A DNA stretch of 64,000 nucleotides. Source: Notolepis coatsorum. Taxonomy: Eukaryota; Chordata; Actinopteri; Aulopiformes; Paralepididae. A model generated the notes under the pieces. It saw only the letters and a program-made list of their open reading frames with translations. It did no database searches and was not told the origin of the DNA. Location of the stretch: assembly GCA_963971535.1 (NCBI GenBank), contig OZ020589.1, forward strand, positions 68,797,239 through 68,861,238. Direction: 5' to 3'. Positions 1 through 64,000 of this stretch are shown one piece after another. A program made the translations under genes and the position numbers. Every line of letters begins with the position of its first letter. Within the stretch, counting starts at the first letter, position 1.

Positions 1-740
1 GGAGCGTCGCGGAGCATTCAGCCTGCTGGCTACCTAGATCCACTTCAACCAGCCGAGCGTCGGGAGCTCCAGCAGCTTGTCGATGTGCTAATAGCCTGGA
101 GCCAGCTACCGTTAGCTTGCAGAGGCTCCAGCACACCGACAAGCTGTGTAGCCAGCTAACGTTAGCTTGCAAAGGCTCCAGCACACCGACAAGCTGTTTA
201 GCCAGCTACCGTTAGCTTGCAGAGGCTATTAGCACACCGACAAGCTGTGTAGCCAGCAGGCTGAATGCTCCGCGACGCTGGTTGAAGTGGATCTAGGTAG
301 CCAGCAGGCTGAATGCTCAACGACGCTCCCGGTTGCTAACGCCGGCCCCGGCTGGTGCTAAGTAGCTAGCGATCGCTCCCGAGTCCCGAGAGCTAACGCC
401 GGTCTGTCTGTCGAAGACCGAGGGAACCGCATCAGGCTTCAGCTGATTAGTGATCTTCTGGACAAACCTTCCACCCTGCAGGTAGCAAGAATGGAGGCGG
501 GCATTACTAAAACCACAGAGCCAATCACATCACCGTGCGCTATAAACAGCGCCCTGTGACGTGCACCAGGTCGTCAAATCAACATGACCTGATTTACTAG
601 AGGCAAAGAGGGGATGGGCTGTAGCTGAGGAATTCGCCAATATAGTATTTAGGCCCAAAAACACATTGATACGAACTCCTATTACTATAATACAATGCTA
701 GAGACTGAAAAATGACATTTATAATGCATAGCACCTTTAA
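1..740. mobile_element. 3' part of a TTAA-type (piggyBac-like) non-autonomous element, cut by the window start
   Basis: The stretch ends at a TTAA (737-740). Its last 40 bases (ctgaaaaatgacatttataa and on to agcacctttaa) resemble the end of the complete TTAA element at 6575-7010 (aaaaaggccatttataagat). I infer the same superfamily. The interior carries a 50-bp tandem repeat and a large inverted repeat, listed separately. No protein is encoded. The left end lies outside the window, so full length is unknown. Confidence 0.55.
12..318. repeat. 39-bp inverted repeat enclosing a 50-bp minisatellite
   Basis: Positions 12-50 are the exact reverse complement of 280-318. In addition 1-31 pairs with about 250-280. 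Between the arms a unit beginning gccagctaMcgttagcttgc repeats at 101, 151 and 201 (period 50), with a partial unit at 252. The whole block could fold as a long hairpin. Confidence 0.85.
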
Positions 741-841
741 GAATAAAAAAATAAATACATTTTAAGAGAATCTCAAATACATTATTTTATTTAAGTGTAG
801 GCTATAGTTAATGTTTTATTTTTTACAGTTTTTGTATTTTT

Positions 842-1122
842 CTGACATGGTAAATGGCTGCTTTTTTATATAGCGCTTTTATCCAAAGCGCTTTACAATT
901 TGTTCCTTACATTTTACCCAATCACTCACACATTCACACAGCGACGGCGGAGGCAACCATGCAAGGTGCCAACCTGCTCATCGGGAGCAGTTAGGGGTTA
1001 AGTGTCTTGCTCAAGGACACATCGACACGCTGCCCGGGAGGAGCGGGAATCGAACCGGGAACCTCCGGATTGCCAGACGACTGACTGCTCTACCTCCCGA
1101 GCCACTGTCGCCCCTGACATGG
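842..1122 (-). mobile_element. tRNA-headed SINE with 9-bp target duplication
   Basis: Read on the minus strand, the element starts at 1113 with ggggcgacagtggctcggga, has an A box (tggctcgggaggtagagc) and a B box (ggttcgattcc), and ends near 851 after a tail containing gcgctttggataaaagcgct. The same tail type (…gcgctatataaa) is common in teleost tRNA SINEs. The flanks carry a perfect 9-bp duplication, ctgacatgg, at 842-850 and 1114-1122. The clean duplication and intact promoter boxes suggest a fairly recent insertion. Confidence 0.85.
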
Positions 1123-1224
1123 GGGCTCAACAATAAATGACAATCAGAAATGTCAAGTTGCATGTTGTTATTCTAACCAGCTTAGTTCTGTTGCATTTCC
1201 AATTTATTTATTTAAATTATAAAG

Positions 1225-1320
1225 TGATCAGGCATCGATAAGGGAATTGATAAATAATCGAATCGATAAGCAGAATCGATAATGGAATCGTATCGATAAA
1301 ATCCTATCAATTCCCCTAAT
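1225..1320. mobile_element. Short hAT-like remnant rich in ATCGAT
   Basis: The segment has an imperfect inverted repeat (taagggaattgata near 1240 against tatcaattcccctaat near 1306) and five ATCGATAA-like words between. It looks like the two ends of a short hAT-type element brought close together. I saw no clean target duplication. Confidence 0.4.
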
Positions 1321-1792
1321 ACTAACTGCTCTAATGATCATATCACCCACACTAGATGAATGATATAACGTTGCCCACGGAATTATAAACGACCCCCCGC
1401 CCATCCGGTCAACATCAGATCATACGTAGTAACTTCTAGAAGTATGTGCAGTTGAATTTTTTTTATCTCGCGCCGATTGCTATCAAACTGTATACAATCA
1501 TCAATATAATGCATTTAGGGCTATAAATCATGTTCTGGAGAAAGCTGCAGAAAACGATAAAAACATACTTATACTTTAGACCGTATTTTAGTATGAATAT
1601 GTGAATGAAAAAGTATAACGTTGCTACACCCTGAACAATAGATATAGAACTTTGAATGGGCCATGGTAATGTCAATTTAGCAATACAATTTAAAAAGTTA
1701 TAGTCCTGCAAAGAAGGGGAACTTCTCCATGTTAAATAGGGCTGGCGAAGGATGGTAAATTATGAATTTAACCCCGGCAATCAAAGGGTTAA
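1320..1792. mobile_element. TTAA-family fragment (copy F), right end
   Basis: This aligns by eye with 9640-10122: both share the cggaattataaacgaccccc word, then gaatgggccat, the phrase atgtcaatttagcaatacaa, and cctgcaaagaaggtgaac-like sequence. It ends at TTAA 1789-1792 with caatcaaagggttaa. The left half of the element, including the palindrome pair present in other copies, is missing. No coding potential. Confidence 0.6.
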
Positions 1793-1849
1793 GGGAATGC
1801 AGACTGTTGTAGCTTGGACTGGGCTCCTTATAACAATAACTTGACAACA

Positions 1850-2616
1850 CATGGTAGCCGCAGCTACTTGGGACAGCTCGTGAATACCACGATAACAACA
1901 CCAGAGGGAGCTCCACAAATCATGTCAAACCCAGATTCGGCTCAAACAAGGGACTAAACACATTTCGCAATTATGCCACATCAATGTGGAACGCCCTACC
2001 CAAAGCTGTAAAGGAATGTGAATCACTACCCACTTTCAAAACCACTCTCAAAGAACACCTACGGGAGACTGCAATTCGAAACTGGCCCCTGTAAATGTCC
2101 TAACCCAACCCCCTCCAATGTACAGTAATTTACCTAGTATGGTTGTCAATATTCCAATGTACAGTTTTGCTTGTTTGTACAGTGTTTCCCCCCCCCCAAC
2201 CCCCTCCAATGTACAGTAAATTACCTAGTATGGTTGTCAATATTCCAATGTACAGTTTTGCTTGTACAGTTGTACAGTGTTTCCCCCCCCAACCCCCCCC
2301 ACCCAACCCCACCCAACCTCCTCCAATGTACAGTTTTTACGTCAAATGTATATACTCCCTTTTCTGGACTCTTTTTGTATCACAAACAGTACTGTATTTG
2401 CAAATCTGGTATGTCATAAATGTATAGATATAAGCAGTACTGTCTATCTGTATGTCATGTATGTCATATATGTCCTGATGAATTGAAAATGGGGGACCCT
2501 GATGTAAACAAGACGAAAGTCTTTCTCTGGTCTGCATCCCCTTAACAATTGTGTGTATTGAGCTGTACTGTATTGTACCCATTCTGCAATCTGTTAATAA
2601 AGTTTTCAATCAATCA
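1850..2616 (+). pseudogene. LINE-A copy 1: RT C-terminus and 3' UTR
   Basis: A frame running from about 1890 to the taa at 2092 reads …YHDNNTRGSSTNHVKPRFG, then SNKGLNTFRNYATSMWNALP and KAVKECESLPTFK, ending in RNWPL. This is the C-terminal tail typical of jockey-superfamily non-LTR reverse transcriptases. The 3' UTR follows, with a C-rich, 107-bp repeated unit (gtacagtaaattacctagta at about 2107 and 2213), the conserved block aattgaaaatgggggaccct, and a terminus at 2616 made of aataaagttttc plus (aatc)n. The copy is 5'-truncated. The same 3' end recurs eight more times in the window. Confidence 0.75.
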
Positions 2617-3360
2617 ATCTCTGCTGTAAACACTGGAAATAACCGTGCAGGTCTCTACTGCGCATGGGTGTTGAGCAACAACGGCTCCGTATCACGCAGA
2701 TTTATATGGCACCATTGTCGGCGAGTTTTGGCGAGTATCCAAAACGGAAACACCTTTTCAGCATTGCCAGTACGACAAGGCGTTTTCCTGCCAAAACGGT
2801 GTTTCTTTTTAACTTGGACAGCAAACGTAATCATTCAGCAACAAAAACGTTGCTGTATTCCCCAGTGTAACCATGGCCTCAAATTCCAACCGAAGCGGAA
2901 AAATTCACTTCCCGCTCGCGAGACGCCCGCCTGCCCACGGCCGGTGTGAACAGCGACACCCGTTAACATGGGAGCGAAAGTGAAGCGCTGATGGCTCACC
3001 TGCCTCACGCCCACATCCCACGTTCGGTGTGTTCGTGCCATAAAGCATTTTATTATAAGAAAAACAAATATACAGTGATATAATACCGTTACGTCTAATT
3101 TTCTAGATGTTCTGTGATATAGATTTTAGGCCATACCGCCCACCCCCAAGTGTGCATAATGTGGCAGAAGAGTCTGTGAGGCTTTTGAAAGGGGTTCCCG
3201 TAGTATTGGCTGGCTGCAGGGTGCACACTGGATAGATTATTTTGAAAATACAGTACCACGCAAAAGTATTGGGACTCGATTTTACACTCAACATATGAAA
3301 CCTGAGCAATTCATATTACATTAATGAATAAAAATGTTAAGTACAATTTCAAGTAAGAAC
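2617..3360. other. No recognised feature
   Basis: About 740 bases without a supported gene. Short open frames exist but show no domain or codon pattern I recognise. Phrases such as ccggtgtgaacagcgacacc resemble the ends of GTTCACACC-type DNA elements, so part may be an eroded transposon. Confidence 0.4.
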
Positions 3361-3739
3361 AACATTTCTTAACGAAATCGAATATGTACATTCTTCTGAT
3401 TCAGATTTGACTGTTTTAAAGTCTTTAGGAACTGGTCATTCATGATATTATTTTGTCTTCCCTGCTAATACAACAGACAGCAATGCCCCTCAATACATTT
3501 GAATGGGACTTTAGGGCATACAGTGTTTTGTGTGCATACAGTGACTTCCATAGTAAGATTGGACACCCACCAACTACATGTTTTCTCAGAATATAGAGAG
3601 AATAACATTTCTTAACAAAATCGAATATGTACATTCTTCTGATTCAGATTTGACTCTTTTAAAGTCTTTAGGAACTGGTCATTCATGATATTATTTTGTC
3701 TTCCCTGCTAATAAAACAGACACCAATGCCCCTCAATTA
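3361..3739. repeat. Direct duplication of a ~136-bp segment, offset 243 bp
   Basis: Positions 3361-3496 (aacatttcttaacgaaatcg…) recur at 3604-3739 with only a few differences. The 107 bp between them are unique. The second copy is cut at its right end by the hAT fragment starting at 3739. Confidence 0.9.
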
Positions 3740-3990
3740 GGGATGCCCCGATCACGTTTTTTGCCACCGATAACCGATCACCGATCACCGATCGTCTATG
3801 AGCCATAACGGCCGATACCGATCGTTTTTGGTTTTGTTATATTGTAAAAACTGGGATTTGGGTTAATTAATATTTATTAAATAATTTAATTATTAGTAAC
3901 CTATACATAATAAAAAAGACTATGTGCCGTTTGAAATCGAATTGAGCTGAATTCAATGCATTTGAACTAGGGATGTCAAATACATGTCAC
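3739..3990. mobile_element. hAT left end, truncated
   Basis: Starts with tagggatgccccgatcacgt followed by repeated ccgatcaccgatc, the usual end of one teleost hAT family. No matching right end is seen before the LINE fragment at about 3996. Confidence 0.5.
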
Positions 3991-3995
3991 ATACA

Positions 3996-5290
3996 TACTA
4001 TATCAAATTATAGACCTATATCATTGCTACCTCAATTTTCAAAGATACTTGAATTTTTTTTGTAAATAGACTTGATGGCTTTATTGAAAAATGTGGATTA
4101 TTGAGTGACCATCAATATGGTTTTAGGAGCAATAGATCAACATCCTTAGCAGTAATAGATTGTGGAAAATATAACAGCAATTAATGAAAAACAACCCTCA
4201 ATAGGTGTATTTATTGACTTACGTAAAGCATTTGACACAATTGATCATTCCCTGCTTTTACAAAAAATGGAACGATATGGAATAAGAGGTGTCACTCATC
4301 ATTGGTTAAGAAATTTAGATAATAGGTTTCAATATGTAAATATTAATAATACAGAATCACATCTTAGAAGAGTAACTTGTGGTGTTCCACAGGGTTCCGT
4401 ATTGGGACCCAAGTTATTTATACTTTATTTAAATAATATTTTTACAGTATCGAATATTTTGAAAATTGTTACGTTTGCTGATGATACTAATTTACTTAGT
4501 TCAGGGGAGGACATAAAATAATTATTGAAAACAGTAGAAAGGGAATTGATAAAGTTAAAGAAATGGTTTGATAGGAATAAGTTGTCTCTTAATGAAAACA
4601 AAACAAAATGTATGGTATTGGGTGGTGTTCCTACCGACTGTGAAATTAAACTGAATTTAAATGGAACCGAAATTGAAAGAGTATATGAAACAAAATTCTT
4701 AGGTGTGATTATAGATCAAACTCTGTTGGAAGCCACATATACAATATTAGCCAAATCTGTTGGCATTCTGTACAAAACAAGGGAGCTGTTAAACCAGAAA
4801 TGTTAGCATATATTGTATTTTTCATGTCATATTGTGTTGAGGTCTGGGGGAATGTTTATAAAACAAATATAGATCCTATTATTAAACTACAGAAAAGAGC
4901 TATTAGAATAATAAATAAAGCTAGTTACCTTGAATCGACAAATCCATTATTCATAAAGTTCTGCACATTCAAATGTGTAGATATGGTTTACATAGAAACC
5001 TTGGAGATCATTTTTCGTGCTAAGAGTAAGAACCTACCAGCTTGTATTGAATGTCTCTTTCAACCAAGAGAAGGAAAGTATAATTTAAGAGGGTTGTACT
5101 TGTGTATTCTTAAAACGTATAAAAAGGTAAGAACTAATGTAAAAGCTAGATGCGTTTCAATTTTGGGAGTTAAATTGTGGAATAGTCTTAGTGACGGGTT
5201 GAAGTTGTGTACCTCTCAGGGGAGATTTAAAAAGGCCCTGAAGGATAAAATAATTCAGGAGTACAGTTTTGAGTAAAACAAACATTTATT
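3996..5290 (+). pseudogene. LINE-C: decayed non-LTR reverse transcriptase
   Basis: Reading starts mid-RT with NYRPISLLPQFSKILE (about 4006). It continues with GFRSNRSTSLAV (about 4120), motif A IDLRKAFDTIDH (about 4216), the VPQGSVLGP block and the catalytic FADDTNL (about 4468). The thumb and C-terminal part (YCVEVWGNVYKTN, LQKRAIRIINKA) lies at about 4830-5276. Decay is visible: a shift in the T run at about 4055, an in-frame TAA at 4519-4521, and a frame change with loss of some residues around 4720-4800. The endonuclease and ORF1 are absent. It belongs to the jockey/CR1-like group; the exact clade is uncertain. Confidence 0.8.
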
Positions 5291-5299
5291 TCTCTTTTT

Positions 5300-5640
5300 T
5301 TTTCTCTTAAAAGAAGAAAAAGAGAGCGAGAGAGAGCGAGAGAGAGAGCGAGAGACATGGAAAACAACTCAAAACTCCCATACCTACTGGGAGAAATACA
5401 ACAATGTGCAAACACAGCAGCAAGATTTGTGAGCTGCTGTGACAAGAAAAGGACATCCAACGGAATACAACCACCATAAAGACTGTCAACCATACAAGAA
5501 ATTCCTTCTGTAATGTACTGATTTCTTTTGTTTTCTCTGTTTGATTGTTTTGGCAATGTAAACTTATGTTTCCCATGTCAATAAAGCCCATTTGAAAATT
5601 GAATTGTGAGAGCGAGAGAGAGTGAGAGAGAGATTAGATT
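5300..5640 (+). mobile_element. 3' end of an L1/Tx1-like LINE lodged in a (GA)n microsatellite
   Basis: Bases 5357-5605 end with cccatgtcaataaagcccat and ttgaaaattgaattg, a 3' terminus I associate with teleost L1/Tx1-type elements. Both flanks are GA-rich microsatellite (5320-5356 and 5606-5640), as if the piece inserted inside (GA)n. Some Tx1-clade lineages are known to target (TC)n microsatellites, so the position may not be chance. The family call is from memory of the tail. Confidence 0.5.
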
Positions 5641-6139
5641 ACAAAAGAGACAGCCAAGGAGAAAGGGAAGGGAGGGGGGAATGGGAGGAAGGGAGGGGTG
5701 AGAGTCATTTGGGGGCCTATAAAACTCTTTCCAGGAAACATAAAGTTATGCAGGGACACTCTGTAATAACAAAGAGCACAAACACTACCAGGCTACATGA
5801 GAGACAACAATACACTATGTTCCTTAGTCTGACCGGTTATTATATACAGTCTAGCCAGCAGCTATTATATATGGTTTAAACTTGACAGCATAAACATTGT
5901 ACTTTATTTCCTGTCAGGTGTTGATATGAGCTCATTCTGCAACCAGAAATCAACTGCAGTCCAAGCTGTTCCCTGGGCCAATTCACTTCCACTGAAAGCA
6001 TGAATAGGTGCGCCAGTCCAGCGATCATTCAGTCTGAAAGAATTAAGTTATACTGTATCTTGCTCCAATATGGTAGCTAGTTACATGACTGAGATTAAAT
6101 CTTTGACTGTGACGGAAGTTGGTTGTAAATGCTTCACAG
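5641..6139. other. Purine-rich tract then unremarkable sequence
   Basis: 5641-5710 is almost pure A/G. The remainder shows no domain, no long open frame and no recognisable repeat. Confidence 0.5.
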
Positions 6140-7100
6140 CAAACATGACCCCAGTTGGTTGATGACACGACCAGCCTGGGCCTCATTAGAGACAACGATG
6201 AGAAGGCCGACAGCGAGGAGGCGAGGACACTTTGTGCCAGGACAACAACCTCTCCCTCAACGTCAGCAAAATGAAAGAGATGGTCATGGACTACAGGAGA
6301 CAGCAGGGGCGTCTACATTGGTGAGGCTGAGGTTGAGAGGGTCAGCAGCTTCAAGTTCCTCTGTGTGCACATCACCGAGGACCTCTCCTGGCCACTACAC
6401 AAAGACACAGTGGTCAAGAAAGCTCTCCAGTGGCTCTATTTCCTGAAGAAGTTTGGCATCAATGCCAACATCCTCACAAACCTCTAGATGTGCACCATCG
6501 AGAGATTGCTAATGCTGACGGGCTGCATCTGGTACAGGAACTGAGAGTTTCATCAGCAGGGCAACAGAGCACCATTAAAGGGGAACTATTTTACTATTTC
6601 TTTCACTATTTGGGCACTTTTACACAATTCCTGTGAGTCTATGGAACACCTCTGTAATATATATATTTTTTTTATTCATTGTTTTGTATTTCTAATCAAG
6701 TCCTCAAAAACAGCATTTTTCTACCTCAAGATCTCGAGCTGTTTTGAGCCTGGGCTGCAGGTGCCACCTAAACCACTGTGCACCGTCGTGTTCACCTGAA
6801 CATTAACATGCAGCAGTGACTATATGACATCACATATAGGCACATTTTCAAACGACTCAGTTCAGTGAGGGTGAATATTGTGAGAGGAGAATTGGAAGAA
6901 TGCGCCAATATGAGAATTTTGAGACATAGATCATATTAATATAAGTTCACATAGCTATGAAACAATGCTAAACACTCAAAAAGGCCATTTATAAGATAGT
7001 TCCCCTTTAAGGACCACAGCCACCCTGCACTTCTGTTCTTCTGGCAGACGATACAGGAACATGGCCGCATGCACATAATCTCACACATATCGTAAAGCTC
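6140..7100 (+). pseudogene. L2-type LINE RT fragment split by a TTAA element
   Basis: Translated pieces read NLSLNVSKMKEMVMDYRR (about 6250), VERVSSFKFLCVHITEDLSW (about 6330) and TVVKKALQWLYFLKKFG, matching the region after FADD in the L2-type element at 16880-18274. The frame shifts repeatedly and carries a stop near 6486. The fragment is interrupted at 6575-7010. After it, ggaccacagccaccctgcac resumes the C-terminal region. It is an old, non-functional copy. Confidence 0.7.
6575..7010. mobile_element. Complete TTAA-flanked non-autonomous element (436 bp)
   Basis: TTAA at 6575-6578 and 7007-7010 flank terminal inverted repeats (aggggaactat… and …atagttcccct). It has no open frame of interest. 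It sits inside the L2 fragment, so it is younger than that fragment. A left-end copy of the same family lies at 54089-54180. TTAA duplication is the hallmark of piggyBac transposition; the transposase source is not in this window. Confidence 0.85.
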
Positions 7101-7154
7101 TCAACAGTTTTGCACAAATACATTTAAATTGGACAGTTATTATTAAATTGAATA

Positions 7155-7302
7155 GTCCTCCAGTGATGTCATTGGAGGACACTGAATCGTTGTGCTGTGT
7201 TAATTACAGCTAAAGAAATGTTGATGAATCTCCATCTCTTCGTTGCACTGTAATTGACACAACACAAAGATGCGGTGTCTTCTGATGACATCACTGGAGG
7301 AC
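7155..7302. repeat. 18-bp perfect inverted repeat with 112-bp loop
   Basis: gtcctccagtgatgtcat (7155-7172) is the exact reverse complement of 7285-7302. It may belong to an eroded TTAA element ending at tgcccctttaa near 7418. Confidence 0.75.
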
Positions 7303-7429
7303 AAATTCAAACTCATTCAAACACTCAATATAAATGAATGTGTGCAATGTGTGTTTTGAGATGTGTGAGATGATGTGGAAAATAAATCAGCAATGTTTTT
7401 CAGTGAAATGCCCCTTTAATATTGGTGAA

Positions 7430-8129
7430 CTTTCATAATGAAAAAGCAGGGAGAACTCATAAATGTGTTGGGAATAAGACAGCCTATTTGGTAGTTTATT
7501 AGGTATAGGATATACCTTCGGGAAAAATGGAAAATGGTGGTTGATTTGAGAATAGATTATGATCAGACATGCTGAAAGACATGCGGGCGGAGTTTCTTGT
7601 AATGTGGATCAAGATCTTCACTTGATCGCATTGAAGTCAATCCGACGCCAGATTCATTATACTGTGGGGGGTTATGGCGTGGGCCAAATGGACATACGAT
7701 CTAGCAGATGGCAATCAAATAATTGGAATATTCCTTTTGGATTATCATTGGCCACAGGTAAGAGCAATTTAACGTCAATTTCAGCTTGGTTGTCCATTGT
7801 TGTCATAGCCTTAACCATGATCAACGTATGCTGTTGTGCTGTTGAATTTTTTATTGTAGCGTGTATAGGGATGAAATGCCAATGGATTAAGTATAATATG
7901 CGTCACGGGCCGTTACTAGCCTTCCAGGAATTACACCAGACTACTCTAAAAATTCCTTTTTCACATCTTGAACGATAGATACTCAATGTCAAATGGGCCA
8001 TAGTATTGCATATATAGCTATAATATTTAAATAGTTATAGTCCTGCAAACAAGGTGAGCGACTCCATTGGTTTAATGCGTGGCAGCACATAGTGAGATCC
8101 AGTTCCCAGCGTGGCAGAGAAAGAGTTAA
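7430..8129. mobile_element. TTAA-family element (copy G), left end lost
   Basis: The right end reads gcgtggcagagaaagagttaa with TTAA 8126-8129. The interior phrase gccaaatggacatacgatct aligns with gccaatggacatatcgatct in copy B (near 39920), and tagtcctgcaaacaaggtga matches copies D and F. The 139-codon open frame at 7559-7978 shows no transposase motif, so I do not call it a gene. Confidence 0.6.
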
Positions 8130-8274
8130 AAAACGAATTAAAATCATGTAGAATCTGTCAACACTGGAAGCATGAGGAGGTATTGGTGCTTATATTTATT
8201 GAGCAGGGCTTGACGCTTACTTTATTCCCAAGGAACACATGTGCTCCTAAATGAAAAGATTTAGGAGTAGGGGT

Positions 8275-8520
8275 GTAACGATGCATCAATTCTAATGTGA
8301 CGATTCAACTGCATCGATTTGAAAATGTTAGAATCGATTATTTATAATCGAAATTAATCAAAATAATTTTTCTTTTTTAATTATGTTTCTTTTTGTTGCG
8401 TGTATTGTTTTTATTGACCTATAGTCCATTCATGCTGAGTGAATCAGTTCCCCCAGCCACATTCGTATATTCAACATCTTTTGGGGAATTAACTGATAGA
8501 AAATGTATCGAATCGTGGTC
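8275..8520. mobile_element. hAT left end (taggggtgtaacgatgcatc)
   Basis: The start taggggtgtaacgatgcatc and the following cgatt-rich sequence are typical of a teleost hAT family. No right end or duplication is seen; probably truncated. Confidence 0.45.
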
Positions 8521-8536
8521 TATTATTTGTGGTTAA

Positions 8537-8706
8537 ATATCAAGAACAAAAACGATCACTGCTCAGTGACATTCATCCTCTCTTTCTGTGCTCATATTCA
8601 TAGCTAAAGTGAAAGGAGGTTTATATCAAGAACAAAAACGATCACTGCTCAGTGACATTCATCCTCTTTCTGTGCTCATATTCATAGCTAAAGTGAAAGG
8701 AGGTTT
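8537..8706. repeat. Perfect-looking tandem duplication, period 86
   Basis: The unit starting atatcaagaacaaaaacgat occurs at 8537 and 8623; the two copies differ only by a 2-base ct step. The near identity implies a recent duplication. Confidence 0.9.
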
Positions 8707-8763
8707 CTTTAATAGGGGTGTCTGGGGATAAACTGCACATGGTAGGGTGCTCTGTGAACTTGC

Positions 8764-10395
8764 ATCTAGGATAGAGCCATATGAAATCCACGTTCACGGA
8801 ATCGGACGGAATCGAGCAATAAAAATGGAATCAACTGTAAAAAAATAATTTAATTAAAGAAATTAATTATTATTATTATTATATATATATTTTTTTTATG
8901 TTGTGGGACTTGTACAGCACTTTGTTCAACTTTGTCAGTGCTGTAAAGTTTAAACCTTTTAAATCTTAGACAAACAAAACACTTTGCTTTCATGAAATAT
9001 TGTAAGCCGTCATTTGAGGCTTTATAAAAGCAGCACAATGAACACAAATCTGTCAGTGCCGAGTCCGACCTCATCTTAAATAACAAACAGCATTGCTTGT
9101 TGTAGTTAACAAAGAGAGGCAGAGTTGATTTTGCAAAAAAAAAAATTATATATATATATCATTTTTTTATATATTTTTTTTAACCCATTACCCGCCAAAA
9201 TCCCTCTTCAGCGTTATTGCCCGCCATGCGTTATCTGCCAATATCGCTGTACAGCGTGTTTCAAGGTAATTTCATATTTCACCCACGGAGCCTTGTCATA
9301 TGCTGCGGGAGCCATCACAACTCTGCAACGCTTCAATACCGCCACCTGGTGGCCGATCGGCGAGTTGCCAAACCGGAAATGCCCGTTTCAGCTCGGTCCG
9401 TCCCCCAATTCCGTCCGGCCACTCGTTTATCGTCCCGGGACTCAATCCACACACCGTGGACATGGATCGTTGCCATAACTCAATAAACAACATGATTTGG
9501 GCGTATATTAGTATTATACAAACCGGAACTGGATCGCCTCGATCCCCACCACATAACTGGGATCTGTTTGTTCCACTCTCATCGCCCAACGGTATGAGGA
9601 GACAGACGTGAGTTTCAGCGTTTTTCTTTATAATTTTCGATACAAACTGCTCTGATCAATATATCACCCATACTACATAAATCATTTAACGTCGGTCACG
9701 GAATTATAAACGACCCCCCCCCCCCCCCCGCCCTCTGTTCACCCGCAGATGATTAGTCATAACGTTTAGGACCATGTACAGTTTAAATTTTTAATATAGC
9801 ATGGATCGGTATCAAACTGCATTTGATAATACATTTTTGCATTTATGCCTATATCTCACGTTCTATGAAATACTGCAGAAAACAATAAAAACATATTTAT
9901 ACTCTAGACGGTATTTTCGTATGAATGTGTGAATGAAAAAGTAAAACGTTCCTACATCCTGAACGATAGATAATTGATGTTGAATGGGCCATACGTAATG
10001 TCAATTTAGCAATACAATTAAAAAAATGATAGCCCTGCAAAGAAGGTGAACATCTCCACAGACAAATAGCGCTGGCAGAGAATGGTTTAGGATGATCAAA
10101 GTGGTGGCAGAGAATGGGTTAATAATCGAATTTTATTTTCATATTCGAATCCCATGCCCATCGAACGAAGCTTCGAAGTATTTAAGACAGCGCTATTAAA
10201 TGGACTGTTATATCTTATTAAATTGTGAAAATGTATTCATTCCCACTTATTAGACACCATTTCTGATGGTAAAATGAGCGTACAAAGCAAAATACAGAAT
10301 TATGAAATATTAAAACGGAAAAAACGGAATTTGGAAAAAAATCAAATGGAATTTGGAAAAAAATAAAACGGATTTCATATGGCTCTAATCTAGGA
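8764..10395. mobile_element. hAT non-autonomous element (8772-10387) with 8-bp duplication
   Basis: Terminal inverted repeats tagagccatatgaaatcc (8772) and ggatttcatatggctcta (ending 10387) are flanked by atctagga at 8764-8771 and 10388-10395. The 8-bp duplication identifies hAT. A TTAA element occupies 9180-10122, so the hAT itself is only about 670 bp and encodes no transposase. Confidence 0.9.
9180..10122. mobile_element. TTAA-family element copy D (943 bp) inside the hAT
   Basis: TTAA at 9180-9183 and 10119-10122; ends ttaacccattacccgcc and gtggcagagaatgggttaa form imperfect terminal inverted repeats. Near the left end lies a perfect 12-bp palindrome cgctgtacagcg (9245-9256), with a degraded partner at 9202-9213, 43 bp away. 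The right part aligns with copies F and G. There is a C run at 9716-9730. Small open frames at 9125-9611 overlap each other on both strands and look like chance. Confidence 0.85.
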
Positions 10396-10414
10396 TTATT
10401 GTTAGTTTGGGTAC

Positions 10415-11407
10415 CTGACCTCTAGGGGTGGGACGATATATCGATCTATTATCAATTATCAAATAGGATCGACGCAACGTAAAAAGATCTATTCATATTG
10501 CGATACTCTTATTTTGAAAATCCCCTGTTGAGCATTTCCGCCCGGCCGGAACAACATTAGCTCAGCGCAGCTCAGCGTGTGTAGACGTTAGACAGCATTG
10601 CTTCAGAGTCTGCCTATTTTGAGACCAGAAATAAGTGCCTGTTGTTTTTTTCCCCACAAGGGGTCAAATGCATCTAACATGCTTTCCATCCTCGCCATTC
10701 CTTTATGCCCACGTCGCGTTAAATACCGAAATTAACGTTGCGTTAGCGTAAGCTAACGAAGCTAAGAGAACAGCAGAGGTCCACTAGGGACTGGGAAGGA
10801 GGGGGGGTTACTGCATTCTCGAGATAGCCCCACTAACTCCTGATGAATTGAAAATGGGGGACCCTGATGTAAACAAGACGAAAGTCTCTCTGGTCTGCAT
10901 CCCCTTAACAATTGTGTGTATTGAGCTGTACTGTATTGTACCCATTCTGCAATCTGTTAATAAAGTTTTCAATCAATCAAACAGGATCTGGCCGGTACTG
11001 CACCTTCTGACTCCCAATATGCCTTTTCCAGCCAAAATACAGCGCTGTGACAGTGAATAGGATTATAATATTATTATCGGGAAGAAAAGAAAAAAAAACG
11101 AACTAAAAACTGTGAACAGGAGGTCTATTTGTATTAAAAACAATAAATAGTTTTTCATTTAAATGTCTAGAAGAGATCAAAAATTAAAATGTCAAATGAT
11201 ATTTCCATTGCCTTTTTTTGTTGTTGATTTAAATGTTACCGATTGTGTTAAATGGGCATATAATATCGTCTCATATCGATCGCAGGCACCTGAATCGAAC
11301 GTATCGTATCGTGGCAGACTTTGTGATATCGGAAAATATCGTATCGTTGTCCAAAGAATCGATATCGTATCGTGATGAAACTGGTGATTCCCACCCCTAC
11401 TGACCTC
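10415..11407. mobile_element. hAT non-autonomous element (10423-11399) with 8-bp duplication
   Basis: Ends taggggtgggacgatatatc and gattcccacccctа-type right end (…cccaccccta at 11399) are flanked by ctgacctc at 10415-10422 and 11400-11407. The subterminal regions are rich in ATATCGATATCG. A LINE-A 3' end (10839-10980) lies inside. No transposase. Confidence 0.9.
10839..10980 (+). pseudogene. LINE-A copy 2: 3' end only, nested in the hAT
   Basis: 142 bp running from tgatgaattgaaaatggggg to aataaagttttcaatcaatc. Only the last part of the 3' UTR is present, as expected of severe 5' truncation during target-primed reverse transcription. Confidence 0.85.
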
Positions 11408-11854
11408 TAATGTAAAAGACAAAGTCAGCCGTCACTATATTGTTACACTTGAGTGTCTCATATAGCCAGACCCCTCTCCACGTGCACGTTTAATTATTGC
11501 TAGTGCCAGTGCACGATGTATCAGTGTAAATGTTGCTATAGCTAATGGGAGACCACAACATGTTGAAAGAGCTGCACGGAGGGTTGAATCAGATGTTTTG
11601 TCATATTGGAGCTGCTTCCTTGCTTGCACAAAATACTCTTGCTGCAGGTATTGCGTTTTGCTGTATTCCATTTTTTTTGTGAAGCTCAGCCAAAGGTTAA
11701 AACATTCTGCTATTAGCCAGCAATCTCTGTTAGCTATAGTCCAGCATAAGAGTCTCTGCTCACATGGTTTCCTCACACAACCACATAACCAGTGAATGAA
11801 GTTGGTCCAAGCAACAGGTCTTGGTAGTTGAGTAGATTTTTTTGCTCAATGCAG
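11408..11854. other. Part of a dispersed block also present near 46500
   Basis: 11575-11670 (agctgcttccttgcttgcac… ctcttgctgcaggtattgcg) matches 46530-46600 (gttgcttccttgctcacaca… ttgctgcaggtgttgcat). Together with 8560-8730 against 45220-45290 this suggests a larger repeat whose two copies have taken different insertions. No coding signal. Confidence 0.55.
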
Positions 11855-11992
11855 CCTCTGACCTATATGCAGCGAAGCGGGGGAAAAGACCAACCTCTGA
11901 CCTATATGCAGCAGGGGAAAGACCAACCTCTGACCTATATGCAGTGGGGGAAAGACCAACCTCTGACCTATATGCAGCGGGGGGGAGACCAT
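11855..11992. repeat. 33-bp minisatellite, four units
   Basis: cctctgacctatatgcagc begins at 11855, 11894, 11927 and 11960. Because 33 is a multiple of three, an open frame reads SDLYAAGERPT repeatedly, but this is a by-product of the repeat. Confidence 0.9.
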
Positions 11993-12044
11993 TGAACTGT
12001 CAGCTTGCAGGATGTCATCTTTACGCACACATGTGCTCCTAAAT

Positions 12045-12559
12045 AATTTCTCTTGTTCGCACATATGTGAACGCGACGAGCGATTGTGACCACATATCTC
12101 AATCGTAATTTGTCCAGATTGTGAATGTACAGAATCAAATGTAAGCTTTCAAATGGTGTGTCATACATCAGAAAATATTTGAAGAACATGTGCTTATTTG
12201 AATCTAGTTAAACCGCAAGTCTCAGAGCAGAGAAAAGCTGAGGAAATTCAATATAAAGTCTTTCTGCATTTTTAACACATTGGCAGTCGGGTGAACAATA
12301 GCTGTGAGGAGGTGTTAACAATAGCTCTTAAATCAACCCCTAACCACTCCCCTGACAAAGCTAAAGTTACAAAGAGCTGATATTTCATCAATAGATCAAA
12401 TTCTTCAAGAATGTATTGGAATATACCCCACATTTATATGGTCAAACTATAACAAATTGAAGGTAATAACAATACTGGTAAATTAAGTTCACAATAATAA
12501 CCTGGCAAATGCTGGTTATAACATCTGGAAACAACATCCAATCCCAACTCAATGGGTGA
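12045..12559. other. No recognised feature
   Basis: About 515 bases with no domain, array or terminal repeat that I can identify. Confidence 0.4.
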
Positions 12560-12842
12560 CTGAATGAATGAAAACTTTATTTAACAGATTGCAGAATGGG
12601 CACCATACAGTACGGCTCAATACACACAATTGTTAAGGGGATGCAGACCAGAGAAAGACGTTTCAATTCATAGTGACATTTATGACATACACAACATACA
12701 TGACATCATGACATTTATGGCATAGGGACATACAGGTATATAGTAGTTATATTTGTGACATATATACGATATGCAAATATACAGTACTGTTACCCATAGA
12801 TCCTAACAGAGAATATATACATATGATGGGGAGGATACTGTC

Positions 12843-12847
12843 TATTA

Positions 12848-12880
<33 letters not shown>
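12843..12880. repeat. G homopolymer of about 30 bases
   Basis: A run of about 30 G sits in the LINE-A 3' UTR where sister copies have 5-7 G, so the length is likely slippage or assembly uncertainty. Confidence 0.9.
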
Positions 12881-12882
<2 letters not shown>

Positions 12883-13011
12883 GGACATTTATGTGGCCAG
12901 TTTCGAATTGCAGCCTTCCGTAGGTGCTCTTTAACACAATGTGCACCATTAACGAGTTTACTCGTTATTGGCCGCCAATCGAATAACGAGTTTACTCGTT
13001 TTTACGATCGT

Positions 13012-14443
13012 TGTTGTGAAGGGCCAGATTAAACCGAATATATATATTTATTTATATATATATATTTAATTGTATTTGTATATTCTCTAATATTCCCTGA
13101 TATCCCTTGTATATTCCTTGTACAATATGCATTGAATATCCATTCTAGCCTACTGAACATCCCATAATAGTCTCCATTCTACTATTGGTCGAGACCTTGG
13201 TGCCAGGCTGCCATACCCCTCAGACCCAGTTCAAACGTACCGCTCCACATGTACGAACAAGTCCTAGTTCCGCGTAGGAATCTGGCTACCGCATCACTAA
13301 TGGGACTATTTGTTCATAGTGCGTATATATACTGCGCTACTAAAGTAGGACTTTCTTTCAGTCCAGTTTCTTACCCTCCAATAGAGTCACAGACGTAAAG
13401 CCTCGCCGCGACGCCACGTGTGGGAGTAAGGCCAAGTTCGCCTACCATCGGTATTGAGACATCGTGTATATTAATATTTGAATAGTCATATTTGGCACTA
13501 TATCGTCGAGTTGGACGTAGTCTATTAAGCTAATAATAGTCTGTTAATATATAGTGCTTCGTGCGGTGAGAATACTACCGTAGTCAGTACCCCATCGTTT
13601 CGGGCAGAGAACTGGCTGCTTATCCAGGGTGGTTGACCCCACGTGAAGCTGCACCCGAGGAGCCCCAGAGCCGACGAGCGAGTGGACCTGTATACCGGAT
13701 TATTCTACCGACGACAGCCCGCCTTCCCAGGCACGGATTATGCTTTGTATACTTTGATTATTCCATGGATAAAGACCCCCGACACTGCCGTGTGTTGGAA
13801 CCCCCCCCCCTGGAGAGGACGCAAGGTGAGGAGACGCTCTGCAAGACGAGGTCGCTTCACGTCTCTCCTCCGTGGACCGGATGACGCCGGCCCACAAAGA
13901 GTCCACCTGCTTTCATCTGTGGTCCAAGGATCGCCGGCGCATTGAACGGCACTACAGTGGGTTCACCTGGGATACCCTTGGCCGGATGAGGCAGCCGGAT
14001 TCTACCCCCCCCCCCTTCCTACTCCTGTCGACTTACAAGCGACCGGATTAACCCCCCCTAGTGTGTCCAGTATATAATCATTAAAGTATCATTGCTGTTA
14101 TTCCTTAAACTATTCCAGGTCGTATATGTACCACCTGCGCCTTCAGAGATTGGACATTCTCTATTGATATACCGACGAATACTCTTGCCATAAAAGTGCA
14201 TACTAATTCCATTCATAAATGTGATTGATTTGATTAAGTGCTTGCTCTACACACCATCGCTGTGTAGAAATAAAGACCTATTTCTAATTCGTACATTTGT
14301 GTTGGATCCGTTTCCTCTACGTGACAGTGTTCATCATAATATATTTATGCCGTGTACTGGGTGGCCGAATATTAAGTACAAAGGTAGTGGTAGTAAGTAT
14401 CATATCTAGTAATACAGTCAGGGAATTGTACCCCTCAGTTACA
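13012..14443 (+). repeat. 5' LTR of the BEL/Pao element
   Basis: Begins tgttgtgaagggccagatta and ends …cccctcagttaca. It is virtually identical to 21999-23431. The AT-rich start, the tgcgtatatatactgcgcta stretch near 13320 and aataaag words near 14269 are candidate promoter and polyadenylation signals. Short open frames within it occur in both LTRs and are not treated as genes. Confidence 0.95.
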
Positions 14444-14445
14444 AT

Positions 14446-14462
14446 TGGTCCTTCGAGCCGGA
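14446..14462 (+). promoter_or_regulatory. Primer-binding site complementary to tRNA-Tyr
   Basis: Two bases after the 5' LTR, tggtccttcgagccgga is exactly complementary to the 3' end of vertebrate tRNA-Tyr (…tccggctcgaagga plus CCA). The 17-nt match and the position right after the LTR make this the likely minus-strand priming site. Confidence 0.85.
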
Positions 14463-14487
14463 GGGTAATTAGTGTAATATTAATATA

Positions 14488-15794
14488 GTGTTATTAATAT
14501 TGAAATGGCCTATGATGAACACTCCACGAAACGATCCTCCTAACCAACGCCCGCAGCGCGAACGACGGCTCCCTCAGTACTTAGAGGCTTACGCTGTCAG
14601 TCAACAACCTAGTCTTCTACTAACAGTAAACGCGGTAAAACTAGAAAGTAAAAGTATGTCTAACCCCAACGCCCAGACTACCCCGACCATAGAGGCCCCT
14701 ACGGGCTCTAATGTAACTGACCAAGTTCACGGTGGGGACCAGTGGGAACCAGACATGACTTCACACCCCGCCAGTACTGAAGAAGTAGTCCCCGATGAGT
14801 CCCGGGAGGAATACAACGCTACCGAGAGAGAACTCGGCACGGAAGAAGACGGGGAGAGCACCGTGGAGATAGAGCTCCAAGGCTCCGCAAGGAGTACCCC
14901 GAGGGAAGGCTCCCCTATACAACCGCCTTCCCCCAGCGAGGCAGAGAGGACCCTACAGCAGGCCTTCCTCATCAGCCTGAACGCCGCTGCTGAACGCGAC
15001 CGACTGCAGATCCAGCAGCGGAGCGAAGAAGAGCATATACGTCTAGAACTAAGACGCATTCAGAGAGAAGAGAATGTGGCCCGAGACCGAGCAGACAGCC
15101 AGCGAGCAGCTGCTGGTGCTCTACGGGACGCAGAGCGCGACAGACAGCAAGCGCAACTAATAGAACAGCTGATCAGACGGACAACACCCTCTCCCTCCGC
15201 CAGAGGCTCCAGGAACTCGTCTAGACACACCTCCAGGGCGGCATCCCCTAGCCGAGTAAACAACCCTGAACTTGACCAACAGACGAGGTCTATACCCCCC
15301 CCCACCGGTCCAAGCGAGACCTAGCAACCGGGAAGGAGCAGCATATCCTGTGGAGAGGCTAAACCAGAGACTACAAGCACTGGATGACCTAACTGAAGAC
15401 GAAGAGGAAGAGGAGGAGAACCACACCCGACGACAGCACAGTACTCTACCGGACCAGGAGGTCCGGTACAGCCCAGGCTATACTCCCGCGGAGCTGCGCT
15501 ACAGACCCCCGACTCTATACACGGGTGAGCACGACGCACGACCCGCACCGAGGAACAGCACCTGGACAAGCGGGCCATGGTACACTGCCGGTACCAGCCC
15601 ATACCAAGGAGCGAGAGGAGACTCGCCTAGGAGGCCTCTCCCCCAACGCTCGCCGATGTATCCACAGTCAGCGTCATACATTGGCACGCCTATGGTACCC
15701 GACTTCACCCAAGAGAACCGGGCCCAGTATACGGAACTCCGCATGCCAGTACCGGAGGTTCCAGATCACGCAATTCAACCAGCGGATCACTTCT
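14488..15794 (+). pseudogene. BEL/Pao gag-like region (fossil)
   Basis: A charged, low-complexity polypeptide region rich in R, E, Q, P and S follows the primer site. It includes an arginine/glutamate-rich segment (EEHIRLELRRIQREENVARD) that probably forms a coiled coil. Position between the primer site and the zinc knuckles supports gag. The region stops at the inserted LINE. Broken; treated as a fossil. Confidence 0.6.
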
Positions 15795-18783
15795 TTATCC
15801 ATCGAAAGGATCGGACATCATCAGAGTCCGGTAAACAACGTGGAGGAGGTATTGCCTTCATGTTTAACAAAAATTGGAGTGATCCAACGAACGTGAAGGA
15901 ATTATCCAACCACTGCTCCCCAGAACTGGAATATATAACCATCAAGTGTCGTCCTTTCTTCCTCCCGAGGGAGTTAACGGCGATCGTCCTGGTCGGAGTG
16001 TATATTCCACCGCAAGCCAGCAACAAGGTTGCGCTCTCCAGACTACACGACTAGGTAAATAGAATACAAGTGGCTAACGTTAACGCCGCCATTTTAGTAC
16101 TGGGAGATTTCAATAGCGCCAATCTGAGAAAGGTATTGCCCGACTTCTATCAGCATGTGACTTGCAACACCAGAGGCGGTAACATCCTAGATCACTGTTA
16201 CACGCAATTTAAAGGTGGCTACAAGGCTCATTCTGATAGTGGCTTTGGCAAGTCAGATCACGCATCCATTTTCCTTTCACCAAAGTACAGACAGAGAATT
16301 AAAAGTACTCCCGTAGTCTCGCGAGAGGTGCAGAAATGGGATCTGACGTCAGAAGAGACGATCCGGTCAGTGTTTCACCACACAGACTGGATTGTGTTCC
16401 GCGACACATAACATTAATGCCTACACGGAGACAGTGCTGGACTATGTCTGTACTAGGGTGAAAGAAACAATCCCCACTACCAAAATGAAAGTTTACCCAA
16501 ATCAAAAACCCTGGGTAGACAAATCCGTCCGTGAAGCTCTGAGAGAGCGCACCAAAGCATACAATGACGGCCTAGTGGCAGGCAACATGAATGACCACAA
16601 GGTGGCGCGACACAACGTAAGGAGGACAGTGTCAGAGGCCAAACGGCGCTACAGGGATAAAATTGAACTCCAGTTTGAACAAGCTGACTCTAGAGCTATG
16701 TGGCAGGGGCTCAAAACGATGACAGACTACAAAGGCGCCTCCCTCAAACTGAACAGTGACATCTCCTTAGCAAACGACCTCAATACCTTCTATGCGAGGT
16801 TTGATGCTGGTAATAACAACACCAGCTCACAAGCCTCGGCAATGGGGGGGGGGGGGGGTCGGCTGCTGATGGAGGCGCAGTGTTCAGGGTAACAGAGCAT
16901 GAGGTGAGGCGGACCTTTAAAAAAGTGAATATCAGGAAGGCAGCAGGTCCGGACGGCATCCCCGGCCGCGTCCTAAAAGTCTGTGCCGACCAACTGGCCC
17001 CAGTATTCACTGACATATTTAACCTGTCCTTAGAACAGGCTGTCATCCCCACCTGCCTGAAGAAGTCCACTATTATCCCTGTACCCAAAAAATCCAAGCC
17101 TGCTTGCCTCAACGACTACCGCCCTGTAGCTCTCACCTCCATAGCCATGAAGTGCTTTGAGAAGCTAGTAAAGGGCTACATCTGCTCCTCCCTCCCCATC
17201 AACATGGACCCCCTGCAATTTGCATACCGCCCCAACAGGTCCACGGAGGACGCCATATCCCATGTGCTGCACACAGCAGCATCACACCTGGACAAGAGGC
17301 AGGGGAACTATGTGAGAATGCTATTCATCGACTACAGCTCGGCATTCAATACCATAGTCCCCTCCATACTCATAGCCAAGCTCAGGGACCTGGGCTTGGG
17401 CTATGACCTCTGCCAGTGGGTCTTGGACTTCCTGACTGGCAGACCCCAGGTGGTGAGAGCAGGCAACTGCACCTCCTCATCCATCACCCTCAACATAGGG
17501 GCCCCCCAGGGCTGTGTTCTGAGTCCCCTCCTCTACTCCCTGTACACACACGACTGTGTGGCTCAGCGGAGTAGCAATACAATCGTCAAATTTGCTGACG
17601 ACACAGTGGTGGTGGGCCTGATCTCTGCCAACGACGAGAGGGCCTACCTGGAAGAGGTCAAGGTCCTGGCGGGATGGTGCCAGGAAAACAGCCTCTCCCT
17701 GAACGTCAGCAAAACAAAGGAGATGATTGTGGACTTCAGGAGGTCGGGGGTCAAGGACTACAGCCCCCTCAGCATCGACGGGGCACCGGTTGAGAGAGTC
17801 AACAGCTTCAAGTACCTCGGAGCCTACATATCCGAGGACTTGACATGGACCACACACATTAACAGTGTGGTGAAGAAGGCACGACAACGCCTCTACTTCC
17901 TCAGGCGCCTAAGGAAGTTCCAAGTCAGCCAGAAGATCCTTAAGAACTTCTACTCATGTACAATAGAGAGCATCTTGACCGGCAACATCACCTCCTGGTT
18001 TGGGAATAGCACTGCAAAAGACCAAAGCAGACTACAAAGAGTGACACGTTCAGCCGAACGCACAATTGGAGGGGGGCTCCCCACCCTCCAGAACATTTAC
18101 TACAAGCGTTGCAAGGGCAAGGCTAAGAGAATCATTAAAGACTCCAGTCACCCGAACAACTGCCTCTTCGAACTGCTGCGGTCAGGCAAGCGATACAGGA
18201 GTCTCAAGGCGAGCACAGAAAGACTCAGAAGTAGCTTCTATCCCCAGGCCATCAGGCTGCTAAACGAACAATGAATGAACACTACACAACAACAACCACC
18301 AAACGCACATAGCACACACATCCACACGCACACACTCACTTTAAACAAACACACTGTAGCACCCACTCCACACACTTTATAGCACACACCCACTTTAAAC
18401 AAACACACTGTAGCACCCACTCCCCACACTTTATATTTATGGATGAAGGATTGCACTACAACTCGTACACCTTACTGTAAATTGTACCTAAAATTGTACC
18501 TCATCCCATTTCTGCTTTGCACTAGATAGTACTGTACATTAGTACACTGCATAGTATTGTGTATTGTATATTATATGGTAACTCAGAACATTGTACATAT
18601 GTCTATACCGAACACTGTGACCTCATTTTCTTCTTCTAAATTCATGCTATATTATGTTATTATGTTATTTGATACTATCTTGTCTAGCACAGTCTCTGGA
18701 GCGTAACAGTAAGAAGCATTTTGTATGAAAGTATTCTGTACTTCTGTATGACAACTATTAAAGAACTTGAACTTGAACTTGAA
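15795..18783 (+). pseudogene. L2-type LINE inserted in the BEL/Pao element
   Basis: The LINE starts inside its endonuclease (DRTSSESGKQRGGGIAFMFN near 15807; LEYITIKCRPFFLPRE; VGVYIPPQAS). It continues through a linker (KPWVDKSVREALRERTKAYN near 16507) to [39 protein letters not shown], motif [12 protein letters not shown] (about 17325), [20 protein letters not shown], and catalytic [10 protein letters not shown] (about 17590). The C-terminus [13 protein letters not shown] ends at 18274. The 3' UTR finishes with repeated ttgaac at 18765-18783. Damage: a TAG at 16052-16054, a frame change near 16400, and another near the G run at 16843-16858. The RT frame 16880-18274 (464 codons) is intact. 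5'-truncated, so a dead copy. Confidence 0.88.
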
Positions 18784-21700
18784 TGTGACTCCTTCCCCAA
18801 GCTGAACGCGGAGGAAGCAAGTCAATGGATAAAGTCCAACAAGCGCTGTTTTCGCTGTGCGCGCTCACACATGGCAGCCGAATGCCGCTTAAAGAAAAGG
18901 TGCACCAAGTGCGATGGAGCCCATCTGGACATACTTCACGACAGTAACAGACGGCGCCCTTCACCCGCACCATCCAGCAGCAAAGCGAGCGTCATGTACA
19001 TCGATCACGCCAGCAGCAGTGGAGCCCGAGTACTCCTAAAAGTAGTGCGTGTGACACTAAGCTACCAGAATAAAGTCCTGGACACTTACGCCGTCCTCGA
19101 TGACGGGTCAGAGAAGACCCTGCTGCTCGCCTCCGCTGCGGCCCAGCTAGGGCTGCGGGGAAGCGAAACCCAAATGACAATTCGGACAATAAGACGAGAT
19201 TTGAAGACGATAAAGGGCGAGAATGTCTCATTCTCTATCGCAGCAAGCGGCCAGCCTGAGCGACGGTACCAGATTACAGACGCTTTCACCAGCCAAGAAA
19301 TAGGACTGTCGCGGTACACATACCCCGTCGCCAAGCTGATGGAGAAATATGCACATCTGCGCAAGTTACCGATCCCGCTCATAGACAATGCTATGCCGAC
19401 CCTGTTGATAGGCTCCGACCATGCAGACCTCATTGTCCCGATAGACCGGGTTCATACCGGACCCCGAGGCTGTCCTGCAGCAGTCGAGACCCGTTTGGGA
19501 TGGACTCTCCAAGGCCCGCTCGCCAAATCTCTCAACCGAAGTACAGCCACTAGATGTCTCCACTCCCGAGTCACAGAGGGAGAAACCGCACTCCTGCAAC
19601 ACGTAGAGCGGCTATGGACCTTGGAACAAATGCCCTTTAAGAACGGAAAGAAAGACATTCGCTCTAAAGATGACATTTACGCCATTCACCTCCTCGAGAC
19701 AGGGACCAAGAGAGTCCCGGTCAACGGTGTGTTGAGATACGCCACGCCACTCCTGCGGCGAGAAGGAATGCCTACTTTCCACGCCAAGACAGACGCCACA
19801 GAACGGTACCTGCTGAACACGGAGCGGCGCTTAGCCAAGAACCCCGCCCAAGAGAGTGTATACCGCGCTGAGATTGAGAAGCTCATCACAGCGGGACACG
19901 TCACAAAGATGGACATTAAAGAGGCTGACCAGACCACTGAATCGTGGTACGTGCCTCACCACAAGGTCCATCACAACGGTAAAGACCGCATAGTATTTAA
20001 CTGCAGCTACCAGATCGGATCCCAAAATCTGAATAAAGAGTTACTGCCCGGTCCCACACTCGGCCCCTCCCTACTCGGCGTTCTACTCCGCTTCCGCCAG
20101 GAAAAGGTGGCCATCAGCGGGGACATTAAAGGAATGTTCCTGCAGGTGAGATTAGTAGAGGCGGACAAGCCCCTGTTACGGTTCCTATGGAGAGAGAAGC
20201 CAGGAGATGAGCACCCAGCCATCTACCAATGGGAAGTCCTCCCCTTCGGAACGACGTGCAGCCCCTGCTGTGCTACATTTGCACTACAGAAACATGTAGC
20301 AGAGGACCCAGCAGCGGACGAAGAGGTCCGACACAGCGTAAAGAACAGCTTCTACGTAGACAACTGTCTACAAAGCCTTTCAACCCAGGAAGAAGCCGAG
20401 GCTCTCCTGATTAAACTCCGCGCCTCATTGATCAAAGGCGGCTTTGATCTCAGGCAGTGGGCCAGCAGCGATCCGCAAGTACTGCGCAGCCTCTCCTCCG
20501 AGGACAAGGCAGCCAGCAGCGAGACCTGGATGGCTACAATCCCGGGAGAAGCCCAGGAGATGACCCTGGGATTGGTGTGGCGATTCAAAACAGATTCGCT
20601 TCACTACAGACACAAGCCCCTGACTACGGAGCAGGGAAGGCCGGCGGCGGCGCCGACCACCAGACGGAGTGTGTACACAACACTCGCCCGACAATATGAC
20701 CCGCTAGGATGTATTCTACCGTACACCACCAGGGCAAAAATGATTGTACGAGCATTGTGGGACAAGGACCAGGGCTGGGACGACCCCATTCCCGCACACC
20801 TTGCATCCACCTGGAGAGAGTGGGAGGTGGAGCTCCACTCACTCCCAGGCGTTAATATGCGCCGAAGCTACTTCCCACCCACGGTGAGGCCAGAGACATG
20901 TAAAATGGACTTACACGTCTTCAGTGACGCCTCAGAGGTCGCATACGGATCAGTAGCCTACTTGCGGGCCCAAGAGAAGGGGGGAGAGATCTACACAGCA
21001 TTTGTCCTCGCCCGCTCGAGAATAGCCCCACGCAAGCAACAATCTATCCCACGTCTAGAGCTCTGCGCAGCCCTAGCCGGAGCGCACCTAGCCACGCTCA
21101 TCCAACGTGAGCTCACCATACCGGTGTCTAGAACAATCCTGTGGTCAGATTCCACGACGGTACTCGCCTGGATCAAATCGGACTCATGCAAGTACAAAGT
21201 CTTCGTGGGAGTCAGAGTCACCGAGATTCAAGACTTAACCGAAGAGTTAACCGGAGAAACAGAGTGGCGCTACGTTGATACAAAACAGAACCCAGCTGAC
21301 GTCATCACCCGGGGGATGCCCCTGGATGACCTCACCCGTCGCAATGTCTACAGTGACGGCCCCGCATTCCTAAGACTCCCGGAAGGACAGTGGCCCACGC
21401 CTATCCCGAGGAAAGCCAGTCAGGAGGAGGCTGAGAATAAGAAGCCTGTGTTCTGTGGATTGAGCACTGTTATCTCCGCAGACCCCAACACACTCCTGAT
21501 GGGGCGGCTAGATCCTGCATTACCCCAGACAATGTACCGGCCTGAAGAAGCGAACGGCCGACGAATGTGGAGGTACAGCCAAGTGTTAGCCGACAAGTTT
21601 TGGAGCAGTTTCCTACTGCACTACCTACCGTCTCTACAGACCCGCCAGAAGTGGGTAAAGGAGAGAGACAATTTGACAGAAGGAACAGTCGTCATGATTA

Positions 21701-21860
21701 TTGATCAATCACTGCCCAGAGCTATGTGGCCGGCCGCGTAAGCAAAGTGATCACCGGTGCCGACGGCAAGGTCCGAGCAGCTGAAGTGCTTGTCCAGGGT
21801 CGCACTTACACCCGTCCCGTGGCGAGGCTCATAGAACTGCCCCGACTCCCAGACACAATC
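18784..21860 (+). pseudogene. BEL/Pao pol region (fossil)
   Basis: After the LINE, BEL sequence resumes with two zinc knuckles (CFRCARSHMAAEC then CTKCDGAH, about 18847-18925). The protease core YAVLDDGSEKTLL follows (about 19090), then RT with SGDIKGMFLQVRL and the YVDN catalytic block (20353-20364). The RNase H starts with VFSDASEVAYGS (about 20917), including WSDSTTVLAWIK near 21142. A terminal segment (YLPSLQTRQKWV) resembles the end of a BEL/Pao integrase region. The order knuckle-protease-RT-RNase H-integrase and the YVDN variant are typical of BEL/Pao. Treated as a fossil. Confidence 0.88.
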
Positions 21861-21985
21861 GATGATGACCATGACCCTATAACCCTATGACTTTGTGAAG
21901 TTGACTGACCCCTACAGCAAACCCTTATGTGTAAATAGACAACGCGATTAATCTGTCTCTGTTTAACTGATTAGGTCTGGGACCA

Positions 21986-23431
21986 ATCAGGGGGTGGCTG
22001 TTGTGAAGGGCCAGATTAAACCGAATATATATATTTATTTATATATATATATTTAATTGTATTTGTATATTCTCTAATATTCCCTGATATCCCTTGTATA
22101 TTCCTTGTACAATATGCATTGAATATCCATTCTAGCCTACTGAACATCCCATAATAGTCTCCATTCTACTATTGGTCGAGACCTTGGTGCCAGGCTGCCA
22201 TACCCCTCAGACCCAGTTTAAACGTACCGCTCCACATGTACGAACAAGTCCTAGTTCCGCGTAGGAATCTGGCTACCGCATCACTAATGGGACTATTTGT
22301 TCATAGTGCGTATATATACTGCGCTACTAAAGTAGGACTTTCTTTCAGTCCAGTTTCTTACCCTCCAATAGAGTCACAGACGTAAAGCCTCCCCGCGACG
22401 CCACGTGTGGGAGTAAGGCCAAGTTCGCCTACCATCGGTATTGAGACATCGTGTATATTAATATTTGAATAGTCATATTTGGCACTATATCGTCGAGTTG
22501 GACGTAGTCTATTAAGCTAATAATAGTCTGTTAATATATAGTGCTTCGTGCGGTGAGAATACTACCGTAGTCAGTACCCCATCGTTTCGGGCAGAGAACT
22601 GGCTGCTTATCCAGGGTGGTTGACCCCACGTGAAGCTGCACCCGAGGAGCCCCAGAGCCGACGAGCGAGTGGACCTGTATACCGGATTATTCTACCGACG
22701 ACAGCCCGCCTTCCCAGGCACGGATTATGCTTTGTATACTTTGATTATTCCATGGATAAAGACCCCCGACACTGCCGTGTGTTGGAACCCCCCCCCCTGG
22801 AGAGGACGCAAGGTGAGGAGACGCTCTGCAAGACGAGGTCGCTTCACGTCTCTCCTCCGTGGACCGGATGACGCCGGCCCACAAAGAGTCCACCTGCTTT
22901 CATCTGTGGTCCAAGGATCGCCGGCGCATTGAACGGCACTACAGTGGGTTCACCTGGGATACCCTTGGCCGGATGAGGCAGCCGGATTCTACCCCCCCCC
23001 CCCTTCCTACTCCTGTCGGCTTACAAGCGACCGGATTAACCCCCCCTAGTGTGTCCAGTATATAATCATTAAAGTATCATTGCTGTTATTCCTTAAACTA
23101 TTCCAGGTCGTATATGTACCACCTGCGCCTTCAGAGATTGGACATTCTCTATTGATATACCGACGAATACTCTTGCCATAAAAGTGCATACTAATTCCAT
23201 TCATAAATGTGATTGATTTGATTAAGTGCTTGCTCTACACACCATCGCTGTGTAGAAATAAAGACCTATTTCTAATTCGTACATTTGTGTTGGATCCGTT
23301 TCCTCTACGTGACAGTGTTCATCATAATATATTTATGCCGTGTACTGGGTGGCCGAATATGAAGTACAAAGGTAGTGGTAGTAAGTATCATATCTAGTAA
23401 TACAGTCAGGGAATTGTACCCCTCAGTTACA
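21986..23431 (+). repeat. Polypurine tract and 3' LTR of the BEL/Pao element
   Basis: agggggtgg just before 21999 is the likely plus-strand primer (polypurine tract). The LTR runs 21999-23431 and matches 13012-14443 almost base for base. Confidence 0.92.
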
Positions 23432-24509
23432 ATCGTTATTTCCTTTATTCGCTATATCTATTCATAATTCATAGCCGCAGCCTCTGGTATAGTCTTCAGA
23501 CCCTGTCTGAGCTGGCAGACTGTCAACACCGCCCTCTACTGCCAGGCGGAGCTATTGCATCTTATTGAAAATGGGCTTGTGTCTTTTAGGAGGCGATCTG
23601 AGCCGGGCGGGCAGGGTTTAAATATTCAGGCGAGCCACTTCTATACAACGATGGCATCAGTAACTCCGCCCGCCCGCCCGTCATTGTGAAACGGTCGGTA
23701 GTGTGGTGCGGACCTCCACAAGCATTATTTGGAATTGCGATAAGATATTTGGATTATCTCTTTTGCGTTACATCAGATACAAGGTAAGAACATCATATAT
23801 GAATTTGATCGTTGATCTGACATTTATTTCTACCGCGATCAAAGCTATCTGTGCTAGCGTTGATTTCAGGATGATTAGATGAGCAACCAAAAAATTACAA
23901 CATGATGACTGGATTACAGTCAAATGCATTTTCTCGCCTTTTCATGGAATTACTGAAAAACACCCAAACCATACTCTATCGATGAAAAAACAATCCGTCT
24001 CAGCAATGTTGACTAGAAGCAGCTCACTGAGACCCAACGGCGTTATTAGACCCATAGATATAATATAAGATATATTTTAAGCACTCGCAAATGTCACAGT
24101 CTAAAACTATATCCATTGAATAAAGACCTGGCAATGAATGGGGTATCAGCGCCCCCTGCTGTGGTGGTCAATGTGTTAAGAGCGTTTTTGAATGTGGGTA
24201 GGGATTCACATTTTTTTACGGCTGTGGGTAGAGCGTTCCACATTGTTGTGGCATAATTGCGAAATGTGTTTAGTCCCTTGTTTGTGCCGAATCTGGGTTT
24301 CACATAGGGCTTGGCGATGGCAAGAAAAAAACTCTGACTATTAAAAAAGGAAAATCAGATTTACGATTTTGCTCCCGATCCGATCCCGATCATGTGATTT
24401 TGAGTATCTACCGATACCAATATTTCCCGATCCGATCAATTTTTTTTAAACATATATATATATATATTTTTTTTTTTATTCAACCAACATGACCATGTTC
24501 ACATCCTTA

Positions 24510-25468
24510 GGAGTCAACGGGGCTTATTGCTCCCGTGGGCGGAGAACAAAGGAATTAGAATCTCTCACAAATGCTCAGGAAGTCCCGTTTTTCTAAAATC
24601 TGTAAAAATAGAACAAAGACAATTTCGAGTGCATATAGTGTAATCTATATGTATCCTTACTTGCTAAACATAATACGACTTGTAAATATGTTTAATTCTT
24701 GCTAAATTGTATAGTTCTAAATATCCCTGTATTCCCCGAAACTACAACGCGTCACGTACATGCACGCGCGCACACACAAACAGCGCATAGGTGTTAATCA
24801 CTGAGTGATCTAATATGCATATTCTTCAGCGCGAGAGGGGGGGGGGGGGGTTGTATTTCTCACTGTCTGTCGTTGATAATATAATCTGAATAGGTCCTGC
24901 TGCTGCATTATTATTATCATTCTCGAGAATACACGCGGACCCGACCGAACGTTAATTTATGAATTAAAAGTAGTCTAACATGCTTAAGCTTTTCATCCTC
25001 GCCCGTGTATATACCCACGTCGCGCTAAAACAACATAACTACTGTATGGCAGAGACAGAGTGCGTGTGTGTACGAGTTATGAGTTATCTCGCAGTTCATT
25101 CAAGCGCGCATCACGGTGATGACAGCTCTCTAGTCTAGAGTAGAGAGGTGGCCTGTTACTGTTCCATGATTTTCATTCGGCGCTTCAGCTCACCTGGCAG
25201 AGCAGCGGTCCTGCGGTCCGTTGTTGACGAGTTCGAATCCCATCAATTTTTTTTTTTTTTTTACGTGATTTTTTTTTTAACGTGTATTCTTTCGCCGGTT
25301 AAGGTTAGGCATGGTTATGGTTAAGGTTCTAGAATGTTCGATTATGATATCATACTGTGACATACTCCTCCTGTAGTGTGAAAAAACATGCATTCTCATA
25401 AATATTACGATCAAATCTATTTTGTACTTGATGATACATTTGAAATTGGTTTGGTTATGATCATGTTA

Positions 25469-25527
<59 letters not shown>

Positions 25528-26258
25528 CTAATTAATAATATAATTATTATAAATGTCTCTCTGTATATATCTCTGTATCTCTTTCTTTCTTTCTCTCTCT
25601 CTCTCTCTCTCTCTCTATTACTATACTATTATATATCTATATATATATATATATATATATCTAAATGTCTAAACCTCTGTCTATCTAGTGTGTGTATACA
25701 CCAGTATCACTGACTACCACGGCAAGCCTATAGAAAATGATTCTATTTAATAATAATAATAATTATTATTATTATTATAAATGTCTCTCTCTGTATCTTT
25801 CTTTCTTTCTTTCTTTCTATTATATTACTATTATATATCTATCTAAATATCTAAACCTCTGTCTATCTAGTGTGTGTATATGCATGGCATCAAATCAAAG
25901 TGTGTGTTGCCTGTATTGATCAGTCACACTATACCCCCATTCAGCTGTAATTGTTCCCTGCTGGGCCTTTGTTTCATGGTGTGAATTAGTCATTGAAATT
26001 AACATTGACATCACATTGAATTCTGGGAAGGAGTGTAGTTCCCTTATCATTAGCTGAATTCACTGAATTCTCTTCAGAGGCTCCTGCTGCAAATTGGTAA
26101 TGACTGTACCAGAATGTTTGATAGGACATTGATTGAAAACTATCGTCTCAAATTTGACAATTGATGGCTTATTTTGAAGGTATGAATCTGTAATTTTATA
26201 TTATGTAACAAAAAAAAGGGGGAAATTCTCATGAGGAGGAGCTCTTTAGGTTAGACTC
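24510..26258. mobile_element. Probable TTAA-type insertion with microsatellites inside
   Basis: The undisturbed relative at 60395 reads cacgtcTTAAactcat; here the block lies exactly between cacatcc and TTAAactcat. Ends ttaggagtcaac and gttagactcctattaa are imperfect inverted repeats, but the left TTAA has become TTAG. The block carries (gt)n at 25471-25520, (tc)n near 25590-25616, (ta)n near 25632-25662 and ATT runs. Confidence 0.55.
25176..25246 (+). mobile_element. tRNA-like SINE head
   Basis: cagctcacctggcagagca fits a tRNA A box and gagttcgaatccc a B box, followed by a T run. The acceptor arm does not close (ggcgctt against catcaat), so it is a tRNA-derived repeat rather than a working tRNA gene. 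Confidence 0.5.
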
Positions 26259-26745
26259 CTATTAAACTCATACTGAGGCCTTAGTTTGTTTTAAAAATTG
26301 CATATAATCATTCATTTATTGTCACACAGAGCAGAAGAATTTTGCCAAAACAAACCAATAGTATCCAGCTGCAGAACGGCAGACCAGCCACACTCTCAGA
26401 CCCAAACGCATTTCCTTTGATTTAATTATACATCAAATGATTTATGAAGTTAACTTTTCACCTGGATAACGTCAACATTCAGGGTGAATGTAATGTGAGA
26501 AATTGGGATTTAAAAAATATATATATATATATATTTTTTTAATTTGGGTCTGAGAGTGTGGCTGGTCTGCCGTTCTGCAAAAAAAAAAGTAAAAAGAAAA
26601 AAAAATTGCAGATTTTTTATTTTTATTATTTTGCCGATCCCGATCTTCGGAAAATCACGTGATCGGCCCTGATCCCGATCACGTGATCGGATCAGGACAT
26701 CCCTAGTTATAAGGTGTTTGAACTTGTAACGGTAACGTTAGTTAG

Positions 26746-26816
26746 CTATCGTGGTAGCCCGTTTCGTGACTGTGATGCACCGAGTGCATCAGTCACGAAA
26801 GGGGCTACTATCGTAT
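26746..26816. mobile_element. 53-bp hairpin mini-element with Mutator-like ends
   Basis: 26755-26807 is almost entirely palindromic: tagcccgtttcgtgactg… gtgcatcagtcacgaaagggg…cta, with a cga loop. Flanks ctatcgtgg (26746-26754) and ctatcgtat (26808-26816) match in 7 of 9 bases, as a decayed 9-bp target duplication. The ends match the 60-bp terminal repeats of the element at 52788-53192. Confidence 0.65.
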
Positions 26817-27770
26817 CAACATGCCGTGACGTGTAGCTTGCTAGCCGGCATGATGTGTGCAGTGCTTTGCCCCACAGGTCTGAGAAGAGGACCTGCACAT
26901 TTTACTCGTTCCCGAAACTCTTCTACATGCCCCGATTTAAAATGGTTCACGACAGTAGACATAATGGTAATGTTAACGTTAGCTAGCTAGCTTGGTACTA
27001 TGACCCGTGACGGGGATAAGGCATAAGGCGACAGCCAATAGCGCTGCTGTACTGAACAACAGGCTGCCTAGTGGTAAATGTAGTTCTTTTTTTACGACAT
27101 TAAAAACCTTATAACTACCTTTGTTTCAACCAAAAATGCAGTAGTAGAGGTCCATCAAAGTCTCTCCGACGATTAAACCCATTTTCGTCCATTTGGATCA
27201 AGGAAATGGCTTTCTGCACTCGTCAAACTCCATTGTAGTGGATGAGAAGTAGGGAAAAGTTACCTTCAGTGACGTCACGGCACTGATAGCGTCTGATACG
27301 CCTTTTGATTGGCTCCATACATGTTATTCGTGCGTGGACATTTTTAACCCTTTGAGTGGAATTTCCGGCGTCAAATGAAAAAAATATATAATGAAATTAG
27401 ATACCAATGATGTAAACTACCCATAATTGAATAGTAGGGTTTAACCTGCAAGTGACACTTTAAAACAAATAAAAGGTGCCTCTTGATCAAACAAGAATGA
27501 ATTTCCCTATTGGGATTAATAAAGTGCAAATCTAACTTTCACCAAACATCACTTTGTAAAATAAAGGTGACCCTTTAAAAAAAAAATTATACACATTTTT
27601 GAAAATCGACCTAAATCATTCATTCAAATTAATCGATAAAATCTATTAATCGCCCAGCCCTAGTTTCACATGATTTGTGGAACTCCCTCTGGTGTTGTGG
27701 GTGTGGTATTCACTGACCTTTGGGAAGTATTTCTACATGTACATGTGACTAACATCCCCCACCTACAACT

Positions 27771-28102
27771 GTGAGGAAAGTCTTCTATTACTACCAGCCA
27801 CTGTGAGGAAAGTCCTCCATTACTACCAGCCACCGTGAGGAAAGTCCTCCATTACTACCAGCCACTGTGAGGAAAGTCCTCCATTACTACCAGCCACCGT
27901 GAGGAAAGACCTACAGCTGACACCTGGACACAGTACCTACAGCTGACACCTGGACACAGTACCTACAGCTGACACCTGGACACAGTACCTACAGCTGACA
28001 CCTGGACACAGTACCTACAGCTGACACCTGGACACAGTACCTACAGCTGACACCTGGACACAGTACTTACAGCTGACATGTGGACACAGTACCTACAGCT
28101 CC
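27771..28102. repeat. Two adjoining minisatellites, periods 32 and 26
   Basis: gtgaggaaagtcctccatta repeats about four times from 27771 to 27908 with period 32. Then ctacagctgacacctggaca repeats about seven times from 27911 to 28100 with period 26. They lie between the LINE-A target and ORF1 of LINE-B, and so probably belong to LINE-B's 5' UTR. Confidence 0.9.
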
Positions 28103-28428
28103 GGAAGAGCTAGCTGGTTCTGCTGACCCTGCTCAATGTGCGCTAAGCTAGTGGAGCTTGTTGTTTCATGGTTACATACCAGTTGAAAAAGTCTGTTTTA
28201 TCTAATCTGCTTTAAAAGCAGTGGACTAGTTATATTGTTTTGAGAACCTCTCTGAATGTATGCTCTGCTCTGTTAGCAGTAGCCTAGCCTAGCTGGCTCT
28301 GTTAGCAATTAGCCAGGAGCTCCGGAAGAGCTAGCTGGTTCTGCTGACCCTGCTCAACGTGAGCTAAGCTAGTGGAGCTTGTTGTTTCATAGCTACAACT
28401 AAACGCTACTGGCTGGTCTTTTAGACCA
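28098..28428 (+). promoter_or_regulatory. Tandem 5'-UTR units of LINE-B
   Basis: agctccggaagagctagctg through gtggagcttgttgtttcat occurs at 28098-28173 and again at 28319-28394 (offset 221). A further unit, gagcttgttgtttcatagct to ggtcttttagaccatcga, repeats on either side of the hAT insertion (28375-28428 and 30057-30116, period about 60). In other LINEs tandem 5' monomers carry the promoter; that role here is inferred. Confidence 0.6.
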
Positions 28429-30050
28429 GTGGTTCCCAACCTTTTTCCCCCCAGGGACCCCCAAACATCTGATGAAATTCGCGGACCCCCTCCTAATAAG
28501 ATACCATAAAATACTTTTTTTTTTCATTTTAATAACAAACTGCTTATACACAGGCATATGCATCACAATTAGACCCACTATGCTTCTTTGACTTGTGCCT
28601 TCAATCAACAAATCTCATCTTGCACCATATGCATTTCAAAATGTTTGGCCAATATTCAAATCCTGTATTCATCCTCTCAAATCAGGCCCTAATGGTGAAC
28701 GGTTTGCATTTATGGAACAAATCAATGCAACAAATTAAACTAAATATGAGACAGGAAATTCCAATCAGTAGCAGAGAGAATCTGTCCTAGCTGGGTTTAA
28801 TACCTTTTTTTTGTCATTTTAATAACAAACTGCTTATACACAGGCATATGCATCATAATTAGACCCACTATGCTTCTTTGACTTGTACCTTCAATCAACA
28901 AATCTAATCTTGCACCATATGTATTTCAAAATTTTGGCCAATATTCAAATCCTGTATTCATCCTCTCAAATCAGGCCCTAATGGTGAACGGTTTGCATTT
29001 ATGTTGAATGAAGTAAGAATCCACTGCAGTAAAAATATCCTGGTAGTAAGGTTGACTGACATGAGAATGTCCCGCTTCAGATCCTCATTTTCAATATATT
29101 GCACATAAACGATGAGCACAGCCTCGTCTGCGACAGTTGTAGTTTCATCAAGTTGTATGGCAAATGGACCCTTTCTAAGCTTTTCTGACAGCTGCTGCTC
29201 GCAATCACTTGACATCTTATTAATTCGGTCTTTCACTACATTGTTCGAGAGTGGTACTGATTTTAGTTTATCCGCCACCTGTGGGCCGCACAGTTTCTAA
29301 ACCATTTTGATGCAGGCTGGTTTGATGAGCTGCTCGCCAATATTGTGCGGTTTCTTTGCTTTTGCAATTAAAAGCGAACACTCAAAGGAGGCTTCGGTAG
29401 CCTTCTGTAAATCACTGCCACCCCTGCTCCACGCTACTCTAACATCAACAGGCTTGTTCGCCTTGAGAGACTGTTCTTTCCTCCGAAAAAAGTCTGGATC
29501 CTTCCCAACGGTTTCTGGGTGCTTAGACGCCTGATGTCTCTTCAGCTTGCTGGGCTTCAGGCTCGAGTTTGCCAACTTTTCTCCACAAATCACACACTCA
29601 GGTCGTTTGTCTGGTCCCTCAGTGAAGCCCATGGTGATGTAATTTTCGCGATTGCTGTAGGTCCTAACTTTTTTTGCAGATGAGCTGCCGTCATCTCCTT
29701 TTCGTTTGTCACACATTTTCGCCTCTGGCGGCTGACTGCAGACGAGCCGAGAAAGTTAACTAGCGTGCTAGGCTAGCTACAGAAAGTGATACAGTCAACT
29801 GATTCGCGTTTTAGCGGCTACCCGGTAGCCTACTGTTAACGTTCAAAAATCATGTCTAGATGTTTATTTATTTATCTTTATTTTTTATTGTAGTGGAGAG
29901 ACTATTCATGCTTCTGATGATCAAAAAAAATCAAAAAAAAAAAAAAAAAAAAAAATACCTCAAATCATCTGTGGTCTGGCGGACCCCCTGCGCCCCCTGG
30001 CGGACCCCAGGGGGTCCGCGGACCCCAGGTTGGGAATCACTGTTTTAGAC
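28421..30050 (-). mobile_element. hAT-Charlie element (28429-30042) with 8-bp duplication
   Basis: Ends cagtggttcccaacc and ggttgggaatcactg are flanked by ttttagac at 28421-28428 and 30043-30050. Long subterminal pairing continues with ggaccccc / ggtccgcgg. At about 1.6 kb it is a deletion derivative of a roughly 3-kb autonomous element. It contains an internal direct duplication of about 205 bp (28507-28714 and 28796-29003, offset about 290). Confidence 0.92.
28958..29716 (-). pseudogene. Truncated hAT-Charlie transposase with BED zinc finger
   Basis: The frame begins MCDKRKGDDGSSSAKKVRTY at 29716. A BED-type finger follows: C41, C44, H61 and H66 within CVICGEKLANSSLKPSKLKR. Next comes FFRRKEQSLKANK. 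After an in-frame TAG at 29297-29299 the same frame resumes with LCGPQVADKLKSVPLSNNVV and QLDETTTVADEAVLIVYVQY, the start of the catalytic RNase H-like fold of Charlie transposases. The frame is lost near 28958, where the internal duplication begins. The catalytic core and dimerisation C-terminus are absent, so it could not cut DNA. It might still bind element ends if expressed. Confidence 0.85.
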
Positions 30051-30142
30051 CATCGAGGAGCTTGTTGTTTCATAGCTACAGCTAGACGCTACCGGCTAGT
30101 CTTTTAGACCATCGATATCCTAGGAAATATACAGCAACCCAT

Positions 30143-31479
30143 ATGACAGCTATGTGTGAGTCATGCAACCTTACCATTTCAAAGCTGAAAGAGAACATCT
30201 CTCAGCTAAAATCTGAGCTTAGTGAGAAAAACAAGCTTGTCATGGAGTTCTCAACAATTGCCTCAACACAGGCGAGAAAAATCGCTGTCCTGTCAACCAG
30301 CTCCATGGGTACTCTTCTTTTGGATAGCAATAGTCTCTCCAGCCCAGACGGAGCTCCGGAGGCTCCGGGGCAGTCAGAGGAACCCTGGTCACTCCAGGGA
30401 GCTAGGCCCAAGCTTCGTGCCACCTCCACTCCTCGGCGTAAGCATGTGGAGGGTTGGTCCAATGTTGTTGCTGGCAAGGGTAAAAATGCCGGTAGGTTAC
30501 ACATTCGAGAGCCCGAGAGGATCCAGCTTATGAACAGATACGACGTCCTGAATATGCAGGATCCCCCCCCCCCACACTGGCTTCCCGGTTTGTGGATCGC
30601 CGCTCTGGGACAGCGACGGGGTCCCCCCAATCTGTCCCCCCAATCTATCCACAGGCTGGTCAAACCAGTCTAAAGCCATCGCCTGCACAGGGAGCTAATA
30701 GGAAGCGTTCCTGTCCCTCGTCCCTGTTAACCCAATGTAAACGCCTCCGACGGAAAACCCCTCCGCCCCCTGTTGACCTACTGTCCGAGTGCGTCCCTTC
30801 AAATAGCCGGCTGCAGCTTTCGCCTGCACTGAACAACCGAGTATTAGATACAGCTAAGGCAAATGGTGACATCACCAAGGAAATCCCTGTTCCCGCTGCG
30901 AGCAACGTCAATGCAGCTCTCAGCGACAGAGCTGTTCCTGTTCCTACTTCTTCCCCTATTGTCTCGGACACTCTTATTATAGGTGACTCAATCGTCCGTT
31001 ATGTCTCTGTGAATGGTTGCGAGACAAGGTGCTACTCTGGTGCTAAAGTGGCAGACATTAACGCTATGATACCTAGTCTGTTGTCTGAGGTGTGTCAAAA
31101 TTCCCTGGTGGTTCACATTGGAGCCAATGATATCAAAGCTGATGCATCAGAGCTGATAAAAGAGGAGTTCAATAGATTAATGGACACTCTCAGTCTCTGG
31201 GAGACTGGTAAGACCATAGCCATCTCAGGGCCCCTACCCTGCCTATATCGTGGGGATATGAAATACAGTCGCCTTCACCAATTACATCTGTGGCTGAAGG
31301 AAAGCTGCTGGTTCTGGAACATTGCCTACATAGATAACTTCACACTTTTTTATGACAGATATTACCTCTTCAATAGGGACGGAGTACATTTAAACAGGTC
31401 TGGAGCAAAGCTGCTCTCTATGAATATTTCTGATACATTGCAAGCCCTCTTTTCATTTCTCCAAAAGCCTGTAAATTGA
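30143..31479 (+). pseudogene. LINE-B ORF1 with SGNH esterase domain
   Basis: The first part (30143-30673) opens with MTAMCESCNLTISKLKENIS and a likely coiled coil (LKENISQLKSELSEKNKLVM). After a frame change at the C run around 30566, the frame ending at 31479 carries a basic linker (RKRSCPSSLLTQCKRLRRK) and an SGNH-hydrolase fold: GDS (about 30982), GAND (about 31120) and DGVH (about 31378). All three catalytic blocks are kept. Esterase-bearing ORF1 proteins are known from CR1/L2-group LINEs, including zebrafish ZfL2. The original product would have been roughly 440 residues. Confidence 0.85.
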
Positions 31480-31689
31480 TGCTCTGTATGCCCAAGTTCT
31501 ACAGTAACTCAATTAACTCACCGCCTTCAACTCTCTCCCCAGCCCAGGCTTTGGCAGCTTAGTAATCAGGAAAATAGTGCCCCGCTAATATCTTCTTCAA
31601 TTTTATCATCAAAGTTACCTCTACCATTTCATCCCATTCCTACAATAAATAGCAATAGACATCAAAATAGAGCATCTGGTAAAGCAAAT

Positions 31690-34576
31690 TTGACAGACCT
31701 CCGACCTTTAAAGTATTACAGTCCAGTAAAGTGCCATGGTCATGGGATAAAGATGGCCCTATTTAACATTAGGTCACTTCTCTACAAGTCCTCATCGGTT
31801 AGTGACATCATTTGCGATGAGAAATTAGATATTATCTTTCTAACGGAGACATGGCTTGGCTCTGATGGAGCGGTAACTTTGGCCGCTGCCTGCCCCGCGG
31901 GCTATAGTTTTGTGCACTCAATACGTGAGGGCAAGAAAGGAGGTGGACTGGCAAATATTTTCTCAGACACTTTAAAATGTAAACTTCTGATTCTTGGTAA
32001 ATATTCATCATTTGAATACCAGGCCACCATACTTGAGAGTAAATCCCCTGTGCTAATAATTACTATTTATCGTCCTCCAAAGCTCAGTAAAACCTTATTT
32101 TTAACAGAAATAGCTGAACTTCTATCTATCTGTTCCACTAACTACGACAGAACCCTGATAACAGGCGACGGAAACCTTCATGTGGAGAATGTATCAGATA
32201 CTGAAGCTGTGGGCTTCCTACAGTTGTTGTACTCTTTTGACTTTATTCAGCATGTTGTCGGCCCAACACAAACACGGCCACACCCTGGACTTGGTGATCT
32301 CTAGAGGTATGAGAATCACTGTCGACAAAATTATTGAAAGGCCGGTGCTATCTGACCACCATCTGCTATGTTTTAGTATGACTGTCCCTGATCTTGAGAA
32401 AAACAGTACAGACTATACTATTAAAAAACGTTTCTTTAGCCCGTCAGCAGCCAGTGAGTTCCCTAGTCATCTGGTAGGTGCGCCCGCCCTACCTGAATCT
32501 TCCTCAGTAAATGATATGGTTCAACATTTTAGTCTTAAAGTAAGGTCAGCTCTTGACAAAGTGGCTCCCTTGAAAACCAAGAGGAGACATAAAGCCAGAA
32601 TAACACCCTGGATCACCGAACATATGCGTTCACTTAAGAGGGAATGTCGTAGAGTGGAGCGAGTTTGGAGAAAAACCAAGCTCACTGTCCACCTACAGTC
32701 TTTAAAGCAATCTACAGTTGCCTACAACAAAGCCATGCGTCTGGCAAGACAGACGTATTTCTCAGGCATTATTAATGAGAATAAGACAAATGCCAGAGTT
32801 TTATTTTCCACCATTGAACGTCTTTTAAATCCCCCCCAGTCCTACAAGCAGTCGCTCGCTGCCACTAAAGATAAGTGTAATGAGTTTGCATCCTTTTTTG
32901 ATAATAAAATCCTTAACATTCGTGCTAGTATTGTGAGTGATGCTCTTAGCACAAACTACAAATGCCGCTAGTAGTGCTATATGCAACAGGATAAATCGCT
33001 CCAGGGGAAGTCTAGCATCGTTCTGTGAAATTGATGAAAAGGAACTCCGCAAAACCATATCGCAAATGTCATCATCCTCCTGTTCTTTGGATGCCATTCC
33101 CACCCCCTTCCTCAAAGAGGTTTTAGACAGTGTGGTTGGAGATATCCTTAAAATTGTAAACAGCTCTCTCAAATCAGGCATCTTTCCAGACTCACTAAAA
33201 ATTGCTGTAGTTAGGCCCTTACTAAAGAAACACAACCTTGATCCCTCTGTGTTGTTAACTATAGACCTATCTCTAATCTCCCTTTTTTGGGCAAGGTCTT
33301 AGAAAAGAAAAAATTTTATCAACTGGATGCGTTTTTACAGAAAAATAGGGTCCATAACAAATTCCAATCTGGTTTCCGGAGGGGCCATAGCACTGAGACA
33401 GCACTTGTAAAGGTAATTAACGACCTTAGGGTGTCTGCGGACAATAAAGAGGTATCCGTTCTCCTACTCCTAGATTTAACGGCTGCGTTTGACACAATTG
33501 ACCACACAATTCTAATGCACCGCCTCGAGTATTGGATAGGTCTGTCAGGCACGGCCTTGTCCTGGTTTCATTCCTACTTAACAGGTAGAAGCTACTCTGT
33601 CAATCTAGCGAATTATGATTCCGACAAACACACCATCTGTTCTGGTATCCCGCAGGGATCCATTCTTGGCCCTTTATTGTTCTCCCTGTATATACTGCCG
33701 CTGGGTGGACTTATTACCAATCATAGAGTTAACTTCCATTTATATGCTGATGATACCCAGCTTTACCTCTCCGTAGCTCCAGACGAGCCCTGTGCTCTAG
33801 ACCCGTTGTTGACCTGTTTGTCCAGCATAAAAGGCTGGATGAGTGAGAATTTTCTCAAGCTAAATGAGGATAAGACAGAAGTTCTCATAGTGGGGTCTAG
33901 TGAGCAGAGAGAACTGATAAAAAGTAGACTGGGTAACCTGAACGTAGAAAATAACACTGCAGTAAAGAACCTGGGGGTTATTATTGATTCTGAATTGAAT
34001 TTTAATACACACATTAATCATGTCACGAAGATTGCCTTCTTTCATCTTAGAAATATTGCACGAATTAGAGCCTATGTGTCCCTGGATGATGCAAAAACGC
34101 TAATCCACGCTTTTGTTTTCTCTCGGCTTGATTATTGTAATGCACTTTATTCTGGCCTTCCAAAGAAAACAACTGACAGATTACAACTTGTCCAAAATTC
34201 GGCAGCCAGAATTTTAACTAGAACTAAGATGAGGGAACATATTACTCCAGTTTTAGCTTCACTGCATTGGCTCCCGGTTGTCTTTAGGATTGATTTTAAA
34301 ATTCTCCTGCTTGTTTTTAAAGCTCTTAATGGTCTGGCACCATCTTATCTCTGCGACTGCTTACATAGATATGTTCCAAACCGCCCCCTCAGGTCCTCTA
34401 GTGCGGACCTGCTCGAAGTGCCTACAATGAAATATAAAAAATATGGCGAAGCAGCCTTTTGTTTCTATGGGCCGACGGCGTGGAATAATCTCCCACTACA
34501 TATAAAACAGGCAGCCTCTGTGGATAGCTTTAAAGCACAGCTCAAGACATATTTTTATACTCTTGCTTTTAGCTGA
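31690..34576 (+). pseudogene. LINE-B ORF2: endonuclease and reverse transcriptase
   Basis: The apurinic-type endonuclease starts with MALFNIRSL and TETWLGSDG (31750-31870) and continues with IITIYRPP and GDGNLHV (the usual GDFNLHV altered). The frame then changes near 32270, and SDHHLLCFSM closes the domain. RT follows after changes near 32945 and 33290: FQSGFRRGHSTETALVKVIN, motif A LDLTAAFDTIDH (about 33470), SGIPQGSILGPLLFSLYILP, catalytic YADDTQLYL (about 33742), then the C-terminal FFHLRNIARIRAY, SRLDYCNALYSGLPKK, HWLPVVFRIDFKILLL. The 33287-34576 frame (429 codons) is open to the natural end. Confidence 0.9.
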
Positions 34577-34882
34577 TTTTAAAATGCCTGTTGTCATTTA
34601 TGCTTTTTAGCTATTTTCTTAATCATGTTTTGCTGGTCTTAAAATCCTGCTTTTCTTTTCCTTACTCCTTTTTTTTTTTTTTTTTTTTTTGCTTTATTGT
34701 AAAATGTTGTGTTTTTATTTCTTTGCTCTGTTAAGCACTTTGAGCTGCACTCCGTGTATGAAAGGTGCTATATAAATAAAGATTATTATTATTATTATTA
34801 TTACATGGGTACTGTGTGGTGTAGTGTATCTTGTAGACCAGGCCCATTGCAAGTTGCTGTACTCTATCGTGTACTCTAAGCC

Positions 34883-36346
34883 ATCCTAGGCAGGGGCGGA
34901 TTTAGGATTGTAGGAGATCCGGGGCTTAGCCCAGATGGGCCCCCCCCCTTTTTTTATTTTTTTTTATTTTATTTTTTATTTTAATAAAAAAAAAATGGGC
35001 AGGCAAGGGGTGGTTTGGAGGGGGTCAGGCACGACACCCTCCACAACAGATTTTTTTTGAATTTAATGAACCTGTACGTGCAATTTCCTGCAATATAGAG
35101 CCTTAAATCTTGACCAATAAAGCTGCTCTTTTCACTATAAAACTCAGTTAACCATAACGTAGTTATGGTTAGATTTATATATTGGGGGGGATATATCATA
35201 TTTTTCATATAATCAAAAAGTGGTGGAGCAAGATCATACCTTTGCTCCCCCAAGTTCAATAGTGGGAGAGCAGAGATGCTCCGAATGCTCTTATGGCCAG
35301 GCGTCTATGATTCACTGATACAAAGTAAAATAGTGCAGTGCAATAAAATAGTTAGTAAAATAGAATAAAATAATGCAATAGTGCATTGCAATAAAATAGT
35401 TATCATCGTATTTTTTCGGGAGGCCGGTGAGTGTGAATGAATGAATGAATGAAAACTTTATTTAACAGATTGCAGAATGGGTACAATACAGTACGGCTCA
35501 ATACATACAATTGTTAAGGGGATGCAGACCTGAGAAAGACGTTTGTCTTGTTTCCATCAGGGTCCCCCATTTTCAATTCATATAGACATTTATGACATAC
35601 ACAACATACATGACATTTATGGCATAGGGACATATAGGTATTTAGTACTGATACATTTGTGACATAACGGTATTCAAATATACAGTACTGTTACCCCTAG
35701 ATCCTGACAGAGTATATACATATGATGGGGAGGGGACTGTACATTAGGAGGGGGTGGGTGGGTGGGAGGGAAATATACATACGGCGGGGAGGGAATATAT
35801 ACATGCGGTGGTGAGGAGACTGTCTATTAGGAGGTGGTGGGGGTTTTGGGCATTTACGGTGGCCAGTTTCTAATTGCAGCCTCCCGTAGGTGCTCTTTAA
35901 GAGCGGTTTTGAATGTGGGCAGGGATTCACATTCCTTTACAGCTTTGGGTAGGGCGTTCCACATTGTTGTGGCATAATTGCGAAACGTGTTTAGTCCCTT
36001 GTTTGAGCCGAATCTGGGTTTAACATGATTTGTTGAGCTTCCTCTGGTGTAGTGGTTGTGGTATTCACTGAGTGCATTACAGTAGTCGAGTTGGCTTGAG
36101 ATAAAGGCATGGATCTGGTTTTCAGCGTCCTTTTGATTTATAAATGGCCGTACTTTAGCTATGTTTCTAAGGTGGAAGAATTAAGTTTTTGTCAACTTGT
36201 TGATTGTGATTTAAAGCTTAGGTCTGAGTCTACCATAACACCAAGACTTAACTCACGCAAATACAGTTAGCAGCTGGATAGACCACAGATGGAAATTAGC
36301 TTCTTCTAAATCTGGTGCAAACATATTTTCATGTAACAATGATGAA

Positions 36347-36382
<36 letters not shown>

Positions 36383-36476
36383 ATTATTTTTTTTAAAATA
36401 GATTCTGGGCTTTTGAGAATACATCCGGGGCTTGAGCCCAGGTAGCCACCCTCTAGCTCCGCCCCTGATTCCTAGG
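34883..36476. mobile_element. hAT element (34891-36467) inserted in LINE-A
   Basis: Ends caggggcggatttagg and cctctagctccgcccctg are inverted repeats, flanked by atcctagg (34883-34890) and ttcctagg (36469-36476), 7 of 8 matching. Removing it rejoins LINE-A: …AHFDYLGWLRVHDR. It contains T- and A-rich tracts and the LINE-A piece at 35434-36265. Confidence 0.8.
35434..36265 (-). pseudogene. LINE-A copy 4: chimeric 3' end nested in the hAT
   Basis: The 3' half on the minus strand is LINE-A (SEYHNHYTRGSSTNHVKPRF, then the 3' UTR to (tgaa)n at 35434). Upstream of about 36070 the protein reads LGVMVDSDLSF and FFHLRNIAKVRPFINQKDAE and IHAFISSQLDYCNAL, which resembles the LINE-B family (FFHLRNIARIRAY…RLDYCNALYSG) rather than the LINE-A sequence seen at 36477-36660. 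The join lies exactly after DYCNAL. It also preserves the unoccupied TTAA site gctctttaagagc at 35894-35906. Confidence 0.7.
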
Positions 36477-36826
36477 TAGTCAAAGTGGGCACAGGTGAGG
36501 TGGGTTCTAGAAGTAAGGTCAAGTAGTAGTCTGACCAGTTTGTTTTGTGATGTTTGCCTTTGAGGTGCTTTGGTACCATGAGGTGCAAGCATAGTCGTAG
36601 TACCCTTGAATGAGTGCTCCTGCCAGAGTCTTCAGGGTATTCTTGTTTACCAGAGAGACATGGACTTTGATTCGAGCATTGACTGCATTCGGACTCCGAA
36701 GGTGTACTCGGACTCTGACGTTGATGTTGAATAGGCCCTAATCAGATAAGATAAGATATTGAAGGCTATATTAATGGCAAATTGAATAAACTCCCTTTGA
36801 AATGGTGACCACTGTCATTTATGTTT

Positions 36827-38372
36827 AAAGGCCAACCTCTAGGTTAAACCCTACTGATCAATTATGGGTAGTTTACATCATTGGTATATAATTTCATTAT
36901 TTATTTATTTCCATTTGACACCGGAAATGCCACTCTGAAAGAGTTAAAAAGGTCCACGCACGAATAACATGCACGCGCGAATCAAAAAAGCTTATCAAAA
37001 CGCCGACGTCACAACAGGTGTGGCTTGCATATTAATGAGCCGAATCTAATGTTGCTTTTCCACTAAAATAAAGTACTCAGTTTGTCTCCGTGTGGGGAGG
37101 CGGGGCTGCTGGTGATCAGCATGAGAGCTCCAGAAATGACACGTGAAAAACTGCAGACCACTGATTGGTCAGAAGAGAGACGCGTGACGTCACTGTTTGG
37201 GGAGTCTGAACGAAAACAGAATGTCCGCGCCGCCATCTTTAATGTCTCGCGTAGGATATCTTTTGTACGTTTGCAGCAAGAAACGAGTGCAATAAAAAAG
37301 GATACAGTCACTGTGTATTCTGCCTCATTTATTGATGAAACAAAACCGACATCAACACAATTTGCCACCGAGCGGAGAGTTTAGTCTGACAAAAAGATCG
37401 CTGATTAGTTACGCTTGTTGTTGGGGGTTAGGGACGTAACGTTAGTTAGCCTAATGCTAACGTTAGCAGATAGACACGAGAGGCTATCTGTGTAGAATAG
37501 ACACAATGAGGTAACGTTAGCGTTAGCATAATAGACACAACGAGAGTCTGGTTAATGTTGTTATTGATTGATTGAATGAAAACTGTGTTTTACTCTGGCT
37601 TGCCAAGCTCATCATAGCCCCTTTCGTGACTGATGCACCGAGTGAAGCTTGTGGACTCGACAACAGCGGCGGCCGCAGGGCGCCGGAGCCCGCAGCGCTA
37701 GTTAGCTCATAGCTATCGTGTAACACTAGCCTTTGCGGGCTCGGGCGCCCTGCGGCTGCCGCCGCCGTCGCGTCCATGGGCCCCCCGGCAGGGCACCCGT
37801 GGGGTCGGGGTGTACAGAGAGGAGAGAACCATTTTGGGTCGGCCGTTCATGCCGGCCAGCGAGCCGGATGTCGGGATATGTTGTTAGCACAATAGCTACC
37901 AAGCTAAGCTATGTTATCTACTAACGTTATAAACACAATGTGTACAACGACACAATGATTTACATTATTACAAATATGGTAACGTGGTTAGCTTTAGAGA
38001 TGGATGGATGGCTATAATCACGGAGCAATAGTGAGGTGAAACAGATACATTTCCATTCGGCTAGTAGTAGCAAGCATATATCTATGGTAGCAAGGCTCTC
38101 TGCCTGCCACTAGCTGTGTGACTCTCAGCGCCCCCTGGTGATACCCCTGGTGACCAATACCTGTTGTGACGACATTACACGTGCACGTTATAAACCATTG
38201 ATTAAAATATGCAAGTGCATGTTGATTGTGTTGGGCAGACAAAATGTTTTGATAAAAACGCTAAAACTGGGTCAATTTCAATACTTTTTTTTACAATTCT
38301 TCATGAAAGTCACTGTTGGCCTAGTCCACATTGTTTATTGAACAAAAATACAACGTGGAGGTTGACCTTTAA
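36827..38372. mobile_element. TTAA-flanked element (1546 bp)
   Basis: TTAA at 36827-36830 and 38369-38372; ends ttaaaggccaacctctagg and ggaggttgacctttaa are inverted repeats. The interior block 36830-36975 is the reverse complement relative of 27340-27480. A fragment of the Mutator-like end (tagcccctttcgtgactgat) lies at 37613. Several short open frames overlap on both strands, with no transposase motif. A GC-rich hairpin is listed below. Confidence 0.75.
37667..37763. repeat. GC/CpG-rich inverted repeat
   Basis: gcggcggccgcagggcgccg… at 37667-37697 pairs with gcgggctcgggcgccctgcg… at 37734-37763 with two or three mismatches over 28 bp. The surrounding 250 bp is strongly CpG-rich, unlike the AT-rich neighbourhood. 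Confidence 0.8.
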
Positions 38373-38682
38373 TGTAGACCCAGGGATTAAAGCAAAAAAA
38401 AATGCCCCCGACTTTTTTTCTGGCCAAGTCATATTCTTATTTTAACCTCGACTGTATTTTTCTTTTTTTTTAATAGCGTTAGCGTTTTAAGGGAGCCTAC
38501 TTGTAGAGCCTACTGTCCTGACTGTGACTACAGACCCTACTGTTGTGGTTGTTGTGCCAGGCAGGGAGGCTGTGTGCTGGAGAGCGTGAATGCAAGTCTT
38601 GTGGCTAGCTTCTGATTGATGGCGAGCTAGCACCCTTTTCCCATTACTTTGAACCATGAACTAAACGGCTTGTTATCATACA
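38373..38682. other. No recognised feature
   Basis: Short gap between a TTAA element and a LINE-A end; nothing identifiable. Confidence 0.4.
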
Positions 38683-39054
38683 AACAAGGGACTAAACACG
38701 TTTCGCAATTATGCCACAACAACAATGGACAATCTCCTCCCCACCATTTGTATATATTTTTTACCACCCACCCCCTCCTAATGTAGTCTCCTCCTCATCA
38801 TCATATGTATATATTTACTGTTAGGATCTCTGGGTAACAGTACTGTATATTTGCATATCGTATGTGACAAATGTAACAGTACTATATACCTGTAAGTCAT
38901 GTATGTCCCTATGTCATAAAAGTCATGATGTCATGTATGTTGTGTATGTCATAAATGTCACTATGAATTGAAAATGGGGGACCCTGATGATGTAAACAAG
39001 ACACACGCCTTTCGCTGGTCTGCATCCCCTTAACAATTGTGTGTATTGCTACTG
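38683..39054 (+). pseudogene. LINE-A copy 5: 3' UTR, ends cut
   Basis: Starts at caaacaagggactaaacacg (end of the RT), with most of the rest of the RT tail deleted. It continues to ccttaacaattgtgtgtatt and stops before the aataaag terminus, so the 3' end is lost. Confidence 0.75.
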
Positions 39055-39135
39055 GATTTACCAGATCCAGAGTGAATGAATTAATGAATTTATTTAATAC
39101 ACGAGACCCTCTTCTTGGGACCAAGTAAGGTTTCG

Positions 39136-39502
39136 TCGATAATCCAATGTACAGTTACATCCCACCCACCTCCAATGTACAGTTCCCCCACCCCACCTAC
39201 CAACCTCCTCCAATGTACAGTTTCTTCGTCAAATGTATATACTCTCTTTTTTTAGACTATTTTTGTATCACAAACAACTGTATTTGTAAATCTGGTATGT
39301 CATAAATGTATAGATGTAGCAGTATTGTCCATCTGTATGTCATGTGTGTCATATATGTTATGATGAATTGAAAATGGGGGACCCTGATGTAAACAAGACA
39401 AAAGTCTTTCTCTGGTCTGCATCCCCTTAACAATTGTGTGTATTGAGCTGTACTGTACCCATTCTGCAATCTGTGAATAACAATCAATCAATCAATCAAT
39501 AT
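39136..39502 (+). pseudogene. LINE-A copy 6: 3' UTR
   Basis: Runs from ccaatgtacagttacatccc through aattgaaaatgggggaccct to the terminus (aatc)n at 39480-39502. It meets copy 7 tail to tail. Confidence 0.8.
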
Positions 39503-39554
39503 TTAACAGATTGCAGAATGGGTACAATACAGTACAGCTCAATACACACAATTG

Positions 39555-40510
39555 TTAACACAATGTGGACCGTCCACGAGTTAACTCGTGATTCGATTCC
39601 ACCCGTTGAGGACCAGAGCCACGAGTTAACTCGTGGCGAGTTGTTATCGTTTTATTCCATATTTATAACGCTATTAACGTCCGCGATCGACATGCAGGAC
39701 CTACCCACATATTTGATTTTCGAAACATGCAATACCGGCCAGATCCGCTTAGGGGCGCCATCGCTCCACTGCAGTATCATTGAGGGCGATTGAAAAAAAA
39801 ATTCTTTTCACTGTCTGTGGGCGTTTCATATGAGCCTCGGTTCCAAACGAAGACCCTCCATCTTTGATCCCGTTACCGAACGCATATTTCAGCCTGGAAT
39901 AATGGGATTTATGATTAGCCAATGGACATATCGATCTACCAGATTCCGATGACTAATGACGAAATGCTGCCGGCGATCACATGGCCTGACGGTAGGATAC
40001 TATTCCCCCAAATTACAGCTGGATTGGACATTGTTTTAAAACCTAACGTGATCGATCAGTGACATTGGCTACCTGAACGCACACTGTATTGCTAATCAAT
40101 AATACTAATCGGCGTTCCCCGCCGCCCCCATTTCATCCATAGATGCACTGTAATAGTCCGGATGCTACGCAGTTTGTTTTATTTCATTCGTAAACATACA
40201 GCAGAAATGGCGTTTGATATAACAGCGCCAACGTTTAGCCTATTATCTAGCTCCCGGGAAAAAACGAGACGAGACGAAAAGTGCGATAAACCTTATATTC
40301 ACGACGCTATAAAATGACAACCAACCGATGGATTTTTATTTTCTTTAAGCCATTATGAAGGCACGATTTATGCACTCAAGTGACAATGAGAATGGACAGA
40401 TAGCAATACTATAAATTATATATATAGCTCTTAGAAAGTACATCGGTTTGTAAACAAACCTGTCCTCTGGCCTATAAATCTGCGCAAGACTGTGGTCGCC
40501 AAAGTGTTAA
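39555..40510. mobile_element. TTAA-family element copy B (956 bp)
   Basis: TTAA at 39555-39558 and 40507-40510. Ends ttaacacaatgtggacc and ggtcgccaaagtgttaa are inverted repeats. The target site caattgTTAAgggg is visible unfilled in other LINE-A copies, for example 10909. Two perfect palindromes are present: cacgagttaactcgtg (39575-39590) and ccacgagttaactcgtgg (39619-39636), 45 bp apart. The interior aligns with copy G. No transposase frame. Confidence 0.9.
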
Positions 40511-40547
40511 GGGGATGCAGACCAGAGAAAGACGTTCATCTTGTTTA

Positions 40548-41263
40548 CATCAGGGTAGGGCTGGGCGATATGGCAAAAAATCATATCGCGATAACGATAT
40601 GATAATGTTATCATATTTCTCGATATCGATAATTATCGAAATTGTAAAAAAAAAGTAAAAAAAATTAAGAAAATAAAATTTAAACAGATGTATGTTTATT
40701 TTGCAGCAATTCTTTATCGTTACCGCCATCTTTAGTGTTACATCCCCTCACACTCCAGTTCTCAGGCTGCAGCTGGTTTAAAAGCGAAAGTAAACCGGCT
40801 TCTCTGCTGGCTGTGGCTCCAGGGGAGTTGAACAGTTCTGGCTCTGCTAGTTTTGGCGCTTTTTTGGTGGACAAACCACCGCACATGTGCACCGTGACTC
40901 GTGACTGGAGTCTAGCTCTGCTAGCACACATAGCCTACTGTGTACAGACGGCTTCAAACTGTATTTTAAATTAAAAGCAAACAAAATAAATGGACAAGAG
41001 AAAAATAAATCTCAATTTGGTCAGTATTGTCATTTGGACAAGCAAAGCCATTACTTTAAGTTGCAGGCAAGAAAGACAAGTCTGTCCACTGTCTCTGGTT
41101 TTAAAACTGCCCTGTTGCAGGTAAAAAAAAAAAGTAAAAAAAAAAAAAAAAAAAAAGTATAAGAAAATAAGATTTTTCGATATTTTTTTTCGATATTCGA
41201 TATAGATTAAAATATATCGCAATATTTATCGTTATCGTTATATCGCCCAGCCCTACATCAGGG
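40548..41263. mobile_element. hAT element (40556-41255), 700 bp
   Basis: Ends tagggctgggcgatatggc and tatatcgcccagcccta are flanked by catcaggg at 40548-40555 and 41256-41263. The middle (tcacactccagttctcaggc… ggacaaaccaccgcac) recurs in reverse order in 51268-51863. Subterminal parts are full of cgatatcgataattatcg. Confidence 0.92.
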
Positions 41264-41313
41264 TCCCCCATTTTCAATTCATAGTGACATACATAACATA
41301 CTACAAGTATATA

Positions 41314-41531
41314 GTAATGTTACATTTGTTAAAGAATTTTTTTTGGTGTTTTATCGCTTTATTTCTACTGGGCAGTCCAGTAGAGAGAGACAGAGGAGGA
41401 ATGGGAGACAGAGTGGGGGGAAGACATTTGGCAAATAACGACAGGTTCGGGAGTCGAACCCGGGTCGGCCGTGTCGCGGCTGAGCGCGCTATGTGGTTCG
41501 CCACTGGGGCGCCCCGTAATGTTACATTTGT
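41314..41531 (-). mobile_element. Short tRNA-headed SINE (41330-41515) with 16-bp duplication
   Basis: On the minus strand it starts ggggcgccccagtggcgaac, has a B box gggttcgactccc and ends in a short A-rich tail at 41330. The duplication gtaatgttacatttgt at 41314-41329 and 41516-41531 is perfect over 16 bp, pointing to a recent LINE-mobilised insertion. Its 3' part (ccagtagaaataaagcgat) does not match LINE-A or LINE-B tails, so its partner LINE is not identified here. Confidence 0.9.
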
Positions 41532-41732
41532 GACATATACGATATGCAAATATACAGTACCGTTACCCAGAGATCCTAACAGAGATTATACATATGATGG
41601 GGAGGAGACTGTACATTAGGAGGGGGTACTGTGAAGTAACACGACAATGACAAATGTGTTGTTTCTGTTTTTTGCGGCACGCGGAACAAGTTAACAACTC
41701 ACCACTACAGACAGCCCCCAGTAGCCTAGGCC

Positions 41733-42065
41733 CGGGTTTCCGTTAGAAAAAAATGTGTGCCGGTCTCAGTGTCCTTGAAGATTTCAATCTCCCGGACAAA
41801 TGGGAGAAATTCCGGTCAAGAGTTTATTGAGCTTAAAAACAATTGATAACGCAAATAACGTTCTGAACAAAGGCATTCGTTTTGTGGCATTAACGTTACC
41901 TAGATTTATCAACATTCATATGTACATGTATCATACACGGAAAGCGAGCGGCGCAAGCATGCACACGCAACAACAACAACACTGGTTGTCGCGTAAATAC
42001 GTTTCTGATTAACAAAAGGCATTCGTTTTGTGGCATTCACGTTACCTAGATTTATCAATAGCAAT
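41733..42065. mobile_element. hAT left part of the gggtttccgttag family
   Basis: The first 110 bp (cgggtttccgttagaaaaaa… gagtttattgagcttaaaaa) match the complete copy at 46737-47635. A 45-bp segment (ggcattcgttttgtggcatt) occurs twice, at 41872 and 42017. The right end is not found. Confidence 0.6.
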
Positions 42066-42630
42066 AGTAATATATATGTTTCTTTAGACTAGAGTTGGCG
42101 CATGTCAGTGTTGTTGAGTCAAGTTTACTCTCGAGTAGAGCTAAAGCAATGGCCGACTTTCAGAAACTGAAAAAGCAAATAGTCGCTTCCCATTGGTGTG
42201 CTGAGCACAGCGGAGGCGGGTGAAAGCGCTGTAAACTCAGAACAATCTCGCCTTCTAGTTGGTTGCATTTGCCTGAGAATTTGCCGATTGCTCACAAATG
42301 ACTATGCTTGGCGCGGCAGGAAAAAAATATTACATTTTTCATGATATTTGACGCCTCTGATTGGCTCAGGTTAAAATCCGTAGCGACTCCGAATCAAATG
42401 ACGGAATCTCCAAATCAAATCCGTCTCAAGACGGAGCGCTTTAATGCCTGTAGACCTTTTTTATGACTGCCAGAGTGGAATGGACTCAACCTTGATGACT
42501 TGGACTTGAACTTGGACTCGGACTAGGGTAATGGGGACTCGACTCTGGCTCTTCTTTGGTGACTCGGACTTGGACTCGGACTCAAACACTGGGGACTCGA
42601 GACTTGACCTAGACATTTTGTGACTCGACA
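42066..42630. repeat. Unclassified sequence ending in a GACTCGGACTTGG-rich stretch
   Basis: 42478-42630 is made of repeated gactcggacttggactcgga words, a composition I know from a hAT family end. A shorter similar stretch lies at 36664-36735. The rest shows no gene. Confidence 0.45.
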
Positions 42631-43668
42631 ACAACACTACTCCTTCTACTGGGGCACTATCGAGAGCCTTCTGACCAGCTGCATAACTGCGTGGTACTGC
42701 GTTTGCACGGCATCCTGCAGTGCACGGGCAGAGCAGCTGAGAGGATCATTGGTGCCCCCCTGCCCTCCCTCCAGGACATTTATAACACACCATCCGCATT
42801 GCAGGCGACATCATCGTGGACAGGGTGAGCAATTTCAAGTACCTGGGAGTCCACATCACTGAGGACCTGACATGGTCTACACACATAGATTCTGTGGTGA
42901 AAAAGGCGAAACAGCGCCTCTATCACCTGAGACAGCTAAGGAAGTTCAGAGTATCGGGGAAGATACTCTACTCCTTCTACTCCAGAGCTGTAGAGAGTAT
43001 TCTGACTGGAAACATCACTGCCTAGTTTGGAAACAGCACGGCACAGGACAGGAAGGCACTCCAGAGAGTGGTGCGCTCAGCTGAGCGTTCTACGGGTATT
43101 GCACTACCACCCCTGCAGGACTTATATAACAGGAGGTGCAAATCCAGAGCCTGCAGAATTATGAAAGACCCTCACCACCCCAACAACAGCCTGTTTAAGC
43201 TGCTGCGGTCAGGCAAGCGCCTACGGTCACACGCTGCAAGAACAGAGACTCCGACTCAGCTTCTTCCCCCAGGCCATCAGAACACTGATCTCTCCACTCA
43301 CAAATACACATGAGCACACACACACCACTCATGCGGCAACCGCAAAAAAAATCACTTTAAACAAAATGTCACTTTAAAAAATAGAATCTTAGAAACACTT
43401 TAAAAAGGAGGTACTGTATAGTTTAGATACATTAAGAGTTAAAATTGTAAATTGTATATTGCATAGTAGTGTATATAAGACCAGTTTCTCAGGAACCTAG
43501 CATGTATTTTTTTTACCATGCATATCTTGTGTCTTATCTATTTAATTTTTTCGATGCCTATTTTATTTTATTTTATTATTGTATTTTGCACAATCAATGC
43601 AGGCAAGACCACCCGCATTTCACTGTATGCCCTGGTATGCATGTGACAAATAAACCTCTTGATTCCGA
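42630..43668 (+). pseudogene. L2-type LINE 3' fragments, two overlapping pieces
   Basis: A first piece (42630-42795) reads TIESLLTSCITAWY. It is followed by a longer piece that goes back upstream in the protein: [49 protein letters not shown] (stop at 43023), then RKALQRVVRSAERS, LPPLQDLYNRRC, HPNNSLFKLLRSGKRLRS. The 3' terminus tgtgacaaataaacctcttg is typical of L2. The two pieces repeat the same RT region in tandem, from either two insertions or a rearrangement. Non-functional. Confidence 0.8.
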
Positions 43669-43673
43669 TTCTC

Positions 43674-44155
43674 TATACGGTGGACGTTGTTGCAATGTAT
43701 TGGGGCGGAACAGGGTATTTTATGGTCATATTTAGTACATTGTCATGGAATACACCGCTTGGAAACGAGGCTGGCTAGGATAATTAGCTTGCACGGCGCT
43801 ATTTTAGTTTACCTGCCAAGTTGGTGTGTGTTTTGAATTCTGAGGGTAACTGTTATAGTAGTGTGGGGTATACGGTGGACGTCGTTGCAATGTATTGGGG
43901 CGGAACAGAGTATTTTATGGTCATATTTAGTACATTGTCATGGAATACACCGCTTGGAAACGAGGCTGGCTAGGATAATTAGCTTGCACGGCGCTATTTT
44001 ACAGTTTACCTGCCGAGTTGGTGTGTGTTTTGAATTCTGAGGGTAACTGTTATAGTAGTGTGGGGTATACGGTGGACGTCGTTGCAATGTATTGGGGCGG
44101 AACAGAGTATTTTAGGGTCATATTTAGTACATTGTCATGAGATACTCCGCTTGTT
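43674..44155. repeat. ~196-bp tandem repeat, 2.4 units
   Basis: tatacggtggacgtcgttgc starts units at 43674, 43869 and 44066. Units are over 95% alike by eye. The unit contains ggctggctaggataattagc and does not resemble any other element in the window. Confidence 0.92.
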
Positions 44156-44392
44156 CTGGCTAACTGCTAACGTGCGCGGACTGATGACGACATCAACTCG
44201 ACTCTCGAGACATTCGCAGCAGCAAAACAAGTCTATTAATAGCCCGTCCATCGGCGCCGGGCATAAAAAGTTAATTAAACTTGACAGACATTATATCAAC
44301 GATAATTATCGATATCGAGTTTTATGAAAATAATTTTATAATTTTATCGCGGTAACTTTTTTGGCCATATCGCCCAGCCCTAGTACTGATAT
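44156..44392. mobile_element. hAT right end (…atcgcccagcccta)
   Basis: Ends ggccatatcgcccagcccta at 44392, as in the copies at 40556 and 51268. The matching left end is absent. Confidence 0.6.
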
Positions 44393-44879
44393 GCGAAAAT
44401 TAACTAAATTGGTTTTATTTCTATAAAAAAGAAAGACAGCTTGACTTAAAGAATCTCAGTTGACTGAGGGGTCTGACTGATATTGTTTATGAAGTCCGAT
44501 AATATTGTTTTATGAAGTCCGATGGGTTTCTAATAGATATGTTTAATTCACTTTCTTTGCCTTATGTTAATGTGTGAAGCTATAGAGAAATATTGATATA
44601 TTTTTACATCTTTCTATAGTTTTCACCTAATGATGCTATAGTTACTCATTCACAGCCAGCCGTTCTATCCATCCTTGTACTAAAAAAAGAATCCAATTAT
44701 CTGATCGCCATTCCAGTTATCCACAGCGATCCTGTCTCCGACGTTATTGGGCATTGCACATGAACGGGCAGGCGGGGTCAGTTGTCCAAGCCATCACTAC
44801 AAGCGCATGTTTTGCCGGAGTGTTTAGGACCCGCCCCCACACCGCAGCTTGGTAGAGAAAATAAACTACACCGTTTCTA
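44393..44879. other. No recognised feature
   Basis: AT-rich sequence without repeat ends or coding signal that I recognise. Confidence 0.4.
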
Positions 44880-45113
44880 ATGGAGTGCAATAGCGGCCAA
44901 AGGCGTTAGAGGGCGGTATAAGACCATCTGCCAGCTCAGACACATTCAGTACAGCATGCACAAGGTGCCCCGCTGAATTATGAATGGCAATAGCGAATAA
45001 AAGAAATACCGTGAGAAATACGTAGATCTACGTTTCCGGCACTCAACCGTCGGGCGACAGAAACATAGTTCTACGTTAACGGCACCCAAAGGGATAACCC
45101 TGAGGCTTGTTAA
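44880..45113. mobile_element. TTAA-family fragment copy E, palindrome-bearing end
   Basis: TTAA at 45110-45113. The phrase gaattatgaatggcaatagc and gcgaataaaagaaatacc match copies A and C. It carries a perfect palindrome acgtagatctacgt (45020-45033) and a slightly degraded one, acatagttctacgt (45063-45076), 43 bp apart. Orientation is opposite to copies A, B and D. Confidence 0.65.
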
Positions 45114-45399
45114 AACAGTGTTCCATGTAATGCTTAAATTACAATATGAAGGATTATTGGCAAGGAAATGTCTATCTTTTTAACAGTAAGAGAAAAAGTA
45201 TATTAGTAATCAATTCACCTCAAACTCTGCTCATCTTCCCCTTCATGGCTAAGGTGAAAGGAGTTTTCTAAGAGGGAGTCTCTGGGAATGCATCTACAAT
45301 AGGGACTATAATTAGTTTACCGGTGCTTGCAATATAAATCGTGAGCTGTCAGTATTGTTGTACTTTGTTGAGTGTGAAGAGCTAACATTGCTAGCATTA
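45114..45399. other. Second copy of a dispersed block
   Basis: 45220-45290 (ctgctcatcttccccttcat, ggctaaggtgaaaggagttt) matches 8640-8730. It continues after the hAT at 46483-46640, matching 11575-11670. No coding signal. Confidence 0.5.
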
Positions 45400-46482
45400 G
45401 CAACATGCAGGGGGCGAAATTTAAGCCCGCCGCCCGCCAGGGGCGCTCAGTTTTTACCTTTGGCGCTTGCCACTGAGAGGTCTGCCCGCTGTGTGGCGTG
45501 TAGACGTGTAGTTCATAACGATACTCTTATTTTGAAAATCTGTGCGGGTCTCATTTCCGCCCCAAGCGCAGCTAGTCATAATATCGATGGCTCCGGCAGT
45601 TAGCAACATTCGGTTCGTATGATATTCTTATTTTGAAAAAAACATGGCAACGAGTCATATCCGCCCAGCCGGGCCAGCCCTGCAGCGGGATACTATTGGC
45701 TTCTGCTCGTATCAACACAGAGGCAGTCTGCTCTAGTCTAGATCGGACCTCCATGAGCTACCGTTACTGTTTAAACAATGACCCAGTCAACTATTCACTT
45801 TTAGTGTAATACATGACGAGGCATTGTCTAACGGTATCTAGCTGGCTAGCTGCTGATATCAACAAATGCTCCAGCAATAGTCGACTCGAGTGCATAATAC
45901 CTCCGTTCCCTCGTTAGCTAGCTCACGTTAGCTAGCTCACGTTAGCTCTATATGTCCCAGTAAACTAAATTGTCTTAACGTTATCTAGCGGGCTAGCAGT
46001 AGCTCCTGATATCAATGTCTTATAACATTGATTCAATGCGTATTCTAGCTGAGGGCTTGATGAATGTGATTTGACCAAAGAAGTTGAACCGTAACATTAT
46101 ACCAATAGGGTCCAGCTGCAGCGCCGGAGAATCCTTGCATGCTGAATGTAGAGTATTAGTATAGGGTCTAGCTGCATCGCCGGAGAATCCTTGCTGGAGC
46201 TGGAGGCTACTCAAGTATACACAGACAGTGGAGCTGTTTGCAGATAGCGAGCATTTTGACTTATTGCGTGGTGGCGATGTCTCGCAGATAATACAACTAC
46301 AAGTATGATTATATAATATATATTTTATTTAAAAACATTTTTTTTATATAAAATATATATATATATTTTTTTTTAATCAAAAAAAATTGGCAGGTAAGAA
46401 ATATGCTTGGCGGGTAGATTCTTCCCATCTACCCGCCACTGGCCGGTGAGTCAAAAAGTTAATTTAGCTCCATGGCAACATG
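45400..46482. mobile_element. hAT-like element (45408-46474) with 8-bp duplication
   Basis: gcaacatg flanks at 45400-45407 and 46475-46482. The ends cagggggcgaaatttaa and gttaatttagctccatg are weakly inverted (about 12 of 17). The interior has tandem gttagctagctcac and T-rich tracts; no transposase. Confidence 0.65.
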
Positions 46483-46679
46483 TCCAAAATGGTGCCCAGA
46501 GTGTTGAAGCAAGTGCTGTGTAATATTAGAGAGTTGCTTCCTTGCTCACACAAAACACTCTTGCTGCAGGTGTTGCATTTTGCTGTATTGTTATCAAGCA
46601 TTTGCTACCGTCAGCCATGGTCCGGTAAGTAAACAAAAAGTCTCACATGCTTTGGTGACATAAGCAACGTTAGGTTGTA

Positions 46680-47995
46680 ACCCAGTTGTACAGTAAATTA
46701 CCAAGTATGGCTTTGTCAGTATTCCAATGTACAGTGCAGGGTTTCCGTTAGAAAAAATTGTTGCCGGCCTCAGTGTCCGGTAGATTTCAATCTACCGGTC
46801 AAATGAGAGAAATTCCGGTCAGAGTTTATTGAGCTTAAAAACAATTGATAGGCAAAAGAATGACAACAAAACAAAAGAATGACATCATCAAGGCATGTAG
46901 ATTTATAATATTTTTACTTAAAACTAGGCTACTTTTGCGTATAAAGTCATTATATTCCAAATAAAATAAGTCCTGAGACTCGTGCTGCTGCCGACTTTAA
47001 ATCAAATAGGTGTCTGTGGGCAGTCGCCCGACATTAATAAACAACAGTCTGTTATAATCACATTTTTATGAGCTAACGAATTCCGTTATATTGGACATTT
47101 GTATTAATTATATCAAGCGAAGAACTGAGAAATTTGACAGAGAGAGACGGCAACATTATCGTGGGTTTGCGTGACGACTCTCTCTCCACCTCCCAATGAC
47201 TTATTTGCGAGAGTATGTTGATGCAAAGCAGCAGATTCAGCAATTATTGGCTCTTTTCTGGGGACCGCACAGCAGCGCCCCCCACCCAACATTGAATTGA
47301 AAATGGCTGAATTGGAGTACTGCTGGAGTACTGCATTGTGCTGCTGTTGCTCCGGCTCTGCAGCTTCACAAAAGTTCGCACACCCAGCACTAAGCTCTCG
47401 CTGACAACGTCGTTGTCATTATTAGAAGCAACGATGAAACAAATGTAATGATTGTTTCGTTCATCGCATAGGCTATTTAATTTTAGCCTATTTTAATACA
47501 ATTCAAATAATCAAATTGTGCTTAGACTCAGGGAATTATTTTCACCGGACATTAAGACCGGAGAGATTAAATATGTCGGACTTCAACAGATTTTGCCGGT
47601 CAAATACCGGTAATTACCGGCTAACGGAAACGCTGGTACAGTGTACAGTGCCCCCCCCCCCCCCCCCCCCACCAACCCCCCCCCACCCACCCAACCTCCT
47701 CCAATGTACAGTTTCTACGTCAAATGTATATACACTCTTTTTCTGGACACTTTTTGTATCACAAACAGTACTGTATTTGCAAATCTGATATGTCATAAAT
47801 GTATAGATGTAGCAGTACTGTCTATCTGTATGTCATGTATGTCATATATGTTATGATGAATTGAAAATGGGGGACCCTGATGTAAACAAGACGAAAGTCT
47901 TTCTCTGGTCTGCATCCCCTTAACAATTGTATGTATTGAGCTGTACTGTACCCATTCTGCAATCTGTTAATAAACTTTTCAATCAATCAAAGGTC
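46680..47995 (+). pseudogene. LINE-A copy 8, 3' UTR split by a hAT
   Basis: gttgtacagtaaattaccaa at 46686 matches copy 1 at 2210. The hAT occupies 46737-47635. The LINE resumes with gtacagtgcccccccc and runs to aataaacttttcaatcaatc at 47995. C runs here are long (about 20) and probably length-variable. Confidence 0.85.
46729..47643. mobile_element. hAT element (46737-47635), 899 bp
   Basis: Ends cagggtttccgttag and ctaacggaaacgctg are flanked by gtacagtg at 46729-46736 and 47636-47643. Subterminal repeats ccggtcaaat and ccggtaattaccgg are present. No transposase frame. Confidence 0.92.
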
Positions 47996-49817
47996 CCAGC
48001 GATAGGTCCCGACTCCTTTTTACAACTTGGCATTATGCTCAATGCAGTTCACTTGAGCCAGACAGAAATATGCTGCAGTTACAGTAGGATTCTATAAGCC
48101 AATTCAAAAGTCACATTTCTTATCAATCAGTTCTTGAATATTTGGTACTGGTTCTCAACACCTGACCCTATTCACACATATTGGAATTGGTATAATTTGG
48201 AGCCAGAAATCTCCTATTGGTCTAGCCCTACTTCAAATGGTGGAACTTTTTAATCTTGAGTCATCTGTCCTGATATATCACCAGCAGGGACAGGTGGGGT
48301 TTAACATAAAGTGACGTTGATTAGTTAGGAGTTAGGAGTCAGCGCTTATTGCTGGCTCTCCTGACCAACGCCTTGATTTTAGTTTAGCAGGCTTTGATCC
48401 GCCTAAGCGCGACACAAATCCCCTAATACCTCTTTATATCCCAATCATCACTCAACAGCAAGCCTCCATGCCAAGTCCAATCCCACATCAGACAAACGCA
48501 ATACTCTTCTGTATATTTGGCATAATACACAACCACACACACACACACACAAAGACCCACACACATGTTTACACGTGCACTTTCCCATTTTCTCTCGGGC
48601 ATATGTACCTACCTGTAGATGCCAAACAAACAAAGATAGAAAGACACACACACACACACACACACACATAGCGGTACTCAAGTTGATTTGGAATGAATGG
48701 GAGTGATGCCCAGTAAGAAGGTCAACCCCTTCCCTCGTCTATTTCTCTTTTCTTTTTCCTACCTCCTGGGAAATGATATATCTCTCATTATGGCCAGTAG
48801 AACACCGGGATGTAAGGAATCTCTGTTCCAGTTTCAAGTTCCACCTCCAACTGCAGCTGCTGTTGTTGTTGTTGTTGTTGTTGGTGGTGAGAGGGAGATA
48901 AGATCAGGCTGGGTCACCTGTGGATCGGACAAAACAACTAATAAAGAATCTGCCATCTGTTCCTTTTAAAACCTTTCTTCAAGGTTCAAGATGTTGTGCC
49001 ATGTATCACAATTGCAGTCTAGTGGTTCTCAAACTGTGTGTAATACTATTTGGGAGGTTGTGCGAGATGATTTATGTGAAGAAATATATTTATAATATAT
49101 TATCTTATATATTGTTATGGTTTCTTATTTATGCAACATCAAGCTTATTTGAGTAGGTGATGGCGGTGAAGCAGCTTCACTTCCTTTCCAACCTGTTCCC
49201 ACCCGTGTGAATATGGCCAATAGGGTGTGTGACTGTGTGTGTGTGTCAGCGGGCCCCCAAGTAGGAGCCTTTGGTTTTTAGGCTTCGACTGTTGTGGAGC
49301 ACAATGCTGTATAAGTGGTGCAGAGAAGAGCGATGCACCGACACTACTTTTCAACTGCCGACACTGACGGGGGGGCGAAGGGGGCAGAGTTTGAAATGGG
49401 TACACTGTGATTGATATGGAAATCCATTTCTCTCCATTAGAGATATGCATGGGGAAAAGTGCCAACATTTCAGTTTCGTTATCCGATTTTAGCACTGGGG
49501 GAAATTCTCCCAATACCAAATTTATATTACAGCCTGGCCCGGTATTGGTATCGGTGCTTCCCTGGCAGAGGGTGGCAAAATCACATTTTTGACGGTAAAA
49601 CAGATTGGCACACGACAAGTCCCTCGTGGTAGCAATCTGGTGTGATAGATTTGAACCATATTTGGATTTGAATGCATGACAGAAGGGCTTCCATAAGTCC
49701 TCGAGGGCAGCATGCATCTGTGTTAGTAGCCAAAGCTCAAAGACAGCCGGCTCACTCTAAAACACCAGGCCAAAGAGAGCGAGGGAGCTCACAGCCTCAC
49801 ACTGTAGTGTTTTTCCA

Positions 49818-49857
<40 letters not shown>

Positions 49858-51259
49858 TTCTCCATTCTAGTAGGTGTGGTTCAGGCATGAGTGTTCATGC
49901 AAAAAATGCAAATTCTGCGCAATCTGCTGGATGTTACTCAACACAGAAATAGAACAGGCAGACTTGATATAACATGCATTTGGTTCAGAAAAACACAGCA
50001 TAATTCCAAAGTGAGTCCATTGCAAATTACCTATGAAGGGTGAGAGAAGAGGGTGTGACTGACGAAGAAATTGCACACGTGACTAGAACGGACCGGGCCA
50101 GGCAAACTGCTGTGAACCACTCAGAGACACATGAAGGACAAAGGAGGAACATTCTCCTACAGTACACCACCGTTGCCAGGAAAGTTTGGACAACACAGTC
50201 ACAAAATTGCCACAGGAACAGAGAGTTCCTGTTACAAAAACATATTACCCCAAACTCTGACGTCAAATTACAATAAAAGGGACTATGACAAAATTGGAGT
50301 TAGGACATCAAATATAGGAGGTAGTACGACACAATATTAGTATGTCTCGTGAGAGTTGCCCACAGGAAATTGAGTTATGCATGTGTTGGGTTAGTTTTAC
50401 TTCCTGCTTTAGGTTATGCTGTGGAACAACGATGGTGAGCTATTGCATAAGCAACTCCACACCAGATACATGCACACACACACACACATAATTTGGACAT
50501 GGGAGTGTAGAAACCAAAGGGGTAACAGGGGCATGCTCCCCCAGATAAATCTTTTTCAAAAAACAGCTCTGGAATACTCATTTCTAGTGACTTTTGGAAA
50601 TCAGACAAAATTGACCAGCCAGGAGCCCAATAGTTCCATTTCATAAATGAATGAAAGGTCCAAAGATACATGTTATAAGAAAATAGGCTACATCTGTTCA
50701 TCGACAGAAAACATCTAGGATTAAGATCTGTCTGACACCTTCAGATATGTAGGCTAATCGTGGAACGCGGAATGTCTTCTACACAGCTCTCATTCCAAAC
50801 GATCACATATCTTGCTGAGTGGACTTTAAAAGTTAGCTCTTGTCACATTAGCTTTTAGCTAGCACAAAGTCTGGTTTTGATTGAAGAGAGTTGTCAACTA
50901 AATAGTTTCAAGTCACATTTGGGGCTAAAGTTAGCTGGCTTGTAAAACACTGACCAGCATCACCAGCTAGCAACTGCAAGCATAGCATTACTCTATTACT
51001 CTTTATTTACGGACAATAAACAAATCCTCAACTGAACCACATGAACCTATTTGGAAAGGAGAGAAAACACGTTTACCCGTTTGCACTTTTAGTGAATGGA
51101 AGCACCATTTCCTCACCCTTTTTTTGTAGCCAAAGGCAAATAACTGCTTTTTAGGCCTTAACACATTGACAAGACAGGGAGGTGGGGTTGTGGCCCTTGC
51201 ACAGCATACGTGGGGCCCTAAGCGACTTGCATAGTGTGGTTATAGGGTGGATCGGCCCT
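47996..51259. other. Mostly single-copy intergenic sequence with microsatellites
   Basis: (ac)n at 48534-48550 and 48644-48668, (tgt)n near 48864-48885 and (gt)n at 49825-49856 are the visible structures. gtggttctcaaactgtgtgt at 49022 resembles a worn hAT-Charlie end. The longest open frame (49145-49717, minus, 190 codons) has no recognisable domain and no homology I can see. I see no exon with convincing splice sites. Confidence 0.5.
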
Positions 51260-51267
51260 GCAATCAG

Positions 51268-51863
51268 TAGGGCTGGGCGATACAACGATAATTATCGCGA
51301 TATATTTTAATAATCTATATCAATTGATAATTAAAAAAAATCTAAAAAGTTGCCTGCAACTTAAAGTAATGGCTTTGCTTGTCCGAATGACAATACTGAC
51401 CAAATTGAGATTTATTTGTCTCTTGTCCATTTATTTTGTTTGCGTTCTAATTTAAAATACAGTTTGAAAACATCTGTACACAGTAGGCTATGTGTGCTAG
51501 CAGAGCTAGTCTCCAGTCGCAAATCACGGTGCACATGGTTTTTTGGTTTGTCCACCAAAAAAGCGCCAAAAGATAGAAAAGAAACGAGCAGAGCCAGAAC
51601 TATTCAACTCCCCTGGAGCCACAGCCAGCAAAGAAGCTTGTTTACTTTCGCTTTCAAACCAGCTGCAGCCTGAGAACTGGTGTGAGGGGCTGTAACACTA
51701 AAGATGGCGGCAACAACAAAGAATTGCTGCAAAATAAACATACCGTATAAAAAAATTATATATATTTGTAATACTTATAACAATATCGATAATTATCGAT
51801 ATCGAGTGATATGATAACATTATCATATCGTTATATAATTTTTGGCCATATCGCCCAGCCCTA
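51268..51863. mobile_element. hAT element of the tagggctgggcgat family, 596 bp
   Basis: Ends tagggctgggcgatacaacg and ggccatatcgcccagcccta. The middle is related to 40556-41255 but in the opposite direction relative to the ends. The flanks (gcaatcag and ctgcattg) do not give a clean duplication. Confidence 0.8.
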
Positions 51864-52149
51864 CTGCATTGACAAAAAAACTTTCCTAAGGCGAAAGTGA
51901 AGAGAATCGAGCAACCAGTTTTCGGAGTACCATGGCTTCCATCGGTCACAATATGACTTGCGGCATGTTTTAGATATGTTGAAAAGTGAAGTGTTCTTAG
52001 AAATTCAGTACAATGAAAATTGTGTTGATGTGGCATGACCCAAAATGTTGTTTTGGCTCAAATGTTTATGTTAGTATGCAGCCCAATCTCACTAATGTAG
52101 GTTATGTTATAGCCATAAGTAATATATGAATGTATTGTATCAAAAATAT
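51864..52149. other. No recognised feature
   Basis: No coding or repeat signal recognised before the TTAA fragment. Confidence 0.4.
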
Positions 52150-52583
52150 AACATGTGTACATATTTCTCACCTTCTTTGCAGGGCTATAACTTTTTAAAT
52201 ATTATAGCTATATCGATTACTATGGCCCATTCAACATCGGGTATCTATCGTTCCGGATGTGGGAACGTTATATTTTTCCATTCATACATTATCGTGTTAG
52301 TACCGTCGTGAATATAAGTATGTTTTTGGAGTGTATAGCAGTAATTCCTAGAATGCGAGTTTAGAATGGAGTGCAACTCGCCCGAAATCCACCAGGCGGC
52401 GGTATTGAGGCGTTGAAATATCAGACCGGGTCCAGCTGGCTCCCGGAGCCTTCCTGGATGAATTATGAATGCCAATAGCGAATAAAGGAAATAACGATCA
52501 TAAAAACGGGTAAACTCATTGTTGGCATTATTAGATTGGCGGGCAATAACGAGTAAACTCGTTTTTGGCGCAGGCTGTGTTAA
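52150..52583. mobile_element. TTAA-family fragment copy C, reverse orientation
   Basis: TTAA at 52580-52583. Reading leftwards: aacgagtaaactcgtt (52548-52563), then aacgggtaaactcatt (52505-52520), then the uninterrupted target atcgttatttcctttattcg that in copy A holds the BEL element. The far part (ctttgcagggctataacttt… atggcccattcaacatc) matches copies D, F and G. The other end is truncated near 52150. Confidence 0.75.
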
Positions 52584-52735
52584 GATATTGCATAATCTAC
52601 TCAGGTTACTCTGATTGGCCCATCAGTCAGTCTGTCAGTTGTCAGTAGTTGTAAAGGATATCAGCTAGCAAACCCATAAACTACTACAATTTAGTTAATT
52701 TGAGTGTTTCAAAAACATCCACAGCAACTGTGTAA

Positions 52736-53832
52736 GGGCGTGTTCACACCTGAAGTCCGCGGATAGTCCGTATGTCATATCCGCGGATAGCCCCTTTCGT
52801 GACTGCGAGCGAGCCTGGGTCTCTACCACAGTCACTCTCACCTAGACGTGCATTTCCGCCATTGGTGTCACTGCGCAAGCGCACCAGGCAGCCAAATGCC
52901 TGGTGCGCATGCGCGGTGACACCAATGGCGGAAATAGACGGCTCGCTCTGTAAGTACCACTCGTTTTGTAACAATGATTTAAACAAGCAACTCCGAGCTT
53001 CCAGACCCCACTGTAAAGCTGTGTTAAACCCATATTGTACGCTGCGCATCTTTGAAATTCATATAAGATATATTTTTGACCCACCGCGAGCCCCGTGATC
53101 ACGCTTGGTACCTTAAGTTGAAAATGGTCGCAGTCTAGGTGAGAGTGACTGCGGTAGAGACCCAGGCTCGCTCGCAGTCACGAAAGGGGCTAATCCGCGG
53201 ATAGTCCAAACTTTATGGTGGACCAAATGTGAAAATTATACATTGTTTGATTTTGGTCTGCGTTCACACTACCCTTTTTGGTGCGGATCTAATTTGTAAA
53301 CAAAGGACATACGGTCGCCAAGTCGTTCATCTATTGGACTATAGCACACAAACGTAAACAGTTGCCGACAGCGGTCACAGCGCAATGAGAGAGATACTAT
53401 TACGAGCACGGCACAAGTAGACTAGAGGGGAAGGAGAGAGAGAAGAGAGGAGAAGAGAGAGAGAGCGAGAGAGAGAGAGACTGTCCGCGTGTGGCGGCAG
53501 TCTAGAGAGGAGAAAGAGGAAGAGAGACTGTCCGCGCGCCTGTCATTAATTTGCGTTGGGTCGCGGCGCGCAAGCTGTCACTTGGCGCTGTCACTCATTT
53601 GCTCTAGACTAGGTACTATATAAATTTATATCGCGTTCACACCAACAGCAAACGCACCATGGTCCACTTTTAAACGAACCGAGTCCCAACTTTTCAAGAG
53701 GACCATGGTTCGGTTGTTTGGTCCTCAAAATAGTTCGGTTTGTGTTCACACCTGTACAAACGAAACAGACTATTGATCTAAAGGGACCATGGTCCACTTA
53801 AAGTGGACCAAACAGGGTAGGTGTGAACGCAC
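52736..53832. mobile_element. GTTCACACC-type DNA transposon, non-autonomous
   Basis: Ends gggcgtgttcacacctgaag and gggtaggtgtgaacgcacac are inverted. Many internal tggtccactt and accatggtcc words and a second gcgttcacactaccctt mark a family that I associate with ISL2EU/Harbinger-like elements, without certainty. A Mutator-like element sits inside at 52788-53192. (ga)n lies near 53440-53480. Confidence 0.5.
52779..53201. mobile_element. Mutator-like non-autonomous element (52788-53192), 60-bp terminal repeats
   Basis: 52788-52847 and 53133-53192 are inverted repeats with one mismatch in 60 (tagcccctttcgtgactgcg…). The 9-bp duplication atccgcgga lies at 52779-52787 and 53193-53201. Nine-base duplications with long terminal repeats are typical of MULEs. 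Inside lies a second hairpin (52852-52935) with arms of about 38 bp, atttccgccattggtgtcac and its complement, around gccaaa. No protein. Confidence 0.85.
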
Positions 53833-54088
53833 ACTAAATGTATGTTAATCTGCCATAGCAACCAGTCACACTGGTCCCATGAATTTGTTTACATTTGAAA
53901 GCTTCATGTATTATGATTCTAACTTGACATCTCCTCCTCTTCAATGAACAGAAGGCCACGCCCCCTCAACATACTGAGCTGTGCTCAGAGAGGGCGCACT
54001 AAAAGTTATATTCAAAACAAATGATACATCTGAAGCTGAAAGAAATAACAGCTTTTCCTGACTGAATTAACATCATTGTACTGGTTCA

Positions 54089-54180
54089 TTAAAGGGGAAC
54101 TATCTTACTATTTCTTTCACTATTTGGGCAATTTTACACAATTCCTGTGAGTCTATGGAACACATCTGTAAGTTATTTGA
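54089..54180. mobile_element. Left end of the ttaaaggggaactat TTAA family
   Basis: ttaaaggggaactatcttac and the next 80 bp match 6575-6655. It is cut on the right by LINE-A copy 9. Confidence 0.75.
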
Positions 54181-54287
54181 ACAGTACTGTCTACCTGTAT
54201 GTCATATATGTTATGATGAATTGAAAATGGGGGACCCTGATGTAAACAAGACGAAAGTCTCTCTCTGGTCTGCATCCCCTTAAAGTT

Positions 54288-54545
54288 ATGATGCGCACAC
54301 AGCCTTCATAATGGGAAAGGCAAGAGTGGCACCTCTCAAGCAAATAACGATCCCTAGGATGGAGCTTACTGCAGCAGCCCTTGCTGTACGCATTGACCGA
54401 ATGTTGACGACTGAGCTCAAAATCCCTCTCGAAAGTTCCATGTTCTGGACAGACAGTACGACGGTACTAAAGTATATAAAAAATGAAAACCAAAGGTTTC
54501 ACACCTTTGTGGCCAATCGGGTGAGCGTCAGAGAAGCAACAAATG
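54288..54545 (+). pseudogene. BEL/Pao RNase H fragment (fossil) embedded in LINE-A
   Basis: The frame from 54311 reads [20 protein letters not shown], then [40 protein letters not shown] and TFVANRVS, the RNase H region of a BEL/Pao pol. It differs from the BEL element at 13012-23431 (ARSRIAPRKQQSIPRLELCA), so it comes from another lineage. Only about 258 bp are present and no LTR flanks it. Confidence 0.8.
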
Positions 54546-54568
54546 TATTGTACCCATTCTGCAATCTG

Positions 54569-56282
54569 TTAAGGCGAGACACCCCAGGTGAAAAGGCAAA
54601 TATACTTTTTTTTGTTGATTTTGAGATTGTTATATTTTGCTTCCTAAACATGTCTTCTATGAAACTAGTGACAATAAAACATCAATAACACACATTTAGT
54701 TGTTTATTTTACTTCATTTTGCCTTATTGCATCCATAAATGTGCCTCATTTGCATATATAAACATAAAATTCAGAAAACTTCCAATATATTTTTTCTCAG
54801 TTTATATGTACATAACAAACTGGGAAGGTTTCATAGTGATATCTATTCAAATATTTTTTGCCTATTAGGGGCTACTACACTGTTTGTAGCCTGTGTGTAG
54901 TTCTGTTCAGTTCAATAACACCATTATTCAGTTATCAGGCATGTGTTTAGGTTGTCTATTACTAATGGTTTGATTAGGTATCGTGTTTGTAAATATCTGT
55001 TTAAAAAAAAAAGTATGGCATTTTACAATACAGAACTTTGAAGGCGTTTTCCCAAAAATGAGTTTTTTCTCATACTCTGAGCCAGAAATCTCCACTTCAG
55101 TAGCACTCACATACACCAAACCTTCCAGTTCTATTCATATCTATGTTCTGAAGGTATTTACAGAGGGTTTGTTGATATCGCATTCATACCCTGATTTATA
55201 TCACATTTTATTCCTAAAAACATGGCAAAATATGGAATTTTACCATACAAATAGACTGTTTTCTGATTTATGGAGTGATAAAAAGAGATATCCAAAATCC
55301 CCTCTGTAATAACCTTTGGCTCTAATATGTCAACAAAATGAAACTATAATTTTGAAAATGGCTTTATCCAATGTTCAGATTTCTGTCCTGGAATTATATG
55401 CAAATTTTTGCATATTTAAGTAGATCATGCCTCATTTGCAGGCACGTGCACACAGAGGCCAAGGGGTGCTTGAGCACCTGCCTTTTTGAGCCTCATCAAA
55501 AAAGTGCCCTTTTAGATTTTTTTTTTACCGTTACGCAAAATTTCAGGATAGAATAAAAATATTAGGTAAAGAGAGAGATGCCCCATATTCCATTGCAGTT
55601 TGCACGGCCTCCTCAGCGTGCCTCTCCGCGGACCTATATATTTTATGCATAGCGTGGGTGGTGATGATGATGATGATGATAGAAACCGCTGTGGCGCATA
55701 CAGTTGAATGCTGGTATTACACTCATTGAGGGACACGAAGAAGTCAAGTCCGATGGGATTTGGGAATCTAATACAAATCGGGATTGGAATAAAAAAATGC
55801 ATTTATATTAAACAATACAGAATATACAGCACTTCTTGGGGTCTGTAGGGTAAGCACTTATTCCCTCCCCCCTGAACATTTATGGAGATGTATGTGGCTT
55901 TTAAGTCAGTGATAAAAGTGTCTTTATAAGTGAGCTCCTGCACTGATTATTATAGTTCAATATTCAATATTTGATCACCAAAACCCCCCAAAAAGCATAA
56001 AAAGGGGGCCCCCCCGCCCGAAAAGGGCCCTTAAAAATCACGCTACGCGCGCTCGGTTAATATATACACACAAGTGTAAGTGCCCTTTTCAGCCTTTGAG
56101 CACCTGCCCCTCTAAAGTCCTGTGCACGTCCCTGCTCATTTGCATATTTAAACATAAAATTTCAGAAAACTTGTAATACAAAAAAAGTCTTGTCTTAATA
56201 TAAGTAATCAACTGGGGAAGTTTCATTGTGATATCCATTAGTTAAATGTCTTACTCTATTCACCTGTAGTGTCTCGCCTTAA
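54569..56282. mobile_element. TTAA-flanked element (1714 bp)
   Basis: TTAA at 54569-54572 and 56279-56282. Ends ttaaggcgagacaccccagg and tgtagtgtctcgccttaa are inverted repeats. It inserted at ctgTTAAtaaag, the natural TTAA just before the LINE-A terminus. It has direct subterminal repeats (catttgcatatataaacata near 54749 and catttgcatatttaaacata near 56137). A hAT sits inside at 55439-56134. Confidence 0.88.
55431..56142. mobile_element. hAT element (55439-56134), 696 bp
   Basis: Ends caggcacgtgcacacag and gtcctgtgcacgtccctg are flanked by ctcatttg at 55431-55438 and 56135-56142. tgagcacctgcc occurs in both halves in opposite senses. No transposase. Confidence 0.9.
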
Positions 56283-56310
56283 TACAATTTTCAATCAATC
56301 AATCAAACTG

Positions 56311-56690
56311 GCACTGACTCATAGCACATTGTTGCCGTGTGGCAACTGGCAAGACATGTGATCTGGATTTCAATTTCTCTTTTCCTTCTGCATGTAAAAT
56401 TCCACTTCTCGTCCTCCGACACATTTCAGAGCATATTCTTTAGTTTAGGAAGTGCACAGAGCAATATCCTCAAAAACCCATCAGTATTCTCTCAGAATTT
56501 GCTCTGTCTCATATCAGTCAAAAGAGGAAGTGAGTTAGCCTAATTCTTTCTACGCAGGAAGCTGTGAGTGGTGAAAAAACGGTTGAGTAATTTAATAAGC
56601 TGAGTGACTGTAAACAACTAGTTTTGTTGGCATTTGGCATACTCAGAATGCATAAGTTCAATCAACTATTTACCTTTTTTAGGCTACTTA
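56311..56690. other. No recognised feature
   Basis: About 380 bases between elements without a repeat end or gene that I can identify. Confidence 0.4.
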
Positions 56691-57093
56691 GTAAATATTA
56701 GGGCAGTACCGAATGCTTCCAAGCTTGGATCATAATGTTGACATTCGAATTCTAAATCAACATTCGAATTTTTAATAAAAATATATATATATAATATTTT
56801 TTTCTATTCAATCTGTTTAAACCAATGGGGGTTTTCTTCACAGTTGCAGTTAAAGATTAGGCTACACTAATATTATATATATACTATAAGACGTCACCAT
56901 CACTTTCATACCAACCGTGCCCTTATTGGATTATTTATGTTGACGAAACTGATGAGTTATATTCATTAAAGAAAGTTGATTTAATAAAAGAAAAATACTA
57001 ATTTAATCAGATGAATCACTCATTCAAATTGAGGATTCAGTTTTGGTTTTTTTGGAGAAAAAAAAAGACATTCGGTACAGCCCTAGTAAATAT
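56691..57093. mobile_element. hAT element (56699-57085), 387 bp
   Basis: Ends tagggcagtaccgaatg and cattcggtacagcccta are flanked by gtaaatat at 56691-56698 and 57086-57093. Interior AT-rich, no coding. Confidence 0.92.
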
Positions 57094-57422
57094 GATCACT
57101 TTACCTTAGGATTATCACAGTGCAAAACTCTGTAATGGGAATGTTGAAGTTGTCCTTAGGAACTTGCCACAGGGTATTTGTCAATTATAATATTGTTATG
57201 CTCATTATAGTATTATTACAATCCATTCGATAGACTGATTACCATGGTGTATCTGATCAGTGGTTGTTTACAGAAATGAGAGGGTTCATCAAGTCAACCT
57301 GATCCTGAACTGCAATAGGACACCTTTTGAATTATTCAACTGAAACCACAGGCAGGCATGCATCCAAAAAGAGATACAGATTACTGCAATTCATTATGTA
57401 ACATTTTTGCAGCGAGATCAGC
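57094..57422. other. No recognised feature
   Basis: Gap of about 330 bases with no recognised signal. Confidence 0.4.
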
Positions 57423-57855
57423 TTAAAAGGAACACGCCAATTTATTGGGAAATTTGCTTATTTGCCATCTACCCTGGAGTTAGACAAGCAAAGATACATA
57501 CCATTTTCTTCTCTGCGCATGCATTAGGCTTAGGGAACAGCTGCACCGTTAGCCTAGCTTAGTGTCATTCACTGGAAGTAGGTGTGCCAGTGTAGCCTAG
57601 TTCCCAACAGTCACGAAATACGAAATTTGTATTTCTCGTTTTGGAGTTGTATTTGGAGTGTATTTCGTGACTGTTGGGAACTAGGCTACACTGGCGCACC
57701 TACTTCCAGTGAATGACGCTAAGCTAGGCTAACGGTGTGGCTGTTCCCTAAGCCTAATGCATGCACAGAGAAGAAAATGGTATGCATCTGCTTGTCTAAC
57801 TCTAGGGTAAATGACAAATAAGCAAATTTCCCAAAAAGTTGGCCTGTTCCTTTAA
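57423..57855. mobile_element. Foldback TTAA element with ~200-bp arms
   Basis: TTAA at 57423-57426 and 57852-57855. Almost the whole element is one inverted repeat: gttagcctagcttagtgtca, tgtagcctagttcccaacag and cagtcacgaaatac in the left arm recur as complements in the right arm. The turn is about 57625-57645. Arm identity is about 93-95% by eye. A transcript through it would form a long double-stranded RNA. Confidence 0.88.
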
Positions 57856-58151
57856 GCAGTCAAATGCATGGTAATTCTGACACGGACTCACATTCTGAAA
57901 TGGTGTCAGTTTGGTGATAGTGTAAGCCGGTGTAGGGCTGTCAATTGTCCCTAAGAATACCATTAGAACATGAATACTGTAGGCTGAAATTAGGCAAATT
58001 TGAAAGACATTTAAATATTAACAATAACATGAGCATATTATTACCACTTCAAAGCAGACGTAAAATGCTTACAATTAACAAGCTCATTGTCTGTTGTATT
58101 TGCCATTATGGGTAGTACCAATAGGAAACTATCATTAGGCACTGGGCTGTA
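57856..58151. other. No recognised feature
   Basis: Short gap before the hAT, nothing seen. Confidence 0.4.
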
Positions 58152-58784
58152 CTTTGTAATAGGCTTGGGCGGTATGACGGTATTACGGTATACCACGGTA
58201 TTTAGAAATAACGACGGTATTGAAAATCAATAGTCAAAATCACAGTTGGGTTCTATTAAACTGAAACGGAGTTTCGACAGGGACGGCATTGGGTTTCGGT
58301 TTCTATTACACTGAAACAGAGTTTCGACAGGGACGGCATTGGTTGTAGTGCACGTGTAGCACTTGTGTTAATAACAGTAACAGCTGTTTGCCACGGGCAC
58401 AGTTCTAGGTTCGAATGCGACGAGGAGTAATATGCACAATTAAAAGAATAGTAGACCAGAGGCAGAGTTATAACAATAACCGGTGTTTTAATTAAAAGCG
58501 CGCTAGATAAACAGTAATAATACATGCATACGTAAAGTACAAGTTATGCTTTGAAGTATCCCTTTTAGATTAGGTCAGTAACCTCTCCTTGCGGGAGGGT
58601 TAGGTCGATATCAAGGCCTAGGTCGATTGGATCAACACATTGGGGTTCGTTCAGACGTCTCTGAGGTTATCATCGATAACTCTATATTAGTTTATCAGGG
58701 AATGCAAATACCTTATTAGGTGAATTGGCCCTTTAAACTCTTTCTTCACAGGAAGTGATTCGGCTATAATCGAGATGTCATCTA

Positions 58785-58844
58785 GAAGGTTCTATTATGA
58801 CATCACCACAAACGGTCTAGAAGGTTCTATGTTCTAGAAGGTTC
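58785..58844. promoter_or_regulatory. Cluster of three HSE-like sites
   Basis: gaaggttc occurs at 58785-58792 and 58820-58827, and ttctagaaggttc (TTC-nn-GAA-nn-TTC, perfect) at 58832-58844. Most are followed by ctattatgacatca-like sequence resembling a CRE/ATF half site. Confidence 0.55.
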
Positions 58845-59268
58845 TATTATAACATCATACGGTGGTAGCATTTATCCTCTAATTCTTATAGGAGAATATC
58901 TGTATCCATATATCAAGTTAAATCAAATCAAATACAAAATACAATATCAAAATAACACAAGATGAACGGGATCGACTCCCTTGGAAGTCCTTGTAGTCTC
59001 GTTCAGTTCAAGCCTACCGGACTGTTAGTCAAGCAATAGTTGAGCATCAGGCTGGCATTAGTCTGGAGGTATATCAAATGTTCCGGGGTTGGCTCGCCAT
59101 CGGGTATCGATCCAGCTAGGCACACTTGGTGATGGGTGGTCTGGACTGCTCCGGGATGCTGGTTGAGACTTGCGGCTACCAGTCGGTTGGTTAGTCCGGT
59201 CCGTCAGGTCGATGTTGCTAGTTCGGAGGTCGAGGCGGAAAGAGAGCTGGCTTCTTGAGAGCTAGCTG

Positions 59269-59346
59269 TATTTATAGGAAACCAAGATGTTCCGGAACGT
59301 TCTATATGACATCATAGGATGACATCACAACGGTTCCAGAACCTTC
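59269..59346 (-). promoter_or_regulatory. Two perfect HSEs upstream of a TATA box
   Basis: ttccagaaccttc (59334-59346) and ttccggaacgttc (59290-59302) each fit TTC-nn-GAA-nn-TTC exactly. tataaata on the minus strand at 59276-59269 lies 14 bp from the nearer site. The arrangement matches a compact heat-inducible promoter by sequence only. Confidence 0.5.
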
Positions 59347-59786
59347 TATCATGACATCATACGCTGGTTTACATTCTATATACAGGAAGTGGGACCTCAT
59401 GGTAAAACAGGAAGTGGTAGCTCACAGATAACCAGGAACTATTTATGTTCCTTTGATAATTATGAATCTGAACCCTGGGTTACACACGCACACAGCACGC
59501 GCCAGCAGAGGGCAGGGGAGGGGGCAGGGGAGGCAGTCAGTCTTTCCCGCACAGAGCTGAGCTGAGCAAGATGGCGGCAGCATGTCAAACAAGAGCTAAA
59601 CTTTTCTGCACACACTGTCGCATTTGGACAATTAAAGGACTCTGTTCGGATTTAAGCAAAACCCTCGCCACGAGTCGACTCGCCAGTGACTTCATCCAGC
59701 ACAACGAGAGACAGAGGCACTTCTTTGGGAATGTAATATAAAACGGGGTGAGTGAGTGTTGAATTTTTTTTATCCTAATGCAACTG

Positions 59787-60002
59787 GCTCACGTTGATAC
59801 CTGGATGGTGCCGGCTAACTAGCTACCGTTAGCTCACGTTGATACCTGGATGGTGCCGGCTAACTAGCTACCGTTAGCTCACGTTGATACCTGGATGGTG
59901 CCGGCTAACAGTAACTAGCTACCGTTAGCTCACGTTGATACCTGGATGGTGCCGGCTAACTAGCTACCGTTAGCTCACGTTGATACCTGGATGGTGCCGG
60001 CA
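59787..60002. repeat. 45-bp tandem array, five units
   Basis: gctcacgttgatacctggat begins at 59787, 59832, 59877, 59928 and 59973. Each unit contains agctaccgttagct, a word also frequent in the minisatellite at 101-256. Confidence 0.92.
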
Positions 60003-60287
60003 GTGGCTACCGTTCTGTGACTCGTTTACTTCGAGGTTGAAGAAAGTGCACTTTCAGGTTGAAAGAACGGCCCTAATCTCAACGTGTTTCAATATAAGCG
60101 AACGTTATGTATGGTGATAACGAGTATATTGTTAGCTCCGCCGCCGCCGCCCCCCCCCCCCCCCCCCCCCCCGCTGATGAAAATGAAAGTCATACCGTCA
60201 TATACCGTATACCGGGGTATTATGTCAGCAAGGTATGACGTTATGAAAAAAATGATACCGCCCAAGCCTACTTTGTAACACCCATTT

Positions 60288-61003
60288 ATTGGCTTTAGGG
60301 ATGTCCCGATCCGATTTTCCGAAGATCGGGATCGGCAAAAAAAAATTAAAATCTGTATATATTTTTTTTTATTCAACAAACATGACCATGTTCACGTCTT
60401 AAACTCATACTGAGGCCTTAGTTTTGGTTTTAAATTGCATATCATAATCATTAATTTATCTATTGTCACACAGAGCAGAAGAATTTTGCCAAAACAAACC
60501 AATAGTATCCAGCTGCAGAACGGCAGACCAGCCACACTCGGACCCTTTTTTTTATTTTTTTTATTATTTATCCCAATTTCTCACATTACATTCACCCTGA
60601 ATGTTGACGTTATCCAGGTGAAAAGTTAACTTCATTCAAGCGAGGCATTGCAATCCTTGACATAAATCATTTGATGTATAATTAAATCAAAGGAAATGCG
60701 TTTGGGTCTGAGTGTGGCTGGTGCGTTCTGCAGCTGGATACTATTGGTTTGTTTTGCCAAAATTCTTCTGCTCTGTGTGACAATAAATAAATGAATGATG
60801 ATATGCAATTTAAAACCAAAACGAAGGCCTCAGTATGAGTTTAAGACGTGAACATGGTCATGTTTGTTGAATAAAAAAAGAATAAAAAAAAAAAGATTTT
60901 TTTTTTTTTTTTTTTTTAATCGGATCAGGAAATATCGGTATCGGTAGATACTCAAAATCACATGATCGGGATCGGATCGGGAGCAGACATCCCCAATTGG
61001 CTT
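60288..61003. mobile_element. hAT element (60296-60995), 700 bp, gatcgggatcgg family
   Basis: Ends tagggatgtcccgatccga and gggagcagacatcccca are flanked by attggctt at 60288-60295 and 60996-61003. Large inner inverted repeats (actcatactgaggcctta near 60403 against its complement near 60822; cagctgcagaacggcagacc near 60509 against a complement near 60725) make most of the element palindromic. Confidence 0.92.
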
Positions 61004-61094
61004 TATTGAAGAAATGTTTCCAAAATCACGAAAAAGGGACAAAAACAAGGGATGCGTTTTCAGTTCCTCATATCAATAATGTTTTATTTACTTG

Positions 61095-61554
61095 TACTAT
61101 TTACCTTTTTTTTATTATTATCTTTTTTCCTCTTTTTTCCGTTTTTCTCCCATCCCAATGTTAGTCGTTATGCCAATTCCCAATCCCCTTCATGGTCGTT
61201 GCGCACTCTACCCCCTACCGTCGGTCCGGGAGGGCGGAGACAATCACATGCTTCCTCCGACACATGTGTACCCAGCCCACCGCTTTTCACCTGGCAGCGC
61301 GGACTCTCACTGGGAGAGTGTAACGTGTGGAAGGTCACACTACCTCTCTTAGATCCTTCCCTTGCTGTGCAGGTTCCCCGACCGAACTGTAGGAGTCGCT
61401 GTTTACAACGACCAGGACCCACCCTCGCCTGGTTTCCCACCCTCTAACACTGCCAACCCGGAAGCACCACAGCTGGATTCGATCCCACTGTCTCTGTGGT
61501 GGTAGACAGACGCTTAGTCCGATGCACTACCCGGCCGCACTACTATTTACCTTT
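61095..61554 (-). mobile_element. tRNA-headed SINE (61109-61540) with 14-bp duplication
   Basis: On the minus strand it begins cggccgggtagtgcatcgga, with a B box gggatcgaatcc, a long unrelated body of about 350 bp and a T-rich (A-rich on minus) end. The duplication tactatttaccttt lies at 61095-61108 and 61541-61554, perfect. Open frames through it on both strands are not genes. Confidence 0.88.
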
Positions 61555-64000
61555 AACAATTTGTTTTGCAATGCAATTTGAATATTGAAATTCATTCCGA
61601 CAGCCCGCCCTAGCAAGGTGCTTCACACTGTTTCACAAACTCAGGTTTGGGGAACAGTGCTGGTCCCTGGGATGTTATCTGCTATAGAAATATACCATTT
61701 CTGAAGGTTGTAATATTATTGTTCGCCGATACCAAACACCAAAGGTCAACCGTTTGCAGGTCCCCAAAGTTTGAGAAATAGTCTACACAATGGTTTCTTA
61801 CACTTTTCAAGTCAGGACTCCCTGGAAGAAGATATCTTGTATCTCAATGGGACTTTCCTGGATAAATAAAATAAAAATAAAAGGGGGAGGTTCTCTTTGT
61901 TTCTGTTCAAGGGACCCAGACAAATTGAAACATATCATTATGACTGTTGTCATGTGGCGACCCACCAGAAGATGGCCCACGACCCATTTTGGGTCTCGAT
62001 GCATAGTTTAAGAAACCAGGGTCTACATGGGTGACAATTGAACATTGTCTTGAGTTTGACTGCATTCAACTAAGCCCAACATGGAGGAAAAAAACATATC
62101 TTAATGTATCTTGTTGCTAAATTACATTATTTATCACTTTAAATGAACTACTAGTGCTTGATCTTTTTCCAAGCTTACTATAACAACAGAGCAGACTATA
62201 ATATATTTGCATGCTAGTGATCCAAGCAATCAATCCATGCCCAAGCTAGTTATGTAACAGATGAAGCAGTTACACTCAAAACCAGGCTGATTTGGCTAAA
62301 TGACATCCAGCCGTTTATATTTGAAACAACTTTCAGTCAGCCATGGTTACTCCATTGAGCCCTGTTGTACTTTGTTTTAGCCCAGCAGCGCAACGCAGGT
62401 CAGGCATCTCAGTCAGTCTTTTCCATGACTATAGTGCCTATAGGCTATAGTGCAATTTGCATGACCAAGACTTTTTGTTGGACAGCTTCTCTGAATGTCA
62501 TGTCTTGTTTTAGCAAGCTACATGCATGCCTAGACTGTAGACCTTATGTAATGTAGAGCTTATGTAATGTAATAGAATGTGTTATTTGGGTTATTCCGCT
62601 TAAGGTAAGCCTACTGTAGATCTATCTGCAGTCAAACCTGACATTAAGGCTTCACTGGCAGGGATTTTTTTTTTTTTTTTTTAAACAAATGTCCAGGACA
62701 TTTCCAAAACGTATATAATGCATGTATAATCTTCCATAACTTTTCCAGGCCTGGAAAACACAATTTTAAAATGCCATGAGTGTTGAACTTGGCCAAAGGT
62801 AAGGCATAACACAGGCAATCTCATTGTTATACTGGTAGGACTGGTATCTCTCTGCAGCACTGTGACTTCAACTGCATACAATAGCTTCACATTCAATTCA
62901 TGTATTGCTGAGGTCACACAGTGACAGCATATAGACAGAAATGGATAAGAGGACAGAGTTACCCTAAGTTATCATTATTGTGGAGAACTGAATATAACAG
63001 TGTGCGCACATGGAATGCTAATGGCGACCTTTACAGTCAATTTGAACCCATTTAGACCTAAAACGCCTGCTACAAATGCATTATATAGCCTGCATATACA
63101 CACAAATGTGTTTCCCGGTTTCAATGGGTAAAGCCTATGATGATATTTTATGAATATATACTCTTACACATAAATGAGGTTTTAAATCTGGTCCAGACCT
63201 TCTAGTAGTGCTATAATATGAACCTCATTTGCGTGTAAGAGCTCATACAAACACGCATGGCTTCATAAAGTCAGAGCCCCATTAATCGTCTATGGAGCAG
63301 CCCCAGATTTTACATCCCCCATAATAATGAATGGGGGTGTACTTCGGTAGAAAATAGTTCCAAGGTCTGTGGATTAACTGGGTCATGATTTCTAGAAAGA
63401 GACATCAACTGTATTTTCTTAGTGCTTTGCTTTGAGCACCAAATTGGAGTGATGGCAGACATCTCCTAAACTAGGCGAATCACACCCAAACTATCTGGGT
63501 GGATAGATAGCACTCTGGGTAAGGGGGGAAATCTCTTTATAAATGTTTTTCCTTTTCATTTTGGGTGAACTGCCCCTTTAAACATTGAGGCAGGTGATTT
63601 ACGTTATTTACCTAATTTATATGCACTCGTTTGCACAGTGCGAGAGTCTCTACTGCGTTTGACTGGCTGGGCGTAACCCCTCCACACAGAGCAGAGTGGA
63701 GGAGGACAGGTGAAATTACAACCTGTTATATTACTGTTTATTCCTGTGTTCTGTATTCATGTGAGAGAAGCAATAACTCTGGTGTTTGTGGTAACTAGCT
63801 GCTACACCATTCACCTCTCAGACTGGAGATGTAAACAGCAATGATATTCATGAAAACCCGGCATGGATCAATTTCTCATTGGAATAGGCTTAGTTGTATC
63901 AACGATAGGTCAATACATTTTGAATTATTACCCTGCATTGAAAAAGTTTGTATTGAAATGGCAACTGCTACAAAACATTACCGTTGGGATGCACGATGAT
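61555..64000. other. Mostly unremarkable sequence; worn TTAA element end near 63581
   Basis: ggtgaactgcccctttaa with TTAA 63578-63581 looks like the right end of a TTAA element whose left end I cannot find. An inverted repeat of about 22 bp (actcttacacataaatgagg at 63160-63182 and its complement at 63220-63241) may belong to it. The rest holds no supported gene or repeat. Confidence 0.45.

Follow-up and report, generated by a model that had tools for sequence, protein, structure and literature searches.

Five elements with TTAA ends, copies A to E, were identified in the window, a stretch of 64,000 nucleotides from the genome of Notolepis coatsorum; they very probably belong to the piggyBat-type branch, with the twin palindromes at their left ends as putative transposase docking sites that would be kept alike by selection. 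The first (P1) and the second (P2) palindrome agree within lineages beyond chance. Within an element, a change at one site tends to be matched at the other, so that the genome appears to offer a naturally occurring set of docking-site variants; this within-genome series of linked half-sites is what is new here.

Twin palindromes in the window

The following features were assigned, with positions referring to the window.

12931..24179, plus strand: copy A, a probable piggyBat-type element with the ends TTAACACA...TGTGTTAA; TTAA duplication, empty site at 35897-35900
13012-23431: BEL/Pao LTR element interrupting copy A, with LTR junctions and the 5-bp duplication ATCGT
12951..12966, plus strand: P1 of copy A, AACGAGTTTACTCGTT, preceded by ACCA, not GCCA
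12985..13000, plus strand: P2 of copy A, equal to P1 in sequence, at a 34-bp spacing caused by a 9-bp deletion
35880..35920, plus strand: empty counterpart of the TTAA site entered by copy A, within another copy of the host repeat
39555..39700, plus strand: left end of copy B (range end arbitrary), with both GCC boxes replaced by GACC
39575..39590, plus strand: P1 of copy B, CACGAGTTAACTCGTG
39620..39635, plus strand: P2 of copy B, the same 16 bases as P1, inside a perfect 20-bp palindrome (39618-39637)
52168..52583, minus strand: copy C, left end at 52583, apparently internally deleted; its relatives are short elements, many of about 0.95 kb
52548..52563, minus strand: P1 of copy C, AACGAGTTTACTCGTT (element strand)
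52505..52520, minus strand: P2 of copy C, AATGAGTTTACCCGTT, with two changes against the AACGAGTTTACTCGTT common in its relatives
9180..10121, plus strand: copy D, 942 bp, with the ends TTAACCCATT...AATGGGTTAA
9200..9215, plus strand: P1 of copy D, worn; ATCGCTGTTCAGCGTT in 12 of 20 fetched relatives
9243..9258, plus strand: P2 of copy D, ATCGCTGTACAGCGTG
44880..45097, minus strand: left end of copy E (inner limit arbitrary), with the worn tip TTATCCC; TTAACCCTTTGGGTGCC in relatives
45062..45077, minus strand: P1 of copy E, AACGTAGAACTATGTT (element strand)
45019..45034, minus strand: P2 of copy E, AACGTAGATCTACGTA (element strand)

The palindromes quoted in a preliminary description of the window all lie where it had placed them, and its spacings of 43-45 bp, with 34 bp in copy A, agree with the measured values of 43 bp in C, D and E, 45 bp in B and 34 bp in A. 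The distance of 20 bp between TTAA and P1 that it had reserved for A, B and C was found in all five copies, with P1 starting at nt 21 when the first T of TTAA is nt 1. The shared tips it had reported, TTAACACA, are restricted to A, B and C; copy D starts with TTAACCC, and the tip of copy E is a worn form of the TTAACCC present in its relatives. A rigid frame with a GCC[A/G] box ahead of each palindrome is common to C, D and E, while the boxes of A and B are altered. The short spacing in copy A is derived by deletion, since nearly all other scored matches to its first 81 nt are longer (85-90 bp in 38 of 39, 80 bp in one of 39).

The empty site showed that TTAA is the target duplication of copy A, as in the piggyBac superfamily. 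Copies A and D, for which both ends are known, are too short to encode their own transposase. For copy B, 39 other scored copies were identified with 97-99% identity. Copy C matches its relatives in two blocks separated by several hundred bp, and was therefore considered to be internally deleted.

Symmetry and the genome-wide frame

Strict scanning of the window for CG-anchored twin sites picked up copies A and B together with a tandem array at 59.8 kb; C, D and E escaped it through wear. In 60 block-shuffled windows, the mean was 0.03 twins and the maximum two. For one form of the frame, 3,185 exact matches (1,293 + 1,892) were obtained in the 3.42-Gb genome, across which the reversed patterns gave no exact match. 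The copies fetched from exact matches were picked by hand for variety among the first matches listed, all on C1, and many came through a pattern requiring a middle box, so that the constancy of this box is no argument. Removal of 14 of 137 left ends, which had no TTAAC-like start, left 123, about one quarter of them close relatives of copy C. In these, at least seven of eight pairs were symmetric in 41% for P1 and 31% for P2 (window background 0.8% and 1.3%), and CG was present at nt 23-24 in 106/123 and at nt 33-34 in 112/123. The shuffled windows and the symmetry background rule out chance palindromes. The twin matches in L024, L026-L029 and L036 were set aside as apparent coding repeats. 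The presence of the palindrome in the 12 relatives of copy D excludes that its P1 was originally non-palindromic.

Symmetry was said to be kept while the sequence changes, and this is usually the case. However, in lineages of the L072 and L161 types P1 and P2 are alike and consistently asymmetric, so that symmetry is not always kept and perfect symmetry is not the rule. In L041, CGAGT in P1 stands against CTAGT in P2.

The restriction of the palindromes to one end was borne out. In copies A and D, with both ends checked in the window, only one end carries them, and no CG-anchored palindrome was found within 110 nt of the C-family right ends (19 obtained from 29 loci, 17 of which look correct). 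The right end of L072 likewise belongs to a left-end-only element, and the same palindrome at both ends, as in T. ni piggyBac, was not seen in any right end examined. Box and palindrome units at the left ends have a period of 43-45 bp across the families examined. The frame was not found in the 3 kb upstream of L009 and L016, and the left ends predicted for L021, L031, L035 and L038 did not reach the tips.

Agreement between the two palindromes

The expectation that P1 and P2 covary within copies was confirmed. In 34 clusters, obtained after removal of the 38 of 123 left ends under 95 nt (mainly fetched relatives of L072 and D) and otherwise unfiltered, agreement at fixed places was 4.79 of 8 inner bases against 2.87 by chance, and 5.85 against 3.20 with a CG-guided shift. 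A separate filter on the 123, which took out the 20 without both anchors or box, among them A and L041, gave 6.59 against 3.31 in 29 clusters, and 12 lineages chosen by hand for variety gave 6.67 against 3.29; ten of these 12 have P1 and P2 alike at six or more of 8 inner bases. For 55 copies found via the base in P1, Fisher's test on the 45 informative ones, with the ten lacking an anchor left out, gave p = 4.5e-6. The half-site types in one frame include CGAGT, CGCTG/CGCTT, CGTAG, CGCC, CGGC and CGTAAT.

Covariation above the rest of the element was found in part: the palindromes covary more strongly, but the 7 nt ahead of box 1 and box 2, in the 43-bp register, also covary weakly (3.32 against 2.65, p at its floor). 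As the lineages are related, the permutation p-values in general overstate independence. The 2-nt spacer covaries as well (1.06 against 0.74); the fourth box base does not (0.68 against 0.64, p 0.29). The covarying bases ahead of the boxes count against selection on the palindromes alone, which does not predict them.

These bases would be expected from copy tracts if the palindromes were CRD sites and slippage or gene conversion copied the two units, 43 bp apart, onto one another, with the arms as mutual templates and a protein that simply tolerates the outcome. Such homogenisation is possible but doubtful. It would account for L161, in which P1 and P2 are identical at 16/16 bases despite their asymmetry, and for the similar L072 type, and it is also favoured by lineages with different half-sites whose CRDs are only 6-8/67 positions apart. 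However, the fourth box base does not follow, the CG anchors are unmoved, and the palindromes (5.85 against 3.20 of 8) outdo their neighbours (3.32 against 2.65 of 7). Descent from a few founders with twin sites already alike, by shared ancestry and no present coupling, is improbable. P1 and P2 are largely fixed inside the C, D and E families, and the single copies C, D and E decay independently, as this would have it; but several half-site types share one frame, and P1 resembles P2 in 10/12 of the hand-picked lineages, so that the two sites were apparently coupled at several switches.

Transposase and zinc domain

For PF13843 elements, a first look at the genome gave 2,365 candidates, and 116 were scored. 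The element L072 (6,009 bp, both ends found) contains the frame, with P1 AACGCCTTACCACGTC and P2 GACGCCGTACCACGTC, and an open PF13843 transposase. This transposase, read as L033, matches PF13843 (DDE_Tnp_1_7) with 6.2e-82. Against piggyBat (PDB 9c0f), L033 gave 1.5e-86 for the core and 1.8e-12 for the CRD (zinc domain), or 4.9e-100 for the core and CRD stretches together, and against T. ni 6x67 1.6e-36 in a single stretch stopping short of the CRD. L034 gave 1e-101 and 1.7e-34, respectively. By sequence, the transposase of a frame-bearing element is thus assigned to the piggyBac superfamily, and of the solved structures piggyBat is the nearest in core and CRD for the two proteins tested (L033 and L034). 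This closeness is weak by itself, because L025, from a more distant second transposase group, also matches piggyBat best (core only, 3e-44); the label 'T. ni-like' was dropped for that group. The piggyBat-type transposase and layout rule out that the elements form a novel TTAA superfamily lacking known relatives.

The R-x-E motif is kept in 11 of the 13 CRDs read, the exceptions being L031 (M-S-E) and L038 (R-S-G). Only 6-8/67 positions distinguish the CRDs of L021, L022 and L033, although the half-sites of their lineages are CGCTG, CGTGT and CGCC/CGTGG, so that recognition of the inner bases may be loose. Both ends and the element's own CRD were read for L072/L033 only; L022 is linked by position to L078, in which P2 is destroyed, and L159a is linked by position to a transposase whose CRD is unread.

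Homology supports P1 and P2 as putative CRD-dimer sites, since a piggyBat CRD dimer binds at the P1 position and a homologous CRD is present in a frame-bearing element. Of the proposal of a dimeric site changing specificity in step, the site is thus supported and the agreement was observed; a change of protein specificity would be a candidate cause. That a host protein, for example a repressor, binds the palindromes is very improbable: position, left-end restriction and half-site all coincide with the piggyBat CRD site, and the palindrome sequence varies among lineages within one host.

A model for the twin sites

By analogy to the piggyBat complex, a first transposase dimer would sit on box 1 and P1 at the tip and cut, and a second, non-cutting dimer would occupy box 2 and P2 about 43 bp inside, with both bending the left end; the right end would offer boxes without palindrome. 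Each palindrome consists of two half-sites of CG and 3-4 variable bases, the latter differing from lineage to lineage; the CRD would recognise the CG through its R-x-E pair. Since the same protein would meet all four half-sites of an element, selection for binding would pull P1 and P2 alike, and usually symmetric, as its preference drifts. Binding itself, the tetramer and selection as the cause of the covariation are inferred.

It is tentatively suggested, at somewhat poor odds, that CRDs of piggyBat-type lineages moved to different half-sites with P1 and P2 following, giving mutually private pairs of transposase and ends, safe from cross-mobilisation and from being titrated by short copies of greater age. 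If true, half-site bases 3-6 would be legible from the CRD residues, as a naturally occurring code.

The piggyBat transpososome with two palindromes at one end was worked out from a single element. The thousands of frame copies, with their many half-sites, point to a general architecture within the piggyBat-type branch. The series shows that CG is nearly fixed, which bases vary, and that both sites are coupled; paired with transposases, it could give a specificity code for the zinc domain relevant to genome engineering.

Comparison to known systems

The statement that no described piggyBac-like family has this feature does not hold, since T. ni piggyBac, MER85/PGBD3 and piggyBat have such palindromes (PMC7351741, PMC3459987, PMC11707139).

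In Trichoplusia ni piggyBac, a palindromic internal repeat just behind the left tip is bound by a CRD dimer (PMC7351741). However, there is one palindrome copy per end (PMC7351741), the half-site TGCGT is unrelated (PMC3459987), the CRD has another fold (PMC11707139), and the sequence match is the weaker one described above. Human MER85/PGBD3 has an imperfect 16-bp palindrome 3 bp inside the 5' TIR, which is essential for transposase binding and present in three copies in full-length PGBD3; in contrast to the elements here, the half-site is GTTCCA, the MITE has a single palindrome, and the additional copies lie near the ORF (PMC3459987).

piggyBat from Myotis lucifugus is alike in its TTAACAC tip, in palindromes restricted to the left end and bound there by CRD dimers, in a box motif 3 bp ahead of each palindrome, and in its period of 44 bp, compared to 43-45 bp here (PMC11707139, PMC13405395). 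Since its P1 covers bp 19-30 after TTAA, the centre falls at nt 28.5 counting TTAA, as here. The half-site CGAGT is that of copies A-C, and P1, AACGAGTTAAGTCGGC, is identical to AACGAGTTTACTCGTT at 12/16 bases in the same coordinates. The transposase core and CRD are homologous to L033, and R543 and E545 contact C19, G-19 and C-20, corresponding to the CG conserved here at nt 23-24/33-34. However, the box is GCGGGA in piggyBat and mostly GCCA or GCCG, or altered, in the elements here, which are therefore regarded as branch relatives and not as piggyBat itself. piggyBat has three box and palindrome units (PMC11707139), whereas left ends were inspected here to about nt 110; its palindromes are imperfect, while some are perfect here; and in many copies here, many of them fetched via that box, P1 and P2 are separated by an extra box. 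Unlike piggyBat, many half-site types are present here side by side in one genome.

Left ends of the TTAA elements

Five TTAA elements, copies A to E, were identified in the window:

12931..24179, plus strand, copy A
39555..39700, plus strand, copy B
52168..52583, minus strand, copy C
9180..10121, plus strand, copy D
44880..45097, minus strand, copy E

The positions at which the preliminary description had placed two palindromes in each copy were borne out by the window sequence. Copies C, D and E have a common left-end frame, consisting of TTAAC (worn in copy E), 9 nt, a GCC[A/G] box, 2 nt, the outer palindrome P1 (nt 21-36), 2 nt, a middle box (ATTGCCCGCCA in copies C and D), 10 nt, a further GCC[A/G], 2 nt and the inner palindrome P2 (nt 64-79). 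Copy A has ACCA as first box and is missing 9 bp before P2, and copy B has GACC boxes and a spacing of 45 bp. Insertion of copy A duplicated the TTAA, and a matching empty site is present inside the window.

Within copy A lies a BEL/Pao LTR element (13012-23431) that carries domains for a Pao peptidase and a reverse transcriptase and has LTRs of 99.65% identity and a 5-bp duplication, ATCGT; inside it, a LINE-type reverse transcriptase frame was found at 16817-18274. More fragments akin to copies C and D are located at 1319-1792, with the end TTAACCCTTTGATTGCC on the minus strand, and at 7963-8067. TTAA-bounded inverted-repeat pairs of other sequence, at 60399-60844 and 6575-7010 (tip matches 16/16 and 15/16), are possibly other TTAA elements.

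Abundance and half-site families

The 3.42-Gb host genome was searched for exact matches running from the right CG of P1 through ATTGCCCGCCA to the second GCCA, a pattern which takes in only families with this middle box and leaves copies B, E and the L072 family outside. With T before the right CG, 958+934 matches were obtained, and with a non-T base 636+657; reversed patterns gave none in the genome-wide exact search. Left ends were fetched for the L072 family (20), the D family (20), a mixed set (40, five of them E family) and the T class (20), and 30 loci near copy C were also sampled. Among 137 assembled left ends, 123 have a TTAAC-like start. P1 is at offset 20 in 81 of the 83 left ends with at least 6 symmetric pairs, and P2 at offset 63 in 69/93 and 64 in 17/93. 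Symmetry exceeds chance (P1 2.83 vs 1.70, P2 3.24 vs 1.75 of 4 pairs), with offsets partly chosen by symmetry.

In the D family, P1 is ATCGCTGTTCAGCGTT in 12 of 20 fetched copies and P2 is ATCGCTGTACAGCGTG in most of them. The E family has AACGTAGAACTACGTT and AACGTAGATCTACGTT as P1 and P2 (3/5 copies), and many C family copies contain AACGAGTTTACTCGTT as both. Another fetched type pairs AACGCTTTAAAGCGTT with CTCGCTGTACAGCGTT, and another has CACGTAATATTACGTT as P2. Since the palindromes differ between families and the CG of the half-site is kept in 106 (nt 23-24) and 112 (nt 33-34) of 123 left ends, the half-site varies while its CG is mostly constant.

Covariation of the two palindromes

For the unfiltered test, the 85 copies with a length of 95 nt or more were grouped into 34 clusters at 95% identity outside the palindromes. 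Agreement between P1 and P2 within clusters was 4.79 of 8 inner bases at fixed places, vs 2.87 shuffled, and 5.85 vs 3.20 when P2 was allowed a 1-2-base shift to its CG; p was at the floor of 5e-5, this and the other p-values being optimistic because the lineages have common ancestry. A filtered set (103/123 copies with anchors, 29 clusters) gave 6.59 vs 3.31, and 12 hand-picked lineages 6.67 vs 3.29. Copies that had been retrieved by the base in P1 show a non-T P2 beside a non-T P1 in 27/31 informative cases, and T in both palindromes in 12/14 (Fisher p 4.5e-6; 10/55 copies uninformative).

With the two units aligned in the 43-bp register, covariation also extends to the 7 nt preceding each box, where it is weaker than in the palindromes (3.32 vs 2.65 of 7, p at the 5e-5 floor), and to the 2-nt spacer (1.06 vs 0.74), but not to the fourth base of the box (0.68 vs 0.64). 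Covariation of neighbouring bases would be expected if P1 and P2 are alike by copying each other, and the weak covariation seen slightly raised the standing of such homogenisation, which we still consider unlikely. Pairs alike yet asymmetric also speak for it, such as AACGGCGTAAATCGTT, present twice at locus L161. The same covariation slightly lowered our estimate that these are piggyBat-type elements with P1 and P2 as predicted transposase docking sites, which remains very probable.

Transposases

A genome search with the transposase domain PF13843 gave 2,365 candidates and 116 scored places, and 30 compared loci fell into two groups with ~30% identity between them. Group I has a piggyBat-like CRD, the zinc domain, wherever the CRD was read. 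The best match of L033 and L034 is piggyBat. In Pfam, zf-Tnp_2 scores slightly below the cut-off (23.5 vs 24 bits). In the second group, the piggyBat match is confined to the core (L025: piggyBat 3e-44, T. ni 1.3e-30). Second-group proteins L023-L029 and L036 are 97-100% identical mutually, and in most of them the domain is free of stops, pointing to recent activity.

Three group I lineages were linked to ends of this frame type. The L072 element was linked to its own transposase, L033. Linked by position were the L022 element (P1 GACGTGTTAACACGTC, P2 destroyed) and the element at C1:179292696 (AACGCTTTACAGCGTC and GACGCTGTACAGCGTC), the latter to a group I lineage; CRDs were read for the first two of these lineages. 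At L159, a second twin-site element (half-site CGAGA) lies on the minus strand from ~2813, beside the left end of an autonomous one.

Only 6-8 of 67 CRD positions differ between lineages with different half-sites, a further point for homogenisation; the linked changes may stem from CRD specificity, from homogenisation or from both. That CRD specificity moved between lineages with P1 and P2 following is, after a slight reduction for the covarying neighbouring bases, considered unlikely.

Comparison with known systems

No description of within-genome covariation of the two palindromes was found in the literature searched, mainly open-access and mostly at title level; what is useful in the present data is the series of linked half-site changes inside one genome. 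The palindrome architecture is ordinary for its piggyBat-type branch. According to PMC11707139 and PMC13405395, piggyBat has box motifs at bp 11-16, 55-60 and 99-104, each followed by a palindrome, with P1 at bp 19-30 and a right end without palindrome; P1 is bound by a CRD dimer, R543 and E545 contacting C19, G-19 and C-20. The 2026 piggyBat preprint presents a tetramer with an outer dimer at P1 and an inner dimer at P2, and its Table 1 gives P1 as AACGAGTTAAGTCGGC (left-end oligo). The half-site of this P1 is that of copies A-C, at the same base positions. MER85/PGBD3 (PMC3459987) and T. ni piggyBac (PMC7351741) also have palindromes, with half-sites which differ from those found here.
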